Shown here in pieces: positions 1 through 64,000 of a stretch of 64,000 bases of DNA (its first letter is position 1; every line of letters begins with the position of its first letter). The DNA lies in assembly GCA_948144175.1 (NCBI GenBank), contig CANXME010000303.1:49244-113243 (forward strand), in the 5' to 3' direction. This stretch comes from Closterium sp. NIES-65 (taxonomy: Eukaryota > Streptophyta > Zygnematophyceae > Desmidiales > Closteriaceae). The notes beneath the pieces are model-generated. The model had not been told where the DNA came from, did not search any database, and was given only the letters and a program-made list of their open reading frames with translations. Made by a program: the position numbers and the translations under genes.

Positions 1-655
1 GGACTCCCGACCCGCCTGGCGGAGGGCATCCTTAATCCCCTGTATCACCTTCCTTACCCCCTTCTTTTTCCTCCTGGTTGCGTGAAACCTCCAAAGACCA
101 GGCCCGTACGCTTGTTCTGACACAAATTTCAGCCGAATCTTTATGGCAAACCAGTGATCGGATAGGTTCCTTGGTACCTCCACATGCCGAGCTCCCTCCA
201 GGTTGCCCAGCAGCGACATAGACACCAGGGCCCTGTCGATCCGGGACTTTGACTGCGCGGCCTTCACTTTGAAGGTGTATTCCCGCCCCGTGGGATGCAG
301 AGCTCGGAAGGCATCCCGGAGGTCGTACGCATGTCAGGCGTCAAGAAACCTCTGATTTTCTCTCCCTGACCCTGTTCTCGGAGACCTGTCCAGATCCAGA
401 TCCGCGACCATGTTCAGATCCCCGACAATCACTAGATGCTTAGACTGCGGCTACGCCTGTATAAACTGCAACAGGTGCTCTCTGTGAAATTTCGCCCTGT
501 TGCAGGCTTGCGCCGGGAGGTAAGCCGCGACCAGCCTAAACGGCTCCTCCCCCCCCTCCACTGTCACCCCCAAAAGCCTCCTTGATGGGTCTACTACCAC
601 ATCAGAGAACCGGATGTGCCTGCTGAACGTCATGTCAGCCACGCCTCCTGCCGCT
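1..655 (-). pseudogene. LINE endonuclease (APE type) remnant
   Basis: Read on the minus strand, this stretch gives the middle and C-terminal part of an exonuclease-endonuclease-phosphatase domain as found at the start of LINE ORF2. Visible pieces are ADMTFSRHIRFSDVVVD, the catalytic-type block VIVGDLNMV (near 430), KSRIDRALVS (near 240) and the C-terminal SDH block as LSDHWFA. In-frame stops near 450 and near 340 break the reading frame, and the first part of the domain is missing where a Copia fragment abuts. The reverse transcriptase would lie to the left, outside the window. The family follows from the motif order; the exact clade cannot be told. Confidence 0.75.
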
Positions 656-659
656 AGGC

Positions 660-1340
660 TTGGCCCGACCGGAAGTCGGTGAATGCCTTCCCGAGGAACT
701 CCCCTCCTCGATCGGAGCGAAGCGACAGCACCGACTTCTTCGTCTATCGTTCCACCAGCACCAACCACGTCTGGAACTCCTGCAGCACGTCGCTCTTCTT
801 AGCGACCGGCATTGCCCACACGAACCGAGTATGGCAATCCTTCAGCAGCAGAAAGTACAAGCTGCCATCCTTGGCAGCCACCCGAAATGGCCCGCACAGG
901 TCAATGTGCACGACAGCCAGTGCCTCCTCGGCGTCCGAGCCCTTGTTGGGAAGGTGTGCCGTGCCAGCTTGCCTCCGATGCACGAAACACACGGCGGGTT
1001 TGCTCCAGTCGGCGGCTTGATGTCGAGCCCAGTAGCAACGTCATGCTTCGCCGAGCTCTTGATCGTGTCGATGCCGACGTGCGCAAGTCTCGCATGCAAT
1101 CGGTCAGGGGACGCCTCCATCTCCGAGGTGATCGTCCGCAGAGCCACCACCTCGGTCGACGACGATTGCGTCGAGCAGGGACGAAGGTCGGTGCAGAGGA
1201 CTCGTCCGGCATAGCGTGCTCAACCGAGCACCTCCCCGGTGGCGGCGACGAGCAGCATTTCGTCGCCGTCGCCCTGCAGTTGCACTCCGTTCTCCTTCAG
1301 TTGGCCAGCTGGCAGCAGATTCGCATGTACTCGCGGAACG
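660..1340 (-). pseudogene. Copia polyprotein fragment (GAG-pre-integrase and integrase)
   Basis: On the minus strand, fragments in shifting frames match the junction between protease and integrase of a Copia polyprotein: LLPAGQLKENGVQL near 1310, LHARLAHVGIDTIKS with CVSCIGGKLARH (a zinc-binding HHCC-like part), VVHIDLCGPF carrying the first catalytic Asp, and SDRGGEFLGKAFTDF carrying the second. The third catalytic residue and everything downstream are absent, and the frame changes more than once. It is a decayed piece of an element unlike the intact Copia at 2467-9757. It interrupts or abuts the LINE-like remnant. Borders are approximate. Confidence 0.7.
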
Positions 1341-2464
1341 CATCGCCGACACCAGGCTCTTATGAATCATCGCAGGTGAGATCACGGCCGACACCCCTTT
1401 CAGCAGCACCTCGATCGCCTCTGGGTGAGCAGCACGCTCCCGCTGGTACTCCTTGTTCTCTGGGTGTTGCCAACCGAGCGTTAACTTTTTGTCATTCACC
1501 GTGTAGTGTTCGATCTCCCTGCTACGCATAAAAGCTGCTTCAGCCTCTTGCAGGAAAACCACCTCAATACGCCCAAAATGTTGCTTCGAAAGGAAGGTCG
1601 CCGAAAGTTGCTGACATCTGGTTGTTGTCCCCGCGTTCTCCGACATGTGCTTTCCCCACATATTCAGCAGGTGGTTAACCGTGCCGATGATGTGCGGGAT
1701 CTCTTTGCTCCAGGCGAAAGGGACCAGGAACATGATAGCAACACCAGCCAGCGCTGCGATCTCATTAAGCACCGCCGGGTCCTTATATCGTCAGGGTCGT
1801 CACTGAGGTAACCCCCATCGTCGTCCGCGTCATTGACCTTAGCCTTCCCCTTGTCCAGATCCACCGCGTCAGACGAAGAGGCCGCTGGAGCCGAGCCATT
1901 GACGCTAGTGTTGACAGTTTCCCCTGCAGGCTGATCATTGATGCGCAGAGCCGACGTACGGGGTGTTAACTCGTTGACCGCCGACGCTCCATTAAAGAGC
2001 GTCTTCGGGGTGATCAGCTCAGGATGTGCGTCCAAAGACTTCTTCCTTTGAGGACCCCCAACCAGAGGAAGAGCAGTAGAAGGCCCGTCAGTGAGAGCCA
2101 TGTTGTGATGATGATAGCAAAGGCTAGAGTTGCCGACAGAAAGCCGCTCAATGGAACTAAGCACCAGAATCTCATCTAAGGTCTTGGGTTTTTGCTTCCA
2201 CCAATGCCCGTATAAATAGCAGCAGAGACGCTTGTAAAGCGCCTCGAGCACAACAGTCTTGATAATAGCCGTGATGGACCCATTGAGAACTTCACACGCA
2301 CAGGGAATGTCATTGCTACAGGTAACCTTGGAAGCGCCTGACAATAAGGCCGAATTATCAATGTTCGCTTGATGAATATAAAAAGTGTACCACCAGGCTC
2401 CTAAAGTCTTAAGGAGTTTGTACCTAGGCTCCAATATAACAACTGACAAGAAATTGTGGGACAT
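1341..2464 (-). pseudogene. Transposon ORF remnant, 5' part cut off by the Copia insertion
   Basis: A minus-strand frame runs from the Copia insertion point to 1664, then continues in a second frame to about 1360. It includes a segment starting MALTDGPSTALPLVGG and a later segment with GWQHPENKEYQRERA and HPEAIEVLLKGVSAVIS. I do not recognise the family with certainty. A LINE ORF1-like protein is plausible because the next element on the same strand is a LINE endonuclease, but a host ORF is not excluded. The frame is open across the insertion site: 9922-9758 joins 2464-1664 when the Copia element and one target-site copy are removed. Confidence 0.4.
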
Positions 2465-2466
2465 TG

Positions 2467-2603
2467 TGTCAGAACATATCTATAGCTTATACTGCTGTGT
2501 AGGCTGTAGTGGGGTATCCCATAGGGGGTACAACCCAGTTAGGGTTTCATATTTGTACTGCTTTCATTCATAGTTCATTCATTCCTGTTTTCCTACTTTC
2601 ACA
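2467..2603 (+). repeat. 5' LTR of the Copia element
   Basis: 137 bp with TG...CA ends, repeated at 9621-9757 with a single C/T difference. It is preceded by CATTG, the left target-site copy. This is a very short LTR for a 7.3-kb element. Confidence 0.97.
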
Positions 2604-2620
2604 TGGTATAGAGCGGGTCC
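2604..2620 (+). other. Primer-binding site (initiator tRNA-Met type)
   Basis: TGGTATAGAGCGGG begins at the first base after the LTR. The usual plant Copia site complementary to the 3' end of initiator tRNA-Met is TGGTATCAGAGC, so this copy matches with one missing C. It primes minus-strand DNA synthesis. Confidence 0.8.
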
Positions 2621-2689
2621 TACCTTAGGACCGTTGTCTGGGCCCACCGACGCGCGCCCCGAGGCGCGCCCTTTTTTTTTAGCGACCCC

Positions 2690-3480
2690 TCGGGTCGCCT
2701 TTTCACTCGCGGCCCCGCCGCCTCCTCTGACGCGGCTTTGCCGCCTCCCTTGACGCGGCCCCGCCGCCTCCCTTGACGCGGCCTCGCCGCTTCCCCTGAC
2801 GCGGCCCCGCCGCCTCCCCTGACGCGGCCCTGCCGCCTCCCTTGACGCGGCCCCGCCGCCTCCCTTGACGCGGCCCCGCCGCCTCTCCTGACGCGGCCCC
2901 GCCGCCTCCATTGACGCGGCCCCGCCGCCTCCCCTGACGCGGCCAAGCCGCCTCCTCTGACGCGGCTCCGCCTCTACTGCCGACGGCCCCGCCGCTGCAC
3001 TCTACGGCCCGCCGCTGCACCCTGCCGGCCCGTCGCTGCTCCTGCCGGCCCGCCGCTGCACCCTGCCGGCCCGCCGCTGCTCCTGCCGGCTCGCCGCTGC
3101 ACCTACCGGCCCGCCGCTGCACCCATCGGCCCGCCGCCTCTTACGGCCCGCCACTTGCACCTGCCGGCCCGCCGCTGCACCTGCCGGCCCGACGCTGCAC
3201 CTGCCGGCCCGACGCTGCATCTCCCGGCCGAGCCGCCCCAACAGCCGAGCCGCCCGGGACCCGAGCCGCCCTGCCGCCGAGCCGCCCGGGAGCCGAGCCG
3301 CCCTGCACCCGAGCCGCCCAGCCGCCGAGCCGCCCGGGAGCCGAGCCGCCCTGCACCCTAGCTGCCCAGCCGCCGAGCCGCCCGGGAGCCGAGCCGCCCT
3401 GCGCCCGAGCCGCCCAGCCGCCGAGCCGCCCGGGAGCCGAGCAGCTGTGCACCCGAGCCGCCCGGTCGCTGAGCCGCCTT
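2690..3480 (+). repeat. GC-rich minisatellites in the Copia leader
   Basis: Three successive tandem families fill the untranslated leader. First is a 21-bp unit built on GACGCGGCCCCGCCGCCTCC (about 2695-2960). Next is an irregular unit around CTGCCGGCCCGCCGCTGCAC (about 2990-3230). Last is a longer unit around CCGAGCCGCCCGGGAGCCGA (about 3230-3460). They lie between the primer-binding site and the Gag start. Open frames on either strand here are products of the repeats. Confidence 0.9.
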
Positions 3481-3576
3481 TCTGCTGACTGCACGACCTG
3501 CCCTGCCTGGTGAGCACTGTCCCACTGACACTGCGAGCTCTTTCCCTACTGCTTGCACTGCGTCACTGTCGTCACC

Positions 3577-6500
3577 ATGGCTACCCCTAGTGTCCTAGCT
3601 TTTGACGCTGAGGGTCGCGCCATTGATTTTGAGGTCTGGTTAGACGACCTGCAGCTGTTCTTACAGTGCGACAGGGCTGACGACCTTTCTCTCTTTGACC
3701 TCACCTCTGGCGCCTCTCCTGCCCCTGCTGCTGATGCTGATCCCGCTGTCCGCTCTAAGTGGGCCACCCGCGATGCTGCTGCACGTCTTGCTGTGCGTCG
3801 CCACCTCCCTACCCCTGAGCGTGCGCACTTTAGTCAGTACAAGAGTGCTCAGACCTTGTACGACGCTGTAGTTGCGCGCTACTCCTCCCCTGCCACTGCT
3901 GCACTGAGCCGTCTCATGCTTCCCTACCTCTTTCCTGACCTCTCTGCCTTTCCCACTGTCGCTGACCTCATTACGCACCTCCGCACTAGTGACACTCGCT
4001 ACCGCGCCGCCCTTCCTGCTGAGTTCTGCGCTAAGAACCCCCCCCCCATGTACATCGCTCTCTACTACGTAGTCGCACGCCTCCCTGACTCCCTTCGCGT
4101 CGTCAGGGACCACTTTCTCGCAGTCTGTCCCACCACTCTCACCGTCGACCTCCTCGAGAAGGCCCTCCTTGCAGCGGAGAAGAGCATAGTCGCTGTAGGT
4201 GCTTCTCGTGGTGACCCTCGCACCCCCATCTTTGAGGGGTGCTCTCCTTCCCCCTTGCTGCCCTCTGTTGCCTCTGCTGCTGCTGCCGACCTGCTTGGTC
4301 TTGAGTCGGTCGGCGCGGCGTCTGCCCCTAGTGGGAGACGTCGCTCCAGCAAGGGCAAGGGGGGCAAGGGCGCGGGTGGAGCTGGAGGGGGCGGTGGCGG
4401 TGGCGGCGGTGGCGGCGGAGGGAGTGGGGGTGGCGGCGGGGCTAGTGGCGGGGGTGGTGGTGGTGGTGGCGGCAGCGGCGGCGGAGACGGTGGTGGTGGT
4501 GCCAGCGGTGGTGGTGGAGGCAGCGGCGGAGGTGGAGGCGGCGGAGGTGGAGGCAGTGGAGGCGGCAGCGGAGGAGGCAGTAGTGGTGGAGGAGGTGGAG
4601 CTGGTCGGGGTGGTACCCAGCAGCGTCGCGGCGGTGGTGGTGGCCAGCGCTCGCACCGGCAGCAGCAGCAGCGCTCGCGGGACATCCCTTCGCCTCAGCA
4701 GCTTCGTGAGTGGTACGCTGGGCGTCAGAGGGGTGGGGGTACTGGTCCCTGCACCTACGTTCTTCGTTCCGGCGACCGCGCGGGTGAGCAGTGTGGGGGT
4801 GCCCACGCCACCCAGCGCTGCTTTGGCCGCCTGACGGACGCTTGGCGTCAGCAGTTCCCTGGGGCTAGTGAGATCCCTCGCTGGGATGAGCTTCTCAGGG
4901 CTGGTGTAGCGATCTTTGATCTTGATTTTGATGCTATCCTTACTGCTATGTATGTTGTGGATTATAGTGAGGAGAATGAGGGTTACCGGTGTTTTCAGCC
5001 CGACCCGGGCATTGGTACTGCTGCACTAGGTGCTTGTGAGGCTGCTGCTCTAGGTGCCAGTGCGTCTGCGCTCTCAGGTACTGGTGAGACTGCGCTCTCA
5101 GGTACTGAGTCGTCCTCGTCCTCCCTCACTTTCACACTTGACTCCGGAGCTTCGCGCTCCTTCTTTCGAGACCGCACTACCCTTTCGCCGCTCGCCAGGC
5201 CGGTTGCGGTCTCCCTTGCTGACCCCTCTGGGGGTCCTGTCCTGTCTCACTTCTCCACTGTCCTCCCGTGTCCGGCTGCCCCTTCGGGCACCCTGTCGGG
5301 TCTGTACCTTCCCTCGTTCTCTACGAACTTGGTGAGTGGAGCGGACCTGCAGGATGGGGGTGTTCACCAGTTCACTCCTGCGCGTCAGAGGGTGACCCAC
5401 TGCACGGAGGCTCGCACAGGCCGACACCTGGCCACGTTCTCACGTCGGCCGGGGTCGAGTCTCTACACCCTGACCGTTGAGTCTCCTCCTGTCCCTGCGT
5501 CTGGTCAGGTGGCTGCGTCGAGTCAGGTACTTGCTGCTGCGTCCCGGTCAGGTCCTGAGTCTGCCCCCTGTTCTTGTCGCCTCCTGTCTCACGAGACTCT
5601 CCTGTGGCACCACCGTCTTGGCCACCCCTCCTTGCCCCGTCTTCGGAGCATGGCTTCCCGTGTCCTTGTCTCTGGTCTTCCCCAGTCTCTCCCTCCTCTC
5701 CCCTCCGGGCCAGGACCTTCCTGTGTCCCCTGTGTCGAGGGTCGCCTCCGGGCTACTCCTCACTCCTCCCACTTCCCCCCGACAGAGTCTCCCCTGCAGA
5801 CGCTTCACATGGATGTGTGGGGCCCAGCCCCCGTCCGTGGGCAGGGGTACGAGCGCTACTTCCTGTTGGTGGTTGACGACTACTCGCGTTACACCACAGT
5901 CCTCCCCTTGCGCAGCAAGGGTGCAGTCACTGAGGTGCTGATCGACTGGATCCGCGAGGCTCGTCTCCAGCTCAGGAAGAGCTTCGGCTCGGACTTTCCT
6001 GTTCTGCGTCTGCACTCTGACAGAGGCGGAGAGTTCTCTTCTCGCCTTCTGCGAGACTACTGTCGTGCACGGGGGATCCGCCAGACCTTCACGCTTCCGG
6101 ACTCACCACAGCAAAATGGGATTGCTGAGCGCCGCATTGGCATGGTCATGGATGTCGCTCGTACGTCCATGATGCATGCGGCTGCCCCCCATTTTCTGTG
6201 GCCGTTTGCGGTGAGGTACGCGGCGCATCAGCTCAACCTTCACCCCCGGGTCTCTCGGCCAGCGATGTCCCCAGCCTTGCTGTGGACGGGGAAGGTTGGC
6301 GATGCGTCTGTGTTCCGTGTCTGGGGATCTCGGGCGTTTGTCCGCGACTTGTCTGCGGACAAGCTGTCCCCTCGTGCTGCTCCCTGTGTCTTCCTTGGCT
6401 TCCCCACTGACGCCCCAGGGTGGCAGTTTTACCACCCCTCCTCTCGTCGTGTTCTGTCCTCCCAGGACGTCACGTTCGACGAGTCAGTCCCCTTCTACCG

Positions 6501-9411
6501 TCTCTTCCCCTACCGCACTCCTTCCCTCCCCCCTCCCCCGGACTTCCTTGTGCCGGTTCCCCCCCCGGTAGACCCCCTCCCCCCTCAGGTTCCTGCCCCC
6601 TCAGGTGTGTCCCAGGTAGACGCCGTTGACCCGGTCGAGGTTACTGGTGACGCGGGTGCTGAGCCTGGGGGTGCTGACTCTGGGGGTGCTGTGCGCGGGG
6701 GTGCTGAGCCTGAGGGTGCTACTGCGGAGGGTGCGGAGCCTTGGGGTGCTGAGCCGGGGGGTGCTGTGCCTGGAGGTGCTGGGTCTGGGGGTGCTGGGTC
6801 GGGAGCTGCTGAGCCTGGGGGTGCTGCGTCTGGAGCTGCTGAGCCTGGGGTTTCTCCTGTTGCTGCGTCTCGCCGGGAGCCCCTCTCTCCACAGGAGCTG
6901 CGCGAGTGGTTCGCTCGCCGCTGGAGGCGTGCTGCTGAGTCTGGAGGTGCTGCTGGAGCTGGAGCTGGAGCTTCTTCGACCGTCGAGGGTGCGGGTGCAG
7001 CCGTTCCCGGAGCTGCTGGCCCTGCGGGTCCTCCTGGAGCTGGAGCTGCTGAGGGCGTTCGTGCTGAGCCTGCTGCTGTTGGTCCTGCCGCTGGAGGTGT
7101 GGGTGGCGCTGGTGCTGTCGCTGAGGGTGCTGGTGCTGTCCCTGCTGAGTCTGGAGCTGCCGCGCGGCCTCGGCCGTACTTCGTTCCGCTCCTTCAGCAG
7201 GTTCTTGGTCTTTCTCCTCCAGTACAGGGTCCACCGCCTGTCCAGTCGCAGCCCCTACTGGAGCCTTCCTCTCCGCTGCCTGCTCCCTCTCCTTACACTG
7301 GTCCTACTGGAGGTCTTGCTGAGCGTCGTGAGCCTGCGTCTCGTCCCGCGTCGCCTGTTCGTGCTGCTCGCGCTAGTGGTCGCAGTTCGCGTCAGCGTCC
7401 TCCTCCTGTCCCTGGCACGCACCGGATGTCTTTACGTCCGTCCACTGCTCCTCTGCGTGCCCCTTTGCCTTCTCCTCCTGAGTCCTCTCTTCCTGCGCTT
7501 GCGGACCCTGAGTCGGACTCTCTTCGTGCTGCCAGTCCCACTGTCACGCGTCTGCTTGCTACTGTCGTCACTGACCCCTCTTTTGAGTCCACTGCTGCGT
7601 CTGCTCTAGTCGCTGAGCTCGTCGACTTTGCTGCTCGCTGTCGTCTCGACTACGCTGCTAGTCTTGTTGCTGAGTCTGCGTCTGTCTGTCCTCCGTCCGT
7701 CGGGGGTGAGTGTGCTCTTGGCACGGACGTCCTAGAGGACAGGCAGGAGGAGTTACAGTGTCTAGCGGCTGCTTCACCTCATCTCGCGTCTGTACTGCTT
7801 GCCCCTGAGGGAGACCCGGATGCACTAGACATCCCGACTCCGCGTTCTTACGCGGAGGCCGTAGAGGGTCCCTACTCCTCTCAGTGGCAGGCAGCTATGG
7901 ATGCAGAGATGGCTTCCTGGAAGTCCACAGGCACCTACGTTGACGCGGTTCCCCCTCCTGGGGCGAACATCGTCAGTGGCATGTGGATCTTCAGGGTGAA
8001 GCGGCCGCCGGGCTCTCCACCTGTCTTCAAGGCACGGTACGTTGCTCGTGGCTTCAGTCAGCGGCAGGGAGTTGACTACTTTCAGACCTTCTCTCCCACC
8101 CCGAAGATGACTACTCTTCGGGTGCTGCTGCACATAGCCGCTCAGCGCGACTACGAGCTTCACTCTCTCGACTTCAGCACTGCGTTCTTGCAGGGTAGCC
8201 TGCACGAGGAGATCTGGCTTCGCCGTCCACCTGGCTTCACTGGGACTTTCCCTCCTGGCACCCAGTGGAGCCTCCGACGGCCAGTCTACGGTCTCCGCCA
8301 GGCACCGCGTGAGTGGCACGACACACTGAGGACTACGCTTGCGGCTCTTGGGTTTGCTCCTTCTACTGCTGACCCGTCGCTGTTTCTTCGCACCGACACT
8401 TCCCTGCCGCCGTTCTACATCCTCGTGTACGTCGACGACCTGGTCTTTGCCACAGCGGACACTGCTGGACTCGCCTACGTGAAGTCCGAGCTGTTGAAGA
8501 GACACACGTGCACAGACCTGGGTGAACTGCGCAGCTACCTTGGCTTGCAGATCACTCGGGACAGAGCACGCCGCACCATTACCTTGACTCAGTCACACAT
8601 GGTGCAGCAGGTCCTTCAGCGCTTCGGCTTCACGTACTCCTCGCCTCAGGCCACTCCTCTGCCTACTCGCCACTCACTCTCAGCTCTGCCTTCGGATGAG
8701 TCCGTAGAGTCGAGTGGTCCGTATGCGGAGCTTGTTGGCTGCCTCATGTACCTGATGACCTGCACACGACCTGACCTTGCATACCCTCTGAGCATTCTTG
8801 CACGCTATGTTGCTCCTGGGAGACACAGACCGGAGCACATGGCTGCAGCGAAGAGGGTATTGCGCTACCTGTGCAGTACGTCAGGCATGGGGCTAGTGCT
8901 TGGAGGGCGGAGTCCAGTGGTCCTTACCGGCCACGCGGACGCGTCTTGGGCTGACGACCAGGCTACGCAGCGGTCGTCACAGGGTTACACCTTCAGCCTT
9001 GGTTCCGGCTCTGTCTCGTGGCGGTCTACTCGCTCGTCTTCGGTTCTCGGCTCCAGTTGTGAGGCTGAGATCTACGCCGGGGCCATGGCTGCACAGGAGC
9101 TTCGCTGGCTCACCTACCTGCTGACTGACCTTGGAGAGCCGCCTCGTTCTCCTCCAGTGCTGTACGTAGACAACAAGGCTATGCTGGCCTTGTGTCGAGA
9201 GCAGCGCTTGGAGCACAGAACGAAGCACATTGCTCTCCGCTACTTCCTTGCTCGTGAGCTGCAGCAGCGTGGTCAGTTGCGACTTGCGTACGTGGCCTCT
9301 GAGGCCAACACTGCTGATGTGTTCACCAAGGCACTTGCGCCTTGTGACCATCAGCGCTTCTGCACCCAGCTGGGTCTTGTGCCTGTCTTGCCTCACTTGC
9401 TCTCCTCTTGA
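3577..9411 (+). CDS. Copia Gag-Pol polyprotein, intact
   Basis: The chosen ATG sits in a strong CACCATGG context; there is no earlier in-frame ATG. The 1944-residue product has Gag at residues 1-240, then a polyglycine tract of about 80 residues. A zinc-finger-like CX13CX3HX4C follows (from about 392) in place of a classic CX2CX4HX4C knuckle. Next come protease (DSGAS, Asp about 522), GAG-pre-integrase (HHRLGH), integrase with Asp746, Asp815 and Glu851 (the expected 35-residue spacing), a long Ala/Gly/Pro-rich linker with GGAEP repeats, reverse transcriptase (YVDD about 1618) and RNase H (GHADASW about 1788, ending near ADVFTKAL). All catalytic residues I could check are present. A short motif SPQ[QE]LREW[YF]A occurs twice, near residues 370 and 1103. 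Confidence 0.96.
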   Translation: MATPSVLAFDAEGRAIDFEVWLDDLQLFLQCDRADDLSLFDLTSGASPAPAADADPAVRSKWATRDAAARLAVRRHLPTPERAHFSQYKSAQTLYDAVVARYSSPATAALSRLMLPYLFPDLSAFPTVADLITHLRTSDTRYRAALPAEFCAKNPPPMYIALYYVVARLPDSLRVVRDHFLAVCPTTLTVDLLEKALLAAEKSIVAVGASRGDPRTPIFEGCSPSPLLPSVASAAAADLLGLESVGAASAPSGRRRSSKGKGGKGAGGAGGGGGGGGGGGGGSGGGGGASGGGGGGGGGSGGGDGGGGASGGGGGSGGGGGGGGGGSGGGSGGGSSGGGGGAGRGGTQQRRGGGGGQRSHRQQQQRSRDIPSPQQLREWYAGRQRGGGTGPCTYVLRSGDRAGEQCGGAHATQRCFGRLTDAWRQQFPGASEIPRWDELLRAGVAIFDLDFDAILTAMYVVDYSEENEGYRCFQPDPGIGTAALGACEAAALGASASALSGTGETALSGTESSSSSLTFTLDSGASRSFFRDRTTLSPLARPVAVSLADPSGGPVLSHFSTVLPCPAAPSGTLSGLYLPSFSTNLVSGADLQDGGVHQFTPARQRVTHCTEARTGRHLATFSRRPGSSLYTLTVESPPVPASGQVAASSQVLAAASRSGPESAPCSCRLLSHETLLWHHRLGHPSLPRLRSMASRVLVSGLPQSLPPLPSGPGPSCVPCVEGRLRATPHSSHFPPTESPLQTLHMDVWGPAPVRGQGYERYFLLVVDDYSRYTTVLPLRSKGAVTEVLIDWIREARLQLRKSFGSDFPVLRLHSDRGGEFSSRLLRDYCRARGIRQTFTLPDSPQQNGIAERRIGMVMDVARTSMMHAAAPHFLWPFAVRYAAHQLNLHPRVSRPAMSPALLWTGKVGDASVFRVWGSRAFVRDLSADKLSPRAAPCVFLGFPTDAPGWQFYHPSSRRVLSSQDVTFDESVPFYRLFPYRTPSLPPPPDFLVPVPPPVDPLPPQVPAPSGVSQVDAVDPVEVTGDAGAEPGGADSGGAVRGGAEPEGATAEGAEPWGAEPGGAVPGGAGSGGAGSGAAEPGGAASGAAEPGVSPVAASRREPLSPQELREWFARRWRRAAESGGAAGAGAGASSTVEGAGAAVPGAAGPAGPPGAGAAEGVRAEPAAVGPAAGGVGGAGAVAEGAGAVPAESGAAARPRPYFVPLLQQVLGLSPPVQGPPPVQSQPLLEPSSPLPAPSPYTGPTGGLAERREPASRPASPVRAARASGRSSRQRPPPVPGTHRMSLRPSTAPLRAPLPSPPESSLPALADPESDSLRAASPTVTRLLATVVTDPSFESTAASALVAELVDFAARCRLDYAASLVAESASVCPPSVGGECALGTDVLEDRQEELQCLAAASPHLASVLLAPEGDPDALDIPTPRSYAEAVEGPYSSQWQAAMDAEMASWKSTGTYVDAVPPPGANIVSGMWIFRVKRPPGSPPVFKARYVARGFSQRQGVDYFQTFSPTPKMTTLRVLLHIAAQRDYELHSLDFSTAFLQGSLHEEIWLRRPPGFTGTFPPGTQWSLRRPVYGLRQAPREWHDTLRTTLAALGFAPSTADPSLFLRTDTSLPPFYILVYVDDLVFATADTAGLAYVKSELLKRHTCTDLGELRSYLGLQITRDRARRTITLTQSHMVQQVLQRFGFTYSSPQATPLPTRHSLSALPSDESVESSGPYAELVGCLMYLMTCTRPDLAYPLSILARYVAPGRHRPEHMAAAKRVLRYLCSTSGMGLVLGGRSPVVLTGHADASWADDQATQRSSQGYTFSLGSGSVSWRSTRSSSVLGSSCEAEIYAGAMAAQELRWLTYLLTDLGEPPRSPPVLYVDNKAMLALCREQRLEHRTKHIALRYFLARELQQRGQLRLAYVASEANTADVFTKALAPCDHQRFCTQLGLVPVLPHLLSS

Positions 9412-9610
9412 CTTCACTTGTACTGTGACATATATATATATACCTGCTCTTGCTTGTCTAGCTTTATATATATGTCTGTACTCTTGCTTGTGAACTGGCC
9501 TTTGGCCTCACTCTTGTGCTCGGACTGTGTGGTGACTTTGTGATCCACCCTGAGCTTTGCTTTGTCTTGCTTGACTGGTCTTGTGACCCCTTGTTCTCCC
9601 CCACTTTGCC

Positions 9611-9620
9611 TATGGGGGTG
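9611..9620 (+). other. Polypurine tract of the Copia element
   Basis: TATGGGGGTG lies immediately before the right LTR and would prime plus-strand DNA synthesis. The 209 bases between the polyprotein stop and the LTR hold a short TA-rich run and no gene. Confidence 0.75.
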
Positions 9621-9757
9621 TGTCAGAACATATCTATAGCTTATACTGCTGTGTAGGTTGTAGTGGGGTATCCCATAGGGGGTACAACCCAGTTAGGGTT
9701 TCATATTTGTACTGCTTTCATTCATAGTTCATTCATTCCTGTTTTCCTACTTTCACA
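9621..9757 (+). repeat. 3' LTR of the Copia element
   Basis: Repeats 2467-2603 with one substitution, ends in TTTCACA and is followed by the target-site copy CATTG (9758-9762). Confidence 0.97.
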
Positions 9758-9922
9758 CATTGACACGTGTGAAAGTCTCGGGATCAGCCATGGCGGTCTC
9801 GAGGCTGTCATAGTTGGGGATGGAACCATAATCGGTAGTTGTAGGCAGAAACGGGAAGGGTCCACGGGTGGATGCGCGAGCAAGGCAAACCGGGGTGAAA
9901 GCCAGCTCGATCGCCTTTGCAT
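9758..9922 (-). pseudogene. 5' piece of the ORF interrupted by the Copia element
   Basis: The minus-strand frame from about 9922 reaches an ATG at 9760-9758, inside the target-site copy. The same ATG at 2464-2462 continues the frame at the other side of the Copia element, so the two halves were one reading frame before insertion. About 55 codons lie on this side. I recognise no domain. Confidence 0.4.
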
Positions 9923-11580
9923 TGAAAACCGATCGTGAGATTGATGCTTATGGTTGTTTTGCTATTAGTTTTTGGATTTTGGCATTACGTAGATTTGGAC
10001 CGCACTCTTCAACTTGCAGTAGCACGGTTTTCCACGCTGATCAATGTCGCATGACTAAATGGAAGAAAAATAAATTCGACTATGGTTTGGGGGTCGAATA
10101 GTAACCCAAAAACTTTATTTTTACACTGTAAGCGAGAGAAATGAGATGTCATCGTCGATCGCGCTGGAGACAGCGACGGGATTGAGAAGTAGTCGCGGTC
10201 AAGGGAAACAATTACTTAGAATTTAAAAGTTAAAATACCGAATCAATTATCCCATTCATCATCGTTTTCCTTGAATGTTGGGCTGGTTTGATCTGGAGCC
10301 TCTGATTGGCTGCGAAGCTCATTCGTGCAATGATTTGGTCCCGCCAAAAAAGGGACTATAGGGGTCGGGCAAATCCTAGGCGATATGGGAAAATTCTACT
10401 CATGGGGGAAAAAGGAACTCTCTCTGCGAAGGCCTCTAACCCGAAACACTTGTACACTCCCCCAGGACTGTGTAGATTCCATGGCCCTTGTTTTTCTGGC
10501 ATGTCAGCAAGCTCGTCCTTGTTAGTAAATCCACGCCAGGCTATCCACCAGATGTGCGCGTGATAGCTGGCAAAAACTTGGTGCGTTGTGATTCGGCAAT
10601 CTCAGCCAAGCATATCTTAGGTACGAAATGCGCCAGCTTCGAGAAGTTTGACTCGGTCTGGTTTGGGTTTAGGAAGCGAGCTGTACAGTTTGCCTTCTGA
10701 TTGGTCACCAAGACTGAAAATGTACATGCTCTACAGTAGAATACGCTCTGCCGAATGTGAACTTTAGCTTACGCTGTCCTCCGCTAGGAACTCACTCACA
10801 TCACAACATTCTCACCCTGTGCTAGTAGAGTACAGTGAAGACCATACCGTCTGTTAAAAAACGACATATCAGAGTGTATACATGTGCCATTCTCTGTATG
10901 TGTTTGCAATTTCTATCCTCAAGAACTGCAAGCCAAGCAGATTTACAAACTGAAGAACTACAGCATAAGGTTCAAGCCCGCGTCCTAAATTGCGGACCGC
11001 GAGGGTCAAGTTTTTAAAACTTGACGAAGTTGAGTGTCCAAGCTTTGAAAGTCACGCACCTGCAATTTGGGACTTAGGAAGACAGATCCACTCACCAGGG
11101 GGAAAACCGAGGGTTGGCTGGGTCTCGCGAAAAAAACGAACCTAGACGAAATTGTGAACTATCGCCAAGGCCCACACCAGAAAAACTCCCTCTGGTCAAC
11201 TTTTAAAAGCATGAACAATTTGGGCCGCCGGCTTTAAACTAGAGGTTCACAATAGGGAGCTCAACCGTAAATGCTGACATCGACGGTATCAGGAATTTCA
11301 GTGTGGTAGCATTTTGCACATCCACAATGGGAGAAACCTGGGTGGAGGAAGGGAGGGGATGTGGAGGCAATTTTTTAACAGTACCTGAAGTGAATCATTG
11401 CCAGAAGTGGGTAGCAATACCGTGCAACAGGTGCAGGACCATGCAGAGCCAGGAATTATCGGGTGCTATCAGCCTTCTAGCATCAAACATTCTAGCTGTT
11501 TGGGTCAATAAAGACGGCACTCCCTCATGGAAATTGCAGCTACAGGATATGCACCTGTATGGTCTTATGGTGTTATGGTG
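9923..11580. other. Spacer without a recognised gene
   Basis: AT-richer than its surroundings, with only short frames lacking recognisable domains. It would contain the 3' flank of the GH51 gene. I see no RNA gene or transposon end here. Confidence 0.5.
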
Positions 11581-14500
11581 CTACAACGAGACCAACATCG
11601 CACCACAGATGTTGACAATGTTACCGAAGGATTTATTTGTCACAGGCCAATTAGCAAGGCACTTGCAAACAAATACCGCGATAGTGAAACTGCCCGTTGC
11701 AATACGACATACTGTACGAGGCAAGCCAGAAACTACCTTCACAACACGTAGCATATGAGGCAAGCCAGGCATGACTTTAACAAGATATACCACTGACCTT
11801 AGAGTCTACTTAAATCTCAGCTCATATGAGGCAAGCCAGGAATGACATTCGGGAGATGTAGCACTGACCTTTACAGGGCCCTCACGTGTTTTTTCATCGT
11901 CAGGGTTGCAGGGTATCTTTGAGAATTTCCAACAATGTGACTTTTGAGTCGACTCAAAAGTCACCTCGTTTCATCGTCAGGGTTGCAGGGTATCTTTGAA
12001 ATTTCCCAAAACTGCTCTCATTAGGAAGTGGCACTAACCTTAACCGGATCCTCTAGTGAGTTTTCATCGTCGGGGTTCCCCGAGGGGCTGGAGAGACGAG
12101 TGAGCAGCACTGGGCCTGAGGCTGCTGTGCCCTGCAGGTCTACATGTAGGGTCACTGCGGATGGCTGGAAGTTGCCAGCCTGGGGTGGGTAAATGGGGTT
12201 TAGGGTGCGTTGGATGGGGCATGTGGAGCTGAATTGAAACGAAATGCGTGTTTTGAGAAGCCTGAAAAGTGGAGGCGGCATGGCGGGGACATGTGGAGGG
12301 CTGCAGTGGCGAGTGAGCAGCACTGCGCCCCCAACAGCTGCTCCCTGCAGGCCCACTCAAGAGGGTCAGTGCAGATGGGTGGAAGTTGGCTGCCTGGTGT
12401 GGGTGGTGCACGTGGAGCATGCATCGCGAGGTGTTCAGCTGTTGCCAGCAGCAAGAGAAGCTCTTAGGAAAGAGAGAAAGGGATGGACGGGGAGAGAAAG
12501 GGATGGACGGGGAGAGAAAGGGATGGACGGGGAGAGAAAGGGATGGACGGGGAGAGAAAGGGATGGACGGGGAGAGAAAGGGATGGACGGGGAGAGAAAG
12601 GGATGGACGGGGAGAGAAAGGGATGGACGGGGAGAGAAAGGGATGGACGGGGAGAGAAAGGGATGGACGGGGTGAGAAAGGGATGGACGGGGTGAGAAAG
12701 GGATGGACGGGGAGAGAAAGGGATGGACGGGGAGAGAAAGGGATGGACGGGGAGAGAAAGGGATGGACGGGGAGAGAAAGGGATGGACGGGGAGAGAAAG
12801 GGATGGACGGGGAGAGAAAGGGATGGACGGGGAGAGTCAGACCTTCACGAGAATAGCTGCCGCCGCTGAATTGCCATCTCTTGTGATTCGAACAGCCGAG
12901 GCTTCAAACCGCCTTGCAGCTTGCACATCAGCAGCACCACCCTCAGCACATCGGGGGGTGGAGGTGACATCTGAGGAAGGTGCATCGTGACTGGTAGAGG
13001 TCCGATTCAAGAGAAGGGCATTTGAAACTGGGAAGGAGGCGGAGGAGGAGGGGGAGGGGGAGGAGGAGGAGGAGGAGGAGGAGGAGGAGGAGGAGGAGGA
13101 GGAGGAGGAGGAGGAGGAGGAGGAGGAGGAGGAGGAGGAGGAGGAGGAGGGGGAGGGGGAGCAGTAAGAAGAGGAGGAGAGGGAGAGGCGGGAGGGCAGC
13201 AGCGAGCCTCCTTTGGAGCGTTGGAACATGCGGTGCAGCCAGTAAGTGGGCGTGCCGTAGAGGCGGTGTGAGTCAAAGGCTATGAGGTCAGGCGTCCAGC
13301 TGGGGGAAAACAGGGAAGGGAGAGTTGGGGGGGTTGGGGGCTAATTCGACGCGGGCAACATGCGGTGCAGCCAGTAAGTGGGCGTGCCGTAGAGGCGGTG
13401 TGAGTCAAAGGCTATGAGGTCAGGCGTCCAGCTGGGGAACACGGGGAAGGGAGAGTTGGGGGGGTTGGGGGCTAATTCGACGCGGGCAACATGCGGTGCA
13501 GCCAGTAAGTGGGCGTGCCGTAGAGGCGGTGCGAGTCAAAGGCTATGAGGTCAGGCGTCCAGCTGGGGAACACGGGGAAGGGAGAGTTGGAGGGATTGGG
13601 TAATGATATTCCGATTCTCTCACCTCCTGTCATGCACGTTGACGAGCAAGGGCGCATAGCTGACCATTGCCACCACGTCACTGCAAAAAGGGAGAAGTGG
13701 GGATGAGGGATCGGCCGAATAGGACGTGAGAGGATGTGTGCAGTAGTCAAATCAAGTAAAGTGGAACAAAGTCAAGTCAAGTCAACCCATGCACGTTGAA
13801 ATTACCATCACATCAGCGTAAATGAGGGAGAGTGGGGAGTAGGGAGCAAGCATCACATGAGAGGTAAAGTCACGTCATGCACGTGAGAAAAAAAAAAGAA
13901 GAAAAAAAAAGAGTTTAAGTCAAGACCTGCACGATTGGTGCCCAGCAGGGGGAAACGATTGGAGGAGTCTCGAAGAAAACTTTGATTTCGCCTTTCAAGA
14001 GAAGGCAGCACGAGAGGGCAGCCGGAGGGAGCAGCAAGAGAGGCTCACCTGTTCCTCTCCAGCCCGATGAGAAAGCCTGCTTCTGCCACTGCTGCCCGCA
14101 CATGCCATTTGAATAAGCAGCATTCAAGTGCCATGGCTTCTTGTGAACCACAGGGGACGCTCACCTGTTCCTCTCCAGCCCAATGAGGAACCCCGCTTCT
14201 GCCACTGCTGCCCGCACGTTGCCATCCCCTCCCCCCCCTTGCACTGCGAACTCGCTCAGAAAGGCCTGCTGGACGACGAGGTGAGGTGTGGGAGGGTGAG
14301 AGGTGGGGGGTTGGGGGTGACGGGAGAACTTTTGAGTCGACTCAAAAGTCAATTCAGGTGGGGGGTTGGGGGTGACGGGAGAACTTTTGAGTCGACTCAA
14401 AAGTCAATTCAGGTGGGGGGTTGGGGGTGACGGGAGAAGGGAGAGCGGCGAGGGGTGAGGGGAAAAAGGAGAGGGGCGAGGGGGTGAGGGGAAATGGCAT

Positions 14501-17500
14501 AGGGGGAGAGTGAAGGAATTCGAACCATTCATGGCACAGAATAGCTGAGAAGCGTACCATCCCTGCACGCCACGTCACCTTGGGTCCATCCCTGCTGATG
14601 TCATCAAAGTAATGACCCAAGCTGAAGATCCCCTCTGCTGTACCATAGGACTGCGAGCGGGGCAGACAGTCACATGCACACATGCATGGAAGGGAAGGAC
14701 GTGCGACGAGAGACAATCATCAGGCAGAGGGAATCAAAGTAATGACCCAAGCTGAAGATCCCCTCTGCTGTGCTGTAGGACTGCGAGCGAGAGGTGATCA
14801 TGCAGGGGGGGAAGCAGGCATACAGAGATACGTGTGGGAAGAAATGGGAACGAGAGACAAAGATGCACACAGATGGACATACATGTGTATGAGAAGGATC
14901 ACAAGTAATTGAACTTTATGCATGGCGAGTGCACCAGGCGGGAATGCCTTCGAAACGTCACGTGTTGAGACGTCTAAGAGGTCCAGCACATGCAGCCATG
15001 TGGCAACCACGAGCAGCACTGCATCACACTGCGCTGCATTGCACTGCACCGCACAACACCACACAGAAGAACACAGAAAAGCTCAGCATTGCGCAGCACC
15101 GCACAGAACCGCAGGCTGGAGTGCCATGCCAAGGCAGCCACTCGACGTACGTGGAAATCGTAGAGGTCGGTGGGAGGGTGGTCAAGAGGCCCCTTGCTGA
15201 CGTCACATGTGTACACCACCGCCATGTCGGGATATGCCGCCTTGATTGCCGCCCGGAAACGAAGGAAGTTGCCTGGAAGGTGGCGAGGGCAAGGCGAGCA
15301 GGTGTGGTGGGTGCAGGATGAGAAAGGGCAAGACATACATGCACAGATGAACAGATATATTCTTTCAAACAGCATCGGCTTGCGGCACAGCAACGCTAGG
15401 CCTCCACCACTGCTCTACTTCGGTAGTTGTCCCGGTAGCAATTCTCATTCCCAATGCCCACGCGCCCACATGCCCATTCACTCACATCAAACAACACACT
15501 TGCTTCCCCTCGTAACACACATGCCCTCACCTCGGTAGTTGTCCTGGTAGCAGTTCTCATCCCGATGCTCACATGCCCACATGCCCACATGCCCACATGC
15601 CCACATGCCCACAAGCCCATGTGCCCACAAGCCCATGTGCCCACGTGCCCATTCGCTCACATCAGACAATGCCATGCTTCCCCTAATGATCCACATGCCC
15701 TCACCTCGGTAGTTGTCCTGGTAGCAGTTCTCATTCCCGATGCCCACGTGGCGCAGATCAAACGGTTCAGGATGGCCCATGGCCGCCCTCTCCACTCCCC
15801 ACCGCGAATCCGACGGTCCTCGTGCGAACTCGATTCCGTCAAGAACCTCCTGTGGCGCCACGTGGCAGAGAGGAACACAGAGGATGGGGGTTGAGGAGTG
15901 GGTGAGCACGAAAGAGGGACATAGGCCCCTAGCTTAGGAGTGCATGTGCGCTTAAGATTGATCCAACGTGATTCTCAAAGCAGGAACTACCTCAGAAATT
16001 TCATGGGTTTTGCTCGACCTTCCATGCCCAAGGTGGGAAGAAGAGAGGTGCGAAGGGGGGAGGGCAGCTGACCTGAATGAAAGGAGCGAGGGCGCCTGTG
16101 AACACGCTGTCAGTGTGGCTGTTGCCTGCACGGCAGCGCACGGGTGCATGGGAGTGCATGGAAGAGGGAGAGGTGAGAAGGAGGGAGATGCGAATGGGGT
16201 GACCTGAATGAAGGGAGCGAGGGCACCTGTGAACACGCTGTCAGTGTGGCTGTTGCCTGCATGGCAGCGCATGGGTGCATGGGAGTGCATGGAAGAGGGA
16301 GAGGTGAGAAGGAGGGAGATGCGAATGGGGTGACCTGAATTAAGGGAGCGAGGGCGCCTGTGAACACGCTGCCCGTGTGGCTGTTGCCTGCACGACAAAC
16401 CCAGTGAGAAGAAGGGAAAAAGGATGCATTGAGACAAGGCGCAATCCCTCAGTGCATGGGGGTGTATGGGATGGGAGAGGAAGGGACAAAATGGCAGGGC
16501 ACGTGGGAAAGCACTGATGTATGCTGTTGCATCAAGCAGTGGAGAGAAATTTCTCATAAAGTGGTGTTACATCTGCCCACAACACTGGGCAGGTAGGCCG
16601 TCTCTCTGCTCGTGCCCGACATGTGTCAGCTCACTAATATAACATTGACCACACGACACATATGGGCGATGCAACAAGGTCCTCAACACTTTGATCCGAA
16701 TCTGCTTCAGCTTACCACTGTTGAACACCCAGTCTTACCGCTATTGAACACCCACCCACCCAGGCTCGCCGCTCTAAAACACCCACCCACCCAGGCTCAC
16801 CGCTGTTGAACACCCAGATGGGAGTGGCGCCAAGGTCTTCTGCAAACTGTAGATACTCAAAGAACCCCAACCCGTCGTCCGACCAATACCCCCACCTGGT
16901 AGGTGCGCATGAGTTGGGGAGGAATGAGGGGTGCGCATGGGGCGAAGAGTGGCTGGCATGTGTTGGAACTTGGAAATTAGGCACCTAGCTGATGCTTTGT
17001 GAACTGCAAATAATCAAAGAACCCCAACCTGTCGTCCGACCAATACCCCAACCTGGTAAGTGTGCGGTGCACTTGGGGGTAAGTGTGTTGATTGACGGGT
17101 GGCGGGATGGGGATCAAGGGCAGACCGGAAGGGCGAGAACAGGAGATGGGCATAACCCTTCTGAGCGGCCAGAGGTGGGTGAGCAGCCAGTGACTAGAAA
17201 TGAGACCCACCGGTCGTTGAAGTGGCCCGGGCGGAGTTCCCAAGGGCCGATGGTGGAGCGCCACCGGAAGGCATTGGCCAGCCGCACGCCCTCCACGTAG
17301 CAGCCCCCAGGGAAGCGCATGAATCCGGGGGAGAGGCCCTGGAGCATGGTGGCTATATCCATGCGCATGCCGTGAGACTGGATGGGTGGAACATGGTTGT
17401 ATGGGAGTGGGGGTGCAGGGCATTGGGTACTCCCATACACCCATGTAGCAGCTTTCAAAGCAGCCGCACTCCCTCCACGTAGCAGCCCCCTGGGAAGCGC

Positions 17501-20500
17501 ATGAGGCCGGGGCAGAGAGCCTCTAGCATGCCTGCTACGTCCCCTTGCATGCTGTGAGCCTGTGGGTGGAACACGGGTGTATGGGTGTCTGGATGTATGG
17601 TTGTATGAGTGCATGGGTGTATGGGTGCATGGGTGTATGGGTGCATGGGTGTATGGGTGCATGGGTGTATGGGTGCATGCGTGCATGGGTGCGTGGGTGT
17701 ATGGGTGTATGGGTGTACGGGTGGTGTATGGTTGTATGAGTGCAAGGGTGCATGGGTGTATGGGTGCATGGGTGTATGGGTGCATGGGTGTATAGGTGCA
17801 TGCGTGCATGGGTGCGTGGGTGTATGAGTGTATGGATGTACGGGTGGTGTATGGTCGTATGAGTGCATGGGTGCATGGGTGTATGGGTGCATGAGTGCAT
17901 GGGTGTATGAGTGTATGGGTGTACGGGTGGTGTATGGTCGTATGAGTGCATGGGTGCATGGGTGTATGGGTGCATGGGTGTATGGGTGTATGGGTGTATG
18001 GGTGTACGGGTGGTGTGTGGTTGTATGAGTGCATGGGTGCATGGGTGTATGGGTGTATGGGTGTATGGGTGTATGGGAGGTGTATGGTTGTATGAGTGCA
18101 TGGGTGCATGGGTGTATGGGTGTATGGGTGGTGTATGGTTGTATGAGTGCATGGGTGCATGGGTGTATGGGTGTATGGGTGTATGGGTGGTGTATGGTTG
18201 TATGAGTGCATGGGTGCATGGGTGTATATGGGCCACCCCATGCCCCATGCCCCATGCGACGTCAACCTTCTAGAAGCATCCGACTCACCTTGAATGTCTC
18301 AGCAGGCATGGCTGAGATCTGGTCCAACCACAGAGTGCCACGTGTCATGCTGCCAGTGGTGATAGCCAGCGAGGCGTTGTGGCATGTGCCAGTCGCAGCA
18401 ACAGTGGCCTCATAGCGGTGCCACGTGGCAGCCATGGATTGGTTGAGGCTGGCAGCATCAGAGAAGGAGGGGATTAATAACGGGCAGTTGTGTATCACCA
18501 GACAAGAGTATTGGGCACGCATGGGGAAGGAAGGAATGTGGGGTAGTGAAAAGAAGGGGGTTTCAATGTGGTAAGGTGAGGGCATGGTGTGGCATGGCGT
18601 GGGGTTGCTTGCATTGGTGTGAATGCACCATTCCATTCCATGGTGTGTGCATGCAAGGGCGTGCTCACAGCATTATGCATTGTGGCGAGCATGAGGACTC
18701 ATGGGGACGGGACCAGATAACAGCTCACCTGATATGAGCTGAGCCGACAGAGGGGACCGAAGAGAGGCGGCGAGAGGGAGGGAGAGCGGGCGAGCAGAGG
18801 AAGGAGAGGCGGAGGGAGAGCGGGGCCGTGGCACGTGCGTGTAGGATGATGTTGTATGTATGGCTTTGCTCTATGCTCTGATGGGGGGGTGGAATGATGG
18901 GATGGGAATGGGGCCAAGCGGGGTGAAGGTATGGGAGAAGTGAGCGTGCAGGATGATGTTGCATGCATCGCCTTGCACTATGCTCTGATGGGGGGGTGGG
19001 ATGGTGGGATGATGGGGCATGGGATGGTGGGGCATGGGATGATGGGGCATGGGATAGAAACGGGACATGGGATAGGGGTGGGTAGAGTAGTAGAAGGGTG
19101 TCGTATTAAAACCTATGCGAAGTGATCAGAGTGATAGGGCTGCGTCGAATAGTGCTGTAAGCACGGCCTTGCATGTGGAAGAGCATTCTGATTGGTCCAT
19201 TGCATGTGGAAGAGCATTCTGATTGGTACATTGCATGTGGAATGGTCAGATGCTGGGAGGATGGGGCATGATGGCATGGTGGGGCATGATGGGAGGATGG
19301 GACATGATGAGCCCTCACCATGCCCCAGTAGCCGGGATTGAGCACCCCCACACCATCCTCACACACCCGCCCCTCCTCTCCCTTGCCTGCATCCTCTCCC
19401 ACCCCTCCCTCCTTGCCTTCCTTCCGCTCCTCTCCGTGTCCCTCCCTCCCGTTGCCACCACCACCAACGCCACGCCCTGTCGGTTCTCCCAGCGAATCTG
19501 CGTCTCCCAGGCTCAGCCCCAGCAACCCGCCAAGCCACTGCCTCACAGCCGCCCACGCGCCCACCCCAGTGGCATCCCCAGGAAAATGAGGGGATTCCAC
19601 CACACGCCTGTGCAATCCCTCCCCTCGGGCAGAGAGCCGGCGGACAGCCTGCTCATGCCACCTCTTCTCTCGTTGCGAGGGTAGCCTCAAGTGCTGATCG
19701 CCCACTCTCTGCTCGCTTTCTTGCTGCGGTGGCACATCAGAGCAGTGGATGTCGATGCGCAGGGCGATGGGGTTGCGGGGAAAGGGCGAACTTCGTTCCG
19801 TGCGCAGCAGCACATGGGGCTCGGACCCAATAGGCAGCCATGGTTGCAGTGTGGAGGGGGTTTCCTGCCCGCCTGCTTCGAACCCTGCAGTGAGTCATGA
19901 GCGACGGGAAGGTATGATATCTGTGAGGGGAAGGGCGAGCAGCGCTCCGTGCCCAGCAGCACGAGGGGCTTGGACCCGATGGGCAGCCATGGTTGCACCG
20001 TGGAGGGCGTCTCCTGCCCGCCTGCTTCGAACCCTGCAGTGATTTGGGAGTAAAGGGAAGGGGTTTGTGGCGGGCGGGCATGGTAAAGGGAAGGGAGCTG
20101 TGCGGGGGAAGGGCGAGCATCGCTCTGTGCCGAGCAGCAGGTGGTGTTCGGACCCAATAGGCAGCCATGGGTGGATCGCGGAGGGGGTTTCCTGGCCGCC
20201 CGCCTCGAATCCTGTGGTGAGCGCGAGAACGAGAGAGCAGCGCTGAGCGCAACGCACAGCAGCACGTGGGGCTCTAGGTATGCATGGGTGCAGCAAGGAG
20301 GGTGGGCGGCATGGGTGCAGCAAGGAGGGCGGGCGGCATGGGTGCAGCAAGGAGGGTGGGCGGCATGGGTGCAGCAAGGAGGGCGGGCGGCATGGGTGCA
20401 GCAAGGAGGGTGGGCGGCATGGGTGCAGCAAGGAGGGTGGGCGGCATGGGTGCAGCAAGGAGGGCGGGCGGCATGGGTGCAGCAAGGAGGGCGGGCGGCA

Positions 20501-22478
20501 TGGGTGCAGCAAGGAGGGCGGGCGGCATGGGTGCAGCAAGGAGGGCGGGCGGCATGGGTGCAGCGAGGAGGGCGGGCGGCATGGGTGCAGCGAGGAGGGC
20601 GGGCGGCATGGGTGCAGCAAGGAGGGCGGGCGGCATGGGTGCAGCAAGGAGGGCGGGCGGCATGGGTGCAGCAAGGAGGGCGGGCGGCATGGGTGCAGCA
20701 AGGAGGGCGGGCGGCATGGGTGCAGCAAGGAGGGCGGGCGGCATGGGTGCAGCAAGGAGGGCGGGCGGCATGGGTGCAGCGAGGAGGGCGGGCGGCATGG
20801 GTGCTGCAAGGAGGGTAGGCGGCATGGGTGCAGCAAGGAGGTGGGGCGGCATGGGTGCAGCAAGGAGGGTGGGCGGCATGGGTGCAGCAAGGAGGGCGGG
20901 CGGCATGGGTGCAGCAAGGAGGGTGGGCGGCATGGGTGCAGCAAGGAGGGTGGGCGGCATGGGTGCAGCAAGGAGGGCGGGCGGCATGGGTGCAGCAAGG
21001 AGGGCGGGCGGCATGGGTGCAGCAAGGAGGGCGGGCGGCATGGGTGCAGCAAGGAGGGCGGGCGGCATGGGTGCAGCAAGGAGGGCGGGCGGCATGGGTG
21101 CAGCAAGGAGGGCGGGCGGCATGGGTGCAGCGAGGAGGGCGGGCGGCATGGGTGCTGCAAGGAGGGTAGGCGGCATGGGTGCAGCAAGGAAGGGGTTTCC
21201 TGGCCCCTCGCCTCGAATCCTGCAGTGGAGAAAGGGCACGTCACAGGCGTGGGGGGTGACACTCAGCGCTCCATGCAGCACAGCAGCTCGTGGGGCTGTC
21301 AGCGGATGGGGCATGCCATGGGTGCACCGTGGAGGGAATGGTTAGACATTCCAGCGAGCAGCAGTTGAAGGGAGAATGTTTAGCAAATGAGAAAACAGAT
21401 GTAGAAAGAAAGCATAGCTGATTCACGTAGGATGCCATGGGTGATTCACGTAGGGGGATGCCATGGGTGCACCGTGGAGGGGCATGCCATGGGTGCACCG
21501 TGGAGAGGGGTTCTTGTCGCTGCAGTCAGAGGGACGGGCGTGCGGGGGGGGAATGGGAGGAGGTAGGTGTGGGAGTGGCTGTGGGGAATAGACAAGGGGG
21601 TATGCATGTATGGGTGCGTATAAGAGAGAAAACGACCTCCTTGCATCCATTCTCCTCCCCCTACCCTTCTTCGCAACTGACCTCCTTCCCATTTCCCTTC
21701 CCCCCCTGCTCCCCCCCCCCTTTTCCGCTTCTCCCCCCGCCTCCCGTTCTCCCCCCCCCTCCAACTTGCCTCGGTTCTGCACCAGCTCCGCGTACAGCCC
21801 TCCCGCGCCCCCGTGGTTGATCTCCTGCGCACAAACACACACACGCATGCGCCACACACACATGCGTGCGCCACACACACGCGCGCGTGCGCCACACATA
21901 TGCGTGCGACACACACATGCGTGCGACACACAGCATATGCACGCTCACATGCACACACAAATGCACACGCCCAGGACTGACATTGGAAGTCCTCTCGAAT
22001 CTCGGCAGAACGCAGAGAGATAGAGAAGCAACCCCATTCATGATCCGAGACGTCTCAGAATATGGTACTAGAAAAGGCATTCCGGGGAATATGCGGGAAA
22101 ATGGACACGCAATCCCCACGAAGCAACTACCTCGAGAAATATGCCGTAAAAGGAAGGCGATATCGGACGGCCTTGCGCAACCCCATCGACGGTCAGTATC
22201 GCATGATCAACCCAACGCTCCGCATGCGCCGTGGCTGAATCCTTTTCCGGGGTTGCTGGCAATACGACTGCCTCAGCAGACGAGTCAGCGAGCCTGAACG
22301 ATTCGTTCAAAGGCGAATGAACGTTGCTCGTGGATGAAAGCTTTGGGAAGTTGAAGCTAGAACGGCAGAGAGCGACGAGAGTGACAAGAAGAGCGACAAG
22401 AATGAGAAGCGCGAAACGCCGTGGGAGAGAAACATAATTTCTAGCGTGAACTCGCGAGAGGAGAACGGGAGGTGCCAT
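11581..22478 (-). CDS. Plant-type alpha-L-arabinofuranosidase (GH51), 16-exon model
   Basis: Exons (minus strand): 22478-22131, 21824-21770, 19884-19319, 18877-18729, 18448-18289, 17377-17211, 16895-16801, one of 16387-16335/16256-16204/16125-16073, 15849-15705, 15272-15151, 14650-14579, 14268-14165, 13680-13624, 13299-12843, 12179-12039, and a last exon not resolved (stop perhaps 11581). Phases agree at every junction to exon 15, giving about 897 residues before the last exon. Landmarks are a membrane anchor at 22-38, then EINHGGAGGLYAELV, RFPGGCYVEG, the acid/base Glu in GIGNENC (about 571), the nucleophile Glu in LSEFAV (about 650) and SYAPLLVN. The family releases arabinose from wall arabinans and arabinoxylans. 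Oddities are the anchor, a roughly 127-residue insertion in exon 3, a poly-Ser tract in exon 14, and echoes around most exons. Exon 2 uses a GC donor. Confidence 0.88.
11870..12085 (-). repeat. Echoes of the exon 15 end (GH51 gene)
   Basis: The 3' end of exon 15 (NPDDEN...VK before GTTAGT) recurs downstream in the intron as CCTGCAACCCTGACGATGAA near 11975, broken by a palindrome, and again near 11915 with a donor-like AAGGTCAGT at about 11870. A further motif, CTGGCTTGCCTC, is present three times between 11720 and 11845. Confidence 0.7.
11937..11964. repeat. Perfect 28-bp palindrome
   Basis: GTGACTTTTGAGTC followed directly by its exact reverse complement. The central 22 bp recur at 14328-14349 and 14383-14404, and the central 14 bp in the array at 47596-48830. 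Confidence 0.95.
12476..12836. repeat. 20-bp minisatellite in GH51 intron 14
   Basis: About 18 near-identical copies of GGATGGACGGGGAGAGAAAG; two copies carry GGTGAG in place of GGAGAG. The array stops seven bases short of the exon 14 donor at 12843/12842. Frames through it are repeat artefacts. Confidence 0.95.
13042..13160. repeat. GGA trinucleotide run inside a coding exon
   Basis: An almost pure GGA/GGG run lies within GH51 exon 14. On the coding strand it reads TCC codons, giving a poly-Ser stretch of roughly 35-40 residues between the catalytic domain end (YWLHRMFQRS) and the C-terminal beta-domain. The reading frame stays open through it. Confidence 0.85.
13226..13562 (-). repeat. Three tandem copies of the exon 14 start
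   Basis: Acceptor plus the first coding part of exon 14 (SWTPDLIAFDSHRLYGTPTY) occurs at 13562, 13431 and 13299, spaced 131 and 132 bp. Each copy carries its own CAG acceptor. Only the copy at 13299 runs into the rest of the exon; the other two hit stops in the intervening intron sequence. Confidence 0.93.
14049..14268 (-). repeat. Exon 12 and an echo of its 3' end
   Basis: AAVAEAGFLIGLERN followed by an AAC-AG/GTGAGC donor ends at 14165 in the exon and again at 14049, an offset of 116 bp. The echo lacks the part carrying the nucleophile Glu. Confidence 0.9.
14328..14404. repeat. Two copies of the 22-bp palindrome in direct repeat
   Basis: ACTTTTGAGTC plus its reverse complement at 14328-14349 and 14383-14404. 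Both sit in a 55-bp direct repeat with the same G-rich flank (GGTGGGGGGTTGGGGGTGAC), between exons 11 and 12. Confidence 0.95.
14579..14780 (-). repeat. Exon 11 and an upstream echo of its start
   Basis: A CGCAG acceptor followed by SYxTAEGIFSLGHYFD begins at 14780 and at 14650, 130 bp apart. Only the second continues to DISRDGPK and a GTGACG donor. Confidence 0.9.
15419..15740 (-). repeat. Exon 9 end with two downstream echoes
   Basis: The acid/base region NENCY[QR]DNYR ends at 15705 in the exon. It recurs ending at 15531 (offset 174 bp, donor GGTGAGG kept) and at about 15419 (offset 112 bp, donor lost). Confidence 0.9.
16073..16387 (-). repeat. Three complete copies of 53-nt exon 8
   Basis: Exon copies at 16387-16335, 16256-16204 and 16125-16073 lie exactly 131 bp apart. 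Each has a TGCAG acceptor and a CAG/GTCACC or CAG/GTCAGC donor. Each encodes GNSHT[GD]SVFTGALAP[LF]IQ with entry phase 1 and exit phase 0. Any one keeps the frame of exons 7 and 9; using two would shift it. Confidence 0.93.
16711..16815 (-). repeat. Four-fold repeated splice donor of exon 7
   Basis: GTTCAACAGCGGTGAGC (exon 7 end plus donor) is followed in the intron by three diverged copies. Two of these keep a usable GGTAAG donor and one has GGCGAG. Units are about 23-31 bp. Confidence 0.88.
16985..17062 (-). repeat. Upstream echo of exon 7 start
   Basis: Starting at 17052, an acceptor CCAG and LGYWSDDRLGFFDYLQFTK repeat the beginning of exon 7 (start 16895) at an offset of 157 bp. The copy loses similarity after KHQLGA. 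Confidence 0.88.
17459..17565 (-). repeat. Upstream echo of exon 6 start
   Basis: Starting at 17559, an acceptor and MRFPGGCYVEGVRL repeat the substrate-site part of exon 6 (start 17377), offset 182 bp. A stop follows GVRLL. Confidence 0.88.
17576..18232. repeat. 8-bp based minisatellite in GH51 intron 5
   Basis: About 650 bp of ATGGGTGT and ATGGGTGC units with a higher-order pattern: a spacer TGGTGTATGGTTGTATGAG recurs every 60-110 bp. Open frames on both strands are artefacts of the repeat. Confidence 0.93.
18877..18990 (-). repeat. Upstream echo of exon 4 start
   Basis: CCCATCAG acceptor plus SIVQGDACNIILHA begins at 18984. The used copy, SIEQSHTYNIILHARA, begins at 18877, an offset of 107 bp. 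Confidence 0.85.
19884..21224 (-). repeat. Four copies of the exon 3 start, one expanded
   Basis: An acceptor followed by GFEA[GR]GQETPS begins at 21219, 20211, 20033 and 19884. The last offsets are 178 and 149 bp. Copies at 20211, 20033 and 19884 read on as HPWLPIGS or QPWLPIGS to TER[CS]S. Only the one at 19884 continues to the rest of the exon. The copy at 21219 contains the 27-bp array between its two ends. Confidence 0.92.
20278..21190. repeat. 27-bp minisatellite grown from exon 3
   Basis: Roughly 33 copies of a 27-bp unit (GCATGGGTGCAGCAAGGAGG plus GCGGGCG). On the coding strand it reads LLHPCRPPS, related to the exon 3 sequence around HPWLPIG. The unit length is a multiple of three and has no stop in several frames, so frames over 1 kb are open on both strands. 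Confidence 0.95.
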
Positions 22479-22784
22479 GGCTCCAAACCAGAATCAATCC
22501 GGAATTCTGAGGGTGAGGAAATTGATCGAGTGAAGGAATTTTTACATTATATGCAACATTGAGTGGTCCGGTAATACATCCGAAACAAAGACGCACCATG
22601 TTGCTATACGTATATATTTCGTTCACTACGGAGTCCTTCGATAAAACACATACCATAAATGCTCCATAAGCCATCAAACAGCTACTAACATACCAATAGC
22701 AGCTACCAATACATCGCAAAAGGGATTCTCTACTTAATACATACCGTAACGTATGCGCACTGTGCGTGGACTGTGCACTATAAC
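22479..22784 (-). promoter_or_regulatory. Short spacer holding the GH51 promoter
   Basis: Only 306 bp separate the stop of the CH-LysM gene from the ATG of the GH51 gene on the same strand. A TATATAT run at 22611-22617 lies about 135 bp upstream of the GH51 ATG and could be a TATA element. Nothing else is recognised. Confidence 0.35.
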
Positions 22785-25771
22785 CTAGTCTACAACCACA
22801 TATTCGTTGGGAAAGATTAGGTCAGGGTTGTAAATGTCCGGGTTGAGTTCTGCAATCTCCTTCCAGTTGCGCTTCCCGACCTGCTTTGAAATGTTTATGA
22901 GAGTGTCTCCTTTCCTTATTTGGTATTTCTTCCTGCGACAGCACAAAAGAAAACAGATGGAGCAAGCTTAGTACGACATGATAACATGATGCACAAACCG
23001 CAAAAGAAACGGTGCAGCATCAAATAAGAAGCAAAACCGGAGGCACAGAAACTCTCACCTGGATGGTCGGAACAGCAGCATCACAGCCACAAAAGCGATT
23101 GCCCCTCCAACAATAGCTCTCCACGGGGCATGTGATGCTGCCCGGGGCGAAGACGGGCAGGATGAATAATCAGATTCCAAATCCTCCTCCCCTTCCGTAT
23201 GGCAAACAGTTGTGACACCTGCCGAAACGTCCGTGAGAGAGGAGGTTGTTCCAGCCGACGTGGTAACCGCATCCGAAGACGGATCACGAGAAGCATCCAG
23301 GCTGGCATAGAAGCTGCCTGCTGCTTCCACTGAGACTGCCAGGCGGTTGGAGGGGGGAGGCCAGACCATGTGAGGGTCCAGTCTTGAGACGGGAGGAACA
23401 TCTGACACACCGCTCTTTGGTTTTGGTTCCGCTTCGTTAGAGGTGGAGCTGAAGCCTTTGCTGACAAAGCCTGACACTTTCCCCTTGCCCTTCCCATTCT
23501 CCATCTGCTTCGCTTCTTGGCCCCCTGCCTTGCTACCAGCAGCAGCACCACCACCATCGCCATCACCACCACCGACACTACTGCCACCATTAACACCACC
23601 AGTGCCACCATCACTAGCAGCACCAGCTGCAGCGCTGCCCCAGCCATTTATATCAAAGCTGTTTTCTGAGCCTGATTGGCTGGCAGGCACGTCCTCCCTA
23701 CCCCACCCGCGCCTGTAGTTGGGCCCCATGAACTCCCTGACAGCCCTGTCCACCACGCCCCCCTCTGCTGGCATGCGCTTCGCCACACTAACTGCTGCCG
23801 CTGCAGACGCTGGCTCAAAGTCTATCGCCTGGATTGGTGAGGGGTGGCGGGGGGGGGGGAAGTTTGAGGTTAAAGGTTGGGTCGCCTCAGATGCCAGCTC
23901 ATAAGTCCATGGCCTGGTGGAGGGTAGTGGTACGAAGGTTCATATTCGACTTGAATGCCGGCTCAAAGCCTGTGGGCTGACGAAGGGTGGGGGTAGGGGA
24001 GTGAACAATTCAAATTAGGGTTTGGGTCCACTCAGATGCTGGCTCAAAGTCTACAATGGGTATACAAGAAGAGCTCACCTGTATGCCTGCTGCTCTGAGC
24101 TTGAGTGCGAGGGTGCGGATGCAGAGGCAGATGCGTTGAGAATTGGGAGGAACGAAAGAGGAAAAGAATAAAGAAAGAGAAAAACTAGATGGATTATACA
24201 ACATGAAGCTCTCACCACTATGCTGCTCTCACCACTATGCTGCTCTCACCAATATGCCGCTCTCACCAGTATGCCGCTCTCACCAGTATGCCAGCTGCTC
24301 TGAGCTTGAGTGCTAGGGCGCGGATGCAGACACAGACGCGTTTGGTGCCCTTCTTCTCCACCACGTCTGTGGATGTGAACAGGTCGATGGCACTCAGCCC
24401 AAACGCCTTGCACATCTGCCGTGGCAGGGGAGGTGATAGTGGGGGTTGAGATGCTGTTGGGCACTTGAATTGACTGAGGCCATGTGGACAGGAGGAGGGA
24501 ACGCAGCCCATACTCCTCATGCATATGGCGTGACATAGAGGGCGGGGATAAGGGGCTCGTGGCAGGAGGGTGAAGTGAGTCAAGTGAGTAGTGCAGCGTA
24601 ATGAGATGGAGTGGTGAGATTGAACGGTGGAGAAATCGACATGGTCAGGTGTAACTTCTTGAGAAACAATGGGAACAATCTGGTAAGCTGAAGTGGGTTT
24701 CTGTGAGAAGAAACGAAAGCCCGAAAGGCGACAGGTGGGGAGGTACCGTGAGGAAGTTATCAGTGAGGATCATGGCATCCCACTTGATCTTTGTGCCCCA
24801 TCCCTGCTGCTGTTGCTGCTGCTGCTGTCGTAGATTGATCCCGGCACTCTTTGGTGCAAACGGCGAGAGGATGTCAGTCAGGCGTGACCTGATGATGCAG
24901 AGCAGAGAGGAGACCAAGCGAAGGGCACAGCGGAGGCCCAAGGGGAGGGGAGAGTGACTTGATAAGAAAAAAAAAACCCACAAAAAAAAAATGATCAGTA
25001 GAAATATACTTAACTGGAAATAACGGGAAATTGTGAATAGATTACTTGATCAGGAGGGCAAACGTAGAGCAATGGGAAGGCACTCACAGGATCATGCCGT
25101 CTGCAAGGGTATCTGCCAGGGCGGCATCTGGCGGTAGCTTCTCTTTCAACACTGCCTCCAGCCAGTTCCGGACCCGTGTCTGCACGGGTGATGATGGCGC
25201 CGAGAATGTGACACACACACGTGCACACATGCACACATTTACACACGCACGCACGTACGCACACACGCACACGAACTGGATCACAGGTTGGCGACTTTGT
25301 TCGTAGAGCTTTTTTCTCTTTTTTATTCTCGAAAGCCATATCACTGCTCGCACGCACGCGTTGCAAGGCACCTCAAGCCATCATATGTTGGATGCACGAT
25401 TAAGGGCGTGGTAGGAGTCACATGCTACGTTACCTCCTGACGCTTCGCAATACGAGATAAGCCAATCCACCGATCGCACGCACGCGTCGCAAAGGCACCT
25501 TGAGATCATTTGAGTGACGTTGAATACACATTAAGGGCGTCGTACGAGTGACATACAACATAAGCTCCAGACACGTCGTTCAGCGCTGCAGCCCGGTGCT
25601 GGCGCTCTCACACCGTTACAGCGCGGTACGCTTCGGTTCCTTGACGTCTCACGCGGATGTTCGGGTCTCTCATTCCTCTTCTACCACACCGTAACGAGCT
25701 TCAGTGCTCAAACCTAATCGTACCTCGAGAATGCCGTCAACGAAAGGATCCCATTTGGTCCGGGAGCCCAT
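22785..25771 (-). CDS. CH domain - transmembrane - LysM protein, 443 residues
   Basis: Exons (minus strand): 25771-25724, 25179-25088, 24888-24747, 24415-24284, 23828-23059, 22932-22785, total 1332 nt with all phases matching from ATG (ACCATGG context) to TAG. Residues about 10-140 read as a calponin-homology domain: TRVRNWLEAVLKEKLP, LADGMIL, then CKAFGLSAIDLFTSTDVVEK and RALALKLRAAGI. It holds an eight-Gln insert near 68-75. Residues 140-375 are low-complexity (Gly/Ser/Ala-rich). Residues 376-391 (AIVGGAIAFVAVMLLF) form a membrane segment followed by basic residues. Residues 398-442 are a LysM: YQIRKGDTLINISKQ to NPDLIFPNEYVVV. CH domains bind actin or signalling partners; LysM binds GlcNAc-type glycans or acts in intracellular proteins. 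Topology is unsettled, because the basic patch after the segment argues for LysM on the cytosolic side. Confidence 0.82.
23828..24062 (-). repeat. Echoes of the exon 5 start (CH-LysM gene)
   Basis: The start of exon 5 (AIDFEPAS after CCAG at 23828) recurs upstream near 23913 (AMDL then stop), 23970 (GFEPAF) and 24055 (VDFEPAS). Only the copy at 23828 continues to the rest of the protein and has the right phase. Confidence 0.82.
24078..24300 (-). repeat. Splice-donor repeat and echo of exon 4 end
   Basis: Exon 4 ends GGCATACTG/GTGAG at 24284. Directly downstream a roughly 17-bp unit, AGCGGCATACTGGTGAG, is repeated about five times with small changes to 24195. A longer echo of the exon end (CIRTLALKLRAAGIQ with donor CAG/GTGAGC) lies at about 24140-24080. 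Confidence 0.85.
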
Positions 25772-27290
25772 CGTCAGCCCAGCTCGAAAGAGCAGCAGAA
25801 GGCGGCAGGGATGCTTGATCGCGAACTGGAAGCGATCAGAGTCGAGCGGTTGCGGCAGGAGTATGGCTGACACTCGCCCGTAAAGCAGATGCTCGCACGT
25901 AGGGCTGACGCTTGGTACTCTCAAGAGTGACAATGGGAGCGCAGAGGTGCCGCGTGAGGATGAAACCTATGGCTGCCTAAAGTCAAATACCACTAAGGCT
26001 TTCAAGTCAAGCATCCAGCGCAATGTTGTACGATCGATAGCGAGTTTATCATCGGCCGAACTGCGACGCCACTTCCTTTTCGGCGGTAGCTTCAAACGAA
26101 ATAGCGTCTGCTACGGATTTAGGTGCATCTGGTCAAGTATGACTTGTGACCGCCGTGACCCACGGGTACTGACAGCGACTGCAGGAAGCGCAAGCAGAAT
26201 TGATCCGAGGTTCCTGGGAATGCCACATCTGATAGTGACTGAGGGGATCTTCTGGCGGCAATTTCAACAATGAGGAAGCAAGACCAATGTCAAATGATAA
26301 TGATTTACCGTTCTCATTCTGCGGTGTACTATATTGTAGGTTAGAGTATATTTTTCTGCCGACCTTAACGAGCTCGGATTGTGTCATATATCTTCAGGTG
26401 TCACTCTCTGCAATCACTTCAGGTCAGAGCGGCCTTAGTCACCAGTTCCCAAGGTTCGGCCTTGCGAGGGAATTGTGTGTGCAACGAATCGGTTTGTTCA
26501 CGAAACTGGTTACACAAAGGTTGGGTGTTGACGAACCGGTTACCAGCCAGGGTGTCAACATTCCACCAGCGTTTCGCTCCCTGAAGATTTTACCCGCAGG
26601 CCGATTCCTGAATCGTTCGAGACTTGCTTTCATGTTTAGCTGGCGTGCCTAGTAGATGATCAGAGAGCATTGACTTTCTGATCGAAGGTTGCACAGCGGC
26701 GCATGCGCTCCGTTGAGATTCGCCCGCGAAGAAGACAGTACTGCCTGCACGGGCTCTTGTTTGTAACTGGCCACCTAGTGGCTCGACCGAAGGGACCATC
26801 TCGAGCAAACGGATTCGTACCCTGATGGTTCTTGTCTTTCACGTCGTCGAGATGAAGCTTCCTCGAAACGCGAGCTAAGGGTCGTCCATGTCGCCACGTT
26901 CTCGCGCGTTGAAGCAGCGGAAGCACATGATTCCCTCAAGAGTAATTCTCTCACTCCTCGCTGCATCACTGTTGCTCGTTGTCGAACATGGAAGACTCAC
27001 AGGATTCAACATCCAATGTACTGACCACCGATCATATCGGCCAACTGGCCGAGCTCAAACTTCTTCTGTGCGCTTATTACATATTCTGCAGACGTACTGG
27101 CCGAACTCAGCATCCAGTGCACTGCAGACCAACTAAAGACGCACTTTACCTGCCAGCCTACCGGCCAAGTCACCAAATTCAACATCCAGTGCACTAGAGA
27201 CGTGTCACTAGCGGTCTGCTATCTAAATCACCTGTTGCGTCTGCTCCTGTACCTGTTCATACCGTCTCGACTAGTTTCAGCTTCTCATTT
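25772..27290. other. Divergent intergenic region
   Basis: Lies between the start of the CH-LysM gene (minus) and the start of the fucosyltransferase-like gene (plus), so it should hold both promoters. Between 27010 and 27195 CATCCA[GA]TG[CT]ACT occurs three times near imperfect repeats of CGGCCAA. No coding domain is recognised. Confidence 0.5.
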
Positions 27291-27409
27291 TGATGCGTCA
27301 CCCACTACTACCAGCACTCAAGGCTATCGCAACATGTGGCTTCTCATGCGCGCAGTAGTAGCAACACTGATCACGTTATTCATATTCCCCGTCCTCCCTC
27401 CCTTTTCAG

Positions 27410-34832
<7,423 letters not shown>

Positions 34833-36662
34833 AATTGAAGGGATTGCCTCGAGCATGCCCAGTACCTTTAAAACACGTGTTTCTATTTACTCGTCTTGTG
34901 CTGCTGTGGTATGGTGTTATGGTATGGAGAACTCTGTATTATACGGCATAGCAACTCCTTCCACCTTTTCTAACCATGGTTAGTAGTGTGAAACGTAACG
35001 CGCGACATTGAGGAACGGTTGGATCACTCCATACGGTGGGTTTAACTCAATGGGATCGAGTGCAGTAATGGAACTGCTGTCAGAAAGGAACTATGAAACT
35101 GCACAGAGTATGGCTAGGCATGCATTAAATTGTGTTTGAATCCAGACGCGTGGGTGTGCAACTGAAATGAGCAACACTGGTGGAATGAAGGAATTGTACA
35201 AGCACTACAACAAAGACGAGATGCGCCTGGGTGGGGGGAAGGGGGAAGATGATCGATGTGTGCAGTTGAATAAGAAAGGTATACATCCAAGGTTAATCTG
35301 GACATGCACAGGGGATAATCAAGAGCATTGAAAAGAATGTACAAGCTGGATGTACTGTTCATAATCATGAGTTCCTATGTATGCCATAACCTGTGCAGCT
35401 TACATGTGGTGTATACCCGTTTTAGGCTTGTCGGGGTTTGAAGGTTCGTGATTGTCATCAATTGATCAGTCACGTGGACGAAAGCCTCCCCTCCCCTCCT
35501 CACCTCACTCAATTGTCGAAATATCTATGCCAACAGGCATTGGCGTGATTCTCCTTTCCGGTTCCATGATGTGGCAGCACAAGTGGTGACGTGCTTCCTA
35601 TCCCGAACTGCGGAACTTTCCGTTCCAAGCATTGCTTTAGCTGGAAAATGACCCCGTGATGACGTGTATCCGTGACATCTTTGCCCGCATAAAGACATAT
35701 TATTCGCTAAACAGTACAATTCGTTCCAGCTTGGCGAGCGATTCGATTCGGGCCAATCCCAGATGGAAGGGGTGCCTGCCTGACTGTCAGCAGAAACACG
35801 CTCCCTCCACACAATGAGCGAAGCGCGTCTGTGATTCACCGGTCCCCCGCTGCCCGCGGGAAGCTACGGTCGGTGTTAGGACAATGATGCACCCTTGAGA
35901 GCACCAGATACTTTCGCAAGGTTTCGCTTATTCTGGACAGCTTCAACAACTCAGTTTCGCACAAAGCACATTGATTGGTTGGCGACGACTGAAGGCTGAA
36001 GGTAGTTCATGACAAACGCGGTTCAGCTCAGAAATATCCAACTCACCAAAGCATCTCCTTCCCCGCTTTTGGGAAGCTCACCCTCGCGTGCACCATGGTG
36101 TAGAGATGGAACTGTACTTGCAGATGACAGATCGGTGCCAATGGGTCTAGGGTAGGTGCCTGCCTGGGAAACCTTGAGATTGCCGCAGCAAACCCAGTGG
36201 GAGAAAAGCGGCAAGGCAGGCTTGAAACTATGTGCCATGGCAAGCTTCTTTTTAGTGTTTTCGCTGATCAAGTCGGGAATGACTAAATCCTCAATACCTA
36301 TCGAACAACCCGAGCGAGTAGCTAAGTCAAAACGGCACATCCTTGGCTCAGGGATTGGCCTTCGTGTTCTCGTCACACATAAGTATCTCCTGGGTCGCTG
36401 GTTTATTCCGTAATACAGTATAACCTCTTGATTTCGTACCTTGTTGTGTATGTCACAGCTTTTACTAGCCTCTGTCTTCTCCCACGTTTTCTTCAGATAT
36501 CGGTCGTACAGACGCAATGTTAGTTTTAACGAGAGAGTCACAGGAAACGACTCTAAACGAACCCAATTATTCATAGAAACATATGCCATTCGCTTCACCT
36601 CAGTGTGGCTTCGCTTGTTACGAACGACTCTCTTCAGTCCTTCCGTTGCTCACTGAAGTCAC
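34833..36662. other. Intergenic region without a recognised gene
   Basis: Contains only short frames and one 191-codon minus-strand frame (36598-36023) with no domain I recognise. It should hold the fucosyltransferase-like gene's 3' end and the promoter of the PAS gene. Confidence 0.5.
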
Positions 36663-39600
36663 ATGTCCAAGTGGCTCTCCCATCAACCGGCACAATCACA
36701 GCTGTTCTCTTCAACCTCGACGTGTGTGCGGATGCGCGACACGTGGCAAGACATGGCTCCAGGGTGCCCGGACGACACGTGGCGCGATTACAGCGTTCCG
36801 TTTGGAGACAATTCTACGTGCTCACAAGGATGGACGGACCTCCTTAGCATGCCTTGTCAGCCAAAAACCGTTCCACGTCAGCAAATTGACCCGCCTCGCC
36901 ATTTCCCTACGTCGACATGTCAATCAAACAGTCTCATTCTCCCTCGTCCTCCGTCGTTCACGCAGCCGAAGCAGTGGCCAGTTTTTCCCGCGCTTTTGCC
37001 AACCCGGGTCGATAATTCCTCCGACTTCTTATGCTCGCTCGCCGCAAACGACGCTGTAGTCGCCACTCGTCGGCAGCTATCTAAGACCCCGCCACTGCCG
37101 CCGTCGCTGCCGCCGTCGCTGCCGCCGCCGCTGCCGCTGCTGTCAACACTTCCCCTCAGTTCACCCGGGGAGTCTCACCATCCGCAGCTTAATCCGCGAA
37201 ATCCGCCGCGCAATCCGCTCAGTTCGCTTCCGCACGCTCCCGCTTCTCCCCGCGGTCCCCGCCTCAGCAGCAGCGGTGGCAGTAGCAGCAGCAATGGCAG
37301 CGGCGGGGATAGTTTCGCAAGCGACGGCGGAGAAGGCGGCGGATTGCGCAGCAGGCAGGGGGACGACGTGGAAGAAGAGGAGGAGGATAGTAGCGCGCAC
37401 CGGCGCGCAGCGCTAGACTTCGTGCTGGAGCTCGCCGGGCCGCAGATGGCGTCGCCGTCTGACGACCGTCGATTCCGATGGTGCCCTGATTCGCTGATCC
37501 CAGCCGACGAACTGCCTGTCGCCGCCTTCGCCGTGGATAGGTGAGTGTAGGCGCGATTGCAGTAGGTACGAACAGGTTAGTAGGTCAGGCAACAAGCGAT
37601 TGCATGTGAAGAGCCCCTCAGAAACCATTATTCCACTCTTTTGTCTGTTTCTTGATTTCAACAGGCGTATTTGCTCCCAACTTACCCTGGGCCTCCTTGT
37701 GTCCCTCTCCCACCTCCCATCTCGCCCCTCCGCCGCCATCCCCGGCAGGGACCTGACATTTGTGATGTGGAACCGACGAATGGCGAAGCTGACAGGCTGG
37801 AGCCGGGATGACGTGGCGCAGATGGGGAGGTTCCCGGGAAGGCTGCTGCGACCCGCGAAGGGGTCTGTGCACGAGTGAGTGGGGAGAGGAACTGGAGACG
37901 GTAGAAGAGGGAATTGGGGGAGGGGGAGAGAAGGGTGGGAGTGAAAGCAGGGAATATGTTGGTCAAATTGCTGGGCCGAGCCAAGTCAGCAGAGCCGTAA
38001 TTCTTTCCCATCATCTACTATTCTCCCTCGCTCCCCGCTCCCTCCCCATATCTCCGCCCCAACTTGCCTCGTAATGGACGCTCCCCTCTTTCGAGCAGTC
38101 CTTCATCAATATGTCTCCCTCTCCCTTTCTCCCTCGTCCTCTCTCCCATTCGCCTCCATTCCCAAGGCACGCGAGCGACGTGCTGCGTGACGCAATGCTG
38201 CGACCAGAGCCCATCAGCCAGACCATGCTGCTCGCCACGCGCTCTCAACGCGATACAGAATGCGACGCAGCATGCGACACAGAACGCGAAACAGAATGCG
38301 ATGCACGGCAGCAGGTGCTTCCGAGGCAAGAGCAGGCGCTGCTGAGGAAGGTGTTACCTGGCGAGGCGGCAACTGGACAGAGATTGCCCGAGCAATCGTC
38401 GCCTGGGCGGGAGGTGTGTGTGCAGGTGCACGCGTGCATGCGCACAGACGCCGTGGGGGCAGCCAACGGTGTGCTGTGCGTCGTCATGCCACTCCACACA
38501 CCCCCTCCCATGCCCACGCCCTCGCCCATGCCACTTCCTGTCACCGCACGTGCTGCTGTCACTCCACCTCGACCATCTGCTGCTGCTGCTGCTGCAGCCG
38601 GCACTGCTACTACAGCAGTCGCGACGGTGGCTGCTGCCCCCGTCGTTGCCGCTGCTGCTGGCTCGGCTCACGCTGGTGGGGAGCAGAGAGTTGCTTCGTG
38701 TGCAGCGATACAGCAGACGGACGGAGAGGGAGGAGCAGGAGTAAGAGAGCTGGAGGCAGGAGGGGGAGGGGACAACTGGGGACGGGGGTTTAGCAGCCAG
38801 GCCGGGGAGAATACACGAGAGGGTCACAGCAGTATATTCAGTCGCTGCAGTGGCAGCAGCAGTGGGGGGCTGAATAAGGGAGGTGCGGTTGGAAGGGAGG
38901 AGAGGGTGGGTGAGAAGAGGCGTGGCAGCAGACGCAGCAGCAAAGAGGAAAGGGACTTGCCTTGTCACTCCCCTGTCTCTCCTCGTTGCAACTCCCCTGT
39001 TTGTCTCTCCCCTTTCAGTCACTCCCGACCGTGCGATCTGATCACCTCGCCCGGATCCGACGGTGGTTATGGAGTCAAGAGGGTTGAGCGAGAATGGGCA
39101 ATGCAGGAAGAAGCGGGGAGAGAGGGGAACAGGGAGAGACCAAGTGTGAGAGTGAGAGTAAGCGTATGTGAAATGGACAGAAGAGATGGAATGGCATCAC
39201 CAGCGTCATCTCCACCACCAGCATCACCAGCACCAGCATCACCAGCAGCATCGCCAGAATCATCAGAATCGCCAGGCGACATTCCCGAGGGGGTGAGGGG
39301 ACCCCCGGAGCTGCACACGCCCAGGGAGATTCTCCCCTCTAGGGAGGTACTGGAGAGCAGCGGCGTGGGAGCGACACGCAGATTCCTCCCTTCCAATGCC
39401 TCGCACACCATCTCTTCCCATGCCGTCTCGTCTCACACGGTCTCACGCAACTCGAGTGCCTCCTCGTCTCAACCCTCACAAGCCCCCGAGTCACAAGCCC
39501 CCGTGCTAGAGAAGGTGAAGACACCCATGTCATCCTTGCCCATTCCACCTGCCCCGGTCCACCTTGTACCTGCAGCTGTAGACCCTAGGAGCGTCAGATG

Positions 39601-41964
39601 TACTCCTGCGCATCCTCTTTCCATTCCACCCGTACCTTGTGAGATGAAACCCCTGGCTCTGGACATGAAACGCTCGCCCAGGTTGCACTTTGACGAGAGT
39701 GAGTATGAGTTGAAACGCCAGGTTTGTGAGCTGGAGGCAGAACGGTTTCATCTGCTGTGTACTTCGCACTCCTCCAATCCCCAGTCACCGTCCTCGAGCA
39801 TTCTCTGTGTTCCGAATGTAACGGAAATGCGGTCTAAGATTGGAGTGAGCACGACTAGTGCTGCTCCTGCCACTCCTGGCTCTTCTGCTGTCGCTGTTGC
39901 TTCTGCTGCTCCTGCTGCTGCTGTTCCTATGGGTGCAGCTCCGGCTGATCCTCCTGCTGCTGTTACTACTCCTGTTGCTCCTACCCCCGCTCCTGCTGGT
40001 GCATCTCCTGCTGCTCCTTCTCCTGCCAATGCCCCTGCTGCAGCAGAAGCACCGATCCAGCCTGCAGCAGCGAGTCAGCCCGGGGCAGTGGGGCACGGTG
40101 CAGGCGGGAGGCAGCGTGAGGGTCTGCCAGCCATTCGCGTGCAGCGGCGGCGAGCAGCTGATGTGCTGCGCCCTGCCGGTGCTACCGCTGAGAGATGCAG
40201 CAGCAACGGGGGCGAGAGGACGTTTGGAGGGGAGGGAAGCGCGCAACGAGAGCAGGGGAAAGGGAAGGGGACGGGTAATTTCCTCCTTGACAGAAGCAAC
40301 CCCTTGTTGACGCCTGTGCAGCTGCTGTCGCCTCTGGCCCACTCCCCATACCCTCTCCTCTCTCCCCGGTGGGAACCTGACGCCCTTCTACTGCAGTCCT
40401 CTGCTGCCCTGTCACCGACAGCCAATGTTTGCCCGGCTTTAACTGCTGGTGGGGATGATGATGGTGATGCTGCTGCTGCTGCTGCTGCTGGTGCTGGGAA
40501 TGGTGATGGTGCTGCGTCAGAGATTGCAGAAGGGTTGGAAAGGGCCGAGGCAGCATCAGAAGGAGCAGGAGCAGCAGCAGCAACAGCAGCAGCAGGTGTA
40601 ACAGCAGCAGTATGCAATACCGGTAGTGCTAGAAACATGCTGGTGGATGGGAAGCGAGAGAGAGCCAGCTGTATGCTTGCAACCGACAGACTAGCAACTG
40701 GCACGACTGCCTTCTTATCTGCTGACATGCCCTCATCAGCCGCCTTCCCCCCATCAGCTCCAATACCCTCCTCCCATGCCCCGTCTTCCCAGACCACCTC
40801 GTTGCCACTGTCTACCTCTCTCTGTGTTCGTGCGCTGGTGGCTGACGGGGCAACAGGTGGCGGCGCGGGATTGGGGCTGGTGGGCGCGCTGCACAACGAC
40901 CTGCCGCAGCAGCTGGAGCGGTGTGGCTTCGATGTTGTCACGGCGGGTACAGTCACAGAAGCTGTGCGACGATTTCAACAGTCTGTGTGCGACCTGCCAC
41001 CTGATGAGACAGTGCAACAACGCGACGGGTTTGAAGAGAGCAATGGGAGTGGGGGAAGCAAGCAACAGCTAAAGGAAGCTTCCGCAGACGAGTCACCACT
41101 TGACCAGCGGCCAGCATCAGGAGAAGGAGTTCAAGAGGGTGTGGCATCAAGTGACAAGAGTATGGCAGTGGTTGCACAGGAGGCAGGAGTGAAGCCAGAG
41201 GCGCCCTTCTCTCTTGTGGTCATGGAGCTGGAGGTGAGCCACGCAGCATGGTTGTCCACATGTGGGTGCCTTGCGTATTTACAGTGGCGTTTCACTTCTG
41301 TTTTGTGAAGTTTTTTAGGTGCCTCAGAAACAGACATCTCACATGCTTCGTGGTTTTTGGAGGATTGGAATTCTAAATTCGTGTTTTATGCTGTGCTGGT
41401 GAGCAGGCCATGGCACATGATGGCTTCGCATGCATCCGCAGCATTCGCGATGCCGAGGGGAGACGGCACGCAGGGAAGGTCAGGAATGGGGAAGACTGTG
41501 CTGATGCTGATGCTGATGCTGATGGTAACCAGTTTCCAGGGGTTGGTGCTGCTGAGCCTGATGCTGGTGGTTGTTTGAGTGGCGCTGAGGCAAACACAGA
41601 ACGATCAGCAGCAGCAGCAGTAGCAATCAGCAGCCCAGTAGAAGCAGCAGCATTAGCAGGAGCAGCTGGAGTGGTTGCTTCTGATTCACTACAGGAAAGT
41701 TCAGGGGGTGTGTATCCTGTTTCACGCACGGTCGTTATAGCGGTGGCGAATATGAACAGGTGGGACTTGGCAGGGCTGGACCAAGCCATGCAGCAGTGCA
41801 TGCATGCGGGCGTGGATGCTGTGGTTCCCCGCACAATGAACCGCCAGCAGTTGAAGTCGGTGCTCAGAAAGCTGGGCGTCAGGGGCAAGTACGTGTTGGT
41901 GCCGAATTCCCTGCCCCGTGCCATGTCTGGCGCTGTGCATAATCCCCTCAATTTGTCTAGGTAG
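36663..41964 (+). CDS. PAS domain plus C-terminal pseudo-receiver protein
   Basis: Exons: 36663-37540, 37749-37874, 38167-41233, 41407-41964; phases agree, giving 1542 residues. The start is the first ATG of the open frame; an ATG at 36732 is an alternative. A PAS domain spans about 281-445: PVAAFAVDRDLTFVMWNRRM, LTGWSRDDV, and after an insert ANGVLCVVMPL. A long Ala/Pro/Ser-rich middle follows. A receiver-like fold begins near 1221 (RALVADG). Its phospho-acceptor loop reads VVMELEAMAHDG, with Glu (about 1352) where receivers have Asp. It ends with TVVIAVANMN and GVDAVVPRTMNRQQL, where the usual Lys-Pro is Arg-Thr. Long inserts split the receiver. No histidine-kinase catalytic domain is visible. 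This looks like a light, redox or clock-type regulator with a non-phosphorylatable receiver; the role is inference. Its introns carry no exon echoes. Confidence 0.75.
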
Positions 41965-42645
41965 CGTAATGTGCAAAACATGTATGTGCACATTAGTAAC
42001 TCTGTAAGGTTGAATGTAATAATGTTATCATGAACTCTGTAACAGCAGGTGAAAAGGCAGGTCTCTAATCCAGTTTGCTTGTTGGCAGTTCGTTCCGTCA
42101 ACACCTTGACGGTCGTCGCTGCGCGCCACACATGTCCTCTGGCGAGGCGACGCATCTGTTCCACCTTTCACGACAGGCGTGAAACTGGAACTGTGGGCTG
42201 TCTGTCAGGGTTTGTCCTTGTAAAAGCAATGTGCTTCTTCTGCTAATATCGAATATATTCTACGTTGATTACAGTGGTACGTGTGGGTGGGAGTGAATTG
42301 CCTATGGCTGTCATAAATTCACCATCAAGTTTCCAAAACAGCAAGACAGCCGTTCCTTGTTGTCGCCTAAGCCTGCTAGTCCTAAGGCCCAGACATATCA
42401 GTGCACGGTTCGTTTGACGCGGTTTATTACGGTCACACCACGTTTGAGAGCGGTTTTCAAATTCCACCGCTTTAGACCATTGCGCACCAAAAATGAACCA
42501 CGAACGGATATGACTCGACCTAAACAGCAGCATAGCCCGGCCAGAGCAGGGTAGAATTCGCGTTTTCTGTGCTGTCAAGCCAACTGCCAGGCATCGCGCT
42601 TCAGTTTTCGAAGACCTGCTGTCACGCAACGAATGGCCGACCTGG
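41965..42645. other. Intergenic spacer
   Basis: 3' flank of the PAS gene and upstream region of the PSI-like gene. No gene, transposon end or tandem array is seen. Confidence 0.5.
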
Positions 42646-42652
42646 TATAAAA
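42646..42652 (+). promoter_or_regulatory. Possible TATA box of the PSI-like gene
   Basis: TATAAAA, 294 bp upstream of the ATG at 42946. The position would leave a 5' UTR of roughly 260 bases. This rests on sequence alone. Confidence 0.35.
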
Positions 42653-42945
42653 CCTACTGAGAGACTGTCTCATCTCCTCGGTTTCGTTTTTCAATGCAGT
42701 TCTGTTTCAGTCCGTTTTGTTGAACTCGTCAGATAGGCTCGACGACGCGCCAGCGAGTCCGCATTTCACGTATCGTTACTCTCGTTTGAAGTTTGCGAGT
42801 CAGATAGTCTGCGTTCTTCGACGGCTGCACTCAACCGATTCAAACCATTATGACGTATAAAGCGACCCAACATACTTAGGTTAGAAAATGATAGTCTCCG
42901 TATTCTCATTACCACGCACTAGAATGCCTCAATAGCTTGTGTTAC

Positions 42946-45900
42946 ATGGGTAACCAGGTCAGTGTGATCGACACGTTAGTAAACGCGGAGTTTCCACCAA
43001 TCAACGATACTGGTTCTAATAGCCTAGTAAGGAAACCAGCAGTATCGGGGATTACCAACTCCAAAAGCAGCAGCAGCGTCAGCACCCTATCCGCTACCAG
43101 CACTAGCAGCAGCAGCAATGGCGGTGGTAGCAGCAACGCTACGAGCAGCAGCACGGGCACCAGCAATGGCGGTGACATTGGTGGCGTATGCAGCTGCAGC
43201 GTTACCAGCACCGCCGAAAGCGGCGGCGGTAGTGGTGGCACTGGCGGAGGCGGAGTGAGGAGCATCGCGTGCAGCGATCTCAGCCGTCCGATGGGCATCT
43301 TGGCGTTCGAGGTGGCGGGGCTGATGCACCGGGTCCTGGATCTCTGGAGCCAATTGGAGCCCGGACACGTGGCAGAGCTGAGGCAGCAGCTTCAGGTGCG
43401 CAGTGGCGGATGAAGCTCGAGGCTGCTTTTCACAACACATGGAAAGCCACGGACAATTTCTGTTACTGAGGAGCGTTCAAACAGGACAACAAGCTGAAAC
43501 TGAGAGGAATGCTTTTCAACAACAAGCTACTTTTGCGGAACCGGTTACATCTAAGTAAACTTATCCGTGCGTGTGTGTGCGCGTGTGCTGTGTCCACCTG
43601 TGCGCGTGTGCTGTGTCCCGTGTTGTGCATGCATGGTGGGGGCAGAGTGAGAACCTGGAGAGACTGGGAGTGGGTGACTTCACCTTCCGGTGGCGCATGG
43701 CAGGTGAGACAAGTCAAGAAGGGGTTGGGAGCTTTGCTTATGGTTAAGTAGGGGTTTGGTCAGCAGCCAAAACGGGGTGGCATTTTTCTAGCAGTCAGAA
43801 ATGGGTTGGGATTGCCAAACGGTTTTGTTGGGTTAGAAGCTGACCTGCAACTTTTAAGAGCCATTCGAAGTAACTAACTCCTTCCTCTCTACGATTCTCC
43901 CCACTCTCGTTCGAGCCATCCCCACCCACCCCACCCATTTCCACCGATTTCCACCTCCCAGGCCTAGAGTATTCCAACGAGCTGCTACTGCTGACAGCTG
44001 GGGTGGCGGCATTGGCTCGGCAAAGTGGGGGGGCGGTGGGGGGGCAGGTGCAGCAGGTGCTGAGAGCGCATGCGAGGAGGAAGGAGAAGAGGGAGAAGGC
44101 CGTGGGGAAGGCAGAGGCGGATGAAGTTATGAGGTGAGGAGGGGGGAGAAGGAGGGGGAGGGGAGGAAAGGGGAGCAGGGGGGTGTAAAATGGCAGAAGG
44201 CGGGGTAAAGGAGAAAGTGAGTGTTGGGGGGGAGAGTAAGTCTGATGGGGGGCCCAGGCAGCAGCTGCAGCACGTGCTGAGGGCACATGCAAGGAGGAGG
44301 GAGGAGATAGAGAAGGCCGTGGGGAAGGCAGAGGGGATGTAGTGATGAGGCGATGGCGAAAGGGTGGGGAGGAGTGGGGGGTTGCAGAGGGAAGCTTAAA
44401 GGCAGAACCACAGGGTACAAGGGCGAACTTGTTAACTTGCATTTGTATGCGTGCATGTGTGTGTAGGCATTTGTGTGTGTGCACTTGTGTGTGTGCATGT
44501 GTGTGTGTACATGCATGTTTGTGTGTGCATCTGTACCCGATACTGTACATGTGCATGTGCATGTGAATGTGCATATTCAGGTTCCTGCGAGACCATCTGG
44601 GGCCAACGGGCATTCTGAAGCGCGAGATGGAGGCACTGGATGAAGCCATTGCCAGGTGAGTTTGAAGGTATGGCAAGGTGAGGTGAAGGGATTGAGAGGG
44701 GTTATGGAAGGTCGAGTCCTCTCAGAGGGCCCACATGCATACTGAAGCGAGAATGGAAGCTCTGGATGAGGCCATTGCCAGGTGGGTGGGGATCGGCATA
44801 GCGAGTAAGGGTGCCTTTCTTTTTGTGGGTCCAGCTGCTTGCTTGCTTGCTTGCCTGCTTGCTTGCACATGTGAGTTACCCTGCGACTGGTAACCAAAAC
44901 TACAGTGGTCTTCCTTCCTCCTTCCATCACCCGCTACCTGCCCTTCGTTCGCGCCATCATGCTGCACCACTCCACACCCCCTGAAACCCCTTTTTTTCCT
45001 CGTGCTAACCTGCCAAAAGCTCCCTTATCAACAAACCCCTCGCTCCCCACTCACCCCCTCACACCTCTGCACACCCCCCCCACTGAGCTCATCCGCTGCT
45101 TACCCCTTCGTGCCCTAACTTCCTCCCCACCCCCCCACTTCCCCCTTTCCCCCCCCTTTCCCTCACCTTTCCCCTCTTTCCCCACTTTCCCCCTACCCTT
45201 TTTTCCCCCCTTTTCCCCCCTCTCCCATCAGCACGTCATCTTACAGCGATGCATACTCGTTTGAGGACAATCAACCCACACATACTTATTCTGATGACTG
45301 CTGTCCTTGTCTTGTCTTGTCCCCCTCAACCCCCTCTCCGTTTCCTTGCCTCCCCATCAGCACGTCATCTGAGGGCGATGCATACTCGTTTGAGGATACG
45401 CGGCCCACACAGTCGTACCCCGAGGAATACTTCGTCACCCAGGCAAGATTGGGTGGCATTGAATGGCATTGAATGGCACTGGTGGCATTGGATGGCATCG
45501 GATGGCATTGAATGTCATTGAATGGCACTGGATGGCATCGGATGGCATTGAATGTCATTGAATGGCACTGGATGGCATCGGATGGCATTGAATGTCATTG
45601 AATGGCACTGGATGGCATCGGATGGCATTGAATGTCATTGAATGGCACTGGATGGCATCGGATGGCCTTGAATGTCATTGAATGGCACTGGATGGCATTG
45701 GGCGGTGGATGGCATTGGGTGCATTAGATTAGATGGCCTTGCGTGGCGTTGGGTGGCATTGGATGGCATTGATTGGCATTGATTGGTGCACAACAGCACA
45801 CATCATGCTATGCATCCAATATTGCCGCCCACCCACCCATGCGCAACCATGCCCACCCATGTCCACGCATGCGCAATCATGTGCACCCATGCGCAATCAT

Positions 45901-48900
45901 GTGCACCCATGCGCAATCATGTGCACCCATGCGCACTCATGTGCACCCATGCGCAATCATGTGCACCCATGCGCACTCATGTGCACCCATGCGCACTCAT
46001 GTGCACCCATGCGCAATCATGTGCACCCATGCGCAATCATGTGCACCCATGCGCACTCATGTGCACCCATGCGCACTCATGTGCACCCATGCGCAATCAT
46101 GTGCACCCATGCGCAATCATGTGCACCCATGCGCAATCATGTGCACCCATGCGCAATCATGTGCACCCATGCGCAATCATGCGCACCCATGCGCAATCAT
46201 GCGCACCCATTCGCACCCATGTGCAACCATGCAGGGGCAGAAGGTGCAGCAGCTGCAGAGGAGCTCCCTATGGTCGCACAGCCTTGAGAGAATGGCCAAG
46301 GTGGGTTCTTCGGCTCCTTCTGCTTCTTCTCTTCTGCTCCCTCCCTCTTTTTCCTCTGCTTCCTCTGCTTCTGCTGCTCCCGCTGCTCCCTCCCACTGCT
46401 CTCTCTGTCTGGGATGTTCCTAATCCATCCCTTCCTGGGTGCTTCTTCAGCTGCCGCTTCATTTTGGATTGGAATGCTTGCTTGAAAACACCGAAATCTC
46501 CTTTTGAAGTAACAATGATCTCGTGACCGCTTCATTGTATTACGCTTGCTTAGTTGCTTGTATGTACATAGTTGCTTGCTTCACCGCTTTGTTGGAATGT
46601 CTTCTATTTTCATCACTTCATCCAACCTTCTTCCCTGTCTGACCCGATTCCGCTCGTCTTTCAACTATCAACAGACCCTGGCGGTGGCGGTCGGCATTCT
46701 TTGGCAGCATCTGAGGGAGGTGTATGGGTGGCCGGACCCCATAGGGCCAGACGACCTGGAGGGCACAGTGGGGCAGGCGGGGCTGCCCATGCTGTACGCG
46801 CGTGTGCTAGCTGCTGTCAGTCAGTTGGCTGTTACCATGCCTGGGACCCCTGCTTTCACAGACAAGAGGTGAGCGGGTAGCATGGGTTTTCGGCTCTCCC
46901 CTACTATCCCCTCCGGCGGTGACCTGGTGGGCGCAATGGGGCAGGCAGGGCTGCCCATGCTGTACGCGCGCGCATGTGCTGAGCCAAAGCAAACGAGCAT
47001 CTCACCCTTCTGCCCTCCCCCGTTTCCTTTCCCCCCCACAGGAAAGAACTCTACGCCATGCTCCCCACGTTCATTCGCCACCAACTGCACTCAATCGCCT
47101 TCGCGTCTGCCTGCCATCCCTCCCAACTGCCCGAAACCCCCTGCTCTCCCCACCTTACCCCCCGAAACCCCCTGCTCTCCCCACCTTACCCCCCGAAACC
47201 CCCTGCTCTCCCCACCCTATCCCTCCCAGGAAGGACCTCTATCTCATGCTCCCCACATTCATTCGCCACCAGCTGCACTCCCGCCTGCGTGTGTCCCGGC
47301 GGCGCCCCCTGGACGAGGTGCTGCTGGGGGAGCTGCGCCAGCTGGCAGCGCAGATGTTCTGCTGGCTCATGCCCTTCAGCCAGGCCACGCTGCAGTGGGT
47401 CAATGACCGTTCCCACAGTGCAAGAGTGGCGGGGCGGCAGAGAGTGCTTCTGGTGCAGGTGGGTGTCAGGGTGGGGGGAAGTGGGGGGGGATGGGAGCGC
47501 ACAGTAGGGCAGCTGGCAGCGCAGATAGTCTGCTGGCTCATGCGCATCTCCTAGGCCACCCTGCAGTGGGTCAACGATCGCTCTCACAGCGACTATTGAG
47601 TCGACTCAAAAGTGGGTCAATGATCGCTCGCACAGCGACTATTGAGTCGACTCAAAAGTGGGTCAATGATCGCTCGCACAGCGACTATTGAGTCGACTCA
47701 AAAGTGGGTCAATGATCGCTCTCACAGCGACTATTGAGTCGACTCAAAAGTGGGTCAATGATCGCTCGCACAGCGACTATTGAGTCGACTCAAAAGTGGG
47801 TCAATGATCGCTCGCACAGCGACTATTGAGTCGACTCAAAAGTGGGTCAATGATCGCTCGCACAGCGACTATTGAGTCGACTCAAAAGTGGGTCAATGAT
47901 CGCTCGCACAGCGACTATTGAGTCGACTCAAAAGTGGGTCAATGATCGCTCGCACAGCGACTATTGAGTCGACTCAAAAGTGGGTCAATGATCGCTCGCA
48001 CAGCGACTATTGAGTCGACTCAAAAGTGGGTCAATGATCGTTCGCACAGCGACTATTGAGTCGACTCAAAAGTGGGTCAATGATCGCTCGCACAGCGACT
48101 ATTGAGTCGACTCAAAAGTGGGTCAATGATCGCTCGCACAGCGACTATTGAGTCGACTCAAAAGTGGGTCAATGATCGCTCGCACAGCGACTATTGAGTC
48201 GACTCAAAAGTGGGTCAATGATCGCTCGCACAGCGACTATTGAGTCGACTCAAAAGTGGGTCAATGATCGCTCGCACAATGACTATTGAGTCGACTCAAA
48301 AGTGGGTCAATGATCGCTCGCACAGCGACTATTGAGTCGACTCAAAAGTGGGTCAATGATCGCTCGCACAGCGACTATTGAGTCGATTCAAAAGTGGGTC
48401 AATGATCGCTCGCACAGCGACTATTGAGTCGACTCAAAAGTGGGTCAATGATCGCTCGCACAGCGACTATTGAGTCGACTCAAAAGTGGGTCAATGATCG
48501 CTCGCACAGCGACTATTGAGTCGACTCAAAAGTGGGTCAATGATCGCTCGCACAGCGACTATTGAGTCGACTCAAAAGTGGGTCAATGATCGCTCGCACA
48601 GCGACTATTGAGTCGACTCAAAAGTGGGTCAATGATCGCTCGCACAGCGACTATTGAGTCGACTCAAAAGTGGGTCAATGATCGCTCTCACAGCGACTAT
48701 TGAGTCGACTCAAAAGTGGGTCAATGATCGCTCTCACAGCGACTATTGAGTCGACTCAAAAGTGGGTCAACGATCGCTCTCACGGCGACTATTGAGTCGA
48801 CTCAAAAGTGGGTCAATGATCGCTCTCACAGCGCCAGGGTGGCGGGGCAACAGCGCGGGCTGCTCGTGCAGGTGGGTGTGGGTGTGGGCGTGGGAGGGGC

Positions 48901-50887
48901 ATGGGATGGGCGTGGGAGGGGTCTGGAGACCACAGTGAGGCAGCTGGTAGCGCAGATGTTCTGCTGGCTCATGCCCTTCTCTCGTTCCTCCTCTCTTCTC
49001 ATCTCTGTTTCTTCCCCTCCACTCCAACCCCTTACCCTGCTACTGCAGACCCTCCATTTCTCCAGCAAGGATCGTTTTGGAGGCCATTCTTATCGAGCTC
49101 CTCTCCTCTCCGCTCCTCCCCTTCCTCTTCTCCTTTCTCCTCTCCTCTCATCTCTCTCTCTCTTCCCCCACGCTGCCCCTCTCCATCCACTACAGACCCT
49201 CCATTTCGCCAACAAGGATCGGTTCGAGGCCATTCTAATCGAGCTCCTCTCCTCGCTCTCTCTCGTCATCGCAGCATCCACACCCCCTCCTCCTCCCCCT
49301 CCCATCCGTGCCCGCCCCTCCAAGCCTCCCTCCCTCGGCCGAGCCTCCAGCACCTCGCAGGCCCCTTCCCGAGCCAAGGCATTTGGTTTGGGATCGACAG
49401 CTTCGTACTCCAGCCGTCGCCGTAGCTCCCCTGCTCCCGTATTGTCCGGCTCTCCCCTCGATAACTTCGACCCGGAAGCAGCACTGGCAGAGGGAGCAGC
49501 AGAAGCGGCAGCAGCAGCAGCAGCAGGAGAAGGAGGACGGTCCACGCCCTCTCGCATCGCAATGCCTCGTGCTGCCTCCGCTGCTGAAGTGCTTGACGCT
49601 CCCACTTCCTCCATCTCCCCTCCTCGCTCCGCTGCTGCCCTTGCTGCTGCCCTTGCTGCTGCATCATCTGGCTCCTCTCACGTGACTGCAGCAGCAGCAG
49701 CAGCCAGCACATCAGTAGGGCAGCAGAAGCAGCATATGACTGCTTCTCTTGCTGCTGCTGCCGCTGCTACTCCCGCTGCTCCCTCTGCTGCCGCCGCTGC
49801 TGCAGGCACTGCAGCCGACGACCACGCGGCCTTCCTGTCAGCTCTCCCGCATCGCAGGCAAACCCACGCCGACATTGCAGCAGCTGCCATTGCAGCCGTC
49901 GACGCTGCAGCTGCTGGGTCAGCCGGTACCTCCCCCACTCCGCCCAAGCCCACAGCAGCAGGCAAGCCCCCGGCGCGCAGGCGGGGGCGGCACTCGCGCT
50001 CTCTCTCCATGTCCGATATCATGCCCGCTCCCTCCTCCCTTGCATGGCTCGTTGATGACTCTGCTGCTGCTGGCAACGGTGCAGCAGCAGGTGGAGGGGC
50101 AGGAGGAGGGGGGATGGGAGGAGGGGCGGATAGTCTGCCCAAGTTTCTGGAGGAGTTGGCGCAGCATGGGTTTGTGGTGTCGGCGTTTGACCGCAGCGAA
50201 GGCCGTGTGCTGCACCAAGCGGCACCGCTCTCCACCGCTCTCACCGCTCTCACACACCCCTCCTCTACCTCCTCCTCCTCGCTCTTCCACAACCCTCCCG
50301 GCCGTCTGTTCTCTACAGACGGGCCGGGTAGTGGTGGTAGTGGAGAAGAGGGGAAAAGGGGAGGGAAGGAGGGTGGGAATGACAAGGATATGTCGCCTCT
50401 TGACCGGCTGTTGGCTCGCATGCCCCCTCCCCGGCGGTTACAAAGATCCACCACCCCGCCTGGTAACCGCATCGAGAGAGCTATGTCACCAAAGCCGGAC
50501 AGACAGCGGGAGAGGGGGGGTGATGTGACTGTAAAGAGGGGGAGTGCAGCGAATGGGACTGGTGGGGTTGGTGACGGGGGGAGTGTGACTGTCGGGAGTG
50601 GCAGCAGCAGGTTCAGCAGCAGCAGCAGTGTTGCTATGGAGGGTGCAGAAGGGGGTTGTGACAGGAGAGGAAGTGGGTGTGGCAGTGGGAATGGGATAGT
50701 GACTGAAGATAAGAACGACTTAAACGGACGAAATGGGGGAGAGTCAACCCAATCTTGTGAGGCAACTCACAACAAGTCCCAAGAGGGTGCTGCTGTTAAT
50801 GCAGCACCAAAAAAGACAAGTTTGGCAATCCACTGCCACCACAAGATGCCTTGGCTGTTGGCTGAGGGTGCTGTGATTAGCCGTTAG
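42946..50887 (+). CDS. PSI-like protein (DUF3475 and DUF668), 9 exons, 1005 residues
   Basis: Exons: 42946-43395, 43646-43703 (weakest), 43962-44133, 44581-44655, 45361-45442, 46235-46300, 46675-46868, 47230-47458, 49196-50887; all phases agree. The ATG starts MGNQVS, a good N-myristoylation signal, as in known PSI proteins. DUF3475 begins MGILAFEVAGLMHRVLDLW (about 122). A LQRSSLWSHSLERMAK helix follows. DUF668 is GQAGLPMLYARVL, LMLPTFIRHQLHSRLR and CWLMPFSQATLQWVND, completed by TLHFANKDRFEAILIELL at the start of exon 9. The remaining 540 residues are low complexity with RSLSMSD-type Ser motifs. The family (PSK SIMULATOR type) promotes growth at the plasma membrane in land plants; the function here is inferred from homology. 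Exon 5 ends with a GC donor. The intron before exon 9 holds the 27-copy palindrome array. Confidence 0.87.
44255..44350 (+). repeat. Degenerate echo of exon 3 end (PSI-like gene)
   Basis: CAGCACGTGCTGAGGGCACA and the following Lys/Arg/Glu-rich stretch repeat the end of exon 3 (VQQVLRAHARRKEK...VMR, 44133), offset about 213 bp. The copy has a stop and no donor. Confidence 0.8.
44725..44781 (+). repeat. Echo of exon 4 end
   Basis: ILKR..MEALDEAIA ends at 44781 with donor CCAG/GTGGGT; the exon ends at 44655. Offset 126 bp. One indel in the echo shifts its frame. Confidence 0.88.
45226..45442 (+). repeat. Two copies of exon 5 start
   Basis: A CATCAG acceptor plus STSS..DAYSFED begins at 45232 and 45361 (offset 129 bp). 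Only the second reads on to PEEYFVTQ and the GC donor. Confidence 0.88.
45443..45790 (+). repeat. 40-bp minisatellite starting at the exon 5 donor
   Basis: About seven units containing GGCATTGAATGTCATTGAAT and GGCACTGGATGGCATCGGAT. The array begins within 15 bases of the splice donor. Confidence 0.92.
45835..46228 (+). repeat. 20-bp minisatellite before exon 6
   Basis: About 19 copies of CATGTGCACCCATGCGCAAT (or CACT at the end), running to six bases before the acceptor of exon 6. Some units contain self-complementary TGCGCA and GTGCAC cores. Confidence 0.93.
46905..46985 (+). repeat. Echo of exon 7 middle
   Basis: GGGGCAGGCAGGGCTGCCCA and TGCTGTACGCGCG repeat GQAGLPMLYAR of exon 7 in the following intron. 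The echo lacks clear splice sites. Confidence 0.88.
47042..47230 (+). repeat. Upstream echo of exon 8 start plus short repeat
   Basis: An acceptor CACAG and KELYAMLPTFIRHQLHS begin at 47042; the exon begins at 47230 (offset 188 bp). The gap holds three copies of a 31-bp unit with CTGCTCTCCCCACCTTACCC. Confidence 0.88.
47505..47595 (+). repeat. Echo of exon 8 middle leading into the array
   Basis: QLAAQIVCWLMRIS, a stop, then ATLQWVNDRSHS repeat the coding sequence of exon 8 downstream of its donor, then run straight into the 46-bp array. Confidence 0.9.
47596..48830. repeat. 46-bp array: palindrome fused to an exon 8 fragment, 27 copies
   Basis: Each unit is TTGAGTCGACTCAAAAG followed by TGGGTCAATGATCGCTCGCA and CAGCGACTA. 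The first part holds the 14-bp palindrome TTGAGTCGACTCAA. The second is the exon 8 sequence coding WVNDRSHS. First unit start 47596, last 48792, exactly 26 x 46 bp apart. The last unit runs into exon-8-like RVAGQQRGLLVQ with donor GTGGGT, so a complete exon 8 end lies on both sides of the array. Confidence 0.96.
49049..49110 (+). repeat. Upstream echo of exon 9 start
   Basis: CTGCAG acceptor plus TLHFSSKDRFG begins at 49049; the exon begins at 49196 with TLHFANKDRFEAI (offset 147 bp). The echo frameshifts after the first 30 bases. Confidence 0.88.
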
Positions 50888-51228
50888 CTCCGAAATCTAT
50901 ACTGGTGTGGGTATGGTGTGGCGTTGTACAGTTGCATGATTGTGTCTGATACCATAAGTAATTTGTCGATGTTAACTGTCTTGGACTTTTCCTTAGTCAT
51001 GGCTAATCTCTAATTAGTGAACATGGTTTTTGTAGCCTGGGCAATGCTGAGGTAGTGTACTTTGGTAAACTATCTCAGCATCCCATGAGTACCAGGTGGC
51101 TGCCAACTTGACAACCCACCATATACCCAAATACCATAATCTTTATTGCATAACGATAACACTCAGTGCAAAACACCATCTGGTAACCAAGTACCGTACT
51201 AGGTCATTGGCTAGGAGGGGACAAGAAA
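50888..51228 (+). other. 3' flank of the PSI-like gene
   Basis: AT-richer sequence after the stop with no gene or array seen. It ends at a TA-flanked mobile element. Confidence 0.5.
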
Positions 51229-51230
51229 TA

Positions 51231-51784
51231 CCGTATACTCCCGGACAAAACACCCCCCCATAATTGTACACCCCCGGGTAGCTTGTGCGGGGTGGGTGTT
51301 ATGATAGACCTCGTTTCTACTTTACCCCCTTTTTGGCTGATTTTCTATAACACCCCCCTTTTCTTACGGATTCATTACTATAGTCGTTAACGAGTAGCTG
51401 CAATACGGAAGAATATCGTCTGAATTTCTCCCTCAATGAAATTTCGCGGTACATTCAAAGGCAATCTGCCGAGATTTGCCCCTCCCCACTATTTCTCTGT
51501 TGCCACGTGCAGGTGAATCTTCCGTTGCAAGTGACAAAAATGTCAGGTGAATTTTCGTGAGGGCGATGAAGTTCGAGGCCGAAACTGACATTCGCACCTC
51601 AGGAAGTGATGCTAAAACGACCAGCAAAACACCCACATTGACTAATTAAAAAAACACTAACACTAAAATATGCCATATGTAAAGACCCGGGTATTATGTA
51701 TTTTTTTCCTATGAGGAGACCCCCCCCCATTTTTTCCCTGTATTTTTAGCTATACCATAGGGTGTTATGTCCGGGAGAATACGG
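51231..51784. mobile_element. Non-autonomous TA-flanked DNA transposon (MITE), 554 bp
   Basis: The left end CCGTATACTCCCGGACA and the right end, read in reverse, CCGTATTCTCCCGGACA form inverted repeats that extend about 25 bp with two mismatches. Both are bordered by TA (51229-51230 and 51785-51786). TA duplication points to a Tc1/mariner-type transposase acting in trans. No coding capacity. Confidence 0.85.
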
Positions 51785-52332
51785 TAGAAGAATTATTAAA
51801 TTGAGAAAGCTTGCTTTCTTATTCTTATCAATTGGCATCGTTCTCATTACAAATGGCATCGTTCTCATCACAAATGGCTTATTACAACATTTGCATCAAC
51901 GTTGAACACAAGCTAGTGCAATCGAATAACACTAGCTAAGATGTACCCTATCCAAGTGGCTTTAGCAAGGCGGTTTACTCTGGGGTGGGTGGTGGGAATG
52001 TTGAGTGAGCCGTTTGAAAATCGAGAAAACGTGGGTGGAGGGAAATGAAATCCAACCCACGTTTTTTGTGGTTGGAGAAGGGCGTTGAGCGCGCTTCGAC
52101 GATGCCAATTGTGCAGTACAAGCAGCTTCGCTTTCACAACACACAATTTAAAAAAAAACAATGTGTGTTTAAAAAGTATAATATTGAGAAAGCTTGCTTT
52201 CTTATTCTTATCAATTGGCATCATTCTCATTACAAATGGGGTCTCTGAGACATGGGCAACGGGGGCCTCCGGTTGCGTACGAGTGCCTATGTGTGTTGTG
52301 CCGATGACGCGGCATGCGTCAGATCTTGTAGG

Positions 52333-53274
52333 TTACAGGAGGATTCGATAAGAGGCTCGACGTATGGTGTAACATACATTTCCTTTGCTTAGTCGCTTCG
52401 CCATCTGCCCAGCCTTTTGAAGACCCTGTCTGGCACTCCCGTGTTGGCTGCTACTGTGGCTGCACCTTTTCGGAAAGAATGTGTGCCGAGCTGCAGCTCT
52501 CCAAGGCCAACCTTTGCGAAGGCTTCCTTGCACCAGTTCCGGATCGTGGTGTATGAAGGTGGCCTTACTTGGCCCTCGCTGGTTGAAGCGTGGCCGAAGA
52601 CCCGAATCAATGGTCCCTCTGACCGTGGGCCATAGCCGGCCAGTTGGATGAAGCGTCGCGTGCAGCGCACTGGGCAACAGGGGTCTGTCGTTGCTGCGGG
52701 AATCCAAATGATATGACCAGCTTGATCGGTCTTGGAGTGTGGTATGAGAATCCACATGACCTCGTCGTCGAATTGGATGTCTTTGCCATTTTATGGCTGC
52801 CAGGTCAGAATATCGCAGGAATCCTGAGTACATGAGGATGGGGATCAACCCTTTATGAAACGTCACGGGATCGTCGGACTGCAAGTAACACGCGGCCATG
52901 TCCCGGACTTGTTGGATCGATACGGGTTCCTTCATACGAGTAGGGCGAGGGCAGTGTCGTTTTGCACAGTCACGGACTTGGGTGGTGAACGGTCCGGTTG
53001 TCGGGCATTTGCTCCCAGTCATGCGATGAGCGAAGCTGACCGCCGAGCACGTCAGCTGGACTACGGACAGGGTGGCTTTGCGTCGGATTGTCTGTACCAG
53101 GTAGAGCGCGAGGGTCATGTCGGATGCCGGAAGAAATGGGAGGTTCACTTTTGTGCAGAAGGCTCGAAACTTGGCCCAGTATGGTTCGTATGTCCGGATC
53201 GTAGAGACGGCGCGAGATTGCGCGAGCATGTTAATCATTTGGTCGTGTAACTTTGGGAGCAAATCTGAACACAA
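52333..53274 (-). pseudogene. Tyrosine recombinase of the YR retrotransposon
   Basis: The minus strand encodes an N-terminal SAM-like part (STIRTYEPYWAKFRAFC), the first catalytic Arg in SGFLRYSDLAAI, the HxxR motif in GTHSFRKGAAT, the Trp in LGRWRSD and, past an in-frame TAA at 52391-52389, the nucleophile Tyr in AKEMYV. A one-base frameshift near 52790 separates the two halves. These enzymes integrate a circular DNA intermediate. The active-site residues remain, but the frame is broken at least twice. Confidence 0.88.
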
Positions 53275-53374
53275 GGCGTAGATATTTTGAATTAGTCAAA
53301 TGTCATTCTCAGTACAATAATTGGGCTGTGCGGTAGTCCCATGTCTGAAGAAGCATTGGAATGGGACCCTGCGT

Positions 53375-55282
53375 CTAGGCATTGGCTTCGTGTGTCAGAG
53401 AGATGTGCGCGTGGATGTGTGGAGCCCAAGTGCATAGGGAGGGTTGCAAAAGTGGCCACCAGCTTGCGCCTGGCCAGTGCGGAACTATTAGTGTGAGTGA
53501 TGCATGGGTGCATTGTGCGTGATGGAGGACGGCTGGGACCAGTTGGGGCGGGGGGAAGGCGAAGTTGTTTTCGAGTGTCCACGCGATCGAGAACGCATCA
53601 ACTGCGATGGCTTCTGGGTGGAGAATCTTTGTGCAGAAGCGCGGCAGTTGGGTGTTGCGGGAGTTTGCGAAGAGGTCGATGGAGTGGGGCCCCCAACGAC
53701 GTCCCAAGATGCGGAACCACAGTGTTTTCAGGCGCGTAATCGTCGTGGTCGACCATTTTTTCGTCGGCGTGTATATTGAGCTCGCGCGGAATCCATTCGA
53801 TGATCAAGCGCGTGCCAAGCTCCATGCATGTTCGGATGATGCTCTTGCATGCCGTTGTGAGGTCGGGGCTGTGAGAGCCGCCTTTGGGAAGGTTGAAGAA
53901 CACGCCCTGGTTGTCCACCCGCACGAGAACGTGTTTTTTGCTTGATCTTGTTCGCGTATGTTTGGAGCGCCCAAAGGACGCCTTTGATCTCCCGTCGCGT
54001 GCTGGACGTTCCTCGTAGCGGCTCTGACATGGTTGCGCTAGCTTCTTCGAGGCCGCCCGAAAATGTGGTCACAGTGGCGTCCCAACCATGAGAGCTAGCA
54101 TCCACATGGATTACCGCGTCGTAGCTGTTCCTGATGTGAAAAGGTGCGCCGTTGAAACGGTCAAACTCCTCGAGCCAAAATTGGAGCTCCTCTGCTGCAG
54201 ATGGGAGGATAACCATGCTTCTTTTCCATGACGCTGCTTCGTTGATCATTTGTAACATAGCGTGGCTGAATGCACGAGCGGTCGCGCCAAGTGCGACACC
54301 CATCGATGCAAGCATGCCAGTGATTCTGGCCACGTGGCGGACCGGGACTGGTCGGCATGCCTTGCTTGCGCTTAGGAGGTTTCGGATGGTTGCATGCAGT
54401 GAGGCTCGTCGATCGGGACGGTGGAGAATCGGCCGGTGTCGGTCTCCAGTTCTATGCCCAGGAATCGGAGATGTTGCGATGGTGACAGTTGTTGATTTCT
54501 TCGCGTTTATCACAAGACCTGCCTCTTTGAGGTCCAATATCACTTGCTGGCAGATTGCTTGCGCATCGGCTTTCGACCGGCAGAGAAATAAGATGTCATC
54601 CACGTAAGGTACGACTTGGATGCCTTGTTCTTGCCAACGCCAAGCTAGCTGCTTGATGAGCTGCAAGAAGACGAATGGAGCCGTCGCGAGGCCGAATGGT
54701 AGTGAACGAAATGCGTATGTGCGCCTATCGAATTCAAAGCCAAGGAAATTCCAGCACGATGGGTGGATGTCGATGTGATGGTAACCAGATTTGAGGTCAA
54801 TGGAGAACATCCAGTCCCCAATGCTCGCCAGGTCGGCGACACGGCTGAGCCCCTCGTACTTGAACTTGGGGACAATCAAGTTGGCGTTGACTTTCCTCAG
54901 ATCAAGAATGAGCCTTGCATTTGTCTTTTTGCTCGACCACGTTAAGTGGACTTATGCACTTAAGCTCCGTTGCGGCCATCGGAACTGCCGCTCCCGTCTG
55001 AGTTCTTGGATGGCGGTACGTGTGAACGTGGCATGCGTGTTTGCCCCGACATGATTGCGATCGTTGGAAAGGTTGTGGTGGGCCATGGCTCCATGGAAAC
55101 CAGTAACCCTTGGCGATGACGGAGAGAACGAGGTTGCTAGGGCACCATGAGCTCCACCACGCAAAGGTCGCGCGAAGACGTCCGCGCATCTGTGAAATAG
55201 TTCTGTTTGTAATGGCAAATTCGTACGGGTTATCGTAGCATGCCGCCCTCGCACCGTCGTGCTCCTGTACATTGGAGGCCAA
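53375..55282 (-). pseudogene. Reverse transcriptase and RNase H of the YR retrotransposon
   Basis: On the minus strand: ELKCISPLNVVEQKD and ARLILDLRKVNANL, then FSIDLKSGYHHI, LPFGLATAPFVF, and the catalytic YVDDILFL (about 54610-54585). RNase H residues follow in AVIHVDASSHG, TRREIKGVLWAL, VDNQGVFF and ELNIHADE. A frameshift in an A-run near 53935 separates the RNase H halves, others lie near 54950 and 53700, and a C-terminal tail reads GRRWGPHSIDLFANS, typical of DIRS-type elements. Confidence 0.87.
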
Positions 55283-55440
55283 GTGGTATAACGGGTTGAG
55301 TATTCCATGTTAAAGCATGCGTGTGCATGTACATGTATGGGCAACCATTGATCAAATGTGTGAAGAAAATAAAAAAACCGACGGAAATGTCAACGAATGT
55401 GTCAGGCGCGAAACGACGCTTCTTCTTCTCCTCGTTTCCA

Positions 55441-55441
<1 letters not shown>

Positions 55442-55473
<32 letters not shown>
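55442..55473 (-). other. Poly(A) tract (T-run on plus strand), probable LINE 3' end
   Basis: About 32 T on the plus strand read as poly(A) on the minus strand. It lies at the downstream side of a minus-strand LINE and is the likely 3' terminus. A matching target duplication could not be identified. Confidence 0.5.
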
Positions 55474-55474
<1 letters not shown>

Positions 55475-55561
55475 CCTCGCCCCATCGTGCACTCGGTAGG
55501 ATGTGGTTGTTGCCTGCCCTTAGTGCATGGGAGATGATGCCTATGGCCATGGACACACTTG

Positions 55562-55637
55562 TCCATTGTGTTTCTCTTATTCTCTCTCGTTCTCTCTCTT
55601 TCTTTCTCTCTCTCTCTCTCTCTCCCCTCTCTCTCCC

Positions 55638-55694
<57 letters not shown>

Positions 55695-55851
55695 TCTTGC
55701 TCTCTCCCTCTCCCTCTCTCTTTCATGCTCTCTCTTACTCGTAGTTCATGGGGGCTGGTGCGTAGAATCATGGACATGCGTGCCCACCATGTTGTATCTC
55801 GTTCTTTCTCTTTCTCTCTTTCTTTCTCCCTCTCTCTCTCTCTCTCTCTCG

Positions 55852-55942
<91 letters not shown>
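55562..55942. repeat. TC/GA microsatellite
   Basis: Two CT-dinucleotide blocks (about 55562-55735 and 55800-55942) separated by about 65 bp of unique sequence. Ser/Leu or Arg/Glu frames here are artefacts. Confidence 0.95.
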
Positions 55943-55944
<2 letters not shown>

Positions 55945-58900
55945 GCGGTCCTTTATTATATATAAAGGGGTACAAGCCATACATGATGAAGCAGCAAAGC
56001 AATCCCCTAGCATACCGTCTAGGTATCATGTAGGCCAGCAAGCGCTCATGCAAGCAAGTATCAACATATAATAACTAAGCTAGCTTGGGTCTGCTAGCCG
56101 TGGCCTGCCGTGAGCCTAGCACCTAGGGACCTCAGCCTCGGGGCCCCCTTACTTCAGCCCCTCACGCCTCCAGAGCTGGCCCACAGTCCAAGTCATCTTC
56201 AATGACTTGGCACAGGTCCCCCAGGCGGGGCTCTCCATGGGTCAGCTTGCCGCTTGTGGGTAGGCACTCTCTATGGCCCGATTAGACTTTGCCAGGAAAG
56301 CGTTTTGCCTGGCTCCTCTGCAGCGCTACCGACCAGCGCTGGCGGTAGTGAGCTGTGAGTTTGGATCGGTGACAGTGGTAAGCCTCCCCTACCTAAATTT
56401 CTCTTTAGCCGCTTGTCTGCCTAATAGCCTGAGGAACCTCTGTGTGTCGCGCGCTAGGGCTCCGTATGTTTCCACCGCCAGCCCCAACACCCCCACAAAA
56501 TCCGGCCGTCCCTCATACACTCCTCGTTTGGTTCTGGTCGCATCCTCCGCCGCCCAGCTCGAGGGCTTCACTGCCCTAGTGTCCCGGCGCTGCAGGACCG
56601 GGTCCGTCACTATGACGTCCATAAATACGTCTCGGCCGACTCCCGGTCATTGATGGCCAGGTCTGCTCGCTTGGGGTTGATTGGTTGCGAGTAGACCGTG
56701 GTCTCATACAGGGTAAGGTAGTCCGCCTCCCTGGCCATGCGGAGCGCCGTATACACGAGGTTGTTGTGTGTGTTCGTCCTCTCTTTCCCCTCCCCGCACC
56801 GCAGCAGATTGTTCGGTAGGCTCAGGTCCCCAATCTCCCCTCGCTCCCCCTGGCACGGGCCATTTTTCCGTCACCGACAGCGCCAAGTCCCAAGCGGAAC
56901 CCCAGAGCCAAGGCAAACTGACTCGGCTGGGAGAACGTCAGATCTGCCCGTGTGGGGATGGCGTTGAGCCAATCCCCTGCGCGTACTCCCTGCAGGCTGA
57001 TCAACCGCACCACGTGTCCATGTCTTCCCCCCGGCTTATCCATCCGTGTGTCGCCCACCAGCTCCGCTGTCCGTTCAGGTTGATATGATGCGACAGTATG
57101 CTCCTGCAGGCGTCCCCCGGTCCTCCCCCGCTGACACCCGGCTCCCCTAGCAGCTCCCGCGCCTCCTCGGGGAGTCTGTTCCGCAGGTCCCGGTATTGCT
57201 TCCCCTTCCCTTCCTGCCACTCCCTCCCCAAGCGGGGACACCAGCGACGGCCACTTGCGGAAAGCTGGTGGTTTGGCGAGGGCCGGGCATTTGCTTGCAA
57301 GCAGCATCTGTGCTGCCCTTAGTGACGCCAGGTATGCCGCCCGGTGCCTCTAACAATGGGTCTATCAGCCCCCACACCGCCCAGCGCGATCGGTAGCGTC
57401 GCCTGCCTCCACACCAGGCTTTGTTCTAGCTCCCTGGAGGGTACATTGATGTGGGCCGCCCTCAGTGCTGTCCGCAACAGCCTCTCGCCTCCACCCCCGC
57501 CATTCCCGGATGGGGGAGAGTGTCCGCCGGTGTAGTGCGCAGGAGGTAGGAGATTCTGCGTGATATGCAGCGCGACAGGAGCAGCATCGCGTGTTGTGGG
57601 TGGAGCTTGCTGACTAGGCTCAGCGGGAGGGCTATCCGCTCCAGCGATGCTCGAAGCGGTGCGCCTGCAGTATGCTACTGTGCCTATGGGGCTCCCAAGG
57701 ACTTGCACTCCGTCCACCGCCGCCGCCAATCCTTCCAGCAGGTCTGTTGTGTTACCCGTGGGGCTCCAGGCCGACGACTCTTGGTGAGGTTGCACCGCAG
57801 TCCTAGACCGACGAGCCCATGGACTATCATATTGAACGCCCTTGTCGCGGCCGCCGGCTGGCCAATGACAGTGATGTCGTCTGCGTACGCCATCACTGTC
57901 GCGCCCGGAACTGCCATCGCCGCCTCCAACAGGGCCGGTTGTATGGCTGCAGCGAATAGCATGGGGCCGAGCGGGTCTCCTTGTCTGACGCCCCGGGCGC
58001 TGTTAATGTGTGCTGACAGTGAAGCCTCTATCCAGTAGTAGTTTCGACGGCGTGCCATAGAGGGTTCTAGCGAATGGCAGCAGTGAGCTCAGTCCGCCGG
58101 TCCAAAGCAGTGTCGACAGAAAACTCCCACGTTCGACCGAATTAAAAGCGTTTTCAATATCGAGCTGTAATATCGTGCGCGTCGGGTCCTCCGCCAGCAG
58201 CGTACGAGCCGTGTGTATTATGCACTCCGATCCCCACGGTACGGCCACGCCGTATTGTACTGGTAGGAAGTGTGAGCGAATTTCCCCTGACAGCTCCCGG
58301 AGCGCCGCCTTTGCCGTGAGTCTAAGGAGTGCCTCCCCAATCGCTATCGGCCTTACTCCCCCGTCAGGTTTTTCCAGTGCGATTAGCATCGATGGTAGCA
58401 GCAGCTCCCTCAGCGGCGCGTCCTAGTACGTGCTGAGTAGGTTATTAACTATCTGGTGCAGCAGTAAGAATACCTCCCCGTTTGTTAGAGTAGGGTCCCG
58501 TAGGTGTTCGAAACAAGTGCCTGACGGGCCTGCTCCTATTCCGTTCGGGCACTTCGCCAGGATGTCGCGGAACGACTCTGTGCCAATGGCGAGTGTTGTT
58601 TCACCGTAACCCCCTAGCCCTTCCTGTATCGCCATCTCCGCTCGCGGATGCTTCGCCCGGAGTGTTTCCAGTGCTTGTTGCGACGGCTCCGCTAATAGAG
58701 TGGTTCGTAATGCTGCCGCAGCTTTCGCCAGGTTGGCCTTCCGGACCAATCCCTCTACCCTTGCGCAGATGCCTTCTGCGTCAGGCTCGTGTCTGCTTGG
58801 TTGGAAATGTCGAGGATTGTGCAGGCTTGGAGGTACAGTGAGCCCCACTCTTCATCTCGGAATTGTCGAAGTCTTTTCTTCACCGCGTCGAGGCTGTTTC

Positions 58901-60900
58901 CCGGAAATTTCTCTGTGCTCGCCCTCAGCGTAAGCCGAGGCAGGAATTGGAGCACCCTCCACGCGCCCATGCAGCCCGGATGTTTCGAGAGTTGCAGTAG
59001 GGGAATCGTGAGGCAGTGACTGTACGACTTCAGTTCTTCCGGGGGAAGTTTCCTGACCAAGAATGGTTGGGAACTAACTCGCAATGGGTCTAGGTCCCAA
59101 CTCTCCACCGTCCGCCATGTGTCATCATCGTCCGCGATGTCATATGGTGAGCGCTCTTTGCTGGCATATTCATTAGTCTGTTGGGCTGGTGATTCGCCCA
59201 CCTATCCAGCCCCGTTAGGATTATTTCCGTCGTGTCCTCGGCGTCCGCCACGTCGCCGTCTGCCCTCATTGCCAGCTGGGATCCCGTCTTCGGCCTCCAC
59301 AGACACCTCCTCCGATTCAGCCTCTTCCTCTTCCATATATTCCGACTCTTCTTCCTCTGCGGCGACATTCATTGGTTCTCCCTTCTCCTCTTCTGGCCTC
59401 CCATGCCGTTCCCACCAATTTCCGGTTCTGGCTTTTTCTCTCGCTACGGATCTCACCAACCTCTCCACCCGTCCCCCCCTGCCCCGGCCCTCCCGCGCCC
59501 CCGTGTGGCCGTGCGTCCCGCCGCGTTTCGCGGTTGCTGCCCCATCGCCCTCCCCTCCGCCCGCTCGCGTAAGGTCCTTTGTCGGCTAGTTTCGTTTCTC
59601 CGACTTTGCCACGCTGCCATCACAACGCTATCCCCTCTTACCCCCTGTACTCGTTCGCCTCGAGATGCTCCGCCACACGATTTTCCTCTCCCTCACCTCC
59701 CTCTGCCTGGAGGCCTCGTGGCGATGACTGGCAAGCGTCGATCCTCCTCTCGATCGGACCGCTCGGTTGGTTCTCCTGCTACTCCCAGCCACTCACAGGC
59801 CCGGGGCGAGCTGGCGCCAGCCCTGCTCCGAGCCGCCGCTGCCTGGTCGCGCACGAGGAGGCCGGCTCCTCCCCCCGTCGTCACGAGCCAGTCTATCGCT
59901 CTCCCCGCGGGCGGACCCATCCACATCTCCGGGCTCGTGGCGGCTCCTATCGACGTCGCCGTCCGCCTCGACACCCTCCCGCTGTCCAGTGAGAGATTGT
60001 CGGGCCCCTGTGTCCGACGCGCAGTCACCGCCTCTTGGTGCCGACGCCGCGGCGTTGTCCATCAGCATCTCTCAAGTCGTCCCAGCAGCTATCGTCCGTG
60101 CCCGCTGAGTCGGCGCCGTCAACGCCATTGGCTCCTCCACCTCCTCCCGCCATCCCGGTGACTCAATCTCCCCCCGGCAGCGCGTGCGCCACCTCCTCCG
60201 GCTCCCCCGTCGCAGGCGGCCGCGGTTGGGGCACCTCTTGTGCTTCCTGCCGTGGTGCCGCCCACCCCGTCTGCAAGTTCCCCTGGTGATCCTCCTCAGC
60301 GGCTACATCCTCTGATTCCACTCGACCCCTCCCCTGTCGCTCGATTCCCTCCTCCTCGTTGCCATTCTCCTCCGCTTCCTCCCAACGCACCTGATCCTGA
60401 AGACGACGAGGCGTGGTGGAACGGCGATTCGTGGGAGTCTCCTCCCCAGTTCGGAACGTTGTGGGGTCGGGACTGGGACATCCGGTCCGATTTCGTTCTG
60501 GACGTGCTTCGCTGGGAGTGGCGCATGATCGGGGTTGGCGAGTGTCTCTCCCATGTTGCGACCGCACTGGAGCAGTTGCATGCTAGTCTGGAGGCGCGGA
60601 ATCTAGTCCTCCGAGATCCCCAGCTGACGGAGCCCCAATAGGGCCTTGTGCGTGAAGCTGCGGCGCAGGGTCTTAGGCGCCTCCTCCGTTTGCCTCTGGA
60701 GTCCGATCGCCCTGACGAGAACGAGGGGCCGGGCGCGAGGGCTTTCCGCAGAGTAGCCATGGCTGCCGAACAGGCTCCCCTCCAGCTTGTGCCCGCGCTC
60801 GCGTCCTTGCTCTGCTGGCTTCCGCGGCGGTTTTACGTGCTGAATCACGTGTGACAATCTGCCTTTGCTGGGCCTTGCCCTGTGCCTTCTTGTTCCCCAT
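55943..60900 (-). pseudogene. LINE with restriction-like endonuclease, nested in the YR element
   Basis: Minus strand. A Lys/Ala-rich start, MGNKKAQGKAQQRQ (60900), leads to low-complexity parts. RT blocks follow: GPSGTCFEHLRDP (58540), ALEKPDGGVRPIAIGEA (58380), LQLDIENAFNSVERG (58160), SARGVRQGDPLGPMLF (57990), YADDITVIG (57890). A thumb region follows, and then a PD-(D/E)XK-type endonuclease: RADL, DVIVTDPVLQRRD (56620) and LAVETYGAL (56480). This resembles R2/CRE/Dualen-type LINEs, unlike the APE-type remnant at the left end. Stops and frameshifts are frequent (for example after NNLLSTY at 58425). An AATAAA on the minus strand near 55955 could be its poly(A) signal. Confidence 0.8.
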
Positions 60901-61039
60901 CTTCTCCCGCCCCGACTATCCTGCTTACCTTGGCCTCGTTGCTAGGGCCCTACTAGTGCTGCATGTTTGTATGGTGTGTTTGTATCAATGCAACTGTTGC
61001 CTTGCCACCCCTCACGCGCGGCCGAAGGCCAAAAACAGT

Positions 61040-61300
61040 AGGCTTTTAAGAAGGTAGTTTTTATTAAATCAACCAACACACATAGCAATGCTCTCCTAGC
61101 ATGCATCACGCCACCGAGTGGCCAACTACATGGGACCGAGGGGGTTGCTGCTCCCCTTCCCTATCCTAGGCCCAAAACCTATTCCTACCCTTCACTAGGG
61201 CTGGCCTCTTGCCATCGCAAACCCCTAGGGTTGCCCACGGTTTTCGCACTCAAGAGTGCACCGTGCCTAGCGCTCTAGCGCCTATTCCCATGGCCCGCTC
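61040..61300 (-). other. Non-coding junction between LINE and gag
   Basis: About 260 bp between the gag stop and the LINE start. On the minus strand it has an AATAAA signal near 61065, so it may be an old 3' UTR. Whether it belongs to the YR element or to a further inserted element is unclear. Confidence 0.4.
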
Positions 61301-62459
61301 CTACACCACCGGAGCGGGTCCTTGGCCACCGTGCCCGTTCCTAGGGCAGGCACTTGCCACCTGACCCGACTGGCCGCAGCGGAAGCACGAGCCCCGAAAC
61401 CCGCGGCAATTGGCCGTGGGCGGGGGGCCCCGCTTGGGTAAAAACAGTAACGGCGCGTTGTTTCCGCCGCGGTTGACACGAGCATATCCGCTTGCCGCAC
61501 GGTCCATTGCCGCCATGTCCGCGACCGCCTGCTTGAAGGGTCGAGAAGTCAGCAGGCTCTTCTGCTGGTACAACTTGAAGCGCTTCGCCGTGGGGAAGTC
61601 GGAGGCGTCCTCCACTTGAAGCACCTCGAAATGCCCGGAGATGAGGTTGAGAGCGTGCGAGATGAGTTCGAGTCCGCCCGCTGGGTCTCCGCGCTGCGCC
61701 TTGTATTCCGCGTGCAGCAGGTACGCGCGCAAGTCTTCCAGCACGTTCTCGCACGGAGTCGTTGACGAATGTTGCCGCCGAAAAGGTGAGGTTAGAAGAA
61801 GGGAGGGGGGGAAGGTGTTCCGTGCCATTAAAATTAACATTGTTGACTGGAGCCTCACCGGCTTCATCTTCAGAGTCGTCGGTGTCGTTGTCGACCGCTG
61901 GAGCGGGGGGTGCTGCTGTTGCTGCGTCCTTGTCGTGCCGGATGGTCCTTGCTCCTCGCGCGCCTTTTTCCTTTTTCGCATTTTCTTTTTTAGTCGACGC
62001 AGATGTAGCAGGTAGTGCAGGTTCCGCGGCTGTAACGCTGACGGGCTGCTGCTGTAGAAGGGACAGCAGCGCGTTGACCTGGTTCGGGGTCAACGCCTGC
62101 GTCAACGCAGGGGCGGTCGTCGCGTCAGACGAGGAGACCGCCGTCCGCCTCCTCTGGCGCTGACGCGATGGTCCAGCCGCGGGTGCTGGCGTGTGCTCGG
62201 CGTCAGTGGCGTGTGCCACGCCAACGGCCGTCGCCACTTGCGCCGCAGGTGCCACTGGCGCCGAAGGGTGCTGCTGGGCGTTGGCCGAATTGTTGACCTC
62301 GAGCCCGCCCAGCAGCACGTCCACTGCAGTTGGGGCGGGCGGTCCATCTTCTGCCTGTCGCTTGTTACGGCATTCGCCCGCCAAATCGCGGGTGTTACGG
62401 TCGTTGTCGGAGGCAGGGTTGGACGAGTTCCCGTTGTTAAGTGTCGACGTCGGTGCCAT
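61301..62459 (-). pseudogene. Gag-like ORF of the YR retrotransposon
   Basis: Starts MAPTSTLNNGNSS, Ala-rich, with a QRQRRR basic patch and an acidic DNDTDDSEDEAGEA patch. Near 61755 the frame shifts by one and continues as CENVLEDLRAYLLHAEYKAQ to a C-terminal zinc-knuckle remnant, CFRCGQSGQVASAC, in which the usual His is Gln. The frameshift and lost His show decay. Confidence 0.8.
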
Positions 62460-62574
62460 CGTTGAGCGATTGAAGTTAAATATATCGTTGAGTAAAGTCG
62501 AAGGTGACTCGCCTCTAAAAAGCGATTTTGTTCTAGCCAGCTTGGACGGAGGGATAAACTACGTGAGCGGAAAT

Positions 62575-62757
62575 GTTGAGTGAGCCGTTTGAAAATCGAG
62601 AAACGTGGGTGGAGGGAAATGAACTCCAACCACGGTTTTGTAGTTGGAGAAGGGCGTTTAGCGCACTTCGACGATACCAATTGTGCAGTACAAGCAGCTT
62701 CGCTTTCACAATACACAATTTTAAAAAACACAATGTGTGTTTAAAATTTTTAATAAT
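62575..62757 (-). repeat. A1 repeat of the YR retrotransposon
   Basis: Matches 51995-52180 over about 180 bp with small indels; shared landmarks are TTGAGTGAGCCGTTTGAAAA and GTGCAGTACAAGCAGCTTCG. It marks the 5' end of the minus-strand element. Confidence 0.88.
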
Positions 62758-63116
62758 TGAGGCAACGGGATTACTGTATCAAAAGCTATGCTGTGGAGTC
62801 AAGGCGATGTATACCTCTTTGCCTGAATGCATGAAACCAGGGAGCTCACTCTATTCACTCCCACCAAGTGCCTTCGGAGTATGCTTCATGTTGCACACAG
62901 TGTTTGTGAAGGTGTCAATATACACTCCACAACGAGCAAATTGAGTCACACACAGAACCTTACGGTTCTTGCATAACTTCATGTGTCATGCTGTTACTTG
63001 GGGATGGTCCCATTTCTTGCAAGCCACTGCAGCATGGCATCAGCAGCATCCTTCTACAGTAAAAGGCCACAATACACACATAGAATGTTACAGTACGGTA
63101 TTAGTAGCTCTGAGTG
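62758..63116. other. 3' flank of the hydrolase gene
   Basis: Unique sequence downstream of the minus-strand stop at 63117. An earlier copy of GGGGATGG...GGCATCAGCAGCATCCTTC near 63000-63055 repeats the last coding part of the hydrolase exon, at an offset of about 120 bp. Confidence 0.55.
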
Positions 63117-64000
63117 TTATTGCTTGGGGATGGCTCCGTGGTTGGCGAGCCACTGGAGCATGGAATCGGCAGCATCCTTCCATCCCAGGTCAAGCATGAT
63201 GTCATGCGGCATGCCTGGCAGCACCACTGCCTCTGTGCTGAAGAACTCCGCTGTTTCCTTCACGCCCTGGTCGTCCTGTTTGCCGGGGAAAGATACAGGG
63301 ATGGGGGATGCAGGGATGAGGAGACACAGGAGAGTGGGGCATCCTGCCATCCTTCCATCCCAGGTCCATGCATCATGTCATGTGGCATGCCTGGTAGCAC
63401 CACTGCCTCTCTGCCTCTTAGACGCACAGGTCGTCCTGGTTTTTGGGGGTGAGATGGCGGGGTGGGGGATGGTGGGGTGCAGGGATGGGGGGATGGAGAA
63501 GAATAGGAGTGGGCTGGGCACAGAAGAGGGCTTTGCTGTCTCCCTCACACCCTGGTCGACCTGGTTAGTGGGGGAGGGGTGGAGGGATGAGGGGATGGTG
63601 AGGAGACATGTGAGTGATGGTGGGTTGCAGGGATGGGGTCGACGAGGGAATGAGGGGTTGCAGGGATGAGGGATGGGTGCCCCCAGCGCCCCCAGGCATA
63701 GCAGCACAGGAGGCAGGCATCAAGCCATCAAGCCACTGCTACCCACTCACCACGATGACGTCATCAGCAGCGCCCAGCACCATGACAGGCGGGCAGTAGG
63801 CCGGCGGCATGGCCACGGGGAGGGAGGCGTTGAGCAGCCTGAGATCGAACAGCGGCAGCTTGCTGCTGTCGGAGAGGAGAGCCTGGTAGCGCTTGACTTC
63901 AGCTTCGGGGAGGGCGGGGGAGAAGAAGGAGTCGCGGCAGAGGGAGAGCGAGGAGCGGAAGAGCTTGGCTGCCAGGCTGAGCGTGATCTTGATGGACAGG
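63117..64000 (-). CDS. Alpha/beta hydrolase, 3' part (gene runs off the window)
   Basis: Two minus-strand exons: from beyond 64000 to 63751 and 63275-63117 (TAA), joined in phase 0. The first ends with YCPPVMVLGAADDVIV, the strand carrying the catalytic Asp of alpha/beta hydrolases. The second has DQGVKETAEFF and the catalytic-type His in LPGMPHDIMLD, then WKDAADSMLQWL. The nucleophile Ser would lie outside the window. It is probably a lipase or esterase; the substrate is unknown. The intron between the two exons contains echoes of the last exon. Confidence 0.8.
63340..63570 (-). repeat. Echoes of the last hydrolase exon
   Basis: DQGVRETAK near 63558-63530 repeats the exon start; EAVVLPGMPHDMM near 63412-63375 repeats the His motif. 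Both are followed by divergent sequence. Confidence 0.8.

Follow-up and report, generated by a model that had tools for sequence, protein, structure and literature searches.

Tandem copies of exon edges inside introns of Closterium sp. NIES-65: duplications across exon-intron borders with coding-like divergence

The window analysed here, a 64 kb stretch of DNA on contig C303 of an assembly of 874,075,685 bases in 2400 contigs, raises the question of how partial copies of exons come to lie in the introns beside the exons they resemble, and why they have diverged from these much as coding sequence does. The preliminary description of this DNA had proposed that in five genes most introns carry such copies (referred to as echoes below), often with the splice site kept and at offsets within a narrow band, and that a single repeated event type acts at the borders, enlarging introns and multiplying splice sites.

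A total of 59 exons, namely 11 of GH51, 37 of kinesins, 3 of a WD40 gene, 5 of an O-fucosyltransferase (O-FucT), 2 of GH18 and 1 of a chaperonin (CCT), were each aligned to their own flanks, up to 600 bp per side. The kinesin exons are the sole blind choice in this set, those of GH51, O-FucT, WD40, GH18 and CCT having been picked after echoes were seen there, and exon ends were placed by profile or tblastn matches and reading by eye, without RNA. One kinesin match (L048:1181-1279) was removed from the exon set, being itself an echo, and one L040 exon was trimmed to its first part. Matches below 10 codons or of low complexity were left out of the final set of 40 echoes, which replaced an earlier test with 27. 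At least one echo was found beside 26 of the 59 exons (GH51 8, kinesin 8, WD40 2, O-FucT 5, GH18 2 and chaperonin 1), with the acceptor and donor sides equally represented (20 echoes each).

The facing exon edge is included in 37 of the 40 echoes, and AG or GT, as read by eye, is kept at 32 of these 37 edge junctions, lost at 2 and unjudgeable at 3. Forward matches occur at 29 of 118 exon sides and inverted ones at none of the 118, while exons compared to the flanks of other genes matched in 1 of 590 controls over five rounds (0 in a single earlier round). The intron halves of the units are alike (z>=3) in 12 of 19 pairs. Forward-only matches and alike intron halves correspond to the anatomy of a tandem duplication of the border, and not to that of an insertion. 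Echoes are hence forward-only tandem duplications across the exon-intron border, comprising an exon part, the splice site and usually the adjoining intron. At the junction of one copy in the WD40 locus L030, exon and intron have GCTGCTGTGG in common, which may be read as microhomology.

The tandem copies proposed for the introns of the window are thus confirmed, including the frequent retention of the splice site, and kinesin, WD40, GH18 and chaperonin genes beyond the window have them as well. A single repeated event type at borders, which enlarges introns and multiplies splice sites, is supported, and unrelated genes elsewhere share the pattern. As for the presence of echoes in most introns, this holds for GH51 and O-FucT, where 20 echoes adjoin 13 of the 16 tested exons, but not genome-wide, since in kinesins, delimited by profile coordinates, echoes are present in 5 of 12 segments and beside 8 of 37 exons.

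In the window, 20 echoes were placed, and twelve of them belong to the GH51 alpha-L-arabinofuranosidase gene on the minus strand (11850-22478, the lower end being approximate), which was delimited through tblastn with a plant GH51 query, a Pfam ASD1_dom match on one exon, and reading. Its exon FEAGGQETPS... (19742-19882) has acceptor-side echoes at 19927-20031 and 20101-20209, as well as a fourth partial copy at 21167-21222, which the unit of a 27-bp minisatellite (33.7 copies, 20282-21190) resembles when read by eye. Acceptor-side echoes also accompany the exons at 17207-17380 (echo 17461-17562, offset 182), 16799-16894 (17002-17049, offset 157) and 14579-14659 (14733-14789, offset 130), and the exon start at 13227-13298, whose two echoes (13359-13430 and 13490-13561) follow a period of 131. 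On the donor side, echoes were placed for the exons at 15703-15852 (15529-15575 and 15417-15462) and 14167-14268 (14051-14108, offset 116/117). A 53-nt exon is present in three copies with a period of 131 (16073-16126, 16204-16257 and 16335-16388), that is, with two echoes that are complete and keep both splice sites; most other echoes are partial. All 28 GH51 matches are confined to C303 and C144 and show the same exon spacing, and a donor paralogue of GH51 still residing in the genome was rejected, with matches nowhere beyond these two contigs. The second GH51 copy, on C144, has equal exon spacing over ~7 kb, which implies that the window region was recently duplicated. An earlier DNA search with GH51, in which 38 of 1083 candidates were scored, was dominated by minisatellite matches.

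The O-FucT gene lies on the plus strand. Its exon at 30836-30973 is followed by donor-side echoes at 31041-31137 and 31188-31255, with a palindrome at ~31170 between both, and that at 31684-31815 has upstream copies at offsets 109 and 230 and a donor-side echo at 31838-31893, the whole spanning 31422-31893. The exon at 32081-32218 shows two donor-side echoes with a period of 134 (32267-32348 and 32401-32486), which differ from each other by 7 silent and 0 amino-acid changes over 26 codons. Acceptor-side echoes are found for the exons at 32858-33055 (32750-32801) and 33621-33881 (33468-33562 and 33297-33399). For the remaining three of the five genes the evidence is at the DNA level: local direct repeats occur in the CH-LysM region (24074-25578, offsets 205 and 126) and in the region of the PSI-like and hydrolase genes (44600-47589, offsets 127, 130, 168, 190 and 171). 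The claim of echoes in five genes therefore stands at exon level for GH51 and O-FucT, and as repeats in DNA only for the other three. The PSI-like gene has a DUF3475 match at 42937-43410, slightly under the Pfam cut-off. Elsewhere in the window, open frames at 3553-9411, 52333-54879 and 57319-59201 resemble, by eye, a Copia-type polyprotein, a tyrosine-recombinase/reverse-transcriptase element and a LINE-like reverse transcriptase, respectively.

Comparison of the window to itself, with short-period arrays masked, yields 34 local direct repeats, 21 of which have offsets of 105-190 bp. Offsets between successive copies fall in this same range in 34 of 40 cases (median 139, range 78-330). Many of the values listed in the preliminary description were recovered (112, 116, 126, 130, 131, 132, 134, 144, 149, 153, 157, 170, 173, 178 and 182), and the peak it described is real: copies were sought to 600 bp in the exon search and to 1500 bp in the self-comparison, so that the upper offset limit is a property of the copies themselves. 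At the lower end, detection sets part of the limit, with short exon pieces scoring too low in the exon search; we estimate, by rough correction and not by computation, that a deficit at 60-100 bp persists. The closeness of this band to nucleosome or Okazaki-fragment size, noted in the preliminary description, is at most suggestive of a ruler of that kind, given this weak detection of short units and the abundance of shorter tandem units (20-93 bp) in the same introns. Regarding the preference for borders, at least 25 bp of exon are included in 12 of the 14 repeat pairs detected in GH51, as compared to a mean of 6.8 for random placement (P 0.0044), with exons placed by hand and some of the 14 pairs being different offsets of one array and hence not independent. 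This ~1.8-fold preference is moderate because units of ~130 bp in such an exon-dense gene often cross a border anyway, and part of it may arise from exon copies staying recognisable longer.

A sample of 20 stretches of 10 kb, taken at spaced and not random positions on five large contigs, contains 18 local repeats, of which one is a 181-bp satellite, 10 lie in L030 and 7 are others, the latter with offsets of 208, 235, 362, 383, 615, 1006 and 1402, all of them above the 100-200 band. Sampled repeats in the size band of echoes are solely those of the satellite stretch L026 and of L030. The L030 stretch (C1770, ~5.506 Mb) is the WD40 locus, where 8 of the 10 repeats touch exon edges by reading and 2 (offsets 82 and 93) are intronic; the contrast it offers is that of one recognised gene with the mostly unannotated DNA of the other 18 loci. 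The satellite stretch (C1770:500001-510000) consists of 10 kb of the 181-bp unit at 42% GC, and is possibly centromeric.

Among gene families, the GH18 loci L003 and L007 have echoes, and both paralogues share one at the same acceptor; the intron tails within L007 are alike, and offsets of 208 and 111/112 recur across L003-L006. A GH18 repeat at L001/L002 (offset 127) has no open coding frame and was excluded from the echo count. For the chaperonin, with 87 of 166 candidates scored, at least three double profile matches are echo-like by coordinates (C1626, C43 and C1052, the last of which was also read), and an offset of 222 is found in both C1052 and C1420. The aldehyde dehydrogenase family was set aside as uninformative about prevalence, with 12 of 89 candidates scored. 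One of its members, at C1051:4192871-4194283, has a 712-aa frame without any interruption in a genome otherwise rich in introns; it may have arisen as a retrocopy or by recent transfer, or be a contaminant.

The divergence of the echoes bears on what happened to them after duplication. Over the 40-echo set, exon and echo differ chiefly at third codon positions, a pattern absent from the preliminary description: differences at codon positions 1, 2 and 3 amount to 71, 57 and 198, dN/dS is 0.198, and there are no stops in 965 codons. In 300 simulations where the exon alone was constrained and the echo evolved neutrally, the minimum dN/dS was 0.316 (median 0.444) and 2-17 stops appeared; these simulations use the CpG-rich mutation spectrum of this genome, derived from 37 substitutions, some common to overlapping pairs. 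Between pairs of echoes dN/dS is 0.140 (10 pairs), against a minimum of 0.436 when both are simulated as neutral, and if the two echoes were duplicated from the exon at unequal dates, the value to be expected would lie between the two simulated cases. Both observed values are thus below all simulations, and pure neutral decay is rejected. Taking one nearest echo per exon and omitting the CCT pair, which was found by protein profile, dN/dS is 0.241 over 25 pairs (simulated minimum 0.306), whereas kinesins alone give a weaker signal (0.271, with 2% of simulations as low). In these reduced sets zero stops are inside the simulated range. Leaving out one gene set at a time changes dN/dS to 0.185-0.217 and no single set is responsible. 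The exception is GH18, whose 2 echoes look neutral (dN/dS 0.55, with 0.5 silent against 7.5 amino-acid changes at L007).

Taken alone, the anatomy could be read as that of plain neutral tandem duplications seen through ascertainment: they would arise anywhere in genes, those at borders would be tolerated, exon copies would be recognisable longer, and the echoes would simply decay. Several data agree with this. Random placement already puts the above 6.8 of 14 GH51 pairs on exons, tandem units confined to introns occur as well, and 10 of the 40 echoes have indels that are not a multiple of three, 7 of them with a net frame change, besides the neutral-looking GH18 echoes. The reading is nonetheless improbable, given that the CpG-rich neutral simulations never come down to the exon-echo or the echo-echo value.

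The opposite reading, in which echoes are functional, i.e. alternative exons or exon edges under present selection, takes the excess of silent differences and the lack of stops at face value, and is also favoured by the splice dinucleotides that most edge junctions keep and by the three complete copies of the 53-nt GH51 exon. Against it, the units are mostly partial exons, and the few broken ends that were read have no matching in-frame partner splice site. The offsets are evenly distributed modulo 3 (14/13/13), and the echo at 17461 in GH51 meets a stop a few bases beyond its copied part. Frame-breaking indels in a quarter of the echoes and offsets that ignore the reading frame indicate that most echoes are probably not used exons, and we regard present function as doubtful. 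Equally doubtful is the suggestion of reserve exon-edge copies held in introns under present coding selection, which would either be spliced as interchangeable edges or belong to arrays recombined into functional position in a cassette-like manner.

The account that we prefer, and to which we give about an even chance, combines recurrent border-spanning duplications with the exchange of units between diverged functional gene copies. Its duplication part is well supported, and its exchange part is the best of several that can be inferred. The tandem duplications, mostly of ~100-190 bp, span an exon-intron border, and the echo would be tolerated since a normal mRNA still results when splicing uses the site attached to the remainder of the exon, the extra unit becoming intron. 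Judging by how they differ at silent sites, an exon and its typical echo, like one echo and another, appear to have diverged largely while both were protein-coding. When neither of two lineages ceases to be coding, either both are in use or they have been housed in different functional gene copies, and, as most units are partial exons, exchange with such copies is the simplest option. The partners in this exchange would be alleles, hybrid homeologues or duplicates, and it would proceed inside the small array by unequal recombination or conversion; echoes would then be retired functional edges, which subsequently decay by frameshift and can seed minisatellites, while introns grow. A related Closterium strain, NIES-4550, has been reported to be of hybrid origin and to show recombination between genes that differ in origin (PMC10407611).

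Some results weigh against this account, among them the neutral-looking GH18 echoes, the weaker signal of kinesins alone and the zero stops expected by chance in the reduced sets. Clear similarity between intron halves is also missing in 7 of the 19 pairs. As to exchange, silent differences per silent site vary among pairs from 0 to ~0.5, and do not correspond to one homeologue distance. Patchiness as left by gene conversion was looked for and gave no overall signal (combined P 0.61 over 24 pairs), the CCT pair alone being patchy (P 0.006); nor is a donor copy seen for GH51, whose matches lie on C303 and the equally spaced C144 copy alone.

It should be noted that an assembly artefact, in which the assembler concatenated divergent haplotypes or paralogues, would also account for coding-like divergence, and that many near-duplicate contigs are present in this genome. 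Such an origin is very unlikely, since GH51 lacks a divergent copy that could have been mixed in, separate family loci show the same or nearly the same echo spacing (GH18 L003-L006 and CCT C1052/C1420), diverged paralogues have an echo at the same acceptor, and one exon edge may be found in up to four copies. Least credible of all are introner-type mobile introns, or a mobile element with exon pieces, for although introners have a size range similar to that of the echo units, every echo was found as a match to the edge of the neighbouring exon, and matches to other genes' flanks and inverted matches are all but lacking in the controls given above. A bias of introners to nucleosome linkers, also on the side of that reading, has been described (PMC9860276).

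Returning to duplication across borders, its closest known likeness is a potato gene in which one duplication across an intron-exon boundary produced a new spliced intron, as shown by RNA-seq (PMC4974935). The duplicate there takes in the last part of an intron together with the beginning of the exon that follows, splice signals included, much as echoes combine exon and intron sequence, and the gene has a second duplication, of 83 bp, within an intron. In contrast to that single event, the present ones, known from DNA alone, affect several unrelated genes and donor and acceptor sides equally, reach up to four copies and show coding-like divergence. Tandem duplication is more generally an established mode of intron gain (PMC3443670). 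In the Rogers/Hellsten AGGT model, as outlined in PMC3443670 and PMC4974935, a genic tandem duplication likewise supplies the splice sites, but it starts from an exonic AGGT, whereas echoes copy a border that is already there and lengthen its intron. Tandem exon duplication and mutually exclusive exons (PMC9013439, PMC6071210) keep coding sequence and splice sites as the 53-nt GH51 triplet does, unlike the bulk of the units described here, which are partial and ignore the frame. Introners (PMC9860276) resemble echoes in affecting introns of many genes in one genome, but echoes are local and forward only, and no shared element family was seen among their exon-derived units.

Among the papers listed by the literature searches, none describes duplications of this kind in large number within a single genome, or in Closterium, which is weak evidence of absence as subscription journals were largely outside their scope. 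The process appears common enough in a single genome for statistics, so that the growth of introns, the multiplication of splice sites and the birth of minisatellites can be measured directly, and the coding-like divergence between intron-resident copies is unexpected. Exon ends in this lineage would evolve as tandem arrays should echoes be recycled functional edges; echoes in actual use would amount to alternative splicing of a kind that involves partial exons.

Concerning the age of the echoes, their spacing, in profile coordinates, is identical between close gene copies in three chaperonin pairs and one kinesin pair, which implies that those echoes predate the recent duplications. Minisatellites turn over fast by comparison: between close chaperonin copies a 34-bp array has 13.2 versus 5.5 copies, and between close copies of a kinesin intron a 21-bp array has 4.7 versus 21.7, with 16 differences in the 1110 aligned bases of the remainder. 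One of two close chaperonin gene copies also carries a 24-bp unit, repeated ~3.4 times, that by reading is made of echo sequence. A newly gained echo, present in only one member of a close pair of gene copies, was looked for in two introns and rejected, as these differ by minisatellites and a remodelled echo end.

The palindrome mentioned for O-FucT, similar to TGACTTTTGAGTCGACTCAAAAGTCA, recurs much more often than by chance: its 14-base core is matched 41 times with no more than 1 mismatch over 363,665 bases, where 0.04 matches are expected. A single 46-bp array in the window accounts for most of these matches, and some of the others are in loci that overlap. The sites are 11944, 14332, 14387, 31170 and 47596-48833 in the window, and L018:442, L030:7547, 8665 and 8750, L045:1705 and L051:306 elsewhere. 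With the 46-bp array excluded, 6 of 11 arm pairs are in or near local duplications, which cover 9% of the bases, and several lie between both copies; the L045 and L051 pairs are in copies of one gene. Hairpins as general inducers of duplication were rejected, since a single spacer out of 40 has a stem of 8 or more. Finally, kinesin motor fragments were observed, by coordinates only, as inverted pairs ~400 bp across at C511:712945-713361 and C1052:556971-557362, and in this they differ from the forward-only echoes.
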